Below, piece by piece: positions 1 to 64,000 of a stretch of DNA of 64,000 bases (the stretch's first letter is position 1; each line of letters opens with the position of its first letter). The notes beneath the pieces are model-generated. The model worked only from the letters and a program-made list of their open reading frames with translations, ran no database searches and had not been told where the DNA came from. Source of the stretch: Aliihoeflea sp. 2WW (GTDB lineage Bacteria > Pseudomonadota > Alphaproteobacteria > Rhizobiales > Rhizobiaceae); contig NZ_AYOD01000011.1 in assembly GCF_000497755.1 (NCBI RefSeq), positions 15,741-79,740 on the forward strand, read 5' to 3'. Made by a program: the position numbers and the translations under genes.

Positions 1-618
1 AAAATCTTCATCGCGGCCGAAACATCGAATGCCATTCACGGCGCAAACGCCACACCCCTGGCCGAAAGTCCGGTCCTCGACGAGGACGACATGAAGCGTT
101 TCGGCGAGAATATGGAGCAATTCGCCGCCTTTACCGCCAGCGAGGGCCTACCACTCGTCTATCACCACCATATGGGGACGGTCGTCGAGACCGGGCCGGA
201 GATCGATGCCTTCATGAATGCGACGGGACCTGCGACCCGGCTCCTGCTCGACACGGGCCATGCCTATTTCGGCGGCGCCGATCCGGCGGACCTTGCGGTC
301 CGATACATCCACCGCGTCGGCCACATTCACTGCAAGAATGTTCGGCCCGAGATCATGGAGAGAGTTCGCACCGAACGCCTCTCATTCCTCGACGGCGTGC
401 GCGCGGGCGTCTTCACGGTTCCGGGCGATACGGAGAGCGGCGTCGATTTCACGCCGGTTCTGGAAACCGCAGCGCGCCACGATTATTCAGGCTGGCTGGT
501 CATCGAGGCCGAGCAGGACCCGGACCAGCGCGATCCCGTCCATTATCAGTCGATGGGCCTCAAGGCGCTGCGGAAGATGGCGCGTGATGCCGGTCTCGAC
601 ACGGCGGGAGGAGCGTGA
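1..618 (+). CDS. iolE: IolE-like sugar phosphate isomerase/epimerase (partial, 5' end missing)
   Basis: The frame is open from the first base, so the N-terminus lies outside the window; about 205 C-terminal residues are present. The protein is a TIM-barrel of the AP-endonuclease-2 / xylose-isomerase-like family. The segments [23 protein letters not shown] and VIEAEQDP, together with the immediately following iolB, fit myo-inosose-2 dehydratase (IolE), which removes water from 2-keto-myo-inositol in cytoplasmic inositol catabolism. The His, Asp and Glu residues in these motifs are the expected metal ligands. It overlaps the next gene by a TGATG junction, so the two are probably translationally coupled. 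Another family member acting on a related ketose is possible, but the iolB neighbour favours IolE. Confidence 0.85.
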
Positions 619-1433
619 TGCCCAATCTCCTGCGAAAGCCAAGCGGCGATCACGGCCACGTCCATCGGCTCACGCCGCAGGATGCAGGTTGGTCCTATGT
701 CGGCTTCGACCTGCACCGGCTGGAGGCGGGCGAGACCGTTCATGGCCTTCTGGAGGGACGAGAGGCGATCCTCGTCATCGTCGAGGGCAAGGCGCGGATC
801 GAGGCCGCCGGCAAGGATTTCGGCGAGATGGGCGAGCGGCTGAGCGTCTTCGATAAGACGCCGCCGCATTGCCTCTACGTCCCTCCCGAAACGCCATGGA
901 CAGCCGTTGCGACCACGGCGCTCACCCTTGCCGTCTGTTCGGCGCCATCGAATGGCGGCAGGCCGGCACGGATCATCGGCCCGGCCGGCATCGACAAGGT
1001 CACGCGCGGCAAGGACGCCAATACGCGCTTCATCCACCCGATCGCGATGGAAGAGCGCGACGTGGCGGACAGGCTGCTCGTCACCGAAGTCTTCACGCCC
1101 GCCGGCAACTGGTCGTCCTATCCGCCGCATAGGCATGACGAGGACGATTTCCCACGCATGACCTATCTGGAGGAGACATACTATCACCGCCTAGACCCGC
1201 CACAGGGCTTCGGCTTCCAGCGCGTCTTCACCGAAGACCGCTCGCTGGACGAAACCATGACGGTGGAAGACGGCGATCTCGTTCTGGTGCCGAAGGGCCA
1301 CCACCCCTGCGGCGCGCCGTACGGCTATGAGATGTACTATCTCAACGTCATGGCCGGGCCGTTGCGCAAATGGCGGTTCGAAAACCACCCCGACCATGAC
1401 TGGATCGCGCAACGCGACACCCCGTCCACGTGA
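618..1433 (+). CDS. iolB: 5-deoxy-glucuronate isomerase IolB
   Basis: This 271-residue bicupin-type protein matches IolB, which converts 5-deoxy-D-glucuronate to 2-deoxy-5-keto-D-gluconate in the inositol pathway. The C-terminal segment has the typical IolB signatures: a YPPHRHDED metal-binding run, the EETYYHR segment, a long stretch ending LVPKGHHP, and YYLNVMAGP. The start is taken at ATG 618, which overlaps the iolE stop, because the GGAGG at 607-611 is well spaced for it; GTG 615 is too close. It is the last gene of this plus-strand operon and converges on the quinone oxidoreductase after a 32-base gap. No terminator hairpin is obvious there. Confidence 0.92.
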   Translation: MPNLLRKPSGDHGHVHRLTPQDAGWSYVGFDLHRLEAGETVHGLLEGREAILVIVEGKARIEAAGKDFGEMGERLSVFDKTPPHCLYVPPETPWTAVATTALTLAVCSAPSNGGRPARIIGPAGIDKVTRGKDANTRFIHPIAMEERDVADRLLVTEVFTPAGNWSSYPPHRHDEDDFPRMTYLEETYYHRLDPPQGFGFQRVFTEDRSLDETMTVEDGDLVLVPKGHHPCGAPYGYEMYYLNVMAGPLRKWRFENHPDHDWIAQRDTPST

Positions 1434-1465
1434 CCGCGGCCGACAATCACTGGTCGGTCATTTGC

Positions 1466-2452
1466 CTATCCGCCTTCCGGAACGAGAACGACCGCACCGC
1501 CGGCCAGGCGCGATTCCAGTCGGCGGTGCGCGTCCGCGGCGTGGCTGAGCGGGAAGGTCTCGCAGTCGGGCGCCGACAGGATTCCTGCCTCGAGCGCGGT
1601 GAAGAGATCGACGGCCATGGCGTTGCGGCGGGCGGGATCGGCGAGATAGTGGAAGATGATCGGCCGCGTCAGCGAATTCGAGCGGGCGGCAAGCCGGCTC
1701 ACCTCGAAGGGCGGAACCGGGCCGGAGGCCTGGCCGAAATTGACCAGGTGACCTAGCGGGCCGAGGACAGCGAGCGAACCATCGAATGTGTCCTTGCCGA
1801 CTGAATCATAGGCGACGTCGACGCCTGCGCCTGCGGTCAGTTCCATGACGGCGGGAACGAAATCGGTGTCCCTATAGAGAACCGTGTGGTGGCATCCGGC
1901 GGCTTCAGCGATGCGTGCCTTCTCGTCGCCGCCGACCGTGCCGATGACCGTTGCGCCCAGGCGCGACGCCCACTGGCACAGGAGCCGTCCGACGCCTCCG
2001 GCAGCGGCATGGACGAGGATCGTCTCGCCGGCGCGTATGCGATGAACCTGCCGCAAGAGCATTTGCGCCGTCATGCCTTTCAGCAGAAGCGAAGCAGCCT
2101 GGCGATCGTCGAAGGCTGCGGGTATCGGGATGGCGAGGTCGGCCGGCAGGACACGCATCCCGGCATATGCCCCATAGGTGCCCGTGACGTATCCGACGCG
2201 ATCTCCGACTGCGTGGCCGACGACGCCCGCCCCGACCTCTTCGATGACCCCGACGGCCTCGATGCCCGGGATGCCCGGCAAGGGCAGCGTCCGGTAGCTG
2301 CCATTGCGCACGTAGACGTCGTGAAAATTGACGCCGATCGCCGTCTGCCTGATGCGGATTTCACCTGGACCCGCATGCGGAACGTCGATCGTCTCGACCG
2401 CAAGCCTATCCGCATCGCCATGCGCACGCAGAACGATTGCCTGCGCCGTCAT
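1466..2452 (-). CDS. Zinc-independent NAD(P)H:quinone oxidoreductase (MDR family)
   Basis: A 328-residue member of the medium-chain dehydrogenase/reductase superfamily, QOR-type. The N-terminal GroES-like domain lacks zinc-ligand cysteines. A VNFHDVYVRNG segment and a Rossmann dinucleotide motif HAAAGGVGRLLCQWA near residues 145-160 are diagnostic of quinone oxidoreductases that reduce quinones or enones with NADPH in the cytoplasm. It lies 36 bases downstream of the TRAP large permease on the same strand, so it is probably the last gene of that transporter operon and may act on the imported compound. The substrate cannot be told from sequence. Confidence 0.88.
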   Translation of the reverse strand: MTAQAIVLRAHGDADRLAVETIDVPHAGPGEIRIRQTAIGVNFHDVYVRNGSYRTLPLPGIPGIEAVGVIEEVGAGVVGHAVGDRVGYVTGTYGAYAGMRVLPADLAIPIPAAFDDRQAASLLLKGMTAQMLLRQVHRIRAGETILVHAAAGGVGRLLCQWASRLGATVIGTVGGDEKARIAEAAGCHHTVLYRDTDFVPAVMELTAGAGVDVAYDSVGKDTFDGSLAVLGPLGHLVNFGQASGPVPPFEVSRLAARSNSLTRPIIFHYLADPARRNAMAVDLFTALEAGILSAPDCETFPLSHAADAHRRLESRLAGGAVVLVPEGG

Positions 2453-2488
2453 GAAAATGGCCGCCCGGAGCGGGCCATGAAAGTCGCC

Positions 2489-3802
2489 TCAAAGATAGCG
2501 CGGCAGCCAGGTGATGATGGCCGGAAAGGCCCAGAGGATCGCCATCCCGAACAGGAAGATGACCACGACCGGCCCGGATGCCGCAAAGACCTGCTTGAGG
2601 GACAGTTCATCGGATGCGCCTTTCAGTGCAAACAGCGTGTAGCCGAAAGGCGGCGTGACGCTGCCGATCGTCAGATTGATCAGGAACATCGTCCAGAACC
2701 ATGTCGGATCGAAGCCGTAGGCCTTGACGATGGGAACATAGAGCGGGATCGCCAACAGCATGAATGCGATCTGATCGATAAACATGCACAGAACGAGCGG
2801 CAGCACCATCAGCAGCAGGAATATCTGCCAGGGCGGCAGGTCGAGGCCTGTGACGAGTGCGACCAGCCCGCCCGTTGCGCCCATGAACGCCAGAAGCTGG
2901 CTGAACAGCTTCGAAGAAGCCAGAATGATGAGGATCATCGCGCTCAGATTGGCCGTCGACAAAAGCGATTCGGTGATGACGCGCCACGAAAGCTGACGGT
3001 ACATCGCTGCGGTGATGATCGCGCCGACGACCCCGGTCGCAGCCGCTTCCGTGGGGGTCGCGACGCCGAGCAGAATCAGGCCCAGAACCGAAAGGATGAT
3101 GATCCCGAACGGCAGCATCTGGACGATCGCCATCAAAGCCTCGAGCAGCGTCGCGCGCGGCAGGTCCGGCTCGCTCAGCGGCGCCAGGTGGCGCCGCCGC
3201 GCGATCGAAACCGCCAGATAGAGCGAGATCAGCATGGCGAGCAGCAGGCCGGGACCGATGCCCGCGATCAGAAGGCCGGCTATCGACACGTCGAACACCA
3301 GCGAGCCGATGACGATGACGAAGAGGCTGGGCGGGATGATCGGCGCGAGACTGGCGCCGGCCATGATCACCATCGCCGAAAGCTTCGGGTCGTAGTTCCT
3401 GCGCAGCATGTCGGGCAGAACTGAGCGACCCAGCATCGCCGCCACGGCGACCGCCGATCCGGAAAGCGCGCCGAACAGCGTCGACAGTGCCACCACCAGA
3501 AAATAGAGGCGACCCGGCATCCGGCCGACCAGCCTGTCCACGCTGCGGAAAAGCACCTGCACGCTGCCGGAGCGAAACAGGATTTCGCCCAGGAGGATGA
3601 AAAGGGGGATCGTGATCAGGCTGTGAGCCGTCGCGGTCTCGAACACGCTGTTTGCAAACAGGCCGAAACCCGCCGGCCCCAGAAGATATAAGACGCCGAC
3701 GAGGTTCACGACCATGAAGGCAACGAAGACCGGCACCCCCAAAGCCAGCAAGGCGAGCAGAGAGGCCAGGAAGACCGCCAGTGGAATTTCCCAGCCGCTC
3801 AT
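2489..3802 (-). CDS. TRAP transporter large permease (DctM family)
   Basis: A 437-residue polytopic inner-membrane protein with about 12 hydrophobic segments, the size and pattern of DctM, the ion-coupled translocation subunit of TRAP dicarboxylate-type importers. Recognisable motifs are GALSGSAVAVAA near residue 110, GASLAPIIPPS near 150, GVATPTEAAATG near 245 and SVTPPFGYTLFALKG near 385. The ATG overlaps the upstream small-permease stop by four bases (ATGA), as is usual for DctQM pairs. The sequence appears intact, unlike the binding-protein gene of the same operon. Substrate unknown. Confidence 0.95.
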   Translation of the reverse strand: MSGWEIPLAVFLASLLALLALGVPVFVAFMVVNLVGVLYLLGPAGFGLFANSVFETATAHSLITIPLFILLGEILFRSGSVQVLFRSVDRLVGRMPGRLYFLVVALSTLFGALSGSAVAVAAMLGRSVLPDMLRRNYDPKLSAMVIMAGASLAPIIPPSLFVIVIGSLVFDVSIAGLLIAGIGPGLLLAMLISLYLAVSIARRRHLAPLSEPDLPRATLLEALMAIVQMLPFGIIILSVLGLILLGVATPTEAAATGVVGAIITAAMYRQLSWRVITESLLSTANLSAMILIILASSKLFSQLLAFMGATGGLVALVTGLDLPPWQIFLLLMVLPLVLCMFIDQIAFMLLAIPLYVPIVKAYGFDPTWFWTMFLINLTIGSVTPPFGYTLFALKGASDELSLKQVFAASGPVVVIFLFGMAILWAFPAIITWLPRYL

Positions 3803-4353
3803 CGGATGTCACCCGATGTCGGCACCGGCGCTGCCGGCCCGGCGAAAGCCTGGCGCAGGAACTGCAGCCCCGTCAGCGCGAACCCGGCCACGATGAACGC
3901 GGAAATCCACCATTTGGGCACGGTGAACGTGCCGACCGTATAGATGCCGTTGGCAAACTGGCGCAGCGTCTCCATGCCGGTGATCCATGCCGCCACGAGA
4001 CAGGCAGCCGACGCCGCGATCGCGATCCCGGCATTGAGCACTCTGTTGGCCCCAACGGACAGGTACTCGCTCAGGATCGTGATCGCGACGTGGCCCTGCC
4101 TGCGCGCGAGCTCCGGGATCGCAAGGAAGATCGCCGCGCACAGGAAGAACCCCACCGAGTCGGATACCCACTCGGTGGGACGATTTGCAAAGTAGCGCAG
4201 CACGACATCGGAGCAGGTCGAGACCACGATGATGGCGAGCAATGCCGCCGCCGCGCAAAGCCCTGCCGTCGACACCATGTCCAGGCCGCGGCAAAGAACG
4301 CGGAGCCACGCCGGCGCGTCGCTTTGTAAGTGCCTGGTCGCGCCCGGTCGCAC
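3799..4353 (-). CDS. TRAP transporter small permease (DctQ family)
   Basis: A 184-residue membrane protein with four predicted helices, the DctQ subunit that partners the large permease. The DVVLRYFANRPTEWVSD segment at about residues 50-66 is the usual DctQ signature (R-Y followed by a W). The start is GTG 4353, directly abutting the TAG of the binding-protein gene, with a GGAG just upstream; this is an unusual no-gap junction implying coupled translation. An internal ATG about 25 codons downstream is the alternative start. The gene overlaps the large permease by four bases. Confidence 0.9.
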   Translation of the reverse strand: MRPGATRHLQSDAPAWLRVLCRGLDMVSTAGLCAAAALLAIIVVSTCSDVVLRYFANRPTEWVSDSVGFFLCAAIFLAIPELARRQGHVAITILSEYLSVGANRVLNAGIAIAASAACLVAAWITGMETLRQFANGIYTVGTFTVPKWWISAFIVAGFALTGLQFLRQAFAGPAAPVPTSGDIR

Positions 4354-5343
4354 CTACTCCGCGAGCCCCGCCTTGGCGGCAAGCGCGCGCAGTTCCGCGA
4401 CGGGTTCCGCCGCCTGCGCGGAAGCCGCCTCCCAGACGCTTTCGGCCCAGTACTTGTCCAGCGCCGCGCCCTCGGCTTCAGAAAAGTCCGCCTTTTCCAT
4501 GCCAAGCTTCTGAAGTTCCGCCAGTTCGTCGGCGCCCAGCCGGTCGAACACAGTGACGGACTGCAATTCGATCGCCTTGGCTGCTGCGGTGATCGCGGTG
4601 CGCTGATCGTCGTCGAGGCTGGCCCAGGTCGCGCCGTTGAAGAAGATCAGTGCACCGACCTGTCCAAAGGCTGGTTCCGAATAGTAGTCCGCCACTTCGT
4701 TGAGCTTGAATTCGACGACGCCGGTCGTGGTCCAGATGGCGCCGTCGATGACCCCGCGCTGGAGGCTGGTGTAGACTTCGCCGCCGGGCATGTTGACCGG
4801 CGATCCGGACGAGCGACTGGTGCGAGGCGGTGCCGCGAATCTTCCTGCCGTCGAGCCCGGTTCGCCTTCGATCGGCGATTTGAGGAAGATACGGAAGCCG
4901 TCCGAGCCGATCGGGGGTGCACCGACGAGTTCAACCTGGAGATTGGTCCTATAGTGGTCCGCGATGAAGTCGAACACGCCCGCCTCGCGCCGGCCTGCCG
5001 GGTCCGCCGCGGTCGCGTCGATGCTCATACCCAGTGTCGTCGTGCCGGCGTGGTAGGAGGGATGCGTGAACAGAACGTCGAATACGCCCGCCTGCATCGG
5101 CTGGAACTGCTCGAAGGTAGCGACCGTGTCCGGCCCGCTGAGAACGAAGGTGATCTCGCCATTCGTGGCTTTTTCGACCTCCGCCATGAACGGCTTCAAG
5201 ATGTGCTCCGTGAAGGCGTAATTGGTCGCCCAACCCGAGACGACCCGCAACTCGCGCGCGTCCGCGTTCGAGGATGCAACAGTCGCAAGCGATAGGCACG
5301 CAAAGGACCCGGCCGCACGGAGCAGCCTCGATACGTCTCGCAT
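4354..5343 (-). CDS. TRAP transporter substrate-binding protein (DctP family), with an internal out-of-frame patch
   Basis: A 329-residue periplasmic binding protein with a Sec signal peptide ending near the ASSNADA segment. The start is ATG 5343, preceded by a GGGAG site. DctP landmarks are NMPGGEVYTSLQRGVIDGAIW and the ELRALAAK C-terminus. Between about 4808 and 4857 the frame reads AGRFAAPPRTSRSSG, whereas the alternative frame of the same DNA reads LDGRKIRGTASHQSLVR, the canonical DctP motif. Two compensating frameshifts therefore flank this patch, and a few residues before SPVNM also seem to be missing. The protein is full length but its ligand-binding cleft is probably damaged, unless the reads are wrong. 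It faces the MarR gene across a shared promoter. Confidence 0.85.
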   Translation of the reverse strand: MRDVSRLLRAAGSFACLSLATVASSNADARELRVVSGWATNYAFTEHILKPFMAEVEKATNGEITFVLSGPDTVATFEQFQPMQAGVFDVLFTHPSYHAGTTTLGMSIDATAADPAGRREAGVFDFIADHYRTNLQVELVGAPPIGSDGFRIFLKSPIEGEPGSTAGRFAAPPRTSRSSGSPVNMPGGEVYTSLQRGVIDGAIWTTTGVVEFKLNEVADYYSEPAFGQVGALIFFNGATWASLDDDQRTAITAAAKAIELQSVTVFDRLGADELAELQKLGMEKADFSEAEGAALDKYWAESVWEAASAQAAEPVAELRALAAKAGLAE

Positions 5344-5391
5344 GATGGTCTCCCAAGGTTTCGGTCTTGCCAAAAACTGACGTTAGGTTAA

Positions 5392-5405
5392 GTTCAATAT
5401 GGAAC
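5392..5405. promoter_or_regulatory. Candidate MarR operator, site 1
   Basis: The 14-base sequence GTTCAATATGGAAC has inverted GTTC/GAAC arms. It lies between the divergent dctP and marR genes, and a related copy lies 22 bases away. MarR regulators normally bind such short dyads next to their own gene; the assignment to this MarR is inferred. Confidence 0.5.
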
Positions 5406-5413
5406 CATGTAAA

Positions 5414-5427
5414 GTCCAATTTTGAAC
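5414..5427. promoter_or_regulatory. Candidate MarR operator, site 2
   Basis: GTCCAATTTTGAAC is, read on the other strand, GTTCAAAATTGGAC. This matches site 1 at most positions. The 22-base offset puts the two dyads about two helical turns apart on the same DNA face, as expected for cooperative dimer binding. Confidence 0.5.
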
Positions 5428-5542
5428 CGTTTTCATTGTTAATTCGCACGAATTTCGGCAAGGAGCGCACAACCGATGACACCACCGAACGACCCGGCAG
5501 AAGGCGGCGCCGGATTCGCATGAAACGACGCTGCGCGAGAGG

Positions 5543-6043
5543 ATGCTGCATGAGCACGTGATCACGACGGCGTGGCGGCTGAATTCGCTCGCGAACTTCT
5601 ATTCGGTTCCCTTCTTCCGGGCTCTCGAGCAGGCCACCGGGGTCAGCCGGGCGCAGTACAACATCCTGCTGTGTCTGGCGCATTTCCCGGGCATCACCGC
5701 TCAGGACATCGTGGCGATCAGCAGCCGGCCGAAGAACAGCATCAGCGTGGCGGTGGGCCAGTTGGAGGAAAGCGGCCTGATCGTGCGCCGTCAGAGCCGG
5801 ACCGACTCGCGGCTGATCGAACTCCACCTGACGGAATTCGGACGGGAGGCCTACGCGGAACTGACGCCGCTTCTGGAGCAGCGACAAAGCCGGATGCTCG
5901 ACGTCCTCACGCCCTCGGAGCGCAACCGCCTCGACCAGCTCCTGCTGAAGGTCGGGCTCAACATTCCTGCCTGGGAAGAGCCCGAATTGCCGCCATCGCT
6001 GAAGCGGTTTCGCAGCAAGGGCGGTCGCCAGACAGCGAACTGA
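5543..6043 (+). CDS. MarR family transcriptional regulator
   Basis: A 166-residue winged-helix regulator. The helix-turn-helix and wing span about residues 35-105 (YNILLCLAHFPGITAQDIVAIS, then a wing ending near TDSRLIELHLTEFG). It probably controls the divergent TRAP operon and the downstream GST gene by binding the dyads at 5392-5427 and releasing on an aromatic or electrophilic ligand. The start is uncertain. ATG 5543 has a poor ribosome site, while a good AAGGAG precedes ATG 5476, whose frame stops after 15 codons at 5521. The coding-like stretch HETTLRERM runs upstream in the 5543 frame without a start codon, so a one-base frameshift near 5505-5515 may separate the true N-terminus. Confidence 0.88.
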   Translation: MLHEHVITTAWRLNSLANFYSVPFFRALEQATGVSRAQYNILLCLAHFPGITAQDIVAISSRPKNSISVAVGQLEESGLIVRRQSRTDSRLIELHLTEFGREAYAELTPLLEQRQSRMLDVLTPSERNRLDQLLLKVGLNIPAWEEPELPPSLKRFRSKGGRQTAN

Positions 6044-6085
6044 CCACAGTCGCGCAGCAGCAATTTCCAGAAAAGGTCCGGGTCG

Positions 6086-6718
6086 ATGAAACTCCTGAGC
6101 GCCACCCCAAGCCCCTATGCCAGAAAAGTTCGGATCGCTTTGATCGAGAAGGGCTTGCCCTTCGACCTCGTTACCGAGGTGCCTTGGGACGCCTCCACCT
6201 CGACGCCGCGCTACAATCCCCTGGAGAAATTGCCGGTGCTGATCCTGGATGACGGCACCAGCATCTATGAATCCAGCCTGATCCTGCAATATCTCGAACT
6301 GACGCATCCCCGACCGCGCCTTCTTCCGACCGGCGTCGGCGGCATCATTGCGGCACGGCGGGTCGAAGTTCTTTGCGACGGGATTTGCGACGCGATCATT
6401 CTCCTCTTCTGGGAACTCAAACGGCCGGAAGCCTTTAGAAGCCACCCTTGGCTCGCGCGCCAGCGTCGCAAGGTGGATGGCGGGCTGAACGAGGTCGCGC
6501 GTCTTGTTGGCACGCGCGAATGGGCCGTCGGGAACGCGTTCGGCCTCGCCGACATTGCGGCAGGAACGCTGCTGCGGTTTCTCGACATCCGTTTTCCGGA
6601 ACTGGGCTGGCGCGAAAAGTACCCGCACCTTGTCGGCTACAGCGACCGGATGGAGACCCGCCCGTCCTTTCGCCAAACCACGCCGCGCGCCCAGCACTTT
6701 TCCGATCCCGTCGTCTGA
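6086..6718 (+). CDS. Glutathione S-transferase family protein
   Basis: A 210-residue two-domain GST. The N-terminal thioredoxin-like domain (residues 1-80) carries the SATPSPYARKVRIAL start typical of bacterial GSTs, the cis-Pro segment KLPVLILDDG and the glutathione-contacting YESSLILQYL. The C-terminal helical domain has FGLADIAAGTLL, the N-capping box. It would conjugate or dehalogenate small electrophiles, or act as an isomerase, in the cytoplasm. It lies 42 bases after marR on the same strand and is probably co-transcribed and ligand-induced with it. It converges on the second TRAP operon. Confidence 0.9.
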   Translation: MKLLSATPSPYARKVRIALIEKGLPFDLVTEVPWDASTSTPRYNPLEKLPVLILDDGTSIYESSLILQYLELTHPRPRLLPTGVGGIIAARRVEVLCDGICDAIILLFWELKRPEAFRSHPWLARQRRKVDGGLNEVARLVGTREWAVGNAFGLADIAAGTLLRFLDIRFPELGWREKYPHLVGYSDRMETRPSFRQTTPRAQHFSDPVV

Positions 6719-6784
6719 TCGAGCGAGCGCCGCGCCGTCTGCAAGCTCGATCCTGCCGGAATGCCGAGCGCCGCTTTTCATCGC

Positions 6785-8164
6785 CTACCCCATCTGCCCC
6801 GGCAGCCAGGTCACGATTTCGGGGAAACAGAAGATCAAAACGATCACGATGATTTCGAGGGGCAGGAACCACATGACGCCGGCGAAGGCGCGTTCGACGG
6901 GAATGCCCGAAACGCCCGAGACGACGAAGGCGTTAAGGCCGAAGGGCGGGGTGATCAGGCCGACCTCGACCATTTTCACGACCAGGATTCCGAACCAGAG
7001 TGGATTGTAGCCGAGGCCGATGACGACCGGGAATGCCAGCGGGACGCCGATGAGAAGCATTGAAATCGGATCGAGGAACATGCCCAGCGGCACGAAGGCG
7101 AGAAGCAGGAGCGCGACCACCATCCACGGCGCCACGTCGAAGGAAAGCATCCAGGCGGTGAAGTCCGCCGGTACGCCTGCCGAAACGAGGAAATAGGTGA
7201 AGACGGCCGAGCCGATCAGCAACATGAACGTCATCGATGTCAGCGAGACCGATTCCATGACCGATGCGGCGGTATCGGAAACGGCCTGCCTGACCCCGCC
7301 CGCTCGAAGGCTGTCGTGCAACATCATCGAAAGCGCGACAACCGCGCCGATCGCCCCTGCCTCTGTGGCGGTGACGATGCCCGAATAAATGCCGCCCATG
7401 ACGACGCCGAACAGAAAGCCAACGCGCAGGATGCTCGACCAGGCATTGCTCGCGACGGCTTGCGGTGCCGGCACAGGCTCCGGCAGGACCGCCGCTGCGC
7501 CGAGCGATCGCGGAGCCTGGCCGTCGCGCGCGCCCCTTCCCGCCAGCCGCGGGTCGTAGAGGCAGGCGGCGACGACGCCGAGCGCATAGACGAGCGCGGT
7601 GAGAATGCCGGGAATGATGCCCGCGATCAGTAGCGGACCGATCGAGGTATTGGTGATGATCCCATAGAGGACGATTGCGATGGATGGCGGAATGAGAACG
7701 CCCAACGTGCCTGAAGCACCCACCACGCCGGCGGCCAACGTCGAGTTGTAGCCGTGACGCTGCATCTCGCGCATGGCCGTCGGACCCAGGGCGGCGATGG
7801 TCGCGACGCTCGATCCCGAGACGGCCGCGAAGAGCGCGCAGGATGCGACCGTCGCGATGGCGAGCCCTCCCGGGACGGCACGCAACCCACGACTGGCCAG
7901 ATTGTAGGCGTCAAGGGCGAGGCGTCCGTTCTTGGCGAAGATGCCCATGGCGACGAAGAACGGAATGACGATCAGGACGTACCGCGCCGGCGATTCATAA
8001 GGAAGCCGCGCAAGCGTGCTGTCCGCAGGACCGGGGCCGTCGAAGAGACAGATGCCCGCCGTTCCGGCCGCAAGCAGCGCGAAGGCCACGGGAACCCGCG
8101 CGGCAAGAAGACCGAACAGCGTGGCGAGGGCGACGACCAATGCCGCAGTTGAGTCCACGATCAC
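6785..8164 (-). CDS. TRAP transporter large permease (DctM family), second system
   Basis: A 459-residue protein with about 12 membrane helices. DctM motifs visible are GSSVATIAALG, GASGTLGVLIPPSIA, GIVTATEAGAIGA and VGLITPPFGLNAFVV. The start is GTG 8164, whose bases overlap the small-permease stop (GTGA) and which has AGGAGG three bases upstream; GTG 8158 is an alternative. A cytoplasmic loop rich in Ala and Pro at about residues 215-245 is longer than in the first TRAP system. The neighbouring receptor and small permease complete the importer. Substrate unknown, presumably an organic acid. Confidence 0.93.
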   Translation of the reverse strand: MIVDSTAALVVALATLFGLLAARVPVAFALLAAGTAGICLFDGPGPADSTLARLPYESPARYVLIVIPFFVAMGIFAKNGRLALDAYNLASRGLRAVPGGLAIATVASCALFAAVSGSSVATIAALGPTAMREMQRHGYNSTLAAGVVGASGTLGVLIPPSIAIVLYGIITNTSIGPLLIAGIIPGILTALVYALGVVAACLYDPRLAGRGARDGQAPRSLGAAAVLPEPVPAPQAVASNAWSSILRVGFLFGVVMGGIYSGIVTATEAGAIGAVVALSMMLHDSLRAGGVRQAVSDTAASVMESVSLTSMTFMLLIGSAVFTYFLVSAGVPADFTAWMLSFDVAPWMVVALLLLAFVPLGMFLDPISMLLIGVPLAFPVVIGLGYNPLWFGILVVKMVEVGLITPPFGLNAFVVSGVSGIPVERAFAGVMWFLPLEIIVIVLIFCFPEIVTWLPGQMG

Positions 8165-8643
8165 CGTCCTCCTGGTCGCTTCAAAATGTCCAGCAGCCCG
8201 ATAGCGAGTTGGAGGACAAGCGCGCATAGTCCGAGCGCCACGGCAAAGCGCGCGGGCCAGACCGGGACCTCCGAAAGCCCGATGCGATACTCGCCCGTCG
8301 TCCATGATTCACCGGCAGCCTCGATGCTGGCGACCGTCATCCAGGCCAGCACGACGAGTGCGACGGCAACTCCGAGGCCACGCACGATGCGATCGATGCG
8401 GGCAGGCAAAGCTCGTGTGACGAGGTCGATCGACACATGCGCGTCGGCCTTCTGCGTCCAGGCAAGGCTCAGGAAGACGATCGCGACGAGGATGACTTCG
8501 GAATATTCGTAAACGCCGGGGATCGAATGACCGCCAAGATTGCGCCAAGCCACATCGGCCACGGTCAGCGCAATCAGCCCCATGATCAGTGCGCCCGCGA
8601 CGAGCGCACCAATCTTCGAAAGCACGTCGATCATGCGTCTCAC
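8161..8643 (-). CDS. TRAP transporter small permease (DctQ family), second system
   Basis: A 160-residue four-helix membrane protein, DctQ-like, with VADVAWRNLGGHSIPGVYEYSE as its signature after the first helix and SLAWTQKADAHVSIDL after the second. The start is set at GTG 8643 because a GGAGG lies seven bases before it; the ATG three codons later (8634) is too distant from that site. It overlaps dctM by four bases and follows the binding-protein gene by 40 bases. Confidence 0.88.
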   Translation of the reverse strand: MRRMIDVLSKIGALVAGALIMGLIALTVADVAWRNLGGHSIPGVYEYSEVILVAIVFLSLAWTQKADAHVSIDLVTRALPARIDRIVRGLGVAVALVVLAWMTVASIEAAGESWTTGEYRIGLSEVPVWPARFAVALGLCALVLQLAIGLLDILKRPGGR

Positions 8644-8683
8644 GTCGCGTCCTCCGTGCCAGTTTCGCCGATTGATGGCGTAT

Positions 8684-9805
8684 TCAGTCGCTTCGCGCCG
8701 CGCATTTCGCGACGCCGAGCTCGTATTTCGAGTCCGCCTCGTATTTCGCGAGCGTCGCCGTGTAGTCGGCATAGAAAGCGTCCACGACTTCCGCCGCCAC
8801 GCCCCGCTCGAGGACGGTCGCTCGCCAGGCATCCTTGATCGTGTCGCCCACCTCGGCCTTCCACGCTTCGACCTCGGTATCCGGCGCGAGCGTGACGGTC
8901 GCCTTGGCGTCGAGCAGCTTGGTGCAGGCCTCATCTTCATAGGCCATGAGCGCCGCAGGCTCGCGCTCGAACATGTATTCTTCGGCGACCTCGGTCATGA
9001 TGTTCTGAAGATCCTCGGGAATCCCGTTCCAAAGCTCGAGACTGATGCCGACGCCGACCGAGGAATACATTCCGATGCCGGTGTAATAGAGGCTCGGTGC
9101 TACCTCATGCAGCTTGAAATACGGGATCGCATCGAAGACGAGGCTGCCGAAACCGTCGAGGGCTCCGCGCTGTATGGCCTCATATTGCTGGCCGGGATCG
9201 ATCGAGACCGGCTGGACGCCGATCGTCTGGAAGGCTCTCGCGACATAGCCGAGCACGCGAAGGCGCTTGCCGTCGAGATCCTTCAGCGCCGTCACCGGCT
9301 CGCGCACCCCGGATACTGCCGGCGTGACCGGCACCATGAACATGAGCTTGATGCCCGCCGCCTCCAATTCCTTGCGCATGCTCTCGTTGTTCTTCGACAG
9401 ATCGTAGAACGTCAGCATCATCGCATGGGGATCGTCGGTCACGAACGGAATGGAATCGACCGACCAGAGCGGCAGATCGGCGGGCCAATATCCGGGCGAC
9501 ATGTAGCCTCCGCCGACGCGACCGTCCCGCGTCGCCGGCAATGTCTCGAGCGCGCCCATCAGCGACCCGGCATAGAAGGTCTGGAACTTGACGCGATCTT
9601 CCGAGCGCTTGGCGACTTCGTCCGCCCACCACTGGATGGCCTCGACATGGGCCGGGCCGCGCGGCACGGGACTTGTCAGCCGGATGGTCACGCTCTCCTG
9701 CGAAACCGCAAGCGTGGGCATGCCGAGCAGGGTCGCGGCGGCGAGCGCCGAGGCTGCAAGGAAAAGGCGGGCAGTCGATCGGGAGTCATGAAATGCGGCC
9801 ATCAT
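8684..9805 (-). CDS. TRAP transporter substrate-binding protein (DctP family), second system
   Basis: A 373-residue periplasmic receptor. A Sec signal peptide ends near GMPTLAVSQE, and the mature protein begins SVTIRLTSPV. The canonical DctP element LKDLDGKRLRVLG is present in frame (compare the disrupted patch in the first system), followed by YEAIQRGALDGFGS. The start is the ATG pair at 9805/9802 with AGGGA upstream. The three TRAP genes follow a cupin gene on the same strand and are divergent from an IclR regulator, which probably controls them. Confidence 0.92.
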   Translation of the reverse strand: MMAAFHDSRSTARLFLAASALAAATLLGMPTLAVSQESVTIRLTSPVPRGPAHVEAIQWWADEVAKRSEDRVKFQTFYAGSLMGALETLPATRDGRVGGGYMSPGYWPADLPLWSVDSIPFVTDDPHAMMLTFYDLSKNNESMRKELEAAGIKLMFMVPVTPAVSGVREPVTALKDLDGKRLRVLGYVARAFQTIGVQPVSIDPGQQYEAIQRGALDGFGSLVFDAIPYFKLHEVAPSLYYTGIGMYSSVGVGISLELWNGIPEDLQNIMTEVAEEYMFEREPAALMAYEDEACTKLLDAKATVTLAPDTEVEAWKAEVGDTIKDAWRATVLERGVAAEVVDAFYADYTATLAKYEADSKYELGVAKCAARSD

Positions 9806-9872
9806 TCTGTTCCCTTGGTTGTTGAGCCCTTCGGGCTTTTTTCTGGATCGGGCAGCGCCCCGCTGCCAGAAT

Positions 9873-10331
9873 TCACGAACGCACAGTCTGCGAGATTTCG
9901 CCGGGAGGCAGCAGCCTGAATTCCTCCGACGCAAGCATCGCCGCCTCCGGGCCGGCGGGCGAATAGACGGCCAGGATTCTGACCGGCTCCCATCCAACGT
10001 TGAAGGTCGAATGGAAGGCACCCTTGGGTATGACGACGAGTTCGCCGGCGCCGATCAAGCGCGTGCGCGGCTTCCCCTCTTCATATTCGATCGTCATCTC
10101 CGCCTTGCCGGCGACCATGAATATCAGTTGCTCGGACGCTTCGTGCCGGTGCCGCGCATGGCCCTGCCCCGGCAGGAAATAGAGCGTCACGGCCGACATC
10201 GTCTCGCTCGTTCCGTTGTCCGGCGACGCGAGCAGTTTCAGCGTCGCCCATTCACACACGAGCGTTTCGACCTCCTCCGGATCGATGGCGACGGGTTCCT
10301 TTGCAATTTGCCTGAGTGCCTTGACCGTCAC
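9873..10331 (-). CDS. Cupin domain protein
   Basis: A 152-residue single-domain cupin. Motif 1 is visible as GHARHRHEASEQLIFMVAGKAE, with His and Glu metal ligands, and motif 2 as IPKGAFHSTFNVG. The start is taken at GTG 10331 because GGGGGAG lies directly upstream. The specific reaction is unknown; small cupins in such settings are often dioxygenases, isomerases or ligand sensors for the imported acid. It is the first gene of the cupin-TRAP unit and is divergent from the IclR regulator. The 67-base gap to the dctP start contains a short hairpin. Confidence 0.82.
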   Translation of the reverse strand: MTVKALRQIAKEPVAIDPEEVETLVCEWATLKLLASPDNGTSETMSAVTLYFLPGQGHARHRHEASEQLIFMVAGKAEMTIEYEEGKPRTRLIGAGELVVIPKGAFHSTFNVGWEPVRILAVYSPAGPEAAMLASEEFRLLPPGEISQTVRS

Positions 10332-10389
10332 CTGCTCCCCCAACCTCCACTGCCGACGAATTCGAAAGGCAGCTTGCCAAAGCCATATT

Positions 10390-10403
10390 TTCGGTATATC
10401 GAA
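10390..10403. promoter_or_regulatory. Candidate IclR operator dyad
   Basis: TTCGGTATATCGAA is an inverted repeat (TTCG-N6-CGAA) in the AT-rich stretch between the divergent cupin and iclR genes. IclR proteins usually bind such dyads overlapping divergent promoters. The assignment is inferred from position. Confidence 0.45.
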
Positions 10404-10431
10404 TAAGTATTCTTGTAGCAGAAAATTTGCG

Positions 10432-10458
10432 CCTTTGCAATCTGTGCTTACGCAAAGG
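10432..10458. promoter_or_regulatory. Inverted repeat overlapping the iclR ribosome-binding region
   Basis: Arms CCTTTGC (10432-10438) and GCAAAGG (10452-10458) are perfectly complementary with a 13-base spacer. The right arm contains the start of the AAAGGAAAGG ribosome-binding stretch of iclR. It could be an autoregulatory operator or an RNA hairpin that masks the site. Confidence 0.4.
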
Positions 10459-10472
10459 AAAGGATCGCGCCG

Positions 10473-11228
10473 ATGGCTGACAAAGACCCCATGAAGGGCG
10501 CCGCAAGGGTCCTCGACCTGATGGAAGCTTTCGGCGGCCGGTGCATCCCCATGTCGCTGACCGAGATCGCGCAGGAGATCGCGGTTCCGATCTCGAGTTG
10601 CCACTCACTCGTGAAGACGTTGCATCAGCGCGGGTACATCTATCGTCTCGACAGCCCGAAGCGCTTTTATCCGACACGGCGCCTGACCGAACTGGCCGAG
10701 CGCATCGCACGCGGCGATCAGCCGCTTCGCCGGATCGTGGCCGTCGCGGAGGAATTGAGCGCTGCGACCGGCGAGACGGCGATCATCGGCAAGCTCCAGG
10801 ACGACAGTGCACTTTATCTCGACGTGGTCGACGGTACGCACACTATCCGCTACGCCGCATCTCCCGGAGACCAGCGGCCGGCCCATACCAGCGCGATCGG
10901 CAAGGCTGTTCTGTCCTTGCTCGGGCGCAAGGAGTTCGAAGCGGCGCTTGACCGGATGACCCTCGTCGCCGTCACCCCCTCGACGATCACCGATCGCCCG
11001 AGCCTAGAGGCCGACATCGCGGAAGGCAGGGAGCGCGGCTATTTCCTGTCGCGCGGGGAAACGGTCGAAGATGTCATGGGCATTGCCGTGGCCGTGAAGT
11101 TCGGCGGAGAGGCCTACGCGATCGGGATCGCCGGTCCCCTCCTGCGCCTGGATGCGATGCGCGAGACCTACGTCCAGAGCCTCGACGACCTGCGTGACAA
11201 GCTCGCGGAAATCAACGCCACCATGTAG
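10473..11228 (+). CDS. IclR family transcriptional regulator
   Basis: A 251-residue regulator. The N-terminal winged helix-turn-helix (about residues 8-70) includes ARVLDLMEAF and LTEIAQEIAVPISSCHSLVKTL. The C-terminal IclR effector domain (about 85-250) includes GETAIIGKLQDD, RPAHTSAIGKAVLS, the ETVEDVMGIAVAV segment and a final YVQSLDDLRDKLAEI helix. It probably senses the compound carried by, or derived from, the divergent cupin-TRAP system. It ends in convergent orientation with the FAD dehydrogenase of the large operon. A strong AAGGAAAGG site precedes ATG 10473. Confidence 0.93.
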   Translation: MADKDPMKGAARVLDLMEAFGGRCIPMSLTEIAQEIAVPISSCHSLVKTLHQRGYIYRLDSPKRFYPTRRLTELAERIARGDQPLRRIVAVAEELSAATGETAIIGKLQDDSALYLDVVDGTHTIRYAASPGDQRPAHTSAIGKAVLSLLGRKEFEAALDRMTLVAVTPSTITDRPSLEADIAEGRERGYFLSRGETVEDVMGIAVAVKFGGEAYAIGIAGPLLRLDAMRETYVQSLDDLRDKLAEINATM

Positions 11229-11276
11229 GCGATCCTCCAACTCGAGCGGACGATTGCCGACACGCAGAGAGAGACC

Positions 11277-12668
11277 CTAGCGGCCGACGGAGTTGTGGCC
11301 AGCAATATAGCCGAGCGCGATGGCCGTGAGCAGGCCGTTGCCCGAAAGGTATCCCGACACATCGGGTCCCGAAACGCCGCATGCCGCTCCGCCGCCGGCG
11401 AAGAGGTTGGGAAACGCCCGGCCCGAGTTGGACAGGACATGCGCCTCGCCATCGACCATCAGCCCGCCCTGCGTATGAAAAAGCGCGCCGGTGACCTTCA
11501 CGGCATGAAGGGGCGCTTTGAGCGCCGGCGTTGCGGTGAAATCGCGACCGAATTCGTCCACGCCCTCCCCGGCCTGAAGCGCCGCCGTCGCGCGCAGCGT
11601 GTCGGAGAGCGCGCGCGGGTCGACGTCAATCTGCCGCGCAAGCTCGTCCAGGCTGTCAGCACGGCGGATCGCGCCGGCCTCCATCGCATCGCGATAGTCG
11701 GGAAAGGCCTGAGCAAATTCGTGGATTCGCTGGTCATACACGTTCCAGGCGAAGCGCGACGGCTGAGCGAGAACCTTGACCGCCTGCTCGGAATATCCCG
11801 CATGCTCGTTCGAGAACCGCTGTCCGGCAGCGTTCACCTGGATACCGCCTTCCATCATCAGCGCCCACGAAATCAGGATCTGGTGCGGATGGGCGAGCGA
11901 GCCGTGGCCCTGGTAGCCGGAAAGGTCGCGGATGTCCGCGCCCAGCGCCTGCCCCCACAGCACGGCATCGCCCTGGTTTCCGGCATGGCCGTAGTAGTGG
12001 GCGCCGTCGAGTTCGGGGATGTGCCGGGCGACGAGATCGGCATTGCCGCCATAGCCGTTGCAGGCGAGGATCAGCGACTTGCAGGCAAGGTGTTCTTCGC
12101 TGCCATCGGTGCGTGTAATCCGCACGCCGCGAATGCGTTCTTCGTCGGTGAACAATCCGGTGACATGCGCACCCGTCGCCACCATGACGCCGGCAGCCTC
12201 GGCCGCCGTCGCGAGCCTTTGAAGCAGCGCCGCGCCGGTCTTTTCAGGCACCGCGTGCATGCGATGGCAGGAATGGCCGGGATAGAGGAAATCGTCGAGC
12301 ACGATCCATTCGAGACCGTGGCTGTCAGCCAGCCATTCGAGCGCGGGGCCGATCGCCTCCGACACGCTCGCGACGAGGCCGGGATCGGCCCGGTTCTTCG
12401 TCTTCGCCTGAATGTCGGCGGCAAAGCGCGCGGGCGTGTCGTCCTCGGTGCCGATCGCGCGCTGGAAACGCGTCGCCGACGCGGGAATGAAGCCGGACGA
12501 CATCGACGTCGAGCCCGTCGGCTTAACGTCTCGTTCCAGCACCAGCACGTCCGCGCCCGCCTCGACCGCGCGCAGGGCGGCAACGAGCCCGCACGCGCCC
12601 GCGCCGATGATCGCGACGTCGACCTCGGCGTCGGCCTGCATCGCAGATGCGGGCAGGACGGCGCTCAT
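11277..12668 (-). CDS. FAD-dependent dehydrogenase (fumarate reductase/succinate dehydrogenase flavoprotein-like)
   Basis: A 463-residue FAD_binding_2 family flavoprotein. The dinucleotide motif VAIIGAGACGLVAALRAVEAGADVLVLER is near residues 18-46, the GSTSMSSGFIPAS substrate-domain entry at about 52-64, and the C-terminal FAD-contacting LFAGGGAACGVSG and GLLTAIALG. Relatives include fumarate reductase, urocanate reductase and 3-ketosteroid dehydrogenase-like enzymes, which add or remove a C=C next to a carbonyl. It is the last gene of the fourteen-kilobase operon and overlaps the isochorismatase-like gene by four bases. A desaturation or saturation step on the pathway substrate is inferred. 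The sequence does not fix the substrate. Confidence 0.88.
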   Translation of the reverse strand: MSAVLPASAMQADAEVDVAIIGAGACGLVAALRAVEAGADVLVLERDVKPTGSTSMSSGFIPASATRFQRAIGTEDDTPARFAADIQAKTKNRADPGLVASVSEAIGPALEWLADSHGLEWIVLDDFLYPGHSCHRMHAVPEKTGAALLQRLATAAEAAGVMVATGAHVTGLFTDEERIRGVRITRTDGSEEHLACKSLILACNGYGGNADLVARHIPELDGAHYYGHAGNQGDAVLWGQALGADIRDLSGYQGHGSLAHPHQILISWALMMEGGIQVNAAGQRFSNEHAGYSEQAVKVLAQPSRFAWNVYDQRIHEFAQAFPDYRDAMEAGAIRRADSLDELARQIDVDPRALSDTLRATAALQAGEGVDEFGRDFTATPALKAPLHAVKVTGALFHTQGGLMVDGEAHVLSNSGRAFPNLFAGGGAACGVSGPDVSGYLSGNGLLTAIALGYIAGHNSVGR

Positions 12669-13279
12669 GCGCCCTCGACCATCGCGATCGCCTCTGCGAC
12701 GGTGATCGCCTTCGTCACGGTCGACAGGTCACGGATCGCGTTGTCGTGCGTTTCTTGCGAGAATGCGCCGCAGCCATCGGACAGGACGAAGGTGCGGAAG
12801 TCGCGCACATGCGCGTCACGCACGGTGGAGGCGACGCCGCCATTGGTGACGATCCCGCAGACGAACAGCGTTTCGATGCCCGCCTTCTTCAGCACGAATT
12901 CCATGCGCGACTGAAAGAAGGCCGAATAGGCGACCTTCTCGACCACGAAATCGGCCGGCTGGAGCCTGTCGACGAGTTGATGTCCCCAGGCGCCCGGCTG
13001 AAAGTCGCCCTTCTTCAGGAACGGGCGCAATTCCTTCAGATGCGGCGAGATCATCGGCTCGCCGCCGCGCCCCGGCACCAGCGTGAACTGCGTGGAGAGG
13101 ATGAAGCCGCCCTTCGCGCGCAACGCATCGGCAAACGGCTTCAGTCGCGCGGGCAGTTCGGCGATCATTTCCGCCGACTGGCCGGCTCGGCCATAGGCGC
13201 CCTCGGGATCGAGAAAATCGTTCTGCAGATCGACGATCAGCAGCGCGGTCTTCGTGGCGTCGATCGGTCCCGCCGCCAT
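12665..13279 (-). CDS. Isochorismatase-fold hydrolase lacking the usual catalytic cysteine
   Basis: A 204-residue member of the isochorismatase/cysteine-hydrolase superfamily. Asp17 (IVDLQNDF) and Lys115 (VVEKVAYS) of the catalytic set are present. At the position that holds the nucleophilic Cys in amidohydrolases (TNxCVxST) this protein has Gly148 (TNGGVAST). True isochorismatases such as EntB also lack Cys there and cleave vinyl ethers, so a non-amidase reaction is possible. Cys141 is a few residues earlier and not in the catalytic place. The ATG shares one base with the hyuA stop (TAATG). Its role in the pathway is unknown. Confidence 0.85.
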   Translation of the reverse strand: MAAGPIDATKTALLIVDLQNDFLDPEGAYGRAGQSAEMIAELPARLKPFADALRAKGGFILSTQFTLVPGRGGEPMISPHLKELRPFLKKGDFQPGAWGHQLVDRLQPADFVVEKVAYSAFFQSRMEFVLKKAGIETLFVCGIVTNGGVASTVRDAHVRDFRTFVLSDGCGAFSQETHDNAIRDLSTVTKAITVAEAIAMVEGA

Positions 13280-15333
13280 TATGTTTGCGCCCGCGAAATG
13301 ACGACGTTACCGAAGCCGTCCACGACGCCCTCGAGGCCCGGGTCGACGAAGATCGTCGTGTCGGCCTGCTCCAGGATCGCAGGGCCGGCAATCTTGGCGC
13401 CGACCGGCAGAGCGAGCCGGTCATAGAGCGGCGTGTCGTGCCAGGCGCCTTCGGCATAGACCTTGCGGCTGCCGGTCCGGCACTGTTCTGCCGTTTTGTC
13501 GGTGACCGGCGCAAAGGCACCCATGTCGAAGGCAGGACGGCGCCCGACGACCGCGACGCGGTAGTTCATGACGCGCATCGGGATGCCGGCGAGCAGACGA
13601 CCGAAGGCCGATCGGTAAGCCGCCTCGAACGCATCGCGGATCGCATCGACCGTCAGATCGCCCGCGGGCATGGCGAGCGGGACGGAAACGGTGTGCGTCT
13701 GGCCGAGATAGAGCATGTCGAGTTCGAAGATGCGGTCGACGCGCTCGAAGGAGACGCCGGCTGCCTTCAAAAGTTCGGCGGTTTCGTCGCTGACCTTCTT
13801 CATCTCCGCGCCGAGCGATGCGGCGTCCAGCCCGTCGAGCAGGCGATTGACGGTCTGAACGCGGTCATGGCGCATATCCGCGACGACGCAGCCGAGCGCA
13901 GATGTGACACCCGGAAAGCGCGGTACGAGCGCTGACTTCAAGCCCACTTCCTTGATCAGTGCGCCGGTGTGCAGCGCCCCGCCGCCGCCGAACGGCATGG
14001 CGGCGAAGTCGGCGGGATCATGTCCGCGCTCGATCGAGACGAGCCGGATCGCGCCCGCCATCTTGGCATTGGCGATCTTGAGAATCGCCTCGGCCGCTTC
14101 CTCGACGGAGAGGCCGAGCGGGCCTGCGACATGGGTCTCGATCGCACGCCGTGCGGCATCCACGTCGAGCCGCGCCAGCTTGCCGCCGATCGGGCGGTCG
14201 GCATTGATGCGGCCGAGCACGACATTGGCGTCGGTGACCGTCGGGCGGTCGTTGCCGAGCCCGTAGCAGACGGGACCCGGATCGGAGCCCGCCGATTCCG
14301 GGCCGACCTGCAGGATGCCGCCATTGTCGATGCCGGCGATCGAACCGCCGCCGGCACCGATGGTAGAAATCTCGATCATCGGCGTGCGGACGACGAGGCC
14401 GAAATCGATCGCGGTCTGCGCGGCAAGCGCGCTCTCGCCGTCCGCGACCAGCGAAACGTCGAAGGACGTGCCGCCCATGTCGCAGGTGATCACGTTCGGA
14501 AAGCCTGCGGCTTTTGCAATCGCCTGAGCGGCCATGACACCCGCCGCCGGGCCCGACAATGCCGTGCGGACAGGAAAGCGCTTGGCGGTGTCGATCGCCA
14601 TCACGCCGCCATTCGACTGGACGATCAGGATGTCACCGGCAAAGCCACGCTCTTTCAGCGTCTTTTCCAGACGGTCGAGATAGGACGAGACGACCGGCTG
14701 GAGATAGGCATTGAGCGCCGCGGTCGACAGCCGCTCGAATTCGCGGATTTCCGGCACGATCTCGGTTGCCGCCGTCACATAGCCGTTCGGCCAGATTGCG
14801 CGCACGGCCTCGACGGCTTGCCGCTCATTGGCGTCGTTCGCATAGCCATTGACGAAGAAGACGCAGACCGCATCGCAGCCTGCCGCCTTCAGCATCTCGG
14901 CCTGCGCGCGAACCTCGTCGTCGTTGACGGCCTCGCGCACCGTGCCGTCGGCGAGCACGCGCTCGCTCACTTCGAGGCGATGCTCGCGGCTGATGACCGG
15001 CGTGTACTGCCCCCACAGGCCCCAGGTCGAAGGCCGGTCGCGCCGGCGCATCTCGAGCACGTCGCGAAAGCCGCGCGTGGTGATGATGCCGGTCTTCGCG
15101 CCCTTGCGCTCCAGAAGCGCGTTGGTGCCGACCGTGGTACCATGGACGACGGTCGCGATCTCGGAGAAATCGGCGACGATGCGGCCGATCCCTTCGGCGA
15201 AACCCTTCGACTGGTCGCCGCGCGTCGACGGGATCTTGGTCGTCTGGACGGTATGGTCGATCTGGTCGTAGACGAAGATGTCGGTAAAGGTCCCGCCGAC
15301 ATCGACGCCGATCACATAGCGTTTCTCGCTCAT
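13279..15333 (-). CDS. hyuA: Hydantoinase/oxoprolinase family subunit A
   Basis: A 684-residue protein of the HyuA (N-methylhydantoinase A / 5-oxoprolinase / acetone carboxylase beta) family with an actin-like ATPase fold. The phosphate-binding motif VDVGGTFTDIFVYD is at residues 10-23; CDMGGTSFDVSLV and GAGGGSIAGID follow in the central domain, and SDPGPVCYG is the family signature. These enzymes hydrolyse cyclic amides or carboxylate ketones using ATP, in complex with HyuB. It overlaps hyuB by four bases and the isochorismatase-like gene by one base. The cyclic amide substrate is inferred from family and context; a carboxylase activity is the alternative. Confidence 0.93.
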   Translation of the reverse strand: MSEKRYVIGVDVGGTFTDIFVYDQIDHTVQTTKIPSTRGDQSKGFAEGIGRIVADFSEIATVVHGTTVGTNALLERKGAKTGIITTRGFRDVLEMRRRDRPSTWGLWGQYTPVISREHRLEVSERVLADGTVREAVNDDEVRAQAEMLKAAGCDAVCVFFVNGYANDANERQAVEAVRAIWPNGYVTAATEIVPEIREFERLSTAALNAYLQPVVSSYLDRLEKTLKERGFAGDILIVQSNGGVMAIDTAKRFPVRTALSGPAAGVMAAQAIAKAAGFPNVITCDMGGTSFDVSLVADGESALAAQTAIDFGLVVRTPMIEISTIGAGGGSIAGIDNGGILQVGPESAGSDPGPVCYGLGNDRPTVTDANVVLGRINADRPIGGKLARLDVDAARRAIETHVAGPLGLSVEEAAEAILKIANAKMAGAIRLVSIERGHDPADFAAMPFGGGGALHTGALIKEVGLKSALVPRFPGVTSALGCVVADMRHDRVQTVNRLLDGLDAASLGAEMKKVSDETAELLKAAGVSFERVDRIFELDMLYLGQTHTVSVPLAMPAGDLTVDAIRDAFEAAYRSAFGRLLAGIPMRVMNYRVAVVGRRPAFDMGAFAPVTDKTAEQCRTGSRKVYAEGAWHDTPLYDRLALPVGAKIAGPAILEQADTTIFVDPGLEGVVDGFGNVVISRAQT

Positions 15334-17021
15334 GCCGCGGCATCCTTCTTCAAGCCATGGCCGTAGTCACGTTCGGCGGCATCGGCCGAGACATATCCAA
15401 GTGCGATGTCGCGCTCGATCCGGGCCGGGTCGCGCTCGGAAGCCGGGCCGTACCCTCCGCCGCCGGGCGTCTCCAGCCGTACCTTCTGGCCGCGCTTCAG
15501 TTTAATGCCGACCATCTTGGACGCCATGGGCGGGTGGTGGTCGCCGTCGGCCTGCCCATAGGAAAAGCTGTTCAGAACGGAATCGCCGCCACCCGCAACA
15601 CCCTTCGGCGCAAAGCGCCCGCGCTCGCCGAACAGGAAGACATCGGCGCTCTCTTCCAGAAGTTCGAGTTCGTAAACCGCGCCGAGACCACCGCGGCTCT
15701 TCCCCGCCCCGCCTGAATCCAGCCGCAGCGCCCATTGCGTGAACATCACCGGATAGGCGGCTTCGAGGATTTCGAGCGGCGGGATGGTCGCGGTCGAGAT
15801 CGGCGCGTTGCCGTGGTTCAGCCCATCGCCTTCCGGATGGCCGCCATGGCCGCCGCCGAAGAAGGAGAACATCACCCAGCGCTTTTTATCGGCGCCGCGA
15901 TAGCCGGCGAGCGACAACGCATTGATCGTGCCATAGGCGCAGCCGTTGGAGCGTTCCGGCGCGATCTTCGCGATCGCCTGGAAGACCACGTCGATGAGAC
16001 GCAGGATCGTCTCCGTGTAGCCGCCGACGGGCTTGGGTGCGACGACGGACAACAGACTGTCCTCGGGGATGACGAAATCGACGGGCTCCAGCACGCCGGC
16101 ATTGGCCGGCACGTCGCCGAAGACATGTTTCAGCGCGACGTAGCAGGCAGCGATCGTCGTTGCGCGCGAGATGTTGACCGGCCCGGCGCAGGCGAGCGAC
16201 GAGCGGGAGAAATCCATCACCATGCGGCCATTCTCGATGGTCAGATCGAGCGCGATCGTCAGCGGCTCGTCGACGATGCCGTCATTGTCGAGATAGTCCT
16301 CGGCCGACACCGAGCCCTGCGGCAGCTTGTCGATCTCGGCGCGCATCAGTTTTGCCGCGCGGGCCTTCAATTCGCCGAGCGCGCCCGACACCGTCTCGTC
16401 GCCATAGTCGGAGAGGAGTTCGGTCATCCGCTTGACGCCGAGGTCGAGCGCGTTGATCTGGCCGTTCAGATCGCCGAAGAGCGAGTTCGGCAGGCGGGAG
16501 TTGGACGACAGGATGTCGATCACGTCCTGACGCAATTCACCCCGATCGAAGAGCTTGACCGGCGGAATGAGCATGCCTTCCTGGAAGCTTTCGGTCGCGA
16601 CCGGATTGTAATTGCCCGGCACATTGCCCCCGACATCATGCCAGTGACCGACCGAAGCGAGGTAGCAGAAGACCTCGCCATTGCGGAACAGCGGACGCAC
16701 GAGACGGAAGTCCGACAAATGCGTACCGCCAGCATAGGGATCGTTGAATATCCACACGTCGCCGTCCTGCGGGCCGCCGCTCTTGGCCGCCTTCTCGATG
16801 ACGGCCTTCACCGCAAACGCCATGACGCCGACGAAGATCGGCAGGCCGGACTTGCCCTGCACCAGCGTGTCGCCGGTCTTCGCATCGTAGATGCCGTGCG
16901 AGGCGTCATGCGCCTCGGCGATGATCGGGTTGAACGCGGAGCGAAACAGGGTCGCGTCCATCTCGTCGGCGATCTGCTCCAACCGGCCCTTCAGGATTGC
17001 CAGGAGGACGGGATCAATCAT
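15330..17021 (-). CDS. hyuB: Hydantoinase/oxoprolinase family subunit B
   Basis: A 563-residue HyuB family protein, partner of HyuA. Visible family features are the N-terminal DATLFRSAFNPIIAEAHDASHGIYD, the FNDPYAGGTHLSDF segment near residue 95, the GGGHGGHPEGDG loop and the glycine-rich C-terminal ETPGGGGYG. The start is ATG 17021, with AGAGG nine bases before, giving an eight-base overlap with the upstream lyase gene. Together HyuAB would catalyse ATP-dependent opening of a lactam, imide or hydantoin ring in the cytoplasm. Confidence 0.93.
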   Translation of the reverse strand: MIDPVLLAILKGRLEQIADEMDATLFRSAFNPIIAEAHDASHGIYDAKTGDTLVQGKSGLPIFVGVMAFAVKAVIEKAAKSGGPQDGDVWIFNDPYAGGTHLSDFRLVRPLFRNGEVFCYLASVGHWHDVGGNVPGNYNPVATESFQEGMLIPPVKLFDRGELRQDVIDILSSNSRLPNSLFGDLNGQINALDLGVKRMTELLSDYGDETVSGALGELKARAAKLMRAEIDKLPQGSVSAEDYLDNDGIVDEPLTIALDLTIENGRMVMDFSRSSLACAGPVNISRATTIAACYVALKHVFGDVPANAGVLEPVDFVIPEDSLLSVVAPKPVGGYTETILRLIDVVFQAIAKIAPERSNGCAYGTINALSLAGYRGADKKRWVMFSFFGGGHGGHPEGDGLNHGNAPISTATIPPLEILEAAYPVMFTQWALRLDSGGAGKSRGGLGAVYELELLEESADVFLFGERGRFAPKGVAGGGDSVLNSFSYGQADGDHHPPMASKMVGIKLKRGQKVRLETPGGGGYGPASERDPARIERDIALGYVSADAAERDYGHGLKKDAAA

Positions 17022-17892
17022 GGGTGAACCTCTTTTCGTCATAGGCATTGCCGGCTTCGAGCAGGTCGTCGGTGCCGACGACATCGTTGATGCCGGCAAA
17101 ATCGTACATCTGGTCGCGGAACGGCGCGTTGGAGCCCGATTTGAGCAGGCTGTCGAAATAGGCGCGGCTGATCTTCGCCACCGCGCGCGTCAGGCCGCCG
17201 GGGAAGATGACCAGCGAGAAGCCGAGCGCCTCGAGATCCGTCGCCGTCATCGGCGGCGTCTTGCCGCCTTCGACCATGTTCGCCATCAACGGCACGCGCT
17301 CGCCAAGGCTCGCGACGATCTGCTTCATCTCGTCAAGCGAGCGCGGCGCCTCGACGAACACCATGTCCGCGCCGGCCTCGGCATAGGCAGCGGCCCGGTC
17401 GAGAGCAGCCTCGAACCCTTCGACGCCGATGGCATCGGTACGGGCGACGACGACGAAGTCATCGGCCGCGCGAGCGTCGGTCGCGGCCTTGATCTTGCCC
17501 ATCATCTCGCCGGTGGAGATCAGCGACTTGCCGTTCAAATGCCCGCAACGCTTGGGCATCGTCTGGTCTTCGAGCTGGATTGCCGCAGCGCCCATGCGCT
17601 CGAACATGCGCACCGTGCGCTGCACGTTGAGCGCATTACCGAAGCCGGTGTCGCCATCGACGATCAGCGGCAGTGCGACGCGATCGCAGATGACGGCGAC
17701 CGCATCCGCGACCTCGCTCATCGAGACGAGGCCGATATCGGGACGGCCAAAGCGGGTATAAGCAAGCGATGCGCCGGACAGGTAGATCGCTTCCGCGCCG
17801 GCCTGCTCTGCGATCAGCGCCGAAAGGCCGTCATAGACACCGGGTGCGACGATTATGCCTTCGTCGCCGAGGCGCGCTTTCAGGCGCTTCAT
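17014..17892 (-). CDS. Isocitrate lyase/PEP mutase family lyase (dimethylmalate or methylisocitrate lyase-like)
   Basis: A 292-residue (beta/alpha)8 enzyme of the ICL/PEPM superfamily. VDGDTGFGN (79-87) carries the Mg-binding Asp, and KRCGH (114-118) is the active-site loop with the catalytic Cys116 seen in C-C bond lyases. The length matches 2-methylisocitrate lyase and 2,3-dimethylmalate lyase. Directly upstream lie the two subunits of an aconitase-like hydro-lyase, the arrangement known from the anaerobic nicotinate pathway of Eubacterium barkeri (dmdA, dmdB, dml). A retro-aldol cleavage of a substituted malate to pyruvate plus a carboxylic acid is therefore inferred. It overlaps both neighbours (4 and 8 bases). 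Confidence 0.88.
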   Translation of the reverse strand: MKRLKARLGDEGIIVAPGVYDGLSALIAEQAGAEAIYLSGASLAYTRFGRPDIGLVSMSEVADAVAVICDRVALPLIVDGDTGFGNALNVQRTVRMFERMGAAAIQLEDQTMPKRCGHLNGKSLISTGEMMGKIKAATDARAADDFVVVARTDAIGVEGFEAALDRAAAYAEAGADMVFVEAPRSLDEMKQIVASLGERVPLMANMVEGGKTPPMTATDLEALGFSLVIFPGGLTRAVAKISRAYFDSLLKSGSNAPFRDQMYDFAGINDVVGTDDLLEAGNAYDEKRFTHD

Positions 17893-18392
17893 TGTTGTTC
17901 TCCTCGGTTCATGCGCTCGCGCGCGAAGCGTTTTTCGAGATGCGGCACCAATCCGCCATCGGCGATCATCTCGATCAGAAAATCAGGCAAAGGCTCCAGC
18001 TCGATCGTCCCGCTTAAGGTCGTTAGCCGGCTGTTGCGAACGTCCAGTTCTACGTCGTCGCCAGCCTCTATGCCGCCGATCTGATCGCCGCCGACGAAAA
18101 CCGGCAGGCCGAGATTGATCGCATTGCGCTGGAAGATGCCGGCAAAGGATCGCGCGACGATGCCGGCGACGCCCAGATGCTTGAGCGCCTGCGCGGCCTG
18201 CTCGCGCGACGAGCCCATACCGAAATTTTTGCCTGCAACGATGACGTCGCCCGGCTTCACCGACGATGCGAAGTCGGGATCGACGGCTTCGAGGCAGTGC
18301 TGCGCCAGCACCTCGATTCCGCCGCCCATATATTGGCCGGGGGCGAGCGCGTCGGTGTCGATGTCGTTGCAGAAGACGAAGGCCCGGTTCAT
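17889..18392 (-). CDS. Aconitase-family hydro-lyase small subunit (LeuD/DmdB-like)
   Basis: A 167-residue swivel domain, the small subunit of a LeuCD-type hydratase. VFCNDIDTDALAPGQY near the start and NFGMGSSREQAAQALKHLGVAGIVARSF at about residues 58-85 are diagnostic. The length fits the stand-alone subunits of isopropylmalate isomerase, homoaconitase and 2,3-dimethylmalate dehydratase. Start ATG 18392 overlaps the large-subunit stop by four bases. Housekeeping LeuD is less likely because the gene sits in a transporter-lyase operon without leuA or leuB. Confidence 0.9.
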   Translation of the reverse strand: MNRAFVFCNDIDTDALAPGQYMGGGIEVLAQHCLEAVDPDFASSVKPGDVIVAGKNFGMGSSREQAAQALKHLGVAGIVARSFAGIFQRNAINLGLPVFVGGDQIGGIEAGDDVELDVRNSRLTTLSGTIELEPLPDFLIEMIADGGLVPHLEKRFARERMNRGEQQ

Positions 18393-19672
18393 GCCGCGTC
18401 CCCGAATTCGCGCGGGTCCGCGATGCGCCCAGTGATGGCGGAGGCTGCGACCGTGTATGGCGAGCCGAGATAGACCATCGAGGACTTCGCGCCCATGCGG
18501 CCCTTGAAGTTGCGCGCAGTGGTGGAGATGCAGGTTACGTCCTCGCCGAGCCGCGCCGAGCCATAGCCGGCGCAGATGCCGCAGGCGTTCGGCAGCACCC
18601 TGGCGCCGGCATCCTCCAGCACCTTCATGATGCCGTCTCGCTCCGCGCGCTCCTGGTCGCGCTTTGACGAGGGCGCGACGAGGAGTTCGACGCCTTTGGC
18701 CAATGTGTGGCCGCGGATGATGTCGGCGGCGGCTTTCAGGTCGACATATTTCGCGCCGGTGCACGCGCCAATATAGGCGACGTCGATGCCGGTCGGCTCG
18801 TAGTCGGAAATGCCTGCGGAATTCGCTGGCGAATGCGGCGCGGCGACCTGCGGTTCCAGTGCCGAGGCGTCGAAGCGATGCGTTTCGGCAACCGTCGCGC
18901 CTTCGTCGCTCTGCCAGTCTGCCGCCTCCGGCAAATCGGTCGCGCCATGCTCGGCAAGCCAGCGCGTCGTCGTCTCGTCGGGCGCGATCAGGCCGGCCTG
19001 GGCGCCGAGTTCGGCCGCCATGTTCGACATGGTCATGCGCTCCTGCATCTCCAGCACGCGGACCGTTTCGCCGGCATATTCGATCGCCTGGTAACGCCCG
19101 CCATCCATGCCGAGCTTGCCGCACATGGCGAGGATCATGTCCTTGGCCATCAGGCGCGGGCCGAGCGTGCCGGACCATTCGATCCGGATCGTCTCCGGCA
19201 CTTTCAGCCAGATTTCGCCGGTCGCGAGCACGCCCGCCATCTCGGTCGCGCCGACGCCGAACATGTAGGCACCAAAGGCGCCGCCAGTGGGCGAATGGCT
19301 GTCGCCGCCGACGACCAGCATTCCCGGCTTCAAATGTCCCCGCTCCGGCAGGACGACATGACAGATGCCCTCGCCGTCATAAAAGGAAACGCCCTTTTCC
19401 TGCGCCCATGCCCGCGTCAGGGCGAGGATGGCCGCGCCCTCCTCCGTGTCGCCGGGCACGTAGTGATCGGAGATCAGCACGACCTTCTTCGTGTCGAACA
19501 GCCCGACACCGAGCCGCTTCAGGATCGGCTCGACCCGGCGCGGCCCACCCGAATCGTGGATCATCGCGAGGTCGACCTTCGTCGTCACGACCTCGCCCGG
19601 CGTAACGCTCGCACGTCCGGCGGCGCGGGCGATGATCTTTTCGGCAAGGGTCGTCGGGCGGGACATGGTCAT
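18389..19672 (-). CDS. Aconitase-family hydro-lyase large subunit (LeuC/DmdA-like)
   Basis: A 427-residue iron-sulfur hydro-lyase. VVGGDSHSPTGGAFGAY is the family signature near residue 120, and the three [4Fe-4S] ligands are Cys304 (GACTGAK), Cys364 and Cys367 (NACGIC). The size matches the short LeuC2 group, which includes isopropylmalate isomerases and 2,3-dimethylmalate dehydratase. Together with the small subunit it would interconvert an unsaturated dicarboxylate and its malate, giving the substrate for the next enzyme, the ICL/PEPM lyase. It overlaps the ABC ATPase stop by four bases, so catabolic genes are translationally coupled to the importer. Confidence 0.92.
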   Translation of the reverse strand: MTMSRPTTLAEKIIARAAGRASVTPGEVVTTKVDLAMIHDSGGPRRVEPILKRLGVGLFDTKKVVLISDHYVPGDTEEGAAILALTRAWAQEKGVSFYDGEGICHVVLPERGHLKPGMLVVGGDSHSPTGGAFGAYMFGVGATEMAGVLATGEIWLKVPETIRIEWSGTLGPRLMAKDMILAMCGKLGMDGGRYQAIEYAGETVRVLEMQERMTMSNMAAELGAQAGLIAPDETTTRWLAEHGATDLPEAADWQSDEGATVAETHRFDASALEPQVAAPHSPANSAGISDYEPTGIDVAYIGACTGAKYVDLKAAADIIRGHTLAKGVELLVAPSSKRDQERAERDGIMKVLEDAGARVLPNACGICAGYGSARLGEDVTCISTTARNFKGRMGAKSSMVYLGSPYTVAASAITGRIADPREFGDAA

Positions 19673-20385
19673 ATCCCCAGATAGGAGCGCTGGAGGTTCG
19701 GATCATCCATCAGCGTCGCGGCAGGGCCGGAGAGACTGATCGCGCCGTTTTCCAGCACGTAGCCGGTGGTCGCGATTTCCAGCGACTGCGCGACGTTCTG
19801 CTCGACGAGCAGGATCGTCAGCCCTTCCTCGTTCAGCCGGCGGATGAGATTGAACATCTCCTCGACCAGAAGCGGCGAAAGGCCGAGCGACGGTTCGTCG
19901 AGAATCAGCAGTTCCGGCTCGGCCATCATACCCCGCCCGATCGCCAGCATCTGCTGTTCGCCGCCCGACAGCGTACCCGCCTTCTGCTCGAACCGCTCCT
20001 TCAGGCGCGGGAAGATGGCGACGATCTTATCGATATTGGCATCGCGATTGCCCCGCGCACGGCGATAGGAGCCGAGGATCAGGTTTTCCTTCACCGTCAT
20101 GTTCGGGAAGATCAGCCGGCCTTCGGGCACTAGGCTCATGCCGGCGTCGACGACGCTCGCCGCTCCGATGCCGGTGATGTCGCTGCCCTTGAAGGCGACC
20201 TTGCCCGCCCATGGCCGGATGAGGCCGGACAGCACCGCGTTGAACGTCGTCTTGCCGACGCCGTTCGAGCCGAGCAGCGCGACGATGTCGCCGCGCCGGA
20301 TGGTGAGATCGACGCCGCGCAGGACCTCGACGGCGCCATAACCGGCGCGCAGGCCGGAGACTTCGAGAATGGGCTCGCCGCTCAT
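19669..20385 (-). CDS. livF: Branched-chain-type ABC transporter ATP-binding protein (LivF family)
   Basis: A 238-residue ABC ATPase. Walker A is GSNGVGKTT (about 39-47), the signature LSGGEQQMLAIGRGM, Walker B LLILDEPSLGLSPLLVEEMF, and the switch His is replaced by the usual LivF LLVEQN. It energises import through LivHM with LivG. The substrate of HAAT-family systems can be an amino acid, amide, urea or small aromatic or aliphatic acid; here it is probably the pathway substrate. It overlaps livG and the hydro-lyase gene by four bases each. Confidence 0.95.
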   Translation of the reverse strand: MSGEPILEVSGLRAGYGAVEVLRGVDLTIRRGDIVALLGSNGVGKTTFNAVLSGLIRPWAGKVAFKGSDITGIGAASVVDAGMSLVPEGRLIFPNMTVKENLILGSYRRARGNRDANIDKIVAIFPRLKERFEQKAGTLSGGEQQMLAIGRGMMAEPELLILDEPSLGLSPLLVEEMFNLIRRLNEEGLTILLVEQNVAQSLEIATTGYVLENGAISLSGPAATLMDDPNLQRSYLGI

Positions 20386-21131
20386 GCCGGCACCTCCGCC
20401 GCCTGCCGCTTCAGCCGTGCGGCCATCCCCGGCCCCAGATACGCTTCGACGACGGTCTGGTTGGCCGCGACCGCGCGCGGCTCTCCCTCGGCGATCAAGC
20501 GGCCCTGGTTGAGCACGAAGGTGTACTCCGACAAGCTCATGACGGCCTGCATGACATGCTCGATCAGAAGGATCGTCACCCCCGAATCCCGCACGGCGCG
20601 GATGACCGGAATGACGTCGCGGATTTCACTCGGGTTCAGCCCGGCCAGCACCTCGTCGAAGAGGACAAGCTTGGGATCGGTCGCGAGCGCCCGAGCGACT
20701 TCGAGTCGTTTGCGGCCGGCGACCGTCAGATCGGCAGCATCCTGGTCGAGCCGGTCGCCGAGGCCCACTTTCTCGGCCACCTCCCGCGCCCGGTCGAGCG
20801 CGTCGCGGCGCGAGGTATGGCGCAGATGCGCGCCGACGGCGATGTTTTCGCGCACCGTCTGGCCGGCGAAGGGCTGCACAATCTGGAAGGTGCGCACCAT
20901 TCCTGCGCGGGCGATGTCACTCGGCTTGACGCCCAGAATGTCGCTTCCGGCGAGCGTCACCGTTCCGCTGTCCGGCTTGTGGAAGCCGGTGACGAGCGCG
21001 AAGAACGTCGTCTTGCCCGCGCCGTTCGGCCCGATCAAGGAGACGAGACTGCCTTCGGCGATCTTCATCGACACGTTGTCGACCGCCTTCAGCCCGCCGA
21101 AGGATTTGGAGATGCCATTGACCTCAAGCAT
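20382..21131 (-). CDS. livG: Branched-chain-type ABC transporter ATP-binding protein (LivG family)
   Basis: A 249-residue ABC ATPase with Walker A GPNGAGKTTFFALVTGF, the LivG-type VRTFQIVQPF Q-loop region, signature LTVAGRKRLEVARAL (a less common LTVAG variant), Walker B KLVLFDEVLAGLNPSE and switch LLIEHVMQAV. The start is ATG 21131 (MLEVNGISK), overlapping the livM end by eight bases; a longer N-terminus is open but unlike the family. It partners LivF. Confidence 0.94.
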   Translation of the reverse strand: MLEVNGISKSFGGLKAVDNVSMKIAEGSLVSLIGPNGAGKTTFFALVTGFHKPDSGTVTLAGSDILGVKPSDIARAGMVRTFQIVQPFAGQTVRENIAVGAHLRHTSRRDALDRAREVAEKVGLGDRLDQDAADLTVAGRKRLEVARALATDPKLVLFDEVLAGLNPSEIRDVIPVIRAVRDSGVTILLIEHVMQAVMSLSEYTFVLNQGRLIAEGEPRAVAANQTVVEAYLGPGMAARLKRQAAEVPA

Positions 21132-22101
21132 TGGCCGGCCTCCGCTTCGAAAATGCCCGCTTTGCAACGGAGAAGATGCTGATCAGGCCGCGCGGCAGGA
21201 ACATGACGATCACGATCAGGAGCACGCCGTAGATCGCCAGCGCGACGCCCGGCACGTCGCCGATATTGTGGCGCGTGACTTCGGACAGCGTGTGGATGAC
21301 GGCGGCGCCGATCAGCGGGCCGAACAATGTGCCCATGCCGCCGATGATCGGCACCAGAAGCGATTCGATCGAGATCGCCGAGCCGTAAGCGATCAGCGGG
21401 TCAAGATAGAGGTAGAACTGGGCGTAGAAGACGCCAGCAAGCCCGGAGAAAAAGCCGGAGAGCGCAACTGCGCCCATCTTGGTCTTGAACACGTCGACGC
21501 CCAATGCGCGAGCCGCATCCTCATTGTCGCGCACGGCCATCAGCCAGGCGCCGAAGCGCGAGCGGCCGAGCCACCAGACAGTGAGGAAGCAGGCGAGGCA
21601 GAGCGTCCAGATCAGCCAGAAATAACCGCGATTGTCGGCGAACTGCATGTTGGCGATGTCGCGCTCGAGCGGGATCAGGATGCCGACGCCACCGCCGGTA
21701 AAGCCGACCGAGTTCGACAGGATGCGCAGCACTTCTGCGAAGGCGAGCGTCACCAGCGCGAAATAGGAGCCGCGCAGGCCGTAGCGGAACGAGGCGAAGC
21801 CGACGAAGAGCGCGACGCCCATGGCGAGAAGCCCGCCGGCGACCATGCCCAGCCACGGATTGATGCCGAACTGGATTTGAAGCACCGCCACCGTATAGGC
21901 GCCGGTGCCGAAGAAGGCCGCATGGCCGAAGGAGAACTGGCCGCCATAGCCGCCGAGAATGTTCCACGCCTGGCCGAGCAGCGCGATGTAGAGGATCGCG
22001 ATCACCGTGTTCAGCGTCGAGGGCGAGACGATCCAGAATGGACAGGTGGCGATCAGGCCGAAAATGACGAGAAGAGCGACGAGTTGCTTGGTGTTGATCA
22101 T
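21124..22101 (-). CDS. livM: Branched-chain-type ABC transporter permease (LivM family)
   Basis: A 325-residue inner-membrane permease with about eight to ten helices. The LivM signature GGYGGQFSFGHAAFFGTGAYT is near residues 50-70, the EAA-like cytoplasmic stretch AVRDNEDAARALGVDVFKTK at about 205-225, and the GGMGTLFGPLIGA loop near 255. It forms the channel with LivH. The gap to livH is nine bases. Confidence 0.94.
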   Translation of the reverse strand: MINTKQLVALLVIFGLIATCPFWIVSPSTLNTVIAILYIALLGQAWNILGGYGGQFSFGHAAFFGTGAYTVAVLQIQFGINPWLGMVAGGLLAMGVALFVGFASFRYGLRGSYFALVTLAFAEVLRILSNSVGFTGGGVGILIPLERDIANMQFADNRGYFWLIWTLCLACFLTVWWLGRSRFGAWLMAVRDNEDAARALGVDVFKTKMGAVALSGFFSGLAGVFYAQFYLYLDPLIAYGSAISIESLLVPIIGGMGTLFGPLIGAAVIHTLSEVTRHNIGDVPGVALAIYGVLLIVIVMFLPRGLISIFSVAKRAFSKRRPANA

Positions 22102-22110
22102 CCGCCCGCC

Positions 22111-22983
22111 TCAGACCTTGTGACCCAGAAGTCCCGTCGGGCGGAACATCAGGATCAGGATGAAGATGGCGAAGATGCCGAACTGGCCGAGGCTGTCCCC
22201 CAGGAACAACCCGCCCATGGCTTCCACCACGCCGATCACCAGCCCGCCGATCATGGCGCCGACGAAGGAGCCCATGCCGCCGAGGACGACCGTGGTGAAG
22301 GCGATCAGCACGAAGCCGTAGCCGACCTGCGGATTGACGTAGTAGCTCGGCATCAAGAGGCAGGCCGCAACGCCAAGGCAGGCGACGCCGATGCCGAAGC
22401 TCATGGCGAAGACGTGGTCGACATTGATGCCGACGAGCCGCGCGCCCTTGCGTTCCTTGGCGAGCGCGCGGATGGCGCGACCGAGATCGGTCTTCGACAT
22501 GAAGGCCCAAAGCAGCGCGGCCGTCACCAGCGCGCCGAAAAAGGCGACGACCTTGGCGACGGGAACGAATGCACCGGCAAACTCGACCACCTCGAAGGAA
22601 TAGGGCGTCTCGATGGTTCGCGTGTCGGAGCGGAAGAAATAGAGCGCCATGTTCTCGATGATGATCGAGAGGCCCAGCGTGACGAGCAGGATATTCTCGT
22701 CGCGGCCATGGCTGGCCCGGCCGATGATGCCGCGTTGGAGCGCGTAGCCGATCGCGAACATGGCCGGCGGCACGATCAGAAGCGCCACATAGGGATCGAT
22801 GCCGAACAGGCGGTTCAGGAAGAAGACGCCGTAAAGCGCCATCATCAGCATCGCGCCATGGGCGAAGTTGATGATGTGCAGGACACCGTAGATCAGCGTC
22901 AGGCCGAGCGCGACGAGCGCGTAGAGCGCGCCCGTCGTCAGCCCGTTGATCAGCGATGGTATCAGGATGACCGGATCGATCAT
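22111..22983 (-). CDS. livH: Branched-chain-type ABC transporter permease (LivH family)
   Basis: A 290-residue permease with about eight helices. LivH motifs are GALYALVALGLTLIYGVLHIINFAHG near the N-terminus, RALAKERKGARLVGINVD in the coupling loop and VLGGMGSFVGAMIGG in the C-terminal half. The start is ATG 22983 (MIDPVILI). It follows the receptor gene by a 60-base gap containing a GC-rich hairpin. Confidence 0.94.
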   Translation of the reverse strand: MIDPVILIPSLINGLTTGALYALVALGLTLIYGVLHIINFAHGAMLMMALYGVFFLNRLFGIDPYVALLIVPPAMFAIGYALQRGIIGRASHGRDENILLVTLGLSIIIENMALYFFRSDTRTIETPYSFEVVEFAGAFVPVAKVVAFFGALVTAALLWAFMSKTDLGRAIRALAKERKGARLVGINVDHVFAMSFGIGVACLGVAACLLMPSYYVNPQVGYGFVLIAFTTVVLGGMGSFVGAMIGGLVIGVVEAMGGLFLGDSLGQFGIFAIFILILMFRPTGLLGHKV

Positions 22984-23000
22984 GTCACAACCTGTGATGC

Positions 23001-23023
23001 GGCGCGGAGCCATGCCCCGCGCC
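23001..23023 (-). other. Intercistronic hairpin between the receptor gene and livH
   Basis: GGCGCGG (23001-23007) pairs with CCGCGCC (23017-23023) around a nine-base loop. No U-run follows in the direction of transcription. A hairpin right after a periplasmic-receptor gene commonly protects the upstream mRNA, so the receptor can be made in excess over the membrane subunits. Confidence 0.45.
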
Positions 23024-23043
23024 CGTTTCGTTCAGGCGGAAGG

Positions 23044-24264
23044 TCAGGCCGGGACCGGGAAGATCACCTCGGCGGAGGCGAATTCTTCCGGCAGGACCAC
23101 CTGGATCTCGCCGCCCTGAACCTGCGTATTGACCGCCTGCGCCCCAGTGTTCTGGCCGTTCTCGATCTTGGTCGGCCCGTAGGGCATGCCGTGATTGTCC
23201 CAGGTCGAGGAGTTGAGCGCCTCGATGATGGCCTCGTTCTCGGTCGATCCCGCGCGTTCGATCGCATCGGCGAGGAAGGCGACGGCGTTGTAGGCAAGGA
23301 AGATCTCGTAAGTGTAGAACAGGCCCTTCTCCTCGGCGGCGGCGCGACGCTGCACCGCGACTTCGGAATTCGGGTCGTACCAGTGGTTGCAGTCCATGAT
23401 GTTCTCGGCCGCTTCCGGGAATTCCTGGACGAATTGCAGATTCGAGGCCGCGCCACCGAGCACCGAGTAGATGCCCTTGGCCGCGATGCGCTGCTGGCGC
23501 AGCGTGCGGGCGAGGAGCACGTATTCGTTGTAGTAGTTGGCGGGAATGATGAGGTCCGGCTGCAGCGAGCGGAGCTGAAGCGCGATGTTGGTGAAGTCGC
23601 GCGTCGGATTGGCGTGGCGGATGACCTCCAGAACTTCGATGCCGATATTCGGCAGCTCCTTGGCAAGGAGTTCGGCCGTGCCGGTGCCGAACAGCGACTC
23701 CTCGTGGATGATGACGGCCGTCTTGGCCTCGCCGCTGGCGTTGATCGCCTTCAGGGCTTCCACGGCAGAATTCGCCACGGAGCCGAAGCCGGGCGCGAAG
23801 CGGAACGTGTTTTCGAGATTGCGTTCCATGATGTTGTCGGCAACGCCGACATCGACGATGTGGGGCGTCATCGTCTTGGCCGCTTCCTGCGAGGTCGCGA
23901 GCGAGATTGCCGACGAATAGCCCGCGATGATGCCGGTCGCGCCGGCCTCGATCAGGCGAGCAGTCTCGGACGCTCCGAGTTCCGGACGGCCCTGGCTGTC
24001 GGCGAGCATCGCTTCGAGCTTGGCGCCGTTCATCGACTGGATGCCGCCGGCGGCGTTGATATCGGCGATAGCCATCTCCGCGCCGACACGGCACTGCGTG
24101 CCGGAAAACGAGACGAAGCCGGTCACCGGGTGAACCAGGCCGAGACGGATCGCGTCGGGCTCCTGCGCACGCAGGACAGCCGGAAAGCCCGTCACGAGGG
24201 CTGCGGTTCCGGCTCCGGCCAGAAACTGCCGGCGTTTGATGGGCGTATGGATAAGCGTCTTCAT
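23044..24264 (-). CDS. ABC transporter substrate-binding protein (HAAT/amide-urea type)
   Basis: A 406-residue periplasmic receptor. The N-terminus has a twin-arginine signal (KRRQFLAGAGTAALVTG), followed by an AQE cleavage region, so it is probably exported folded by Tat. The mature protein begins IRLGLVHPVTGFVS and has the Peripla_BP_6 elements AIADINAAGGI, YSSAISLATSQEA and NHWYDPNS. This resembles receptors for amides, urea and short-chain acids more than the leucine receptor. A GAGAGGA site precedes ATG 24264. It is the second gene after the regulator. Confidence 0.92.
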   Translation of the reverse strand: MKTLIHTPIKRRQFLAGAGTAALVTGFPAVLRAQEPDAIRLGLVHPVTGFVSFSGTQCRVGAEMAIADINAAGGIQSMNGAKLEAMLADSQGRPELGASETARLIEAGATGIIAGYSSAISLATSQEAAKTMTPHIVDVGVADNIMERNLENTFRFAPGFGSVANSAVEALKAINASGEAKTAVIIHEESLFGTGTAELLAKELPNIGIEVLEVIRHANPTRDFTNIALQLRSLQPDLIIPANYYNEYVLLARTLRQQRIAAKGIYSVLGGAASNLQFVQEFPEAAENIMDCNHWYDPNSEVAVQRRAAAEEKGLFYTYEIFLAYNAVAFLADAIERAGSTENEAIIEALNSSTWDNHGMPYGPTKIENGQNTGAQAVNTQVQGGEIQVVLPEEFASAEVIFPVPA

Positions 24265-24293
24265 GTCAGTTCCTCTCTTTTCTTATGATTGGA

Positions 24294-25163
24294 TCACTTG
24301 TCGTTCGAACGGCCGGACGGGTCCTGGCCGAGCGACTGCCACTGCATTCCCTCGCGGCGGCGGACGCGCTTCAAGTTCATCTCGAACTGGTACTTGTCGG
24401 GCCGGTAGAGCACGCGGATGAACTCGACCGGCCGGTCGTCGACATCGCGAACGATGCGCCTGACATCGATGAGCGGCGAGCCGGCATGGATCGACAGCGC
24501 GCGGGCGATCTCCGGTTCGGCCAGCGTCGCCGAGACGCTCTGACGCGCATCGGCTACCTTGACGCCGTGGCGCTCCATCAGCGTCAGGAGCGGAAAGCTT
24601 CCCATCTCGTCACGATCGAAGGACCGCCCGATGTCCTCCGGGACGTAGGTCACCAGATGCGACATCGGTTCGCCGTCCAGCGAACGCACGCGCACCGTCC
24701 GCTGGACGATCGTGCCCTGCTTGACAAGCAAGGCCTCAGCCACTTCGGCCAGGGCCGGGACGTAGTCGAACTCGAGCACTTCGACATCGGTCGCCACGCC
24801 CATCAGCGAGATGTTTTCCAGCCAGCCCTCGACCGAAGTCTTGATCGTCGGCGCGGGCGGCGTATCGGAAACGCGCGTCCCGCGACCACGCTCGCGCACC
24901 GCAAGCCCGGCATCGGCAAGCTCGTTCAGCGCACGTTTGGCCGTGATGCGCGATACGGCGAAACGCTCGGCCAGTTCCTGTTCGCCCGGCAGAGCCGCGC
25001 CAGGACGCAGTTCGCCCGAAAATATTTGGTTGCGCAGGATGATCAGGATCTGGTGGTAGAGCGGCACGCGCGACGTCGGGTCGATCAGCGCTCGGCGCGG
25101 CACGGCCGTGCCCGACGACTGCGACTTCTGCTCCCGACCCATATCGCCCATGAATTCGCCCAT
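24294..25163 (-). CDS. GntR family transcriptional regulator with UTRA domain (HutC subfamily)
   Basis: A 289-residue regulator. The winged helix (about residues 32-100) contains VPLYHQILIILRNQIFSGELRPGAALPGEQELAERFAVSRITAKRAL, followed by a UTRA effector domain (about 115-270) ending FIRVLYRPDKYQFEMNLKR. It is the first gene of the operon, only 29 bases before the receptor gene on the same strand. It faces the palindrome at 25217-25240, its likely operator, which it would release when a pathway intermediate binds. Confidence 0.94.
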   Translation of the reverse strand: MGEFMGDMGREQKSQSSGTAVPRRALIDPTSRVPLYHQILIILRNQIFSGELRPGAALPGEQELAERFAVSRITAKRALNELADAGLAVRERGRGTRVSDTPPAPTIKTSVEGWLENISLMGVATDVEVLEFDYVPALAEVAEALLVKQGTIVQRTVRVRSLDGEPMSHLVTYVPEDIGRSFDRDEMGSFPLLTLMERHGVKVADARQSVSATLAEPEIARALSIHAGSPLIDVRRIVRDVDDRPVEFIRVLYRPDKYQFEMNLKRVRRREGMQWQSLGQDPSGRSNDK

Positions 25164-25216
25164 GCCCTCTCCCGCTCGACCGAGCTACGCGCCGGCATTG
25201 CCGCTGCGTCATTGAC

Positions 25217-25240
25217 TAATGATATAACAATATACCATTA
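25217..25240. promoter_or_regulatory. Palindromic operator of the GntR/HutC-type regulator
   Basis: TAATGATATA and TATACCATTA form ten-base arms with one mismatch around ACAA. The dyad lies in the AT-rich divergent intergenic region between the regulator-importer-catabolic operon and the tautomerase-fusion gene. It is well placed to control both directions. GntR/HutC regulators typically bind symmetric AT-rich dyads of this size. Confidence 0.65.
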
Positions 25241-25277
25241 TAGCAAGCAACTAAATTTGCCGAAACGGAGCCCGACC

Positions 25278-25856
25278 ATGCCGATCATTCGCGGAACGCT
25301 GATCCGGGGCTATGCGGCCGACGTCCGCAGGCGCCTTGCCGAGCGGCTGACGGATGCCGTCGCGGCGACGCTCCAAGCACCGCTGGACGCAATCACCGTG
25401 GTGTTCGAGGAAGTCGATGCGGACAGCTATATGCGCGGGCGCGCGCCACGATCGCCCGGCGCCGCCTTGCGTCCGGCGAGCGAGATCGTGCTCGACTTTC
25501 TGCGCCTGATGGAAGCGCGCGACCTCGACGGGGCGCGCAGGCATTTGAGCCCGGACTTCGAGATGGTGTTTCCCGGCCCGACTAACGGTACGCGGATGAC
25601 CCGACTGGAGGACCTGGTCGCCTTTTCCGCGCCGCGCTACCGCTTTGTGCGCAAGACGGTCGACAGCGTGAACGAAAGCCATGCTGGCACCACGACCACG
25701 GTCTTCGTTTCTGGCACGCTTCACGGCGAACAGCCGGACGGGACGCCGTTCGCGAACGTCCGGTTCATTGACCGGTTCGAGGTGGAAGACGGAAAGATCC
25801 GGCGGCAGGAGGTCTGGAACGACCTAGCGACGGCGCTTCGACCGGCCTCTGACTAG
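25278..25856 (+). CDS. Fusion of a 4-oxalocrotonate tautomerase-like domain with a SnoaL/NTF2-like domain
   Basis: A 192-residue protein. Residues 1-58 resemble 4-oxalocrotonate tautomerase: Met-Pro start (Pro2 would become the catalytic N-terminal proline), the LAERLTDAVAATLQAPLDAITVVFEEV helix-strand pattern and a downstream MRGRAP. Residues about 68-185 form a SnoaL/NTF2-like cone (IVLDFLRLMEARDLDGARRHLSPDFEMVFPG, then NVRFIDRFEVEDGKIRRQEVWND). Both folds isomerise or hydrate small keto-acids or polyketides. ATG 25278 has ACGGAG upstream. It is divergent from the GntR operon across the palindrome and precedes the TAXI TRAP genes, so it is likely part of the same regulon. Confidence 0.8.
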   Translation: MPIIRGTLIRGYAADVRRRLAERLTDAVAATLQAPLDAITVVFEEVDADSYMRGRAPRSPGAALRPASEIVLDFLRLMEARDLDGARRHLSPDFEMVFPGPTNGTRMTRLEDLVAFSAPRYRFVRKTVDSVNESHAGTTTTVFVSGTLHGEQPDGTPFANVRFIDRFEVEDGKIRRQEVWNDLATALRPASD

Positions 25857-26021
25857 CGCTGGCCCAGAGCGGCTAATCGGCTGGCGCAGCGACGCAATTG
25901 CCCGCAAATCGGTGGGCCGGCGCCAATGATGGCGAGAATGAGGCTTGCACTCCCACGTACGAGCGGAAACATTGCGGCCCTGGGAACATCCGGGAGCGTC
26001 TCAGCCAATGAGGAGAGAACC

Positions 26022-27044
26022 ATGAGCCTTTCATTCAACGGGCTGGCGAAAGCCGCAGCCATCCTTTCGATCGCGGGCGGCCTTGCCACGCTTCCGGCCA
26101 CTGCGCAGGACATCCAGTTCTTCCGCATCGCGACCGGCGGCACGGCCGGCACTTATTTTCCGATCGGCGGCCTGTTGTCCAACGCCATCTCCAACCCGCC
26201 AGGCTCCCGCGCCTGCGAGGAAGGCGGAAGCTGCGGCGCGCCCGGCGTGATCGCGACTGCGCTCGCCTCCAACGGCTCGGTCGCCAACATCAACGGCATT
26301 GCCAGCGGCCAGATCGAATCCGGCTTCTCGCAGTCCGACGTCGCCTACTGGGCGCACACGGGCACCGGCGTCTTCGAGGGCAAGGGCGCACTCGAAAACG
26401 TGCGCGCCATCGCCAATCTTTATCCCGAAAGCATCCATCTGGTCGCACGCGCGGATGCCGGCATCGCCTCGGTCGCCGATCTTGCCGGCAAGAAGGTTTC
26501 GCTCGACGAGCCGGGTTCGGGAACGCTCGTCGATGCCCGCATCATCCTCGAGGCCTACGGCCTTTCCGAAGACGATGTCGAGGCCGAGTTCCTCAAGCCG
26601 AACCAGGCTGCGGACCTCATGCGCGACAACAACATGGACGCCTTCTTCTTCGTCGGCGGCTTCCCGGCCGGTGCGATCACCGAACTGGCAACCAGTCAGG
26701 ACATCGTCCTCGTTCCGATCGAGGGACCTGAAGCAGACGCGCTGCTCGAGGAATACGGCTTCTTCGCCGAGCATACCATCCCCGGCGGCACCTATGAGGG
26801 CGTGCCGGACGACGTCCAGAGCATCAGCGTCGGCGCCCAGTGGGTGACCAGCGCGGAGCAGCCCGACGATCTCATCTACGAGATCACCAAGGCGCTTTGG
26901 AACGACAATTCGCGCGCCCTGCTCGACAATGGGCACGCCAAGGGCGCGTCGATCGTGAAGGAAACCGCGCTCGAAGGCGTCGGCATCCCGCTCCACGCCG
27001 GCGCCGAGCGCTTCTACAAGGAAGCCGGCCTGCTTCAGGAATAG
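26022..27044 (+). CDS. TAXI family TRAP transporter solute receptor
   Basis: A 340-residue periplasmic receptor with a signal peptide ending near LPATAQD. The TAXI hallmark GGTAGTYFPIGG appears just after it, followed by SNGSVANINGIASGQIESGFSQSDVAYWA and LAGKKVSLDEPGSGT. The start is ATG 26022, with AGGAG six bases upstream. The receptor has an extra Cys-containing loop (ACEEGGSCGAPG) at about residues 58-72 that could form a disulfide. It works with the fused permease downstream. Ligands of TAXI receptors are poorly known; glutamate or 2-oxoglutarate-type acids are examples. Confidence 0.93.
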   Translation: MSLSFNGLAKAAAILSIAGGLATLPATAQDIQFFRIATGGTAGTYFPIGGLLSNAISNPPGSRACEEGGSCGAPGVIATALASNGSVANINGIASGQIESGFSQSDVAYWAHTGTGVFEGKGALENVRAIANLYPESIHLVARADAGIASVADLAGKKVSLDEPGSGTLVDARIILEAYGLSEDDVEAEFLKPNQAADLMRDNNMDAFFFVGGFPAGAITELATSQDIVLVPIEGPEADALLEEYGFFAEHTIPGGTYEGVPDDVQSISVGAQWVTSAEQPDDLIYEITKALWNDNSRALLDNGHAKGASIVKETALEGVGIPLHAGAERFYKEAGLLQE

Positions 27045-27080
27045 CCGGCGCGCCATCGTTGCCGACGACCGCAATGCCCT

Positions 27081-27107
27081 GCCATTCGCCGAGCTTCGGC
27101 GAATGGC
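27081..27107 (+). terminator. Strong hairpin between the TAXI receptor and permease genes (attenuator or mRNA-stabilising)
   Basis: GCCATTCGCCGA (27081-27092) and TCGGCGAATGGC (27096-27107) are fully complementary with a three-base loop, followed by a T-rich stretch (ATCTTCTTTTCC). It lies between receptor and permease, so partial termination or 3'-end protection would keep receptor levels above permease levels. Confidence 0.65.
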
Positions 27108-27141
27108 ATCTTCTTTTCCATGAACCGACGAAACGACGCCG

Positions 27142-29184
27142 ATGACCCAGTCCGCAAGCCAGACCGACCAGCCCGACCTTGCGGAACTGGAGGAGAAGTT
27201 CGACCCGGAGGTGCGGTTCCGCCCGCTGGGCCCGGCAGTCGGCTGGCTGGTGGCCGGCCTCCTCTTCACCCTTTCGGTTTTCCACTACTACACGGCCGGC
27301 TTTGGCCTCTTGCGCGAGGTCACGCATCGCGGCGTCCACATGGCGTTCGTGATCGGGCTGATCTTTCTCGTCTTCGCAGCGACCCCGACCGGCCAGAAGT
27401 CGCTCTACCGATCGTCATTGCTGCGACCAGGAGGCATTCCGCTCATCGACTGGGCATTCGCGCTCGCCGGTGCGGTATCCGTCATGTACGTGCCCTGGAT
27501 TTTCAACGATCTTGCCTTTCGCGTCGGCAATCCCCTGCCGATCGACGTCGTAATGGGCACCATCCTGATTGTCGTCCTGCTCGAGGCGACACGCCGCTCG
27601 ATGGGCTGGCCGCTGCCCGTCATCGCCTGCCTTTTCATGGCCTATGCGCTGTTCGGGCGCAGCGCGCCCGGCATTCTGGTCCATCCGGGCACGAGCTGGT
27701 CCGGGCTGGTGAACCACCTCTATCTGACCAGCCAGGGCATCTTCGGCCTGCCGGTCGGCGTCGTCGCCACCTATGTCTTCCATTTCGTGCTGTTCGGCGT
27801 GCTCGCGACGCGGATGGGCCTCGGTAAGCTGTTCATCGATCTCGCATCAGCCGTCGCCGGGCGCTTTTCAGGCGGGCCGGCCAAGGTTTCCGTCCTGTCG
27901 TCCGCACTTCTCGGTTCGATCTCTGGCTCCTCGATCGCCAATACGGTGACGACGGGATCGCTGACGATCCCGGCGATGATCCGCGTCGGCTATCCGCGCC
28001 ACTTCGCTGCCGCCGTCGAGGCCGCGGCCAGCACCGGCGGCCAGATCACGCCGCCCGTCATGGGCGCCGCGGCGTTCCTGATGGTCGAGTTCCTCGGCAT
28101 TCCCTATACCGACATTCTCATCGCCGCCCTCGTGCCCGCCTTCATGCACTTCTTCGGTGTGTTGATGCAGGTCCATTTCGAGGCCAAGCGGCTCGGCCTG
28201 CGCGGCCTGACTGCCGACGAACTGCCCCGCGTGTGGCAGGTGCTGCGGCACGATTGGCCGACGGTGATCCCGCTCTTCGTCCTGATCGGCGTTCTGATGA
28301 ACGGCTATACGCCCTATCTCGCCGCCTTCTGGGGCATCACAGCGTGCATGGTCATCGGCATCGCGAACCCGAAGAACCGCATCACCATTCGCGACATCTT
28401 CGACAGCTTCGTCCTCGGCGCGAAATTCGCGCTCGCGGTCGGCGCCGCGGCCGCGACGGTCGGCATGGTGATCGGCGTCGTCACGTTGACGGGCGTCAGC
28501 TTCAAGGTGTCCTTCATCGTCACCTCGACGGCGGCGACCTGGGCCAGCGCCCTCCAGCCCTTCATCCCGTTCGAACTGCTCCAGCCGCAGACACTGACGC
28601 TCATCATCACGCTCGTTCTGACGGGCGTCGTGTGCGTTCTCATGGGCTGCGGCATCCCGACGACAGCCAACTACCTGATCATGGTGACCGTCGCCGCGCC
28701 GATCCTGGGCATGCTCGGCGTCGAGCCGCTCGTGGCGCATTTCTTCGTCTTCTACTACGGCGTCCTTGCCGACATCACGCCTCCCGTCGCGCTTGCCGCC
28801 TACGCCGCCGCGGGCATCGCCAACGCCAACCCGTTCCGGGCCGGCAACACGGCCTTCAGGCTCAGCATCGGCAAGGTGCTCATTCCGTTCGTCTTCGTCT
28901 TCTCGCCGTCCCTGCTGATCGTCGTCGAAGGCTTTTCGCTCGACGCATTCCTTTTGGCCTTCACGGGCGCAGCACTGGGCATCACCGCCCTGTCGGCGGC
29001 GTTTTCGGGCTATCTGATCCAGCCGCTGCGCGCCTTCGAGAGGCCGCTGCTCGCGGTCGCGGCGATCCTGATGGTCGCGCCCGAACTGACGACGACGCTG
29101 ATCGGAGCGGCCGTTCTCTTCGCCATCGCGCTGATGCAGATCGTCCAGATGCGCATGGCGAAAGCCAGCGCGGGAGCGCGCTGA
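27142..29184 (+). CDS. TRAP transporter fused permease (4TM/12TM, DctQM fusion)
   Basis: A 680-residue polytopic protein, the size of the fused small and large permeases that work with TAXI receptors. The N-terminal part (about 40-190) has the DctQ-type helices. The large-permease region has GSISGSSIANTVTTGSLTIPAMIRVGY near residue 255, AASTGGQITPPVMGAAAFLM near 295, GCGIPTTANYL near 505 and DITPPVALAAYAAAGIA near 545. It is the only permease for the upstream receptor. It ends ten bases from the convergent rmlD stop. Confidence 0.95.
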   Translation: MTQSASQTDQPDLAELEEKFDPEVRFRPLGPAVGWLVAGLLFTLSVFHYYTAGFGLLREVTHRGVHMAFVIGLIFLVFAATPTGQKSLYRSSLLRPGGIPLIDWAFALAGAVSVMYVPWIFNDLAFRVGNPLPIDVVMGTILIVVLLEATRRSMGWPLPVIACLFMAYALFGRSAPGILVHPGTSWSGLVNHLYLTSQGIFGLPVGVVATYVFHFVLFGVLATRMGLGKLFIDLASAVAGRFSGGPAKVSVLSSALLGSISGSSIANTVTTGSLTIPAMIRVGYPRHFAAAVEAAASTGGQITPPVMGAAAFLMVEFLGIPYTDILIAALVPAFMHFFGVLMQVHFEAKRLGLRGLTADELPRVWQVLRHDWPTVIPLFVLIGVLMNGYTPYLAAFWGITACMVIGIANPKNRITIRDIFDSFVLGAKFALAVGAAAATVGMVIGVVTLTGVSFKVSFIVTSTAATWASALQPFIPFELLQPQTLTLIITLVLTGVVCVLMGCGIPTTANYLIMVTVAAPILGMLGVEPLVAHFFVFYYGVLADITPPVALAAYAAAGIANANPFRAGNTAFRLSIGKVLIPFVFVFSPSLLIVVEGFSLDAFLLAFTGAALGITALSAAFSGYLIQPLRAFERPLLAVAAILMVAPELTTTLIGAAVLFAIALMQIVQMRMAKASAGAR

Positions 29185-29194
29185 ACGAGGCCGT

Positions 29195-30082
29195 TCAGCC
29201 TTCGCGGACGGCCTCGACGAAACGACGGACGCCATCGCGCCAATGCGGCAGTTCATGCTCGAACGTCGCGTTGAAGCGACGGTTATCGAGACGCGAATTT
29301 GCCGGCCGCTTCGCGGGGGTCGGATATTGCGCGGTGGCGATCGGCTCGACCGCGGCACAGGCTCCGCCCGCTTCCCGCGACCGCGCGAACACCTCCTCGG
29401 CAAAGCCTGCCCAACTCGTGCAGCCGCCATTCGTCATGTGGAAGACGCCGTGCCAGTCGGCTTGCAAGGGCCGCTCGGCGACAGCACCGCAGACTGCGAG
29501 AATGCCGGCCGCGATGTCGGGCGCGTAGCTCGGCGCCCCCCACTGGTCGGCGACGACGCGCACCACATCCCGATCCCCGGCCAGACGCAGCATTGTCCGG
29601 GCGAAATTGTTGCCCCAGGGGGCATAGACCCAGGACGTGCGCAGGATCACATGCCGGTCGTTGGCGCGTGCGACCGCGGCCTCTCCGGCCAGCTTCGAGC
29701 CGCCGTAGACGCCGACCGGACCGGTCGCGTCCGTCTCGACATAGGGCGCGCTCCCTTCGCCGGAAAAGACATAATCCGTCGAGAGATGGATGATCGCCAG
29801 TCCCGCCTCAGCCGCCTCCTTCGCAACGTTGCCCGCTCCATCGCGGTTCACCGCGAAGGCGATATCCGGCTCGCTCTCGGCCTTGTCGACCGCAGTATAG
29901 GCGGCAGGGTTGATGACGATGTCGGGGCGATGGCGCGCGATCGCGGCGCGGACCGAGGCGGCATCGGTGACGTCGAGTTCGGGCCGGCCGGCGCAGACGA
30001 TTTCGACTTCGCCCGACGCAGCCCGGGCAAGCGCCTTCGCGATCTGCCCATCCTTGCCCGTCACGAGAAGCCGCAGCGCCAT
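29195..30082 (-). CDS. rmlD: dTDP-4-dehydrorhamnose reductase
   Basis: A 295-residue SDR enzyme that makes dTDP-L-rhamnose, the last step of the Rml pathway. The nucleotide-binding LLVTGKDGQIAKAL is at the N-terminus, followed by NPAAYTAVDKAESEPD, the catalytic STDYVFSG and YGGSKLAGE (Tyr-x-x-x-Lys), and RTSWVYAPWGNNF. The start is ATG 30082, two bases from the rmlB stop. It is the last gene of an rmlA-C-B-D operon. Confidence 0.95.
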   Translation of the reverse strand: MALRLLVTGKDGQIAKALARAASGEVEIVCAGRPELDVTDAASVRAAIARHRPDIVINPAAYTAVDKAESEPDIAFAVNRDGAGNVAKEAAEAGLAIIHLSTDYVFSGEGSAPYVETDATGPVGVYGGSKLAGEAAVARANDRHVILRTSWVYAPWGNNFARTMLRLAGDRDVVRVVADQWGAPSYAPDIAAGILAVCGAVAERPLQADWHGVFHMTNGGCTSWAGFAEEVFARSREAGGACAAVEPIATAQYPTPAKRPANSRLDNRRFNATFEHELPHWRDGVRRFVEAVREG

Positions 30083-30083
30083 G

Positions 30084-31142
30084 TCAGGCGACCCTGCCGA
30101 GCCTTTCCCCGGCATAGGAGCGCTCCCGGATCGGCTGCCACCATGACCTGTTGTCCAGATACCAGTCGATGGTCCTCGCGATGCCGGTCTCGAACGATTC
30201 CTGCGCCCGCCATCCGAGTTCGCGCTCGATCTTGGAGGGGTCGATGGCATAGCGGCGGTCGTGGCCCGGGCGATCGGCGACGAACCGGATCAGGTCGCGA
30301 TAGCTCCTCGCACCGCCCCGCGGCCGGCGCTGGTCGAGAAGATCGCAGATCGTCTCGACGACCTGAAGATTGGTGCGCTCCGCACGTCCGCCGACATTGT
30401 AGCTTTCGCCCGGCCGGCCTTTCGTCGCCACGAGTTCCAGCGCGCGCGCATGGTCTTCGACATAAAGCCAGTCGCGCACGTTGCTGCCCTGCCCGTAAAC
30501 GGGAATTTCGCACTCGTGCAGCGCGTTCAAAATGACGAGCGGTATGAGCTTTTCGGGAAAGTGGCAGGGGCCGTAATTGTTGGAGCAGTTCGAAAGGACG
30601 ACCGGAAGACCATAGGTCGCATGCCAGGCGCGGACCAGATGATCGGACGCGGCCTTGGAGGCCGAATAGGGCGATGACGGATCGTAGGGCGTGTCTTCCG
30701 TGAAGACGCCGCTGTCGAACGGCAGGTCGCCGAAAACCTCGTCGGTGGAGACGTGATGGAAGCGGAACGCATCGCGCCGCTCGCCGGGCAGTTCGCGCCA
30801 AAAAGCCAAGGCCGCATTCAACACCTTGAACGTGCCGACGATGTTGGTCTGGATGAAGTCACCCGGCCCGTCGATCGAGCGGTCGACATGGCTTTCGGCA
30901 GCCAGGTGCATGACATGCGTGATCTCTTCGGCCCTCAGGATTTCGAGCACCGCAGCATCGTTGCAAATGTCCGCCTGGTGAAAGCGATAGTGCAGCGACG
31001 ACGCTGCCGCGCCGAGCGAGGCGAGATTGCCGGCATAGGTCAGCTTGTCCAGATTGACGATCCTGACACCCTGCCGTCCGGCCAGGTGGCGGATGACGGC
31101 AGAGCCGATGAAGCCCGCACCGCCCGTGACGAGAATGTTCAT
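30084..31142 (-). CDS. rmlB: dTDP-glucose 4,6-dehydratase
   Basis: A 352-residue extended SDR. The N-terminal [19 protein letters not shown] binds [30 protein letters not shown] (with the dehydratase Asp-Glu pair) and [17 protein letters not shown] (catalytic Tyr and Lys) are all RmlB-specific. It converts dTDP-glucose to the 4-keto-6-deoxy sugar. The start is ATG 31142, overlapping rmlC by four bases. Confidence 0.96.
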
Positions 31143-31741
31143 GCCGTCCCCTCCTGCTCGCGTTCGCGAAGACCGGGCGTCGCTGCCCGGCCGAAAAGCT
31201 CGGCAGCCTTGAACGAAGGCGCGGCCTCGTCCTTGGCGGAAAGCTGGAGATCGGCCGCATCGACCGGCCACGCGATCCCGATCTGCGGATCGTCGAAACG
31301 AATGCTCCGGTCGCAGGCCGGGACATAGAGGTCCGTGACCTTGTAGACGACCTCCGTGTCCGGCTCGAGCGTGACGAAGCCGTGAGCGAAGCCGCGCGGG
31401 ATGAGGATCTGGTTCCATCTGGCGGCCGAAACCTCGAGGCCCACCCAGCGGCCGAAGGTCGGCGATGCTGCGCGGATATCGACCGCCACGTCGAAGATGG
31501 CGCCCCTGACGACGCGCACCAGCTTGTCCTGCGCATGGGGCGGCAACTGATAGTGCAGCCCGCGCAAAACACCCCTGGCGGCAGAATAGGAATGATTGTC
31601 CTGGACGAAGACGAGATCGATCCCCGCTTCCTGCAGGTGCCGCGAATTGTAGGTTTCAGAAAAGAAGCCGCGCGCATCGCCGAACTTGCGCGGCACGATC
31701 TCCAGCACTTCGGGAATGGCGAGCGGGCGCACCTCAAGCAC
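31139..31741 (-). CDS. rmlC: dTDP-4-dehydrorhamnose 3,5-epimerase
   Basis: A 200-residue cupin-like epimerase. The catalytic His63 is in RGLHYQ, and the [18 protein letters not shown] and [13 protein letters not shown] segments are family signatures. It double-epimerises the 4-keto sugar before RmlD. The start is GTG 31741, overlapping the rmlA end by eight bases. The C-terminal 25 residues ([19 protein letters not shown]) extend beyond the usual length and look unstructured. Confidence 0.95.
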
Positions 31742-32639
31742 GGACGATATCCTTCAGTCGCCGCAGATAGGCCGCGTATTCGGTCTTGCCGAGCGCATCG
31801 GCCCGCTTCATGAGTTGCTCGTCGGTCAGGTAGCCGAGCCCGAAGCCGATCTCCTCGGGACACATCACCTTGATGCCCTGTCGCTTCTCGATCGTCCGCA
31901 CGAAGGCGGTGGCTTCGTGCAGGCTGTCATGCGTTCCGGTGTCGAGCCACGCATAGCCGCGGCCGAGCCGCGCGACGTTGAGGTCGCCGCGTGCAAGATA
32001 GGCGTTGTTGACGTCGGTGATTTCCAGTTCGCCGCGCGCCGATGGCTTGATGCCGGCCGCGATGTCGAGCACGTCGTTGTCGTAGAAATAGAGCCCGGTC
32101 ACGGCCCAGTTCGACTTCGGGACGGCGGGCTTTTCCTCGATCGTCTCGGCCATCCCGGATTGGGGATCGAACGAGACGACGCCGTAACGCTCCGGATCGT
32201 CCACCCAATAGGCGAAGACCGTCGCACCTGACGGCCTCGCCCGCGCGTCGCGGCAAAGCTCCGAAAGCCCCGCGCCGTGGAAGATGTTGTCACCGAGCAC
32301 GAGGGCGACGGAGTCGGTACCGACGAAATCCCGCCCGATGATGAAGGCCTCGGCAAGGCCGTTGGGGCTTGGCTGTTCCGCATAGGAGATGTCGACGCCG
32401 AACATCGATCCGTCGCCCAGCAACATCTCGAACGCCGGCCTGTCCCGCGGCGTGCTGATGATGAGAATTTCACGAATTCCCGCAAGCATCAGAACGCCGA
32501 TGGGATAGTATATCATCGGCTTGTCGTAGACCGGCAAAAGCTGTTTCGACACGGAAATGGTCAGCGGAAACAGCCGCGTGCCGGTGCCACCCGCGAGGAC
32601 GATACCCTTCAAGACCCCACCCCGAACCCTAGTATTCAT
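31734..32639 (-). CDS. rmlA: Glucose-1-phosphate thymidylyltransferase
   Basis: A nucleotidyltransferase with the [13 protein letters not shown] pyrophosphorylase motif, [16 protein letters not shown] and a C-terminal YAAYLRRL end. It makes dTDP-glucose, the entry to dTDP-rhamnose. The start is uncertain: ATG 32639 lacks a ribosome site, while TTG 32612 (giving MKGIVLAGG, 292 residues) matches the usual N-terminus and has a G-rich stretch before it. It is the first gene of the rml operon, and the AT-rich region behind it is the likely promoter. Confidence 0.94.
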
Positions 32640-32738
32640 TGATCGAATTACATCAATAATACTTCAGGATTGAGGCCGCAATTATAGATATATATAGACC
32701 GAATTACCTATATAAGATCAGATCGAGGCCGGCGGGGG
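32640..32738 (-). promoter_or_regulatory. AT-rich promoter region of the rml operon
   Basis: This 99-base gap upstream of rmlA is much richer in A and T than the flanks, with repeated TATA steps around 32685-32715. It is the only non-coding stretch before rmlACBD, so it should hold their promoter. Individual -35 and -10 boxes cannot be assigned with confidence. Confidence 0.4.
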
Positions 32739-34109
32739 TCAACCGAGCACTTCGCCCACCGCCTCCGCGGTCTTCTGCACGATCTCGTCGGCTTCCGCGC
32801 GCGTCAGGCAAAGCGGCGGGGCGAAGCCGAGGATATCGCCCTGCGGCATCGCCCGGGCGATGACCCCGCGCTTGAGGAGAGCGGCCGCGACCGACGGCCC
32901 GATCTTTCTCGCCGGATCGAAGAACGAGCGCTTGTCGCGATCCTCGACGAACTCGACCGCGCAAAGCATCCCCTCGCCGCGAACGTCACCGACATGGGCG
33001 TGGTCGCCCACCGCCTTGCGCATTTCGGCGTTCAGATACGCCCCCGTCTCGCCGGCATTCTTCACCAGCCCGAGGCTGTCGATCAGCTTCAAGTTGGCAA
33101 CACCCGCCGCCGCCCCGATCGGATGCGCCGAATAGGTCCAGCCATGACCGATCGGTCCGTTCTCATCCGTCCCGCGCGCCAGCACTTCCCAGACCTTCTG
33201 CGAGATGATCGAGCCCGAAAGCGGCGCATAGGCCGAGGTCAATCCCTTGGCGATCGTGATCATGTCGGCCTCGATGCCGTAATGGTCCGAGCCGAACATG
33301 GTGCCGAGGCGACCGAAACCGGTCACGACCTCGTCGGCGATCAGCAGGATGTCGTGCTTGCGCAGCACCGCCTGGATCGCCTCCCAGTAGCCCGCCGGCG
33401 GCGGCACAATGCCGCCCGTGCCCAGCACCGGCTCGCCGATGAAGGCGGCGATCGTGTCGGCGCCTTCGCGGGCGATCAGCTTTTCCAGTTCGCCTGCGCA
33501 ATGCGCGACGAAATCGGCCTCGCTCATCGCCGCATCGGGCCGGCGGAAATAGTAGGGCGCCTCGGTGTGAAGGATGCGCTCCAGCGGCAGGTCGAACTTG
33601 TCGTGGAAGAGCTTCAGCCCGGTCAGCGAGCCCGTCACGAGCCCCGAGCCGTGATAGCCGCGCCAGCGCGAGATGATCTTCTTCTTTTCAGGCCGGCCAA
33701 GAATGTTGTTGTAGTACCAGACGAGCTTGACGTTGGTCTCGTTCGCATCCGAGCCGCCAAGCCCGAAATAGACTTTCGACATGTTCTTGGGCGCCCGCTC
33801 CAGCACCATCTGCGCCAGCGTGATCGACGCTTCCGTGCCGTGGCCGACATAGGCGTGATAGTAGGCGAGCTCCTTCGCCTGGGCAGCGATCGCCTCGGCG
33901 ATCTCAGGCCGCCCATAGCCGACATTGACGCAATAGAGCCCGGCGAAGGCGTCGAGCAGGCGGTTGCCGTCGCGATCCTCGATATGGACGCCCTTGCCCC
34001 CGGTCACGATCCGGTTCGGCGTCTCGCCCCGCTCGTGCTGGGCGAGATGGGTCGACGGGTGGAAGAAATGCGCACGGTCCCACTGGTCGAGCATGTCGTT
34101 CTTCAGCAT
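32739..34109 (-). CDS. Class III aminotransferase (omega-amino acid:pyruvate type, possible DoeD)
   Basis: A 456-residue PLP enzyme. The N-terminus (HFFHPSTHLAQHERGE) and DAFAGLYCVNVGYGR are typical of the omega-aminotransferase subgroup. HGSGLVTGSLTGL, DEVVTGFGRLGTMFG and the PLP lysine in TIAKGLTSAYAPL (about residue 285) are intact. It is divergent from an ectoine hydrolase gene and an M20 deacetylase, so it may be the diaminobutyrate transaminase (DoeD) of ectoine breakdown. A putrescine or beta-alanine transaminase cannot be excluded by sequence. Confidence 0.88.
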   Translation of the reverse strand: MLKNDMLDQWDRAHFFHPSTHLAQHERGETPNRIVTGGKGVHIEDRDGNRLLDAFAGLYCVNVGYGRPEIAEAIAAQAKELAYYHAYVGHGTEASITLAQMVLERAPKNMSKVYFGLGGSDANETNVKLVWYYNNILGRPEKKKIISRWRGYHGSGLVTGSLTGLKLFHDKFDLPLERILHTEAPYYFRRPDAAMSEADFVAHCAGELEKLIAREGADTIAAFIGEPVLGTGGIVPPPAGYWEAIQAVLRKHDILLIADEVVTGFGRLGTMFGSDHYGIEADMITIAKGLTSAYAPLSGSIISQKVWEVLARGTDENGPIGHGWTYSAHPIGAAAGVANLKLIDSLGLVKNAGETGAYLNAEMRKAVGDHAHVGDVRGEGMLCAVEFVEDRDKRSFFDPARKIGPSVAAALLKRGVIARAMPQGDILGFAPPLCLTRAEADEIVQKTAEAVGEVLG

Positions 34110-34273
34110 CGCTTGGGCTCCTTGAGTTGAGGTCGCTCCGGTTATGGATCAGCGGCGGGGGATAAGAAAACCCTTGTGCCAATGATCCGTCACCGATGGT
34201 CGCAACTGCCGCTTTTCATCGCGGCTGCGGTTCGGATAGCGTGCAGCGTCACTTCCTCCTTGCGAGACCTGCG
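34110..34273. promoter_or_regulatory. Divergent promoter region between the aminotransferase and ectoine hydrolase
   Basis: A 164-base intergenic region separating two diverging genes of the putative ectoine module. No clear palindrome or sigma-70 boxes were recognised. It must contain the promoters of both units. Confidence 0.35.
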
Positions 34274-35458
34274 ATGCCAGCGATCGACCTGCCCTTCTCC
34301 CGCCCCGAATATGACCGCCGCCTCGCCAAGGTGCGAAAGGCGATGGCCGACAAGGAGATCGACGTCCTTTTCGTCGAGGACCCGTCCAACATGTCGTGGA
34401 TCACCGGCTATGATGGCTGGTCCTTCTACGTCCACCAGGGCGTGATCGTCTTCCATGATCGCGACCCGATCTGGTGGGGCCGTGCGCAGGACGGCAATGG
34501 TGCGCTGCGCACCGTCTGGATGTCGCCCGACGATGTGCAGCCCTATGGCGAGCAATATGTGCAGTCGACCGTGCGCCATCCGATGCAGGATCTGGCAGAG
34601 ATTCTTACGCGGCACGGCTATGCCGGCAAACGCATCGGCCTAGAACTCGAAAATTACTATTTCTCCGCCAAGGCGTATCTGACGCTCGAAAAGGCGCTCC
34701 CCAACGCGACCTTCGTCGACGCCACGGCGCTGGTGAACTGGCAGCGCACCGTCAAGTCCGACGAGGAAATCGTCTTCATGCGCCGTGCCGCGCGCATCGC
34801 CGAGGTGGTCGTCGACGGCATCGCCGAGCGCATGGAGCCGGGGCTGAAGAAGAACGAGCTCGTCGCCGAAATCTATCGCGATGCGATCCGCGGCGCGGAC
34901 GGCCACTGGGGAGACTACGCCGCCATCGTGCCGCTTCTCCCCTCGGGCACCGACGCCGCAGCGCCGCATCTTTCCTGGGACGGGCGCGAGTTCAAACGCG
35001 GCGAGGCGACGTTCTTCGAGATCGCCGGGTGCTATCGCCGCTACCACACCCCGTTCTGCCGCACCGTCTTCCTCGGCAAGCCGCCGCAATATCTCGTCGA
35101 CGCGGAAAAGGCGCTCGTCGAAGGGCTGGAGGCCGGCCTCGAGGCCGCGCGGCCCGGCAATCGCGCCTGCGACGTCGCCAACGCCCTTCACGCCTCGCTG
35201 CTCAAGGCCGGTATCAAGCGCGACGCGCGCTGCGGCTATCCGATCGGCATCTCCTATCCGCCGGACTGGGGCGAGCGCACCATCTCCTTCCGCAAGGAAG
35301 ACGAGACCGTACTGGAAGCGGGCATGACGTTCCATTTCATGCCGGGCCTTTGGATGGACGATTGGGGGCTCGAGATCACCGAAAGCATTCTGATCCGCGA
35401 CGACGGCGCGGCCGAATGCTTCTGCGACCGCCCGCGCAAGCTCATCGTCAAGGAATAG
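34274..35458 (+). CDS. doeA: Ectoine hydrolase (M24 creatinase/Xaa-Pro peptidase fold)
   Basis: A 394-residue protein with the N-terminal creatinase domain (FSRPEYDRRLAKVRKAM, then DPSNMSWITGYDGWSFYVHQ) and the C-terminal pita-bread domain (AGCYRRYHTPFCRTVFLG; FHFMPGLWMDDWGLEITESI). These are typical of ectoine hydrolase DoeA/EutD, which opens ectoine to N-acetyl-2,4-diaminobutyrate. The metal ligands of true metallopeptidases are largely absent, as in DoeA. The start is ATG 34274; the ribosome site is weak. The next gene follows after four bases. Confidence 0.85.
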   Translation: MPAIDLPFSRPEYDRRLAKVRKAMADKEIDVLFVEDPSNMSWITGYDGWSFYVHQGVIVFHDRDPIWWGRAQDGNGALRTVWMSPDDVQPYGEQYVQSTVRHPMQDLAEILTRHGYAGKRIGLELENYYFSAKAYLTLEKALPNATFVDATALVNWQRTVKSDEEIVFMRRAARIAEVVVDGIAERMEPGLKKNELVAEIYRDAIRGADGHWGDYAAIVPLLPSGTDAAAPHLSWDGREFKRGEATFFEIAGCYRRYHTPFCRTVFLGKPPQYLVDAEKALVEGLEAGLEAARPGNRACDVANALHASLLKAGIKRDARCGYPIGISYPPDWGERTISFRKEDETVLEAGMTFHFMPGLWMDDWGLEITESILIRDDGAAECFCDRPRKLIVKE

Positions 35459-35462
35459 GCCG

Positions 35463-36629
35463 TTGAGCGACCTTGCCCGGACCCGCGCGATCCTCGCCGA
35501 TCTCGTCGCCTTCCCGACTGTGTCGGCCGACAGCAATCTGCAACTGATCACCTATGCGAGCGATCTTCTGTCGAGCGCTGGCGCGCGGCTTTCTGTATCG
35601 CTCGATCCGTCCGGCACCAAGGCCAACCTCTTCGCCACGATCGGCCCGGAAGGCGATGGCGGCATCGTGCTTTCCGGCCATTCGGACGTCGTCCCGGTCG
35701 AGGGCCAGGACTGGTCGAGCGACCCGTTCACCCTCACCGAGCGCGACGGAAAACTCTACGGGCGCGGCACCTGCGACATGAAGGGCTTCATCGCGGCATC
35801 GCTCGCGATGGCGCCGCGCTTCGCCGCCGCGAGGCTGGCGCGCCCGCTCCACTTCGCCTTCACCTATGACGAGGAGGTCGGCTGCCTCGGCGGCCAGGCG
35901 CTCGTCGCCGAACTCGCCAAGGCCGGCATCAAGCCGTCGGTCGCCATTGTCGGCGAGCCGACCCTGATGGGCGTCATCGAGGGTCACAAGGGCTGCTACG
36001 AATACACGACCGAATTCACCGGCATGGACGGCCACGGCTCGCAGCCGGACAAGGGCGTCAACGCCGTCGAATACGCCGTGCGATACGTCATGCGCCTCCT
36101 CGAACTCGGCGAGGAACTGAAGACACGCGCACCTGCCGGCAGCCGGTTCTCGCCGCCCTGGACGACTGTGCAGGTCGGCAGGATGGCCGGCGGCAATGCC
36201 CGCAACACCATCGCCGGCCAATGCTCGGTCGAATGGGAAATGCGGCCGGTCCACACCGACGATTCCGACCATGTGAAGGCCGAACTCGCCGCCTATATCG
36301 ACGATGTTCTGCGCCCCGCCATGCGCAACGTCTGCGCCCATGCCGACATCGTTACCCATGTCGTCGGCGAGGTGCAGGGCCTTTTGCCGGTTTCGCAGTC
36401 CGAAGCCCGCGACATCGTCTTCGAACTGACCGGCGCGCACGAAGCCGAACTCGTTTCTTTCGGCACCGAAGCCGGCCTCTTCCAGAGCATGGGCATGTCG
36501 GCCGTCATCTGCGGCCCCGGATCGATCGCGCAGGCGCACAAGCCGGACGAATTCGTCGAAATCGCCCAACTCGACGCCTGCCTCGGCATGCTGGAAAGAC
36601 TGCAACAGCAGCTCAGCGCGAAAGACTGA
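35463..36629 (+). CDS. M20 family deacetylase (acetylornithine deacetylase-like)
   Basis: A 388-residue zinc hydrolase of the ArgE/DapE type. Metal and catalytic residues appear in SGHSDVVPVEGQDW, GRGTCDMKGF, YDEEVGCLGG and VGEPTLM; the dimerisation domain follows (FTGMDGHGSQPDKGVNAVEYA). It starts at TTG 35463 with AAGGA upstream, four bases after the ectoine hydrolase stop. In this context it probably deacetylates N-acetyl-diaminobutyrate from ectoine. The usual deacetylase in such clusters (DoeB/EutE) belongs to the AstE/aspartoacylase family, so this may be a substitute. An acetylornithine role is the alternative. Confidence 0.88.
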   Translation: MSDLARTRAILADLVAFPTVSADSNLQLITYASDLLSSAGARLSVSLDPSGTKANLFATIGPEGDGGIVLSGHSDVVPVEGQDWSSDPFTLTERDGKLYGRGTCDMKGFIAASLAMAPRFAAARLARPLHFAFTYDEEVGCLGGQALVAELAKAGIKPSVAIVGEPTLMGVIEGHKGCYEYTTEFTGMDGHGSQPDKGVNAVEYAVRYVMRLLELGEELKTRAPAGSRFSPPWTTVQVGRMAGGNARNTIAGQCSVEWEMRPVHTDDSDHVKAELAAYIDDVLRPAMRNVCAHADIVTHVVGEVQGLLPVSQSEARDIVFELTGAHEAELVSFGTEAGLFQSMGMSAVICGPGSIAQAHKPDEFVEIAQLDACLGMLERLQQQLSAKD

Positions 36630-36738
36630 CGATCGAGCCCTCGCCTGCCGAGTCTGCGGCAACTCGCTGGTGTCTTTCGTGTTGCCCGGTGGCGGATTTT
36701 CACGGTAGGTGTACGCAACGGCGAGGGAACCACACGGT

Positions 36739-37266
36739 ATGATGCGCGGAATTACACTAGCTGCGATCCTGATCGCCTTGTCAGGATGCACGGTACAACC
36801 TCTCTACCAGGGCGATGGATCGGTCGTGGCGAGAACGGTCTCGAACGCCGGCGTCGTCGATCTGTCCAGGATTTCGATTTCCCCGGCTAGGGACCGCACG
36901 ACGCAGGACGTTCGCAATCATCTGATATTCCTTTTCAGCGGCGGCGCGGGCGAGCCGGCGCAGGCGGATTATGACCTGGCGATTTCGGCGCGGACCTCAC
37001 GAACCTCTGCAGCTGCCATCCAGCGCAGCCGAGAGCAGGAGCCGACCTCGGCCGTATCGACGGTCACGGTGCAGTACAGCCTGCGCAATCGCGATGGTCG
37101 CGTCGTTGCCGAAGGGCGCACGTCTTCCCGCGCTGCCTTCGACGTCAGCCGGCAACAATTCGCCGCAAGGAGAGCCCAACAGGACGCACAGGACCGGGCA
37201 GCACGAGAGGCTGCCGAAGCCGTTCGTCTTTCCCTGATACGGGACCTCAACAGGACGGGTAGCTGA
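36739..37266 (+). CDS. lptE: LptE-like LPS-assembly lipoprotein
   Basis: A 175-residue lipoprotein. The signal peptide ends in the lipobox ALSGC (Cys21 or nearby), followed by TVQPLYQG as in alphaproteobacterial LptE. The mature part has the alternating strand pattern (YDLAISARTS, VTVQYSLRNRDGRVVAEG) and an Arg/Ala-rich helix RDRAAREAAEAVRLSLIRDL. LptE plugs the LptD barrel in the outer membrane. The usual place of the gene is next to leuS and holA; here it stands beside polysaccharide genes, so it may be a second copy. ATG 36739 is preceded by GAGGGA. Confidence 0.7.
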   Translation: MMRGITLAAILIALSGCTVQPLYQGDGSVVARTVSNAGVVDLSRISISPARDRTTQDVRNHLIFLFSGGAGEPAQADYDLAISARTSRTSAAAIQRSREQEPTSAVSTVTVQYSLRNRDGRVVAEGRTSSRAAFDVSRQQFAARRAQQDAQDRAAREAAEAVRLSLIRDLNRTGS

Positions 37267-37347
37267 GCCTTTTGCGTGTATTGCGTTGCAGGTCTCAACC
37301 TGCTTCGATTGTGTGAACGCGCGGCGCTATTTTCGTCAAGGTGTGCA

Positions 37348-38334
37348 ATGTCCATTGGGGAGATCGGGGCACGACGCGCCAGTGCAATCGCCGCAGCTCT
37401 CCTGCCGCGGTTCGGTGCGGTCGAATTGACCCGCGCAATTCGCACGGACGCATCCAACAGCGCCCATGGGAAGCAAAACCGCCGTTCATTCTGGAAAATT
37501 GACGGTCGGACGGGCGATTCCCCGCTGACTTTCCATGTCCGCATCTGCACGTTGAAGCGCTCCGTCGAGACGAGCCGCATTCTATCCGGTCGAGGCCTTC
37601 CAGTTCCAGAATTGCTGGCATCAATCCAGCTCGGCGACGAGCAGATCGATGTGTGGAGCCATGAAGACGGGGACACTTATTCCAGTTTCAACACCATGCC
37701 GTCCGAAGCTGTAGTCAGCACCGTAAGGTCGATCGCACGCGTTACGGCAGCACTGCATGCCGCACCGGAGACGATGAAGCTGCCATCGCGCGCCTGGTGG
37801 GTTGCCCCTTGCCACCGACGTGTCAGTTGGAAGCTGACGCATCAGCAGCGTCGAGAGTTCGGCCGGCACCTGCAGGTCTTGAAGTCGATCGAGGACCTCG
37901 CCTGCTTCGAACTGACCGAGGCTGACAGCGTCCTGACCCACAACGACCTGAAAGGCCCCAATGTCCTGATCAACGGAGACAAGGCGACCATTGTCGACTG
38001 GGAAAACGTATCCATGGGCCCTCACGGCGCCAGTCTGCGACGCTTTTCGAGCGGAAAAGGCAAATTCGAGCGCCTTGCGGCGGAAACATATGTGGAGGAG
38101 ATGGGGCGGCAGGGCGTTTCGGTCTGCCCGAAGCGGCTGTTGCGGGTCATGCGATTTCAAGAAATCTTCTGGCTCCTGAACGGCAACACCATTCACAAAG
38201 AGCGCATTCCGATGGGGCTGAAATTGCTGGTCTCAGCATTGGCGCGCCCCGTCGCCTATTGTGCGTTCTGCTTTTTCGGGATGGACATTTTCCTGCTCGA
38301 GTACGAGGCCATCGCGGCCCATCGCAATCGGTAA
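37348..38334 (+). CDS. Aminoglycoside phosphotransferase/kinase-fold protein
   Basis: A 328-residue protein with the APH/choline-kinase catalytic core: THNDLKGPNVLI (about 201-212; catalytic Asp and Asn) and ATIVDWENVSMG (DxE/D metal site). The N-lobe has a weakly conserved RICTLKRSVETSRIL region. It lies downstream of the LptE-like gene in the polysaccharide region, so a lipid- or sugar-kinase role (for example an LPS core sugar) is plausible but not shown. The start is ATG 37348 with AAGGTG upstream; GTG 37276 would add 24 residues. Base composition is slightly less GC-rich than neighbours. Confidence 0.72.
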   Translation: MSIGEIGARRASAIAAALLPRFGAVELTRAIRTDASNSAHGKQNRRSFWKIDGRTGDSPLTFHVRICTLKRSVETSRILSGRGLPVPELLASIQLGDEQIDVWSHEDGDTYSSFNTMPSEAVVSTVRSIARVTAALHAAPETMKLPSRAWWVAPCHRRVSWKLTHQQRREFGRHLQVLKSIEDLACFELTEADSVLTHNDLKGPNVLINGDKATIVDWENVSMGPHGASLRRFSSGKGKFERLAAETYVEEMGRQGVSVCPKRLLRVMRFQEIFWLLNGNTIHKERIPMGLKLLVSALARPVAYCAFCFFGMDIFLLEYEAIAAHRNR

Positions 38335-38370
38335 TCCTGTGTCAAGTTGATCGGCTTCGAATAAGCTGGT

Positions 38371-38955
38371 CTATGCAGTCCGGTCGCCCTGCCCCTTGCC
38401 AATAAGGGTCTGCGCCAGGATGCCCAGATCGCCCGCCATCGTCATCGTTTCGACGTAGCGCGCGTCGAGCTCGACGAGCCGCGCGGGGTCAGACATGTCG
38501 ATGCCTCTCACCTGCGCAAGGCCGGTGATCCCCGGGCGGACGAGAAACACGCCGCGTCGGCGGCGGGCGACGATCAACTCGTCCTGTGAGGGGAGGCAGG
38601 GGCGTGGACCCACCAGGCTCATCTCGCCCTTGAGAACGTTCCAAAGCTGGGGAAGCTCGTCGAGCTTGGTTCGCCGCAGGAAACCGCCGATGCGCGTCAC
38701 CTGATCGGCCGACGTCAGATGCGTGGCGCGATCGCCCGTATCCGCCCGCATGGTCCTCAGCTTCAGGCAAGTGAACGCACGCTCGTCCCGCCCGACGCGC
38801 ATCTGCCGGAACAGCCCCGGCCCCGTCGAATCGAGCCTGATCGCCAGGACGAGGACGGTGAGGACCGGCGAAGCGACGAGCAGGAGCGGCAGCGCGATCG
38901 CGATATCGAGCAGGCGCTTGCCGCCGGGGGCCGGGTCGCGAGAGGCGGCGGTCAT
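38371..38955 (-). CDS. Undecaprenyl-phosphate sugar-1-phosphate transferase (short PglC-like type)
   Basis: A 194-residue monotopic phosphoglycosyltransferase with one re-entrant N-terminal helix ([22 protein letters not shown]). The conserved core includes [39 protein letters not shown] and [12 protein letters not shown]. It transfers a sugar-1-phosphate to undecaprenyl phosphate to start a surface polysaccharide at the inner membrane. It is convergent with the kinase-fold gene and divergent from a GT2 gene. The sugar is not predictable. Confidence 0.93.
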
Positions 38956-39048
38956 GCCATGTCCTGTGTGAAGCTTCGCATCAAGGTGCTATCACGAGCG
39001 GAGCACCCGTTTGTCAACCTCGCCGTTCTTCGCTCCAAGGCCGATCTC

Positions 39049-39813
39049 ATGCCCCTCGTCAGCGTCGTCATGCCCGCCTTCAATGCCGAAGCGACGATCG
39101 CGCAATCCATAGAATCCGTCCTGTCGCAGACCGTTCAGGACTTCGAACTGATCGTCGTCGACGACATGTCGAGCGACGGCACGGTCGATGTCGTCGGGCG
39201 CCATGCCGAGCGCGACCCGCGTATCCGCCTCCTGTCGACCGGCAGCAACAGCGGTGGCCCGGCCGTGCCGCGCAATCTGGCGCTGGCCGAGGCGAGTTCG
39301 CGCTATGTCGCCTTTCTCGACGCCGACGATCTGTGGTCGCCGCGCAAGACCGAGCTCCAGTTGAGCGCAATGGATAAGGCAGGCGCGGCGATCTCGTGTA
39401 CGGGCTTCGACGTCGTCGATACCGGCGGCGATAAGATCGGCGCCTTCATGCCGCCCGCTTCCGCCGACTATGCGAGCCTCCTCAAAGGCAACAGCATCGG
39501 CTGCCTGACGGCCATCTACGACGCGGAAAAGTTGGGCCGTCCGCCCTTTCCGATCTGCGGCCATGAAGACTACGCGCTGTGGCTGGAACTGACGCGCGAC
39601 GGCACGCGCATCCTCGGATTGCAGCAGAAACTCGCGACCTACCGCGTGGGCGCGCGAAGCGTCTCGTCGGACAAGATGAAGGTGCTGCGCTTCTTTTGGC
39701 ACATCTACCGCCATCGCGAAGGCTTCGGGGCGCTTCGAAGTGCATATCTGTGCGGACGCTATGCGGTGCTCAATCGCGCCAAATACGCTCGCTACGACGC
39801 AAGTTCCTCGTAG
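39049..39813 (+). CDS. GT2 family glycosyltransferase
   Basis: A 254-residue GT-A enzyme. PLVSVVMPAFNAEATIAQSIESVLSQT opens the domain, VVDDMSSDGT follows, and the metal-binding DADD is in VAFLDADDLWSPRK near residue 90. It adds one sugar in cytoplasmic repeat-unit assembly. The start is set at ATG 39049; an extension to about 38956 is open but unlike the family. Its 3' end overlaps the convergent GT4 gene by 22 bases. Confidence 0.9.
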   Translation: MPLVSVVMPAFNAEATIAQSIESVLSQTVQDFELIVVDDMSSDGTVDVVGRHAERDPRIRLLSTGSNSGGPAVPRNLALAEASSRYVAFLDADDLWSPRKTELQLSAMDKAGAAISCTGFDVVDTGGDKIGAFMPPASADYASLLKGNSIGCLTAIYDAEKLGRPPFPICGHEDYALWLELTRDGTRILGLQQKLATYRVGARSVSSDKMKVLRFFWHIYRHREGFGALRSAYLCGRYAVLNRAKYARYDASSS

Positions 39814-40898
39814 AACGCGACGAGCTTTTCGGCCTCGGCATTCCAGTTATAGCGCGCGACCACCGCCCGCCGACCAGCTTCGCCCATGCGCCTCGCGCGT
39901 TCTGGATCGGCGTTCAGGGCGTCGATCGCCGCGGCGATGGCGCGCGGATCGTTCGGGTCGACACAGATTCCGCAGCCCTCGCCTTCGATGATGGTCTTCC
40001 ACAGCGGGAAATCAGAACCGATCACCGCAAGTCCGGCGGCCATGTATTCGAACAGTTTGTTGGGCTGCGCCGCGACATGGTTCGCGACGGGAAGGAACGT
40101 GACGAGACCGGCCACGCACCGCGCCATATGATCCCGCATCGCCGCGCGATCGAGCCTGCCGAACGCCTCGACCCGGCTCCAACCGGGGCTTGCCTCGCAC
40201 ATCGCCTGCCCGCGCTTTTCCGTGAACGGGCCGACGAGCAGCAGCTTCACCTGCGTCCTGCAAAGCGCCATGGCGTCGACGAGCTTCGGAACGCCGCGAA
40301 TTTCCGTCACCGCACCCGTATAGCAGACGAATCCCGCAGAAATCTGCCGGCCGCCTTCAGGGACGATTTCCTCTTCGATCGGGTAGTTGTTGATGACGCG
40401 CGACGCGATACCGCGCGCGCTATAGGCATCGGCGATGGCGTCGTAGGCCGAAACGACGCCGTCGAACCGGGAAAGCGCCCGCTTCTCGAACCAGCCGAAC
40501 GCTGCCGACACCGGCCGCGCGGAGCCGAATTTCAGATAGGGCTTGGTCAGGATGTCAGTGATGTAGTCTTCGTGGGAATCGAAGACGATCTTCGCGCCGT
40601 CGCGCTTCAGCCGCAGCCCGGCCGGGATCAGTTCCGGGTCGTGCAGATGATAGATGTCGGCGCCGGTCGAACGCGCCGCCTCTTCCACGCGGCGCGTCGT
40701 CTGCGTCATGCGCTGCGGACGCGATGCAGCCCGCCGGCCGGCATCGACGATGCGGACGCTGTCGCGCGTCTCCGGCCCACGGCCGTCCGCAACGACCAGC
40801 GTCACCTCATGACCGGCCCTTGCCAGCGAGCGGCACTGCTTGAGAAAGATGCGGATGTCGTAACGCTCGTGAACGGATGTGAGATGGCATATCTTCAT
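39792..40898 (-). CDS. GT4 family glycosyltransferase
   Basis: A 368-residue GT-B enzyme. MKICHLTSVHERYDIRIF is the N-terminal domain start, the DIYHLHDPELIPAG loop is near residue 85, and the C-terminal nucleotide-sugar site includes QPNKLFEYMAAGLAVIGSDFPLWK (E-x7-E region). The start is ATG 40898. It is downstream of wecC with a 51-base gap and is likely co-transcribed with wecB and wecC, so it may transfer the sugar they produce. Confidence 0.9.
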   Translation of the reverse strand: MKICHLTSVHERYDIRIFLKQCRSLARAGHEVTLVVADGRGPETRDSVRIVDAGRRAASRPQRMTQTTRRVEEAARSTGADIYHLHDPELIPAGLRLKRDGAKIVFDSHEDYITDILTKPYLKFGSARPVSAAFGWFEKRALSRFDGVVSAYDAIADAYSARGIASRVINNYPIEEEIVPEGGRQISAGFVCYTGAVTEIRGVPKLVDAMALCRTQVKLLLVGPFTEKRGQAMCEASPGWSRVEAFGRLDRAAMRDHMARCVAGLVTFLPVANHVAAQPNKLFEYMAAGLAVIGSDFPLWKTIIEGEGCGICVDPNDPRAIAAAIDALNADPERARRMGEAGRRAVVARYNWNAEAEKLVAFYEELAS

Positions 40899-40949
40899 GA
40901 CGTCTGTCCGTTCTGCCGAGCCGCCCTCCCGCCTGTCTTCCAACCGCCG

Positions 40950-42206
40950 CTAGAGCGCGGTCGCCTTGAAGAGCGTCTGGCCGGGGCGGACCATGGTGCC
41001 GAGCTTCTTGAACTCGTTATGCGCCACCAGCAAGAGCAGGACGTCGGCCGTCTCGACAGCCGTCGCGAGATCGACCTTCTCGCGGCCCGCAAGGCCCTTC
41101 GGCAGTTCTTCCACGTTCGGCTCGACGAAGAGCAGCCGGCTTTCCAGCGTGCGCGCCAGTTCTTCGGCGATCTCGACGGCGGGGCTTTCGCGCAGATCGT
41201 CGATGTTCGGCTTGAAGGTCAGGCCGAGGCAGGCGATCGTCACGTCCCGCGCCGTGCGGTCGGGATTGTCGAGAAGGAACGCGCCGACCGCTTCCTTGAC
41301 CTTCGAAATCACCCAGTGCGGCTTGGCGTCATTTACCTCGCGCGCCACGCGCACGAGACGCGCCTCGTTTGGCGTCCGCGCGACGATGAACCACGGATCG
41401 ACCGCGATGCAGTGACCGCCGACGCCCGGGCCCGGCTGCAGGATGTTGACGCGCGGATGCCGGTTCGCAAGGCTGATCAGTTCCCAGACATCGATGTCCA
41501 GCTTGTCGCAGATCAGCGAGAGTTCGTTGGCGAACGCGATGTTCACGTCGCGAAAGCTGTTCTCCGTCAGCTTGCACATTTCGGCCGTCCGGGCATCGGT
41601 GACGATGCACTCGCCCTCGACGAAGATCTTGTAGAGATCGACCGCCGCCTGCGAACATTTCGGTGTCATACCGCCGATGACGCGGTCGTTCTGGACGAGT
41701 TCGCGCAGAACGTGGCCGGGCAGGACGCGCTCGGGACAATGGGCGATGCGGATGTCGGACGCCTCGCCATGTGTCTGCGGGAAGGTCAGGTCGGGCCGGG
41801 CCTCGGCCAGCCACGCCGCCATCTCCTCCGTCGCACCGACCGGCGAGGTGGATTCCAGAATGACGATGTCGCCCGCCTTCAGAACCGGCGCGATCGCCTT
41901 CGAAGCCGCCTCGATATAGGCGAGGTCCGGCTGGTTGCCGTCCTTGAACGGCGTCGGCACCGCGATCAGGAACGCATCTGCCGGCTCCGGCGTCGTGGTC
42001 GCGCGCAGCCATCCTTCCGTCACCACCGCGTGGACCACCACGTCGAGATCGGGCTCGACGATGTGGATCTTGCCCTGGTTGATCGCCTCGACGGCGCGCG
42101 TGGAGACGTCGACGCCGATCACCTTGGTCTTTCGCGAGGCGAAGACGGCGGCGGTGGGAAGGCCGATATAGCCGAGGCCGATGACGGAAATTGTCTTGTA
42201 GGTCAT
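40950..42206 (-). CDS. wecC: UDP-N-acetyl-D-mannosamine dehydrogenase
   Basis: A 418-residue UDP-sugar dehydrogenase. VIGLGYIGLPTAAVFASR is the NAD motif, ESTSPVG the second domain start and GPGVGGHCIAVDP the active site with catalytic Cys266; GLTFKPNIDDLRESPA is in the C-terminal domain. The length matches E. coli WecC (about 420). It oxidises UDP-ManNAc, made by the upstream epimerase, to UDP-ManNAcA. Four bases separate it from the wecB stop. Confidence 0.93.
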   Translation of the reverse strand: MTYKTISVIGLGYIGLPTAAVFASRKTKVIGVDVSTRAVEAINQGKIHIVEPDLDVVVHAVVTEGWLRATTTPEPADAFLIAVPTPFKDGNQPDLAYIEAASKAIAPVLKAGDIVILESTSPVGATEEMAAWLAEARPDLTFPQTHGEASDIRIAHCPERVLPGHVLRELVQNDRVIGGMTPKCSQAAVDLYKIFVEGECIVTDARTAEMCKLTENSFRDVNIAFANELSLICDKLDIDVWELISLANRHPRVNILQPGPGVGGHCIAVDPWFIVARTPNEARLVRVAREVNDAKPHWVISKVKEAVGAFLLDNPDRTARDVTIACLGLTFKPNIDDLRESPAVEIAEELARTLESRLLFVEPNVEELPKGLAGREKVDLATAVETADVLLLLVAHNEFKKLGTMVRPGQTLFKATAL

Positions 42207-42210
42207 GAAA

Positions 42211-43350
42211 TCAACGTTTCTCAAATCTGTTGGCCAGCGCGTCGAGGATGCGCTCGCAGGCCTTGCCGTCGCCATAAGGATTATGTGCCATGCTCATCCG
42301 GTCGTAGGCGTCGCGATCGCGCAGCAATTCGCCGATCTCGCCGACGATCCGGTCGACATCCGTACCCACCAGCCGAACCGTCCCCGCATCGACCGCCTCG
42401 GGCCGCTCCGTCGTCTCGCGCATGACGAGGACGGGCTTGCCGAGCGAAGGCGCCTCTTCCTGGATTCCCCCCGAATCCGTCAGGATCAGATGCGCCCTGT
42501 TCATCAGCCAGACGAAGGGCAGATAGTTGACCGGCTCGATGAGATGGACGCGATCGACGCCGGCCAGCAGCCGGTTGACCGGCTCGCGGACATTCGGATT
42601 GAGATGGACCGGGTAGAGGATTTCCACGTCGTCGAAATCCTGCACGATCTTCAACAACGCCTGGCAGATGCGCTCGAACCCGCCGCCGAAGCTCTCGCGA
42701 CGATGGCCGGTGACGAGGATCAGCTTGCGGTCGTCGCTGAGGAAATCGAATTCCCCGGCGAACTCGCCCTGCAGCGCAGCGTCGGTCTGCGTCTTGTCGA
42801 CGACATGCAGCAGCGCATCGACCACCGTGTTGCCGGTGACGTGGATGCTGGCCTCGTCGATGCCCTCGCGCAGAAGGTTGGCGCGCGAGCCGTCCGTCGG
42901 GGCGAAATGCAGCGCGGCGAGCGCGCCCGTCAGCTTGCGGTTGGCCTCCTCGGGCCAGGGCGAATAGAGATTGCCGGTGCGCAGGCCCGCTTCGACATGG
43001 CCGACCGGGATCTTGTGATAATAGGCGGCCAGCGTGGTCGCCAGCGTCGTGGTCGTGTCGCCGTGCACCAGCACGATGTCCGGCTTGAAGCTCTCGAAAA
43101 CCTCGCCGATCGCGGTCAGGATCGAGGCCGTGATGCCCGACAGGTTCTGCCCCGGCTTCATGATGTCGAGGTCGAAATCGGGGACGAGATCGAAAAGTTC
43201 GAGCACCTGGTCGAGCATCTGGCGGTGCTGGGCGGTGACGCAGATGGCCGATTCGAACCTGGCGTCGCGCGCCAGCGCCTGGATCAGCGGTGCCATCTTG
43301 ATGGCCTCGGGTCGCGTGCCGGTAACGGTCAGCACTTTGAGTGCACTCAC
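42211..43350 (-). CDS. wecB: UDP-N-acetylglucosamine 2-epimerase (non-hydrolysing)
   Basis: A 379-residue GT-B-fold epimerase. [50 protein letters not shown] and the [28 protein letters not shown] block are signatures of WecB. It makes UDP-ManNAc. The start is GTG 43350, with AGGAG seven bases before. It is the first gene of the wecB-wecC-GT4 unit. Confidence 0.95.
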
Positions 43351-43579
43351 GGACAAACTCCTGGGTCGGTTCTGGAAAAGCCCCACACGAGGTCCTTGTG
43401 GACGTCAAGCATGATGGAAGGCCGGCAGGCGGCATTGAATGGCGGGTCGGGTGTTACGCGATCTGGCCCCCCCTGACAATCCCCGCGCCGGCACGATGCC
43501 GAACCGGATGGGGCGCATTCGGCGAACTTATCCCCACTCCTTCCCGCTGCAGTAGGATCGGGCACAAAAGGAGAACCCG

Positions 43580-44659
43580 ATGACCGCCACCCCCCATCTC
43601 GACCTGCCCTTCATCCTCCCGTCCCAGGCGCAGAAGCACGTCACACACAATGAAGCGCTGCGCATCCTCGACGCCGTGGTGCAATTGAGCGTCGCCAGCC
43701 GCACCGAAGCTGCGCCCGCAGGCGATATCTCCGAAGGCGTTCGCTACATCGTGCCTGCAGGCGCGAGCGCACCTTGGGCCGGCCAGGACGGGCGCGTCGC
43801 CCTTGCACAGGACGGCGGCTGGACGTTTCTGACGCCCCGCGAAGGCTGGCTCGCCTGGGTCCGCGACGATGGCGAACTCGTCGTCCATGACGGCGCTGCG
43901 TGGAGCAAGGTCACCTCGGGCGGCACCGATGCCGACATGCTCGGCCTCAATGCCACGGCCAGCGAAGCCAACCGTCTCGCGGTCAGCTCGCCCGCCAGCC
44001 TGTTCAGCCACGAAGGCGACAGCCATCGGCTCACCGTCAACAAGGCCACCGCTGCCGATACGGCGAGCCTCCTGTTCCAGACCGGCTTTTCCGGGCGGGC
44101 GGAAATGGGCACGGCCGGCACGGACAATTTTCATATCAAGCTGTCGCAGGACGGCACGACATGGAAGGAAGCGGTCGTCATCGACGCCGCCGACGGCGCG
44201 CCCACCCTGCCGCACGGCCTGCGAATCGGTGACGGCTCGCTTCTTTCGACCTTTCAATCGGGTGATTTCACACCGACGCTCACCTTCGCCTCGCCCGGCG
44301 ACCTTTCCGTCAGCTATGCGACGCAAGCCGGGGCTTACTGGCGCATCGGCGATCTCGTCATTGCCTTGGTGCATGTCGCCGCCACCCCGGTTTACGGAAC
44401 CGCCTCCGGCCAGCTTCGCATCGCCGGCCTGCCCGTCCCCGTCGGCGACCCGATGGTCGCCAACACGTTCCAGCACGGCAGCGGCACGACCTATCCACCC
44501 AACGCGCAGACGCTGGTCACGCGGCCGGAAGCGAGCACGACCTTCTTCACCTGCCTTGGCCTTGGACCCGGCGTCGCGAGCGCCCTCACGGTCGCCAACG
44601 TGCCGTCCGGACAAGGTTTCGTCGCGCGCGGATTGCTGGTCTACCGCGCCGCGAGTTGA
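43580..44659 (+). CDS. DUF2793 domain protein (phage tail/GTA-like)
   Basis: A 359-residue protein. The N-terminal about 110 residues match DUF2793: LDLPFILPSQAQKHVTHNEALRILDAVVQLSV, SEGVRYIVPAGA, WAGQDGRVALAQDGGWTFLTPREGW. The rest is a Ser/Thr/Gly-rich beta-type region with no recognised domain, typical of tail-fibre or surface-binding modules. DUF2793 proteins occur in prophages and gene transfer agents of alphaproteobacteria, but no other phage gene is present here. An AAGGAG site precedes ATG 43580. A role in capsule binding or a phage remnant are both possible. Confidence 0.82.
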   Translation: MTATPHLDLPFILPSQAQKHVTHNEALRILDAVVQLSVASRTEAAPAGDISEGVRYIVPAGASAPWAGQDGRVALAQDGGWTFLTPREGWLAWVRDDGELVVHDGAAWSKVTSGGTDADMLGLNATASEANRLAVSSPASLFSHEGDSHRLTVNKATAADTASLLFQTGFSGRAEMGTAGTDNFHIKLSQDGTTWKEAVVIDAADGAPTLPHGLRIGDGSLLSTFQSGDFTPTLTFASPGDLSVSYATQAGAYWRIGDLVIALVHVAATPVYGTASGQLRIAGLPVPVGDPMVANTFQHGSGTTYPPNAQTLVTRPEASTTFFTCLGLGPGVASALTVANVPSGQGFVARGLLVYRAAS

Positions 44660-44689
44660 GCGAACCTGCCGGCGGGCTGGTCAGGCGGC

Positions 44690-44714
44690 GGCACTCCTCA
44701 TATATGGGGGTGCC
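44690..44714. other. Hairpin after the DUF2793 gene
   Basis: GGCACTCC (44690-44697) can pair with GGGGTGCC (44707-44714), one T-G wobble included. There is no U-run, so it is at best a weak terminator. It marks the boundary before the AT-richer island. Confidence 0.3.
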
Positions 44715-44773
44715 TGCCGCGGATCGGACCTCCATGCCCCGCTGCAGAGGCTTGGCACGGAGTACGGCGCGGA

Positions 44774-45778
44774 ATGATGCAGGTTCGAACGGAAGCCGAA
44801 GAGCGGGCGTTGGTCGACAGCCTGCACCCCGACATCCCCGGACCGTCAATCTCGGCAGGCCATCAGGACCGCGAACAGAAATGCTTGCGCGCGTTGCACA
44901 ATTGCGTCTTCGAAATCCTCGACTGGGGCCTGGAAGACCAGCCCGATATCGATGAAGCGCTCGACAAGGTCTGGTCTGCGGCCTGCAAGGCCGGCTGGGG
45001 AGAAGCCGAAGTCGGCGTCGCCATCGACGAACTGGGATTGATCCACAGGTCGGGCGGTGCAAGCGAGTTCAGATCCAACGACGAGGATATACTCGATGAG
45101 ACCACGGCCGTGGAGGACTTGGAAAATGAACCCCAAGAAAACCAAAGACCTTCAAAACGCGTTTCAACAATGGGGACGATAACCGGAATCGCGGCCCGAA
45201 ACTATCTTGCTGAACGACGGAATGCTCCTTTGTGGCTTGCCGAACAAGACGTCGTGGCAATCTATTTTTCTCACATAGCGGACGGCGGTTCCGTTCTTGA
45301 TATACCATTCCGCACAGGCCGTTTCGTTGATATTTACAATTCAAAGGGAATGCAAGTATCGGGGCTTGAGTTCTCATCGGATATGCTGCAAGCGGCGCGA
45401 GATGCACTCGGCACTACAGTATACGACTCAATCGATGTCCAGATAGGGCGAGCGGACGCATTGCCATATGCTGACGATACCTTTGACGTCGTCGTGTGCT
45501 TACGCTTCCTTGAATCTAGCCTACCGTCTCGTCTTGTTCCCGTCTGCCTGAAGGAGTTTCGAAGGGTCTCGAAATCAAACGCATTGGTGTGCTTGAACCA
45601 TGGAATGGGCGACGTTTCGGGAGCTGATCCGGAGCTTCCGCTGAAAAACCGGCTGTCTAAAGACGGCATCGAGCAGCTCATTCGAGCTTGCGGCTGGCAT
45701 ATAGTCGACAGTCACGTGTTCAGCGAGACCCTGACTGAACAGAAACGTGTTTGGTTCCTTGAGTCAGACAAAGGGTAA
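44774..45778 (+). CDS. Chimeric SAM-dependent methyltransferase with unrelated N-terminal segment
   Basis: A 334-residue protein. The C-terminal part (about 145-300) is a class I methyltransferase: VLDIPFRTGRFVDIYNSKG is a divergent motif I, with LEFSSDM and DALPYADDTFDVVVCLRFLE downstream. The first about 105 residues (ALHNCVFEILDWGLEDQPDIDEALDKVW) belong to no domain recognised here. The N-terminal DNA is GC-rich like the chromosome, while the DNA from about 45150 on is AT-richer. The gene thus straddles the left edge of the foreign island. It probably modifies a surface sugar. Confidence 0.75.
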   Translation: MMQVRTEAEERALVDSLHPDIPGPSISAGHQDREQKCLRALHNCVFEILDWGLEDQPDIDEALDKVWSAACKAGWGEAEVGVAIDELGLIHRSGGASEFRSNDEDILDETTAVEDLENEPQENQRPSKRVSTMGTITGIAARNYLAERRNAPLWLAEQDVVAIYFSHIADGGSVLDIPFRTGRFVDIYNSKGMQVSGLEFSSDMLQAARDALGTTVYDSIDVQIGRADALPYADDTFDVVVCLRFLESSLPSRLVPVCLKEFRRVSKSNALVCLNHGMGDVSGADPELPLKNRLSKDGIEQLIRACGWHIVDSHVFSETLTEQKRVWFLESDKG

Positions 45779-45784
45779 GTCTAC

Positions 45785-46624
45785 GTGGCATTCAAAATGT
45801 ACGTCGATGGCGACGGCATACCTTACAGCGACTATGCCAATTACCGAGGCATCGAGTTGGGGCTTCAGCGATCAATCCTCGCCGTGGCCGAGCGTGGCCT
45901 TTGGTACTGGAATGAATTCCTTCGCGGTCGCTTTCAAAGGCCGCTGCTGCTCAGCTACGACTGGAAGCGCTGGCCGGAAAACCGAGGCGGCAATCCGAAA
46001 AATGCTGATGACGCGCAAGCCATGCTCATCAAGTGCGCCGACTGGGTGCAGTGACAGATCATCAGAGGTCCCGAATTCTCTTGGTGGGAATACCCATATC
46101 CATTCTCGTATTCGACGCCCGCCGGATGGAAATCCGGCCATGCACAAGCCGTCGGGTGCCAGATACTGAGCATCGCAGCCTCGTTGACGGGTAAGGATAG
46201 TTACCGAGCTCATATCCCGAGCCTATTGAGGGCATTTGCGGTCGAGATCGACAAGGGCGGGTTATGTGTTCGTACGCGACACGGAAATTTGTGGTTCGAG
46301 AAGATCGCCCATCCCAGAAACGATCAGCCACGCGTGCTGAATGGGCATCTCTTTGCGGTGCTAGGGCTATTGGACGTTGCGAAGCGCGAGCGGCTCCTCG
46401 ACGCGCGGGAACTTGGAATGAGCGGCGTTGCTGCAGCCAGGGACGAAATCGCACGCTACGATCTTGGGCACTGGTCTGCCTACAGCATCGATGGCAAAAG
46501 AGCCTCGGCCCACTATCACGGAATCCACATTGAACAGCTTCGCCGGCTCCGCTGGCATGGAGGGCGTCCACTTCGACGCCATTATCTTCAATTTGTTCGA
46601 CAACGCGACGTGATTAACCTCTAG
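45785..46624 (+). pseudogene. D-glucuronyl C5-epimerase C-terminal domain-like gene, interrupted by one in-frame TGA
   Basis: Two halves in the same frame (45785-46051 and 46055-46624) are separated only by TGA 46052-46054. The first half includes ERGLWYWNEFLRGRF; the second has YPYPFSYSTPAGWKSGHAQAVGCQIL, RVLNGHLFAVLGLLDVAKRE, YDLGHWSAYSID and YHGIHIEQLRRL. These are landmarks of the C5-epimerase C-terminal family, which acts on glucuronyl residues of polysaccharides or related sugars. The total length is 279 codons. The most economical reading is a nonsense mutation or a sequence error; the start GTG 45785 overlaps no neighbour. The last about 20 residues look unlike the family, so a second lesion near the 3' end is possible. 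Confidence 0.72.
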
Positions 46625-46765
46625 ATTCTTTGGAACGTCGTTTCGGAGGTTTAGGTTGGAGGTTACACGGCCTGGGAATTTCACTATGTTAAGCGCGAGC
46701 CGTCGCGCAGGATATTTCATTCTGAATGATTGGCGGTGCGTGGGTAAAGTGGATAGAACTGCAAT

Positions 46766-48112
46766 ATGGATAAACGTCTTTTTCGCTTCGGTTTTCTCGC
46801 CCATGACCATGACCACGCACCGTCCCCAGATTGGAGCCAGCCGTCTGTGCATTGGTCTGTGCTTGAGTTTGAAGGACTAACTGTCCACCTTCACCCCGAG
46901 ACTGAATCGCGCATCGCGGCCGACGTTCTGTTTATCGGGGATGTCCACGCTATCCGAGGAACTGTCGAACAAGCAGCAATTGACCGAAACTGGGATGACC
47001 TTTCTGGTCGGTTCGCAGCGATATGGAACGATGGCGCACTGCGCATCCTCCACGACGCCTTCGGCGCGCGCACCATTTTTTGGCGGCGGCAGGGCGGTGC
47101 TGTGGCATCACATAGCGAAATACTGGCGCTAGCATATGGACATATCCGCTGCCCGGATATGCGCGAGTTCGTCGTGCTCCCGGAGTACAAGGCTCGCAAC
47201 ACCAAGTACCTTCCCGGCCTCCGTACGATTTATAGCGACGTGTTAGCACTCCCGCCAAATCATCACTACAATTTCAGCACGGGTAACATCAGGCGTTTTT
47301 GGCCTACAGTCGAATGTCAGCCTTCGACATTTGATCAGTTCGTAGACGAGATGAAAATCACCGTCGCTGCTTTAGCACGGAGCGTCCCGAATCCGGTCAT
47401 CGGGATAACAGGTGGCATCGACACGCGAGTCTTAGCGGTTGAGTATGCTCGAAGCAGTGTGCCCTTCAAGGCGATTACGTGGTCCGAACCATGGATAAAG
47501 CCGAATGAACGTCCGATCATTCAGCGAACGATCGACATTCTGGGTCTTGACCATAGCTACCTAGCCATGACCGGGAGCATCGAAAGCCCAACGGCACGGC
47601 TGGCGGGAAGAAATTCTGGAGGCTTTCGGGGGAGGTCAAAGCTGACGGACGACATGATGACCAATCTCAACGAGGGCACATTCATTCGGGGCTACGGCGG
47701 TGAAATTATCCGGGGCTTCTATAACCTTACTTCACACAATAAGCTGTACAGCGCGACACCGTCGGAAATGCTTAAGGCCTATGGGAGTTCCATGAAGCCG
47801 GTCGAGGTTGGTGAGCGCTATATGTCGATAGGACTGGATGCGTTTTCTGAACTCTGTGAAATGTCTGACTATAGCGATCTCAAGGGATATGGACTCAGTG
47901 ATGTATTCTACTGGGAACACCGAATGGGGATTTGGGGCGCAGCAATGCACAACGAGATGGATGCGGCCGTTAAGTCAATCACCGGAATGAATAGCAGGCG
48001 CCTATACGAGGTCGGACTAGGACTGCCTGAGGACGAGAGGCTGTCTAAGGATTTACTCCATCGCCTTACCGCACGAAGCATACCTGCGATGGCCAAAGTG
48101 CCGTACCTATAA
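46766..48112 (+). CDS. Asparagine synthase-like protein without the glutaminase cysteine
   Basis: A 448-residue protein. Residues about 75-185 resemble the class II amidotransferase half of asparagine synthetase B-like proteins (GRFAAIWNDGALRILHDAFGARTIFWRR), but there is no Cys2. Residues about 205-430 form the PP-loop ATPase (VIGITGGIDTRVLAVEY in place of SGGxDS). Such relatives make amide bonds or adenylate carboxylates in natural product and surface-sugar pathways. Its DNA is AT-richer than the flanks. The start is ATG 46766 with a weak ribosome site. It follows the C5-epimerase remnant by 141 bases and is convergent with the large fusion gene. Confidence 0.7.
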   Translation: MDKRLFRFGFLAHDHDHAPSPDWSQPSVHWSVLEFEGLTVHLHPETESRIAADVLFIGDVHAIRGTVEQAAIDRNWDDLSGRFAAIWNDGALRILHDAFGARTIFWRRQGGAVASHSEILALAYGHIRCPDMREFVVLPEYKARNTKYLPGLRTIYSDVLALPPNHHYNFSTGNIRRFWPTVECQPSTFDQFVDEMKITVAALARSVPNPVIGITGGIDTRVLAVEYARSSVPFKAITWSEPWIKPNERPIIQRTIDILGLDHSYLAMTGSIESPTARLAGRNSGGFRGRSKLTDDMMTNLNEGTFIRGYGGEIIRGFYNLTSHNKLYSATPSEMLKAYGSSMKPVEVGERYMSIGLDAFSELCEMSDYSDLKGYGLSDVFYWEHRMGIWGAAMHNEMDAAVKSITGMNSRRLYEVGLGLPEDERLSKDLLHRLTARSIPAMAKVPYL

Positions 48113-48133
48113 TTAATTGCCCCTTACCCAAGT

Positions 48134-51100
48134 TTACTGCAACTCTTCAATAATATATTTGATTTTATCAGCGGCAATCTTGGCAGTAGAATCCCATGTA
48201 CGTTCTGCCTCCACCCAGCGGCGTCCTTCCCTTCCAAGCTGCATGCGCAGTTCGGGTTCAGCTATCAACAGAGCCAGTGTGTCGGTCAGGCTGGCAACAT
48301 TATCTTTTTCAAATATAAGTCCCGTCTTGCCGTCCTGCACCATCTCCTGCAAGGCTCCGACGCTCGATGCGACGACAGCCTTTTCCATGGCATAGGCCTC
48401 AAGTGGCTTCATCGGCGAGACCATTTCCGTCACCGGCTGCGCCTTGCGCGGGAAAGGTGCTATATCGATCAGCGAGTAATAGCTCTCGACCTGGTCATGC
48501 GGTACGCGGCCGGGCATTATCAGCCAATCATCCAGCCCGCGTTCTTGGGCAATACGCTGAACCTCGGTCGTGATCGGACCGGCATCACCGGCTGCGACGT
48601 TTTCATTTCCAACAAGAAGCAGCCGGAACGAAAGCCCGCGATCGCGCAGGTTTGCCGCCGCTTCCACGAGGAGCTCAAGCCCCTCATATTGAACGAAGGT
48701 GCCGATATAGCCGATGACGGTGACCTCGCTTGGAATGCCCAGCCTTGCCGCTAGCGCCTCGTCGCGCGGGCGCGGGAGAAAACGTTCGGGCTGGCATGAA
48801 TTTGGCAGAAGCGTAATGTGATCCGCCGCAACGCCACGGCGCACCATCTCCTGCTTCATGGGGCCAGTGAGCGTGAAAACATGGTCGGCACGCTTGGCGG
48901 TTTCAGCCTCAAGCAATTCTTGAATCTTGTATGAAGGGGTATGGATGAACTCCGGCTCGCGCGATATGCGCGTAATTTCCCAAAACCCCCGAATTTCATA
49001 TGCAAACGGAATTCCCAGCCGTCGCGCAGCAAGGAGCGCCGGCAACGCCGTTTGATAGTTGGATGCTGCCAGCACGAATGCAGGCCGAATCTTTTCGAAT
49101 TCCGCAGCCATCGCATCGGCGGCGGCTTCCATATAGCCAACGGCAGAACTCCCCTGCCGCGACGGGGTCAGCAGTCTACGGTAGGGGATGCCTTCGATCT
49201 CGTCCTGCAACGGGATCGAATCCGGCGTCAACTCAGGCTTGGCATCCAACGGGAATCCGGGACGCGTGAGTGCTACCACGTCAAAACCAGCACTTTTAAG
49301 ACCGAGTGCAACCCCCTGCGCGCGCGTTGCGTATCCTCCTGATGCGAAAGGCAGACTGTTGTGCAGAACGTAACAAATTCGATTGGAAACCGGCGTCAGC
49401 TTCTTTTCAGAGCGCGTTTGAACTTTCTCTACGACGGAGAGTTGAAACGCGGCGCTTCTGCTGAGTTTAGCAAGACGCTCGCGCTGCACTTTTGTCGGCT
49501 TTTCCCCATACAAGGCGCGCAAGTCACGTATGACAGCCCAAGCGCCTTCCAAATCGACCTCTCGCTGTAGAGACCAATAGAGCGCGCGCAACGATGCATC
49601 CGTCTTATCAAGCTTCACGGCATGGCGAAGAAGCACAATGCCATCCAGATATTCACCTTTGCCGTCAAGTTCCTTGGCCGCGGACATCAATGAGGATCGA
49701 AGGGCGCCTTCATCTGTGGGATGAAGAGTCGCAATCCATTGGATAAGTCCGTTCGGGCCCGACTTTCGGTACACGCGCCAAAATTCCGACTCGTCGTCGT
49801 TGTCCTCGGCCAGCTTGAGCGAGCCTTGGCCCGTTTTTCTGAGCTTGCTGTCCTTGTAGATATTGAGCAAAACTTTCGGCAGGCCAGCGATTTCCTTTGG
49901 AGATCGTGCGCTAGCCACCAGCGCACTACCAATCCTGAGCGTCGTCGAGTTCTCAAGGTCGTGCAAACGCATTTCAAGTCGCGACACCCTTCGAGACCAA
50001 TCCGCCTTCTGCGTGTGAAGGACGTCGTTCTGCGTCTTGACCGCCTGAAGGCTTTCCAGCGATTTTTCCAAGTTAGAGATTTGTCTCATTCGAAGGATGA
50101 GATCCGCTCTCAGCGCGTCACGCTCTTCTTTGGCTTTCTTGAGCTTGCCCAGGTCTGCTTCAAGCGCCTGAATTCGCTGCTCCCGTTCCTCAATCCGCAG
50201 CTCCAGTTCGTCACGTTCTGCGGTTATCTGCTTCAGTACCATAATCTGCTCTTCTAATAACTGGATACGGCGTCCGCCATGTTTCCATTTCTCAATAGCA
50301 GCATCATGGTCGATTTGAATACCTTCAAGCCCGATAATCGCATTTTCAAGTATCTCAATACGCTTTTGACTGTCTCGATTTTTTTGGCGACTAGCGTCCC
50401 GTTCAAAAGTCAGTTTCGCAATCATTTGATCACTAGCCTCGATTGCGGCCTGCATTTGCTCGGATTTGCTGTCGTGGTTTGTTAGCTGACGTCGCCGGCG
50501 ATATGCATCGGCGCTGAATCGGTGCGCCTGCTCATGATAAAAACTACCTGCCGTCGCTGCCAAGGCGGCAATGTCCCGTGCATCTAAAGCACTGCGCCCG
50601 ACCTGCACCCATTCGCCCTTCAGCCAATCCATCGTCGCAGCGCGCAATGCTTCAAGCCGGGCGGCGGTCTGGGAGAAGTCCAGCGGTCCCGTCGCCGCAT
50701 CGAATGCCGCCTGTACGGTCTGGCCTACCTCCATCGTCGACAGGTCGAGACAGTCGCTGGGGCGGCCGACGAGGTCCATCAGGCCGGGGATTTTGTGACC
50801 GTGGCTTGCGAAATAGAGCCCGTAGCCCGGTTTGCCGCAGACCATGCCCAGGATGAGCGCATGAAATCGGGAGGCGACGACGTGGTCGGCGGCGCTCAGG
50901 GCCTCCAGATAGTCGTCGATCGTCGCGACCGGGCGCTTGAGAAAACGGGCCGCCTGCGGCGAGCCGGAAAGCTCGCGCTCCACCGCTTCTGCGATCGCGC
51001 GGTCGGCATCTGTCTGGACGAACATGGTGACGCGGTGTTCCGTCTCGTCCAGCACCTTGCGGCTAAAGTCGAGGCTGAAACGGTACGCGGTCTCCTGCTC

Positions 51101-51826
51101 GGCCATTTCCGGATCGTCGGCCTTGATGTTGAGGCGCGCGTCTTCGGCAATGCGCATGCCCCAATGGCCCGAGCGCATGACGAGGGCGATGTTGCGCGGA
51201 CCCTCTTCCGGTGCCCGCGCAGGCGGCGGGACGATGAAGAAAGCCGGATCGAGCAGCGCCTGCGGCTCGAAGCCCGGAGCGAGCTCGCGCAGGACATCGA
51301 TCGAACGCGTTTCTCGCGCTGCGATGCGCGGCCCACCCGCGATGAGCGCCTCCATCAGGGCGCGGGCGGACTTCGTCTCGTAAGGACCGAAGGTCGAAGG
51401 CATGACGAGGCATCCCTTGCCGGCCTGTCGGGCCGCGAACGCCGGCAGCGTGCGCCAGAAGAGATTGCGCGGATTCTCGTTGCCCTCGTAGCTGAACAGA
51501 TGCTCGCCGGCGGCCAGAACGACCAGGTCGGCGTCGGCGACCCCGCAATGGGCCAGCCAACGCTCCGGATCGAGCGCCATGTCGACACCGCTGACGTCGC
51601 TGTCGGAGACTTCGACCAGCCGCACCGCGCCTTCGGGGCCGAACGACGCCTTCGACGTCTCCATGTAGCGCGAGTTCTTCACGTTCAGGAGGACGGCCGT
51701 TATCTGCGCCTGCGGATAGGCCGCCTGCAGAAGATTCACCTCGCCGCGATTGATCGCGATGTCGCCGACATTGCTGGCAACGTGCCCATAGAAAATGGCT
51801 ATCGACTTGATGTTCATCTGGTCCAA
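48134..51826 (-). CDS. Polysaccharide pyruvyltransferase-like / coiled-coil / GT4 glycosyltransferase fusion
   Basis: A 1230-residue protein. Residues about 5-420 are pyruvyltransferase-like (YGHVASNVGDIAINRGEVNLL; then DHVVASRFHALILGMVCGKP). Residues about 450-627 are a long heptad-rich coiled coil (LEEQIMVLKQITAERDELELRIEEREQRIQALEADL). A linker with TPR-like helices follows (about 690-800). From about 815 to the end is a GT-B transferase (ICYVLHNSLPFASGGYATRAQG; VTEMVSPMKPLEAYAMEKAVVASSVG). It may combine ketal-pyruvate addition and sugar transfer on one scaffold. The N-terminal third is GC-rich and the remainder AT-richer, with a switch near 50500, pointing to gene fusion at the island edge. 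ATG 51817 is an alternative start. Confidence 0.8.
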   Translation of the reverse strand: MDQMNIKSIAIFYGHVASNVGDIAINRGEVNLLQAAYPQAQITAVLLNVKNSRYMETSKASFGPEGAVRLVEVSDSDVSGVDMALDPERWLAHCGVADADLVVLAAGEHLFSYEGNENPRNLFWRTLPAFAARQAGKGCLVMPSTFGPYETKSARALMEALIAGGPRIAARETRSIDVLRELAPGFEPQALLDPAFFIVPPPARAPEEGPRNIALVMRSGHWGMRIAEDARLNIKADDPEMAEQETAYRFSLDFSRKVLDETEHRVTMFVQTDADRAIAEAVERELSGSPQAARFLKRPVATIDDYLEALSAADHVVASRFHALILGMVCGKPGYGLYFASHGHKIPGLMDLVGRPSDCLDLSTMEVGQTVQAAFDAATGPLDFSQTAARLEALRAATMDWLKGEWVQVGRSALDARDIAALAATAGSFYHEQAHRFSADAYRRRRQLTNHDSKSEQMQAAIEASDQMIAKLTFERDASRQKNRDSQKRIEILENAIIGLEGIQIDHDAAIEKWKHGGRRIQLLEEQIMVLKQITAERDELELRIEEREQRIQALEADLGKLKKAKEERDALRADLILRMRQISNLEKSLESLQAVKTQNDVLHTQKADWSRRVSRLEMRLHDLENSTTLRIGSALVASARSPKEIAGLPKVLLNIYKDSKLRKTGQGSLKLAEDNDDESEFWRVYRKSGPNGLIQWIATLHPTDEGALRSSLMSAAKELDGKGEYLDGIVLLRHAVKLDKTDASLRALYWSLQREVDLEGAWAVIRDLRALYGEKPTKVQRERLAKLSRSAAFQLSVVEKVQTRSEKKLTPVSNRICYVLHNSLPFASGGYATRAQGVALGLKSAGFDVVALTRPGFPLDAKPELTPDSIPLQDEIEGIPYRRLLTPSRQGSSAVGYMEAAADAMAAEFEKIRPAFVLAASNYQTALPALLAARRLGIPFAYEIRGFWEITRISREPEFIHTPSYKIQELLEAETAKRADHVFTLTGPMKQEMVRRGVAADHITLLPNSCQPERFLPRPRDEALAARLGIPSEVTVIGYIGTFVQYEGLELLVEAAANLRDRGLSFRLLLVGNENVAAGDAGPITTEVQRIAQERGLDDWLIMPGRVPHDQVESYYSLIDIAPFPRKAQPVTEMVSPMKPLEAYAMEKAVVASSVGALQEMVQDGKTGLIFEKDNVASLTDTLALLIAEPELRMQLGREGRRWVEAERTWDSTAKIAADKIKYIIEELQ

Positions 51827-51850
51827 TCGGGTTTCGTGATGGTCGGCGCG

Positions 51851-53665
51851 TCAGGCGGCGGTGGATGTCCGTGCGGCGACGAGGTCGGAGGGCGCGAGGG
51901 CGGGATGGCGCGGCGCGTCGGCAGGCTTTTCTGCCATCATTGTCGTTTTGGCAAAAGCCAATTCGATCCTGCTCACCAGGTTGATCGCGGTGCGGTATTT
52001 CTGGCTGGCAAAGGCGCGTTCGAACTCGGACAGCAGCGCGACGAGCATGACGTCGTCGGCCGATACTGCGGAGAGATCGGCGCGTGCCTGGTGGGCATGA
52101 GCGAGCCATTCCTGCGCCCTCGCGTGGTCGCGCTTGCCGGTCGACCAGCCGACGCCGATCGGCTCCAGCGCCCAGCGTGCCCAGTGCGTGGCGACCGGCG
52201 GTTCGCTCTTGCGGTGCTTGACCTTGTCGATCGTGAAGTCGGGATTGTGGATCGCGAGCGGCATCCGCTCGAGCCACTCGATCAACGGCTGGCGGATGGC
52301 GCGCAGGCGCTCGACGTTGCCGCGCTCCTTCGCGCTCGTGGCGACCAGTTCCATCCGTTCGATGTCGATGCCTGCAAGCCGCTGCGGCAGCAGGCGGTGC
52401 GAGCGGCGAAAGCGCAGCACCATGTCGCGCGGCAACTGACACGCCCAGCAGCGGCCGCGGATTTCCGCCAGATCGGCCGACCATTCGCGCGCAGTCGGCG
52501 CCCGCCCCCTGCCGCGGCGATAGACGAGGCAGGTCATGCCGTCGACATCGGTCGCGCCAAGGAATTCCTGCGTGGGCAGTTGGCCATCCGGCAGCGCCTT
52601 CAGGAGAGCGGTCTCGTGGACGGCGGCATGGGCACGCCCTGCGCTGAAGAGCTTGACGAAATAGCGGTCCTCGCCGCGTGCGGCTTCAGCACGCACGTCG
52701 AAGACCAGCACATCGGACTGGCCGGTCTGGTGCCAAAGGTCCATTCGCGCCGTGTCGACCTGCGCGCCCGTCGCCGCCGTCAGCGCCGCGGGCAGCCATT
52801 TCTCGGGCTCGCCCTTGCCCAGAAGGTCCCAGACGCCCTTGCCGGCGATCGCCGATGCCCCCTGCCAGACATGCCCGCGGAAGAACAGCGAATTGATCTG
52901 CAGCTTGATCGGAGACAACGCGATGGCGTTGTTGACGATGCGGGCGAGGCTCTGGAACGTCTGCCGGCCGAGCAGCAGGCTGATGATCGCGAACAGGATG
53001 TGGAAGGACGCGCCGCTGATGAATTCCACCACGATCAGCGTCGTGATCGCGAAGAAACCGGTGGAACTCGCCTTCGAGACATATTGCGTGCCGTTGGCCT
53101 CCAGCCACTGGCGAAAACCGGGGCTGACGGCGCCGCCGATCGCGGCGACGGCGAACCAGGTGCCCGCCCAGGCGACGACGACGAAGCCGACGCTCGGGTG
53201 AAGGTAGCCGATGAGCACGATGACGAGCGCCACGAAGATCGTCGCCGCCAGCGTGTCGGCGAAGCGCCGGCAGGCCTTGTGGACCATGTCGTCCTGGTTG
53301 GCGAAGATCGGAAGCTTGTCGGCTTTGGCCAGCACCAGATCCCCGGTGCGCTCGGAGAAGATGTCGATAATCTTGTCGGCGATCAGATGCACGAAATAGA
53401 TGCCCACGGTCGCGGCGCCGAGGGCGGCGACGAGCACTTCGCGCTCGATCGCCTGGAATGAACTCGGAAAATAGCTCGGCACATGCGGCGAGCCGACAAG
53501 GATGATGAGCTTCAGCGGCAGGAAGAACGCGAGCAGGTGCGACACGCGCGAGACGAGCGTCGCCACGACGATGACGGCAAGCGAGACCGGCGCGATACGC
53601 ACGAGCCGGTTGCAGATCGACAGCGCCCAGCCCGCATAGGCGCGCACATTCCGGATCAGCCACAT
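51851..53665 (-). CDS. Integral membrane protein with C-terminal kinase-like (possibly inactive) domain
   Basis: A 604-residue protein. The N-terminal about 270 residues hold about six hydrophobic helices (VSLAVIVVATLVSRVSHLLAFFLPLKLIILV; LVIVLIGYLHPSVGFVVVAWAGTW). The cytoplasmic part (about 310-590) resembles the APH/kinase fold: RYFVKLFSAGRAHAAVHETALLKAL, MTCLVYRRGRG, and AIHNPDFTIDKV where HxDxxxxN would be expected. The catalytic Asp is displaced, so it may be a pseudokinase. It precedes the pyruvyltransferase-GT4 gene by 24 bases on the same strand and probably forms an operon with it, so a scaffold or regulator for capsule assembly is inferred. No known gene name applies. Confidence 0.7.
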   Translation of the reverse strand: MWLIRNVRAYAGWALSICNRLVRIAPVSLAVIVVATLVSRVSHLLAFFLPLKLIILVGSPHVPSYFPSSFQAIEREVLVAALGAATVGIYFVHLIADKIIDIFSERTGDLVLAKADKLPIFANQDDMVHKACRRFADTLAATIFVALVIVLIGYLHPSVGFVVVAWAGTWFAVAAIGGAVSPGFRQWLEANGTQYVSKASSTGFFAITTLIVVEFISGASFHILFAIISLLLGRQTFQSLARIVNNAIALSPIKLQINSLFFRGHVWQGASAIAGKGVWDLLGKGEPEKWLPAALTAATGAQVDTARMDLWHQTGQSDVLVFDVRAEAARGEDRYFVKLFSAGRAHAAVHETALLKALPDGQLPTQEFLGATDVDGMTCLVYRRGRGRAPTAREWSADLAEIRGRCWACQLPRDMVLRFRRSHRLLPQRLAGIDIERMELVATSAKERGNVERLRAIRQPLIEWLERMPLAIHNPDFTIDKVKHRKSEPPVATHWARWALEPIGVGWSTGKRDHARAQEWLAHAHQARADLSAVSADDVMLVALLSEFERAFASQKYRTAINLVSRIELAFAKTTMMAEKPADAPRHPALAPSDLVAARTSTAA

Positions 53666-53788
53666 AGCACTATCCCAATTCGATCGGTCGACTTGCCCTG
53701 CAAGCGGCCTCGGCAGATGTTGGCGCGCCGCAGCATAGCGTCATGAGCGACATGTTTCATCATGATTTGACCCACTATCCCTCTATCC

Positions 53789-55108
53789 CTAAGGGTGGTC
53801 CGTCCGCACATAGGCGCGGGGCCTGGCTTCGTCGCCGCCTCCGTCCGTGCCGGAAATCTGCGCGATGGCTACCGCGCCGGTCAGGCGGGCATACATCTCG
53901 ACCAGAAGATGCTCCTGCGCTTCCCAGTTCAGCCGTTCGGTGGCATTGCGTGCATTGGCCGCGAAGGTTTCCCGCAGGCCGCGATCCTCGACCATCCGTC
54001 GCAGCGCCGTCGCCAACGCCTCGGTGTCGTCGGAGGGCACGAGCAGGCCGAGACTGTCGGTCTGGACGATCTTGCGTATCTCCGGAAAATCGGACGCCAC
54101 GACCGGCAGTCCGGCCATGACATATTCGAACAGCTTGTTGGAATCGGTCGTGTAGTGGTTGAGGCAGGTATTCTCGATCGGCTGCACGCCGATATCGGCC
54201 GAACGCGTATAATCCGGCAACTGGTCGAGATCGACCTTCGGGATCAGCTTCACCCGTTCCTCGAGTTTCAATTCGGCGATCACCTTGCGGACGGCGGGTT
54301 CCGACTTGCCGCTGCCGATATAGACGACATAGGCGCCCGGAACCGACGCTGCGGCGGCCGCCAGCCGTTCAAGGCCCCGGCCGGACTGGATGCCACCCTG
54401 ATAGACGATGATCGGCCAGTCCTCGCGCAGCCCCAGTTCGTCGCGAATGCGGGTCGAAGGTACCCATTCCTGCCGGCGCGGCCGGTTCTGGAGAACCATC
54501 GGCCGGGGCACCTTGTAGGCCCGGGCGAAGAATTGCGCCCGCGCGTCGGTGGTGGTGATCGTGGCGCCGGCGCGGGGCATCAGATGCTTTTCGATCCAGC
54601 CGATGAACTTGCGCTCGCGCGCATAGCCCTCGCGATCGGTGCTGATCTCGTGCGCATCATAGACGAGCGCAGCGCGGGTGAAAACGGAGGCGAGCCAGGC
54701 GGTTGGTAGCGTATTGAAGTCATGTGCGTGGACGACATCGGGGCGCGATGCGACGAGCGCGGCGAGAAGCGCGCTGTGCGTCGTCCCACGCGTAACGATG
54801 CCGGCCGCCAGACGAAGCTTGCTGCGCGACGCCGGCTTGGCGGAGGTGGCCGAAGCCGCACTCGGCGCATGATCGCCTGCCGGCTTCGCCGTCAGGCCGA
54901 GGCGCTGGCGCAGGGTCCAGAACGGGCTGCGCATCACGCGCACGACCTCGACCCCGGAGCCGAGCGTCTCGCGCCGCTGCGTTTCTCCAGGCGTGTGAAG
55001 CGCGAACACCGTCACCTGGTGTCCGGCCGCCTGAAGCGTCTCGGCTTCCTTCAGCACACGCGCATCGTTGCGGAAATTGTTCCACACGATCATGGAAACT
55101 CGAGACAT
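53789..55108 (-). CDS. GT4 family glycosyltransferase
   Basis: A 439-residue GT-B enzyme. SMIVWNNFRNDARVLKEAETLQAAGHQVTVFAL opens the acceptor domain and PDVVHAHDFNTLPTAWLAS follows; the donor domain has IVYQGGIQSGRGLERL and HYTTDSNKLFEYVMAGLPVVASDFPEIRK. The start is ATG 55108 (MSRVSMIVW); a longer N-terminus is open. It is the first gene of a minus-strand unit with the membrane kinase-like and fusion genes. Confidence 0.92.
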   Translation of the reverse strand: MSRVSMIVWNNFRNDARVLKEAETLQAAGHQVTVFALHTPGETQRRETLGSGVEVVRVMRSPFWTLRQRLGLTAKPAGDHAPSAASATSAKPASRSKLRLAAGIVTRGTTHSALLAALVASRPDVVHAHDFNTLPTAWLASVFTRAALVYDAHEISTDREGYARERKFIGWIEKHLMPRAGATITTTDARAQFFARAYKVPRPMVLQNRPRRQEWVPSTRIRDELGLREDWPIIVYQGGIQSGRGLERLAAAAASVPGAYVVYIGSGKSEPAVRKVIAELKLEERVKLIPKVDLDQLPDYTRSADIGVQPIENTCLNHYTTDSNKLFEYVMAGLPVVASDFPEIRKIVQTDSLGLLVPSDDTEALATALRRMVEDRGLRETFAANARNATERLNWEAQEHLLVEMYARLTGAVAIAQISGTDGGGDEARPRAYVRTDHP

Positions 55109-55224
55109 ACCGAACTTTCTCTTGGGGCGGATCGCGGTGTTGCCGCTCAGAAGCAAGCGTCAGCGTAACCGTCGCGCCCTATCGCGAATAGCGCCGTGTC
55201 TGCCGCATTCGAAACAAGTCAATA

Positions 55225-55246
55225 GGGAGGCGCGGTTGCGCCTCCC
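55225..55246 (-). terminator. Candidate terminator downstream of the dehydratase gene
   Basis: GGGAGGCGC (55225-55233) and GCGCCTCCC (55238-55246) form a nine-base stem with a four-base loop, about 60 bases after the dehydratase stop on the minus strand. Only a modest T-rich stretch follows (TATTGACTTGTTT), so it may be an incomplete intrinsic terminator. Confidence 0.5.
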
Positions 55247-55305
55247 CGTCGAGACTTTGCAGATAAGCCACCGGGCTACCGGGGAAAAGAGGCGGAACGT
55301 GGACC

Positions 55306-57261
<1,956 letters not shown>

Positions 57262-57419
57262 ACTCGAACCAATCCAGGCATCGCCCTCAAGGGATGGTCA
57301 ATGAACTGAGCGCCGCGACGATCCAGCAACGCCACAGGTTGCATCACCTCGGCGACGAAGGCGATAAACAATGTTACAGATTCCGGTCCAATGCGCGTCG
57401 AAATGCGAGAATCCCCCAG

Positions 57420-58361
57420 ATGAAGCGGATCGTGATTACCGGCGCCAGCGGAGTGATCGGCACCGCGCTACTCGACAATCTGCGGGAGACAGGCGACGCG
57501 ATCACGGCCGCATCAAGGCGTGAAGCGCATTTCCCACCGGGCGTCCGGCATGTCAAGGTCGGGGAGGTCGGCGCCGAAACCGACTGGCGCGACGCTCTCG
57601 AGGGTCAGGACGCGCTCGTCCATCTGGCTGCCCTCCTCCCGAGCCCCGCGCATTCGCCCGACGATTTCGACCGCGTGAATGCGGCCGGTACGGCGCGAAT
57701 CGTCGAGCAGGCGGAGCGATATGGCATCAAGACCATCATCTTCCTGTCGAGCATCGCCGTCGTGACCGCCAACGCGAACAGTGTGGCAGTCGACGATATA
57801 ACGCCGCCCAACCCGGCAAACGCCTATGGGCGGTCCAAGCTCAGGGCGGAAGAAGCCGTCATGCGTTTCGCATCGATCGGCCGGACCGGCATTTGCCTGC
57901 GCCCGCCGCTCGTCTACGGCGCGCAATCGCGCGGCAATTGGCGCGCGATGATGACGCTCGCCGCATCCGGCCTGCCGCTGCCTTTCGGGGCCGTCGACAA
58001 CCGGCGGACCATGATCAGCGTCGGTAACCTCGTCGGCGCCATCCGCCACTGCCTTGAAAACGCCTCGCCCGAAAGGAGCGGCGCATATGCAGTTGCCGAT
58101 CGCGAAAGCGTCAGTCTTGCGCAGATGTTTCGAGACCTGCGCGAAGGCATGGGTCGGCGGCCCTTGCTCGTGCCCGTTCCCGCCCCGCTTCTGGCTGTCC
58201 CGCTTCGCCTTGCCGGCAAGGGGCAGATCGCGGACAGCCTGTTCGGCGATCTCGAGGTGGACTCAAGCCGCTTTCGCGATGCGTTCGCCTGGTCGCCGCC
58301 GGAAAGCGCGCGCGACGCGATCCGACGCTCGGGGCAGGAATTCGCCGCTACTCGACGGTGA
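57420..58361 (+). CDS. NAD-dependent epimerase/dehydratase
   Basis: A 313-residue extended SDR. RIVITGASGVIGTALLDNL is the NAD motif, LVHLAALLPSPAHSPDD the second element, FLSSIAVV the Ser site and NAYGRSKLRAEEAVM the Tyr-x-x-x-Lys. It would interconvert or reduce the product of the WbpM-type dehydratase (for example a 4-ketoreductase for QuiNAc/FucNAc-type sugars), which is an inference from context. The start is ATG 57420. It overlaps the convergent glmS end by 14 bases. Confidence 0.88.
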   Translation: MKRIVITGASGVIGTALLDNLRETGDAITAASRREAHFPPGVRHVKVGEVGAETDWRDALEGQDALVHLAALLPSPAHSPDDFDRVNAAGTARIVEQAERYGIKTIIFLSSIAVVTANANSVAVDDITPPNPANAYGRSKLRAEEAVMRFASIGRTGICLRPPLVYGAQSRGNWRAMMTLAASGLPLPFGAVDNRRTMISVGNLVGAIRHCLENASPERSGAYAVADRESVSLAQMFRDLREGMGRRPLLVPVPAPLLAVPLRLAGKGQIADSLFGDLEVDSSRFRDAFAWSPPESARDAIRRSGQEFAATRR

Positions 58362-60171
58362 CGGACTTGGCGAGGTTGCGCGGCTGGTCGACGTCCGTGC
58401 CCTTGAGCACGGCCGTGTGATAGGCGAGCATCTGCAGAGGCACGGCGAAGACGAGCGGCGCGAGAAGTTCGGGTGCGGTCGGCACGACGATCGTCTCCAG
58501 CGTCTCGATACCGGCCTTTTCAGCGCCCTTCTCGTCGGTGATCAGGATGATCTTGCCGCCCCGCGCCGCCACTTCCTGCATGTTCGACACGGTCTTTTCG
58601 AAGACGCGGTCATGCGGTGCGACGACGATGACGGGCATGTTCTCGTCGATCAGGGCGATCGGGCCATGTTTCAGTTCGCCCGCGGCATAGCCTTCGGCGT
58701 GGATATAGGAGATTTCCTTCAGCTTCAGCGCGCCTTCCACGGCGAGCGGATAGCTGGTGTCGCGACCGAGATAGAGGGCGTGGCGGGTGTGCTGAAGTTC
58801 GCGCGCGACCTTCTCGACCTGCTCGACGACCTTGAGCGCGGAATTGATGTAGCGGGGGGCCTCGGCAAGCTGGCGCACCAGACGCGCCTCGTCCTCAGCA
58901 TTGATCGTGCCGCGCTGGACGCCGGCGCGAACGGCGAGCGAGGCGAGGACGGCGAGCTGGCAAGTGAATGCCTTGGTCGATGCAACGCCGATTTCCGGAC
59001 CCGCGAGCGTCGGGAAGGTCCCGTCGGATTCGCGCGCGATGGTCGATTCGCGAACATTGACGACCGCGCCGATCTTCATGCCCGCCTGGCGGCAATAGCG
59101 CAGCGAGGCGAGCGTGTCGGCGGTCTCGCCGGACTGCGAGATGAACAGCGCCGCGTCCTTGGCCGCCAGCGGCATCTCGCGGTAGCGGAACTCGGAAGCG
59201 ATATCGATGTCGACCGGAAGGCGCGCATGGCGCTCGAACCAGTATTTGCCGACGACGCCGGCAAGGTAGGCCGTGCCGCAGGCCGAGATGGCGAGGCGGT
59301 CGATCGACGAAAAGTCGAACGGCGCGGCCATGTCGCGGGTGCGGCCGGTGGAGAAGTCGAGATAGTGGGCGAGCGTGTGGGAGACGACCTCCGGCTGCTC
59401 GAAGATCTCCTTCTCCATGAAGTGGCGGTAGTTGCCTTTGTCGACGACATAGGCCGCGTTGGCAGCCTGCCTTCTCTCGCGATTGACCGCGTTGCCGGCA
59501 GCATCGAACACGGCAAAGCTGTCGCGGCGAACCACCGTCCAGTCACCGTCTTCCAGATAGGTGACGGCATTGGTGAAGGGCGACAGCGCGATGGCATCGG
59601 AGCCGAGGAACATTTCGCCCTTGCCGTGACCGATCGCCAGAGGGGGGCCGTTGCGGGCGCCGACGATCAGGTCGGCATCGTCGGCGAACATGATGGCGAG
59701 CGCGAAGGCGCCCTCCAGCCGCCGGATCGCGGCATGGGCAGCCTCAACCGGGCTGGCGCCGTTCTTCACCCCATGCGCGACGAGATGGGCGACGACTTCG
59801 GTGTCCGTCTGCGAGGCGAAGGAATACCCGTCGCGCTTCAGCTCCTCGCGAAGCTCCGCGAAATTCTCGATGATGCCGTTATGGACGACCGCGACGCCGC
59901 TGGAAAAGTGCGGGTGGGCATTGGTCTCGTTCGGAACGCCGTGCGTGGCCCAACGCGTGTGGCCGATGCCGATCGTGCCGTCGAGAGGCTCCTCGTCGAG
60001 GCGGCGCTCCAGATTGACGAGCTTGCCCTCCGCGCGCCGGCGATCGAGCCCGGCGTCCGACAGCGTCGCGACGCCGGCGGAGTCGTAACCGCGATATTCG
60101 AGGCGCTTGAGCGCGTCCACGATCAGGGGGGCGACGGGGCGTGTGCCCACGATTCCAACGATACCGCACAT
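58348..60171 (-). CDS. glmS: Glutamine-fructose-6-phosphate aminotransferase (isomerising)
   Basis: A 607-residue enzyme. Cys2 (MCGIVGIVG) is the glutaminase nucleophile; LEYRGYDSAGVATL and HTRWATHGVP follow. The isomerase half contains two SIS domains (SQSGETADTLASLRYCRQ; AEGYAAGELKHGPIALID) and the C-terminal end AKSVTVE. It makes glucosamine-6-phosphate, the entry to UDP-GlcNAc, needed here for the WecB and WbpM-type enzymes as well as for peptidoglycan. It is convergent with the epimerase. Confidence 0.97.
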   Translation of the reverse strand: MCGIVGIVGTRPVAPLIVDALKRLEYRGYDSAGVATLSDAGLDRRRAEGKLVNLERRLDEEPLDGTIGIGHTRWATHGVPNETNAHPHFSSGVAVVHNGIIENFAELREELKRDGYSFASQTDTEVVAHLVAHGVKNGASPVEAAHAAIRRLEGAFALAIMFADDADLIVGARNGPPLAIGHGKGEMFLGSDAIALSPFTNAVTYLEDGDWTVVRRDSFAVFDAAGNAVNRERRQAANAAYVVDKGNYRHFMEKEIFEQPEVVSHTLAHYLDFSTGRTRDMAAPFDFSSIDRLAISACGTAYLAGVVGKYWFERHARLPVDIDIASEFRYREMPLAAKDAALFISQSGETADTLASLRYCRQAGMKIGAVVNVRESTIARESDGTFPTLAGPEIGVASTKAFTCQLAVLASLAVRAGVQRGTINAEDEARLVRQLAEAPRYINSALKVVEQVEKVARELQHTRHALYLGRDTSYPLAVEGALKLKEISYIHAEGYAAGELKHGPIALIDENMPVIVVAPHDRVFEKTVSNMQEVAARGGKIILITDEKGAEKAGIETLETIVVPTAPELLAPLVFAVPLQMLAYHTAVLKGTDVDQPRNLAKSVTVE

Positions 60172-60329
60172 ATCAGGACCTCATCGGGAGAGTACCGCCC
60201 CGCGTGACGGCATCCATTTCGGTTAAAGCTGCATTGCGACTCCGAAAACCCGTTCGGGATCGCGCAGATCGATGTTTCGGCGGCCATAGCATTGCGGTTT
60301 TGACGCCGCAAGGCTGGCCACCCGGTGCG

Positions 60330-61733
60330 TCAGGCCCGTTCGTCCCGGATCATCGCTTCCACGATCGCCTGTCTGTCGGCGAGAAGCGCGACGTCGCCGC
60401 GCGTCTCCAGATTGAGACGCAGAAGCGGCTCGGTGTTCGATGCGCGCAGGTTCAGGCGCCAATCGTCGAATTCCATCGACAGCCCGTCCAGCCAGTCGGT
60501 CGTGCGCGCCTTGCCGGCCAGATTGTCGGCGATGCGCTCCTGAACCCGGCGGCTGTCCGGTACGGTGAAATTGATCTCGCCCGAACACGGAAACGCCGCG
60601 ATGCGGTCGGCGAGGAGATCGGCCAGCGACACGTCGCGCGCCGAGAGTTCCGCGACGACCGCGAGCCAGGCCAGCATGCCGGAATCGCAATAGGCGAAAT
60701 CGCGGAAATAGTGATGCGCGCTCATCTCGCCGCCATAAATGGCGTCCTCCTCGCGCATCTTCTGCTTGAAGAAGGCGTGCCCGGTCGGGCAGGCTTTCGC
60801 GACACCGCCCATCTGGCCGACGATGTCGATCGTGTTCCAGCAGACGCGCGGATCGTAGATGATCGGCGAGCCGGGATGGTCGCGCAGCATGGTCGCCGCG
60901 ATCATGCCGACGAGGTAATAGCCTTCGACGAATTCGCCGCGATGGTCGTACAGGAAGCAGCGGTCGAAGTCGCCGTCCCAGGCAATGCCGAGATCGGCGC
61001 CCGTCTCGCGCACGGCGGCGCTCGCGCGCAGGCGCTTTTCCGGCAAAAGCGGGTTCGGGATGCCGTTCGGCAGGCGCGGATCGGGCTCGTGGTCGACGCG
61101 CACGAACTCGAAGGGCAGATGCGGCTCGAGCATGTCGAGTACGGGCCCGGCGCAACCATTGCCGGCATGGACGACGATCTTCATCGGCCGCAAGGGCTTG
61201 GCTGCGACGGATGAGAGCAGCCGGTCGACATAGGCCCGGCGCGGCAGGATGTCGTGCAGGTGCCCGCGCGCGGCGTAGTCCGCCACCGCCGGCAGCGGGA
61301 TTTCTGAAAGGACGACGTTCTCCAGCGCGTCGAGCGCGTTCTCGCGGGTCGCGGCGCGTGCGCCCGAAAGCACCATCTTCAGCCCATTGTAGTCGGCCGG
61401 ATTGTGGCTCGCCGTGACCATCAGCCCGGCATCGGCGCCGCTTGCGGCGGTGTGGAAATAGACCTCCTCCGTGCCGCACATGCCGAGCGGAAGAACGTCG
61501 ACGCCCACATCCAGCAGTCCCTGAGCCAGCGCCAGCGCGAAGGCCGGGCTTTCCTGGCGCATGTCGTGGCCGACGACGACCGCGCGCGGGGTCAGCTCGC
61601 GCCCGACGGCCTTGCCGAAGCGGTGCATGAAGGCGACGTCGATTTCCTGCGGGATGCGGCCGCGAACGTCATAGGCCTTGAAGGGCGATCCCAATGGCGT
61701 ACTCCGCTGAAGACTTGATGGGGCAAGTTGCAC
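60330..61733 (-). CDS. manB: Phosphomannomutase/phosphoglucomutase
   Basis: A 467-residue alpha-D-phosphohexomutase. FKAYDVRGRIPQEID opens the protein; the phosphoserine loop is TASHNPADYNGLK; the metal loop DGDFDRC and the sugar-recognition GGEMSAHHYFRD follow. RASNTEPLLRLNLE binds phosphate. It interconverts mannose 6- and 1-phosphate for GDP-mannose. GTG 61733 has no ribosome site; TTG 61694 has GGAG eight bases upstream and gives a more typical N-terminus. It is divergent from manC. Confidence 0.94.
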   Translation of the reverse strand: MQLAPSSLQRSTPLGSPFKAYDVRGRIPQEIDVAFMHRFGKAVGRELTPRAVVVGHDMRQESPAFALALAQGLLDVGVDVLPLGMCGTEEVYFHTAASGADAGLMVTASHNPADYNGLKMVLSGARAATRENALDALENVVLSEIPLPAVADYAARGHLHDILPRRAYVDRLLSSVAAKPLRPMKIVVHAGNGCAGPVLDMLEPHLPFEFVRVDHEPDPRLPNGIPNPLLPEKRLRASAAVRETGADLGIAWDGDFDRCFLYDHRGEFVEGYYLVGMIAATMLRDHPGSPIIYDPRVCWNTIDIVGQMGGVAKACPTGHAFFKQKMREEDAIYGGEMSAHHYFRDFAYCDSGMLAWLAVVAELSARDVSLADLLADRIAAFPCSGEINFTVPDSRRVQERIADNLAGKARTTDWLDGLSMEFDDWRLNLRASNTEPLLRLNLETRGDVALLADRQAIVEAMIRDERA

Positions 61734-61814
61734 AATTTGCGTTCACGACATGTAAATTGGACTTTGTCATGAATACTCCGGAACGGAACCGGGAAAGACA
61801 GCGGGGACGCGCGA

Positions 61815-63218
61815 ATGCTTTTGCCTATCATCATGGCTGGCGGGTCGGGGACCCGGCTCTGGCCGCTTTCGCGACAGCTCTACCCCAAGCAGTTCCACGC
61901 GCTGGTCGGCAATGAAACCATGCTGCAGGCAACAGTCTCCCGCCTCGATGGCCTCGACGCGCAGACGCCGCTCATCATCTGCAACGAGGAACAGCGCTTT
62001 CTGGCCGCCGAGCAGATGCGCGTCGCGGACGCGGGGGATGCGACGATCCTGCTCGAGCCGGTCGGCCGCAACACGGCGCCCGCGATCGCACTTGCTGCGA
62101 TCCGCGCGTCGGCAGGCGGGCACGATCCGGTCCTGCTCGTCCTTGCCGCCGACCATCACATCCGCCAATCCGAGGCGTTCCGCGATTGCGTGCGCGCCGG
62201 CGTGAAGCTGGCGACGGAAGGCAAGCTCGTCACCTTCGGCATTGTCCCGGCGAGCGCCGAGACGGGCTATGGCTACATCCGCAAGGGCAATCCGCTTGGG
62301 GCGGGCTTCGAGGTCGCCGCCTTCGAGGAAAAGCCCGACGCCGCCACCGCCGGGCGCTACGTCTCGGAAGGCAACTACCTCTGGAACAGCGGCATGTTCA
62401 TGTTCCGCGCCCGCCGCTATCTGGAAGAGTTGAAGAAATTCCGGCCAGATATCCTCGCCGCCTGCCGCCAGGCGATGGCCGCGACGACGCCCGACATGCA
62501 GTTCGTGCGCGTCGACGCCAAGGCGTTCGCCGAGTGTCCCTCCGAATCCGTCGACTATGCGGTCATGGAAAAGACCAAGGACGCCGTCGTTCTGCCGCTC
62601 GACGCCGAGTGGAACGACATCGGCTCGTGGTCGGCGCTGCTGTCCGTGCAGGAGCGCGACGGCGACGGCAACTCGTTCTCAGGCGATGTGCTGTCGATCG
62701 GCACGCGCAACACGCTGGTGCGCGCCGATGGCCGCCTCGTCGCGCTCGTCGGCATCGAGGACCTGGTCGTGGTCGAGACCAAGGATGCGCTGCTCGTGGC
62801 GCACCGGGACAAGGTTCAGGACGTCAAGGGCATCGTCGACCAGTTGCGCGAGGCCGGCCGCACCGAGCACCTGAACCATCGCGACGTCTACCGGCCGTGG
62901 GGCCACTACGATTCCATCGATGTCGGGGAGCGCGACCAGGTCAAGCGCATCACGGTCAATCCGGGCGCCAAGCTCTCGGTTCAGATGCACCATCACCGCT
63001 CCGAGCATTGGGTCGTCGTGCGCGGCACCGCGCGGGTGCACAAGGGCGAGGAGACAATCATGCTGACGGAGAACGAATCCGTCTACATCCCGCTCGGCGA
63101 AATCCACGCACTCGAAAATCCCGGCAAGATCCCGCTCGAACTGATCGAGGTCCAGACCGGCTCCTATCTCGGCGAAGACGACATCGTGCGCTTCGAGGAC
63201 CGCTACGGCAGGTCGTAG
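61815..63218 (+). CDS. manC: Mannose-1-phosphate guanylyltransferase / mannose-6-phosphate isomerase
   Basis: A 467-residue bifunctional type II enzyme. The pyrophosphorylase motif [23 protein letters not shown] is at the N-terminus, with [24 protein letters not shown] and [12 protein letters not shown] in the middle. The C-terminal cupin isomerase has [24 protein letters not shown] and [17 protein letters not shown]. It makes GDP-mannose from fructose-6-phosphate with ManB. It is read from ATG 61815, divergent from manB, with 81 bases between. Confidence 0.96.
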
Positions 63219-63224
63219 ACCGAG

Positions 63225-64000
63225 CTAATCGAGCGGCAGCACGTCGACGGCCTGCGTGGCCGTCTGGCCGCCGGCGGTGCGGATGACGCCGCGCACCGGC
63301 GGCACGTCGGCGTAGTCGCGGCCATAGCCGACGACGATGTGGTCGGCGCCGACCACGAGGTCGTTGGTCGGGTCGAACTCGACCCAGCCGGTCTTCGCCC
63401 CGCACCAGGCCGACACCCAGGCGTGCATGGCATCCGCGCCCTCGAGCCGCTCTTCGCCCGCCGGCGGAATCGTGCGCAAATAGCCGCTGACATAGGCGGC
63501 GGGAATGCCGAGGTGCCGCAGGGCGGCGATCATGATGTGGCTGAAATCCTGGCAGACGCCGTGCCGCGCCTCGAAGGCCTCGGCCAGCGGCGTGTCGACA
63601 TCGGTCGCCTCGGCGTCGTAGCGCATGTCCTTGTAGAGTGCGGCGTTGAGCGACAGCGCCGTATCGAAGACCGTGCGCGCTGAATGCTCCCGCGCATAGT
63701 CGCGGATGCCCGCATGAGGCGGGACGAGCGCCGACGCGTTGAGGAAATGCGCAGGCGAGCGCCCCAGAAGTGTCCTGTCGGAATCGAGTTCGGCACGCAG
63801 ATCGGCAAGGGAAACCGAATCCGAAATGGCATAGGACGGCGCCGTGCGCTCCACCCGCGCCTGCGCGGTGTAGACCAGATCGTCGGGGATGGCGTCGAAG
63901 GCGCAGTCGGTGACGGGATTGCCGAAAAAATCCACCCGCGCCGAGCGCTCACGCGGCACCGGATCGACGTCGACATGGCCGGCGATCAACCTTTGGTGCG
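63225..64000 (-). CDS. Transglutaminase-like cysteine protease family protein (partial)
   Basis: About 258 C-terminal residues are present; the frame is still open at the window end, so the N-terminus is outside. The catalytic triad is visible as Cys in ARHGVCQDFSHIMIAALRHLGIPAAYVSGYL, His in DAMHAWVSAWC and Asp in GWVEFDPTND. The N-terminal part has the bacterial transglutaminase N-domain segment ARVDFFGNPVTD. Members often pair with alpha-E and circularly permuted ATP-grasp proteins; those neighbours would be past the window end. Its 3' end is six bases from manC. The cellular substrate is unknown. Confidence 0.88.
   Translation of the reverse strand, partial: HQRLIAGHVDVDPVPRERSARVDFFGNPVTDCAFDAIPDDLVYTAQARVERTAPSYAISDSVSLADLRAELDSDRTLLGRSPAHFLNASALVPPHAGIRDYAREHSARTVFDTALSLNAALYKDMRYDAEATDVDTPLAEAFEARHGVCQDFSHIMIAALRHLGIPAAYVSGYLRTIPPAGEERLEGADAMHAWVSAWCGAKTGWVEFDPTNDLVVGADHIVVGYGRDYADVPPVRGVIRTAGGQTATQAVDVLPLD

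Follow-up and report, generated by a model that had tools for sequence, protein, structure and literature searches.

A Predicted Thirteen-Gene Operon of Aliihoeflea sp. 2WW and Its Possible Role in the Degradation of Hematinic Acid and Related Imides

Introduction

Which compound would a bacterium import and degrade with an operon in which a Liv-type transporter is joined to HyuAB ring-opening subunits, an aconitase-type hydro-lyase, and a PrpB-like lyase? Such an operon lies at positions 11277 to 25163 of the window analyzed here, a stretch of 64,000 nucleotides from Aliihoeflea sp. 2WW. We infer all of its reactions, its regulation, and its substrate from gene content, gene order, conservation, the replacement of enzymes in one slot of the cluster, and conserved residues. 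In the reading that we prefer, which in our judgment has an even chance of being correct, the compound taken up and broken down is a cyclic imide with a five-membered ring, of the dialkylmaleimide type; hematinic acid (2-methyl-3-(2-carboxyethyl)maleimide) and closely related products of chlorophyll, heme, and bilins are the most likely candidates.

Hematinic acid arises when chlorophyll and heme are broken down. What becomes of it in bacteria is not known to us, and no bacterial catabolic genes for it were found in the open-access literature searched. According to the available parts of one source, chlorophyll is made and degraded at 10^12 kg a year with hematinic acid among the small products, and leaves contain hematinic acid at levels like those of other chlorophyll products, with maleimides not detected (PMC7318184).

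Organization and Control of the Operon

The minus-strand set of 13 genes is a real, predicted operon. All 13 frames are open and run in the order GntR/UTRA regulator, LivK, LivH, LivM, LivG, LivF, LeuC-like subunit, LeuD-like subunit, ICL/PEPM lyase, HyuB, HyuA, isochorismatase-fold protein (ISO), and FAD_binding_2 protein (by Pfam; Table 1). The initial annotation had given the same strand and order, which stand, but counted twelve genes, the ISO gene having been missed; the divergent tautomerase-SnoaL gene and the palindrome beside the regulator gene also went unnamed there. Gaps of 29, 30, and 9 bases separate GntR from LivK, LivK from LivH, and LivH from LivM. From there on each gene overlaps the next, by 8, 4, 4, 4, 4, 8, 4, 1, and 4 bases in order from LivM/LivG to ISO/FAD. 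The overlaps of one to eight bases earlier described for the ten genes from livM to the end are exact on these measured junctions, for which we chose the start codons of LivG and HyuB.

Table 1. Positions in the window of the operon genes and of the adjoining features.
Feature	Position	Strand	Basis
FAD_binding_2 dehydrogenase resembling flavocytochrome c/urocanate reductase, no heme domain	11277..12668	-	Pfam
Isochorismatase-fold protein (ISO)	12665..13279	-	Pfam; retains Asp17 and Lys115, with Gly148 in place of the catalytic Cys
HyuA, ATP-dependent subunit	13279..15333	-	Hydantoinase_A 1.7e-95
HyuB, hydantoinase B/oxoprolinase-type subunit	15330..17021	-	Hydantoinase_B 4.1e-162 (scanned as longer open frame)
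ICL/PEPM-superfamily lyase, KRCGH motif	17014..17892	-	TIGR02317 302.7 bits vs cut-off 354.4
LeuD/DmdB-type small subunit, 167 aa	17889..18392	-	TIGR02087 171.9 bits vs cut-off 108.95 (scanned as longer open frame)
LeuC/HacA/DmdA-type Fe-S hydro-lyase large subunit	18389..19672	-	Aconitase 3.6e-93
LivF ATPase	19669..20385	-	ABC_tran 1e-28
LivG ATPase	20382..21131	-	ABC_tran 2.8e-26, BCA_ABC_TP_C 2e-07; start set at 8-base overlap
LivM permease	21124..22101	-	BPD_transp_2 7.9e-42
LivH permease	22111..23013	-	BPD_transp_2 1.2e-40
LivK-type periplasmic binding protein	23044..24264	-	Peripla_BP_6 3.5e-43
GntR/UTRA (HutC-type) regulator	24294..25163	-	Pfam UTRA 1.3e-31, GntR 1.1e-19
Palindrome TAATGGTATA-N4-TATATCATTA	about 25217..25240		Read from sequence, between GntR and divergent gene
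Tautomerase fused to SnoaL-like domain	25278..25856	+	Pfam; Pro directly after start Met

The palindrome is probably a GntR operator common to the operon and the divergent gene, and through this one shared site the regulator would control both. Similar AT-rich palindromes occur in 11 of 16 loci with divergent GntR and tautomerase-SnoaL genes, as judged by eye without a shuffle control. Relatives of the tautomerase-SnoaL protein (at least 38% identity) are found in 45 of the 130 de-duplicated loci that make up our survey, each of which encodes a protein at least 50% identical to LeuC.

Conservation and Neighboring Genes

The gene-neighborhood comparison that the initial annotation called for gives a clear core. 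LeuC, LeuD, the lyase, HyuB, HyuA, and ISO occur together in 78 of the 130 loci, and in all 78 they lie on a single strand within 9 kb, so their linkage is not due to chance, although the loci, selected for their similarity to LeuC, are not independent of one another phylogenetically. The cluster is widespread among Alphaproteobacteria and Burkholderiales and reaches marine members of these groups. The transporter and the FAD gene vary between loci, with Liv genes present in 54 of the 130. The best solved relative of LivK is named a probable Leu/Ile/Val-binding protein (85.5 bits), and its top solved matches in general bear the names of amino-acid binding proteins, a point against an imide ligand. 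In our reading LivKHMGF would nonetheless bring the substrate into the cell; the earlier view that importer and enzymes belong together appears sound.

The neighbors of the cluster point to glutarate as a product. Relatives of glutaryl-CoA dehydrogenase (GCDH, at least 60% identity) adjoin seven of the 130 loci, with 0.51 expected at one gene per 4.5 Mb (p = 1.2e-6), although L022 suggested the idea, so that this one locus is no independent test, and L130 and L132 come from one genus; with five loci, p is 2e-4, or 4e-3 if two GCDH genes are assumed per genome. The GCDH of L022 matches a solved glutaryl-CoA dehydrogenase at 735 bits, and the GCDH motifs are kept in six aligned neighbors, L022 among them. 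Two of the GCDH loci also carry a succinate-glutarate-CoA-transferase-like gene, and the CaiB proteins of L022 and L078 score best with succinate-glutarate CoA-transferase, at 542 and 510 bits (cut-off 750). The present genome encodes relatives of both GCDH (70%) and CaiB (53%). GCDH is common, being found in 217 of 385 genomes of the class; it is present in 26 of 30 with the cluster and in 191 of 355 without it (Fisher p = 4e-4), a contrast that differences in genome size and completeness confound and that is given no weight as evidence. The 26 and 191 are manual counts that assume one common set of 385 genomes. Since GCDH is near so few loci and common in genomes at large, glutarate is a suggestion from gene neighborhood.

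Genes like MmgE/PrpD and Asp/Glu racemase are commoner neighbors than GCDH (12 of 130 loci each); these two, along with AMDase-like and TctC-type receptor neighbors, were named by eye and then checked by Pfam on one representative each. Among the partly annotated neighbors, no tetrapyrrole-degrading gene was recognized. Both observations count against the preferred reading.

The Hydro-Lyase and the Lyase

The large subunit of the hydro-lyase retains its Fe-S cysteines, with Cys304 in 131 of 131 relatives and Cys364 and Cys367 in 130 each (one gap). LeuC and LeuD clear the NCBIfam subfamily cut-offs for HacA/IPMI and LeuD/DmdB (PRK00402, TIGR01343, TIGR02086, and TIGR02087), and no equivalog was passed among the matches listed. 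Among the solved relatives of LeuC, a homoaconitase (301 bits) ranks behind an isopropylmalate/citramalate isomerase (344 bits). A comparison of LeuD motifs showed too much variation to be informative.

The lyase carries a K-[KR]-C-G-H motif, and both the catalytic Cys116 and Pro231 are kept in 113 of 113 relatives. We take Pro231 to be a PrpB-type marker of lyases for 2-methylated substrates, a role for which our literature search found no paper. The only other match in the genome is weak (34% over 100 residues). Identification with housekeeping PrpB was rejected, as the score is below the PrpB equivalog cut-off (302.7 bits against 354.4) and the gene context differs.

The initial annotation had named, as signs against its reading, a hydro-lyase that groups with housekeeping LeuCD and a lyase that groups with PrpB. 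By bit score, compared without a tree, the lyase is indeed closer to PrpB (199.7 at best) than to dimethylmalate lyase (177.3), which fulfills one half of this sign. LeuC has 40% identity (residues 3-288) to its next match in the genome, which is presumably the housekeeping LeuC. The parallel with nicotinate fermentation and dimethylmalate is not favored, given this leaning of the lyase and neighbors that indicate glutarate instead of propionate.

Ring Opening

Hydantoinase_A and Hydantoinase_B domains are found on two adjoining genes, the arrangement of a HyuAB-type cyclic amidase. Of the solved relatives of HyuA, one named N-methylhydantoinase scores 450 bits and 5-oxoprolinase (6yra) 412 bits.

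ISO belongs to the isochorismatase fold but lacks the complete Asp-Lys-Cys triad, and is not classed as a cysteine amidase. Its catalytic positions were placed by alignment to 3kl2 and RutB; Asp17 and Lys115 are present in 80 of 80 relatives, all of which have Gly at the Cys position (one duplicate included), a feature that speaks against a plain amidase. The model (pLDDT 91.6) is nearest in fold to TrtA, RutB, and BiuH. EntB and PhzD offer a parallel as isochorismatase-fold proteins without the cysteine, and our literature search on such proteins found only a nicotinamidase paper.

The slot occupied by these genes is variable in an informative way. Flanks were long enough to judge in 91 loci, of which 68 combine HyuAB with a Gly-type ISO (two of the 68 also with a PuuE gene), six have PuuE with a Cys-type ISO and no Hyu, one has a Gly-type ISO by itself, and 16 have none of the three families. 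In L121, a Cys-type ISO and two PuuE genes stand between the lyase and FAD genes, behind Liv genes, and in L150, one of the 16, an allantoinase/hydantoinase-type amidohydrolase stands between LeuD and FAD. The PuuE proteins match 1z7a best among solved structures, followed by PuuE allantoinase. Cyclic imide hydrolases, namely a P. putida homolog and HxnM, are relatives of the PuuE branch (available part of PMC9304392), and published abstracts list imidase within the cyclic amidohydrolase family; because both replacement families contain cyclic imide hydrolases, the substrate range is narrowed. Among solved structures, the Cys-type ISO is closest to 4l07 (119 bits) and 4l08 (115 bits), which by the title of 4l08 represent maleamate amidase from P. 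putida S16, and the conversion of maleamate to maleate corresponds to the half-amide step proposed here. Without L150, 15 of the 91 loci have the hydratase with no sought ring opener or ISO type: ten with the lyase and no FAD gene, four without the lyase, and one with both lyase and FAD gene. Other routes may therefore also use the hydratase.

The FAD Protein

The FAD protein (model pLDDT 90.4) is nearest in fold to urocanate reductase. Alignment puts Met271 and Tyr440 at the positions of Arg402 and Arg544, presumably the proton donor and the second substrate arginine of flavocytochrome c fumarate reductase; Met271 is found in at least 90% of 41 relatives and Tyr440 in all. With both arginines gone and scores below cut-offs (155 bits for TcuA, tricarballylate dehydrogenase, against 369), fumarate reductase and tricarballylate dehydrogenase were rejected as assignments. 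The FAD-dependent change of saturation proposed earlier is kept as a step, though an optional one, with the gene in 68 of 130 loci.

Proposed Pathway and Alternative Substrates

Once imported, a saturated ring, such as the reduced ring of chlorophyll should yield, might first gain a C=C bond through the FAD protein. HyuAB would then open the imide to a half-amide at the expense of ATP, and ISO would assist the release of ammonia to give a dialkylmaleate, perhaps leaning on a neighboring carboxylate of the substrate in place of the cysteine. The LeuCD-type enzyme would hydrate the double bond to 2-methyl-homoisocitrate, which the PrpB-like lyase would cleave to pyruvate and glutarate, and enzymes encoded elsewhere in the genome would take glutarate through glutaryl-CoA to crotonyl-CoA. 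A cyclic imide route that ends in pyruvate and glutarate implies hematinic acid as the substrate. The initial annotation had foreseen imide import, HyuAB opening, LeuCD hydration, and cleavage to pyruvate and a carboxylate, and gene content is consistent with each.

The same route could instead serve other alkylmaleimides (methyl ethyl, methyl vinyl, or dimethyl) and yield pyruvate with a monocarboxylate such as butyrate or propionate, as at the end of nicotinate fermentation. We consider this unlikely, though it has several points in its favor: LeuD clears the LeuD/DmdB cut-off, dimethylmalate lyase is a solved relative of the lyase, these maleimides are named with hematinic acid as heme and chlorophyll products (in the available part of PMC7318184), and pyrrole maleimides are bacteriochlorophyll degradation products (likewise PMC8669743). 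On the other hand, neighbors indicate glutarate, the lyase is closer to PrpB, whose substrate bears an extra carboxylate, and no B12 mutase or methylitaconate isomerase was recognized among the partly annotated neighbors, although the tautomerase could be an isomerase.

GCDH suits equally well a demethyl substrate, in which carboxyethylmaleimide or butane-tricarboxylate would pass through homoaconitate and homoisocitrate to glyoxylate and glutarate, or an acetate-substituted compound would give oxaloacetate and glutarate. LeuC clears the hacA family cut-off and has homoaconitase among its solved relatives, and TcuA is a family match of the FAD protein; yet the invariant Pro231 speaks for a 2-methylated substrate and we know of no common natural imide of the demethyl type, which makes this version quite improbable.

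Creatinine breakdown employs N-methylhydantoinase and an N-carbamoyl amino acid hydrolase, and by analogy HyuAB and ISO could fill these roles in a hydantoin or ureide route, with the other genes for the amino acid product. The name of HyuA's best solved relative, the ureide hydrolases nearest to ISO in fold, the allantoinase family of PuuE, and the kinship of N-carbamoylsarcosine amidohydrolase with the Cys-type ISO agree with it. A hydro-lyase, a PrpB-like lyase, and a flavoprotein resembling fumarate reductase point to dicarboxylates rather than amino acids, however, and the operon's ISO lacks the cysteine of ureide hydrolases; we set this route aside as very improbable, since it does not accommodate the diacid enzymes. 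Least probable of all is a lactam, man-made or plain (caprolactam or glutarimide-like). A match of HyuA to the caprolactamase alpha model speaks for it, but HyuA and HyuB reach 544 and 301 bits with the CapA/CapB equivalogs, whose cut-offs are 1000 each, so caprolactam was set aside; plain lactams yield no dialkylmaleate for the hydratase-lyase pair, and the wide, partly marine distribution of the cluster is against it.

Extended to its relatives, the hematinic acid reading would describe a widespread aerobic pathway that completes tetrapyrrole mineralization, in which interchangeable imide hydrolases open imported hematinic acid and related maleimides, and hydration to methylhomoisocitrate precedes cleavage to pyruvate and glutarate, possibly with a Cys-free ISO half-amidase that uses a substrate carboxylate as nucleophile. 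We give this somewhat less than an even chance. If hematinic acid is indeed the substrate, the operon would supply candidate genes for the final step in the turnover of pigments and heme, in soils as well as the sea, assign a function to the LeuCD/lyase/HyuAB set, and add an enzyme that has the amidase fold but no longer the catalytic cysteine.

Comparison With Known Systems

No established name was found for the LeuCD/lyase/HyuAB set. Maleimides are named as pigment products in a paper on how bacteria transform sedimentary porphyrins, with no hydantoinase found in its available part (PMC8669743). N-methylhydantoinase, caprolactamase, and 5-oxoprolinase share with HyuAB the two-subunit, ATP-dependent ring opening (caprolactamase: PMC8453981, in whose available part no mention of imides was found), and differ in that HyuAB falls below the CapA/CapB cut-offs and would act on an imide.

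In the bacterial half-amidase route, a half-amide formed by imidase is converted to a dicarboxylate. The cyclic imide pathway of the P. putida imidase and A. nidulans HxnM/HxnN likewise proceeds from imide through half-amide to diacid (HxnM/HxnN: available part of PMC9304392), and its PuuE-type members take the place of HyuAB in related clusters. Here, in contrast, the ring would usually be opened by HyuAB, the cysteine is absent from ISO, and a hydro-lyase and lyase follow. The maleamate step of aerobic nicotinate degradation (NicF, Ami) resembles the PuuE clusters, whose Cys-type ISO is nearest to solved maleamate amidase, but the operon's own ISO has no Cys, and its product would undergo hydration and cleavage rather than isomerization to fumarate.

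Nicotinate fermentation in Eubacterium barkeri ends with DmdAB and dimethylmalate lyase. With it the operon would share an aconitase-type hydratase acting on a dialkylmaleate and an ICL/PEPM lyase that releases pyruvate; the present system differs in its putative imide entry, in the lack of a recognized B12-dependent part, and in its product, probably glutarate. The proposed reactions also parallel those of the 2-methylcitrate cycle, in which PrpB, the closest lyase by sequence, and an aconitase-type hydratase handle a chain shorter by one carbon (2-methylisocitrate to pyruvate and succinate), although the lyase described here scores below the PrpB equivalog cut-off and belongs to another operon.

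Organization and conservation of the operon

The operon is a minus-strand run of thirteen genes from the GntR/UTRA regulator to the FAD_binding_2 dehydrogenase. The initial annotation correctly described a run on one strand but counted twelve genes, and its description omitted the isochorismatase-fold protein (ISO) encoded between HyuA and the FAD gene. Gaps of 29, 30, and 9 bases separate the first four genes; starting with livM, the ten remaining genes overlap one another, by 8, 4, 4, 4, 4, 8, 4, 1, and 4 bases. Palindromes similar in form to that upstream of GntR, as judged by eye and without a shuffle control, occur in 11 of 16 loci having the same divergent GntR/tautomerase-SnoaL pair. 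The tautomerase-SnoaL fusion might perhaps serve as an isomerase of the pathway.

Positions of the operon ends and of other features in the window
Feature	Position	Strand	Remark
TRAP sets, two DctP/DctM-type and one with an NMT1_3 (TAXI-type) receptor	2489-5373, 6785-10021, 26022-29184		flank the operon
IclR regulator	10473-11228		
FAD_binding_2 gene	11277-12668	-	last operon gene
GntR	24294-25163	-	first operon gene
Palindrome	25217-25240		between GntR and tautomerase-SnoaL
Tautomerase-SnoaL gene	25278-25856	+	divergent, upstream of operon
Rhamnose-type sugar-nucleotide genes, aminotransferase, surface polysaccharide cluster	29195-34109, 38371-57261		
DUF2793 gene	43580-44659		inside the surface polysaccharide cluster

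Related loci were collected with the LeuC-like protein as bait. This protein is present at 58% identity or more in 14 of 101 related genomes, the window's own included, and a profile of 20 LeuC-like sequences (A1; E 1e-120 or better) matches 30 of the 385 genomes covered in the class and 14 of the 398 covered in the phylum, with G000 and G207 common to both sets. Three of the phylum matches (G484, G497, and G744) are distant, at 39-41% identity to the window's LeuC. The best 80 of at least 587 confirmed LeuC relatives from a scan of genome contigs, 6 plasmid loci, and 48 further genome regions gave 134 loci, which became 130 on removal of three without a LeuC at 50% identity and one duplicate.

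Across these 130 loci, a sample biased to close relatives, often truncated at contig ends, and counted by identity thresholds without phylogenetic correction, LeuD occurs in 126, the ICL/PEPM lyase in 114, HyuB in 86, HyuA in 80, ISO with Gly at the catalytic Cys position (Gly-type) in 79, GntR in 79, the FAD gene in 68, LivH in 54, and tautomerase-SnoaL in 45. Wherever LeuC, LeuD, lyase, HyuB, HyuA, and ISO are all present (78 loci), they lie on the same strand within 9 kb, and the FAD gene accompanies 64 of the 80 HyuA loci. The operon is real, conserved, and catabolic. Its transporter varies: Liv genes are found in 54 of 130 loci and in 45 of the 91 well-flanked ones (7.5 kb or more of downstream and 6 kb or more of upstream sequence), and TRAP-type genes and TctC-type receptors (the latter confirmed by Pfam in L106) recur at other loci. 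MmgE/PrpD-like (12 loci), Asp/Glu-racemase-like (12), and AMDase-like (5) genes, one representative of each confirmed by Pfam, are also among the neighbours.

Replacement of the putative ring opener

Putative alternative openers in the 130 loci are the allantoinase/cyclic imide hydrolase-type proteins PuuE1 (12) and PuuE2 (10); an ISO that keeps the Cys (Cys-type) is present in 8. Among the 91 well-flanked loci, 66 carry HyuAB with Gly-type ISO only, 2 the same plus a PuuE gene, 6 PuuE with Cys-type ISO, 1 (L078) Gly-type ISO alone, and 16 none of these families. At L121, a Cys-type ISO and two PuuE genes sit behind the Liv genes, between the lyase and the FAD gene. One of these 16 loci, L150, has an amidohydrolase between LeuD and FAD, scoring highest as allantoinase (215 bits against a cut-off of 358) and second as dihydropyrimidinase. 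What the three opener families have in common is that they open cyclic amides or imides. PMC9304392 relates the PuuE branch to a P. putida cyclic imide hydrolase homologue and fungal HxnM.

The other 15 loci, with neighbours annotated in part, comprise 10 with the lyase and no FAD gene, one with both (L114), and four without a lyase at the threshold used (L023, L140, L142, and L151). A short form of LeuC, LeuD, lyase, and GntR is seen at L026, L092, L093, L100, L106, L107, L147, and L148, where no ring opener was found; several short-form loci have a TctC-type receptor gene directly upstream. At L078 and L079, FAD_binding_3-type monooxygenase-like genes and an arylmalonate-decarboxylase-like protein replace HyuAB near LeuCD-lyase, possibly as another entry route.

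The probable lyase product and the inferred substrate

Among solved relatives, the lyase is closest to PrpB (best 199.7 bits), and dimethylmalate lyase scores 177.3. At E 1e-5 or better its own genome holds, besides the lyase itself, a single weak hit (34% across 100 residues). Pro231, which we take to be a PrpB-type marker, is kept in 113 of 113 relatives. Enzymes of the ICL/PEPM superfamily cleave R-CH(COOH)-C(OH)(R')-COOH to R-CH2-COOH and R'-CO-COOH.

The B. plantarii plasmid cluster (L022) runs on into a porin, EtfBA, an acyl-CoA dehydrogenase that scores 735 bits against solved glutaryl-CoA dehydrogenase (GCDH), and a CaiB protein scoring best as succinate-glutarate CoA-transferase (542 bits, under the cut-off of 750). 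Relatives of this GCDH at 60% identity or more occur in 7 of 130 loci (L022, L052, L078, L130, L132, L134, and L150), and succinate-glutarate-CoA-transferase-like genes in 2. The YRS, SVQS, and YEGTHD residues are kept in all six aligned GCDH (L022 itself and five others); that of L052 is absent because it is truncated by a contig end. At one GCDH per 4.5 Mb, 0.51 would be expected in 2.32 Mb (p 1.2e-6 for the observed 7), and p is 2e-4 for 5 loci, leaving out one of two same-genus loci and L022, the locus where the glutarate idea arose. At two per genome these values are 1e-4 and 4e-3. In the window's own genome, a single GCDH (70% to that of L022) and a relative of CaiB (53% at best) are encoded on other contigs. 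That glutarate is the carboxylate product seems somewhat more likely than not.

For glutarate to be released, R would have to be CH2CH2COOH. If Pro231 indicates R' = CH3, the diacid would be 2-methyl-3-(2-carboxyethyl)maleate and the parent imide hematinic acid. That the operon acts on a cyclic imide via hydratase and lyase is probable; for hematinic acid itself we judge the chances about even. Our searches of open-access literature turned up no bacterial catabolic gene set for hematinic acid, maleimides, or this gene combination. According to PMC7318184, hematinic acid is found in leaves, with maleimides undetected there, and is noted with maleimides from earlier reports on senescent leaves and lake sediments. 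Its release from heme by ChuS appears as a cited title (PMC6018153, PMC8669743).

Comparison with known enzymes

LeuC and LeuD clear the cut-offs of the HacA/IPMI and LeuD/DmdB subfamilies but stay below those of equivalogs. Among solved relatives of LeuC, isopropylmalate/citramalate isomerase scores highest (344 bits), with homoaconitase second (301). More distant sets on plasmids of Haloferax (L157) and Peribacillus (L156), with LeuC 42-45% identical, combine LeuCD with genes for a CoA-transferase and an HMG-CoA-lyase-like protein in what looks like a CoA-dependent version, to which the Haloferax set adds an adjoining isochorismatase-family gene and a dihydropyrimidinase-like amidohydrolase.

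The ISO model (pLDDT 91.6) has TrtA, RutB, and BiuH as nearest folds. Asp17, Lys115, and Gly at the Cys position are each kept in 80 of 80 aligned sequences (one duplicate included), whereas the PuuE-linked ISO keep the Cys (8 of 8) and, among solved structures, best match the maleamate amidase from P. putida S16 (119 and 115 bits). Since EntB and PhzD are likewise without the Cys, and hydrolysis of dialkylmaleamic acids proceeds readily via the neighbouring carboxyl, a helper protein without Cys is conceivable. The FAD protein model (pLDDT 90.4) is nearest to urocanate reductase and flavocytochrome c3. Because Met271 and Tyr440 occupy the positions of fumarate reductase's two arginines, the protein more probably acts on an uncharged ring than on a diacid resembling fumarate.
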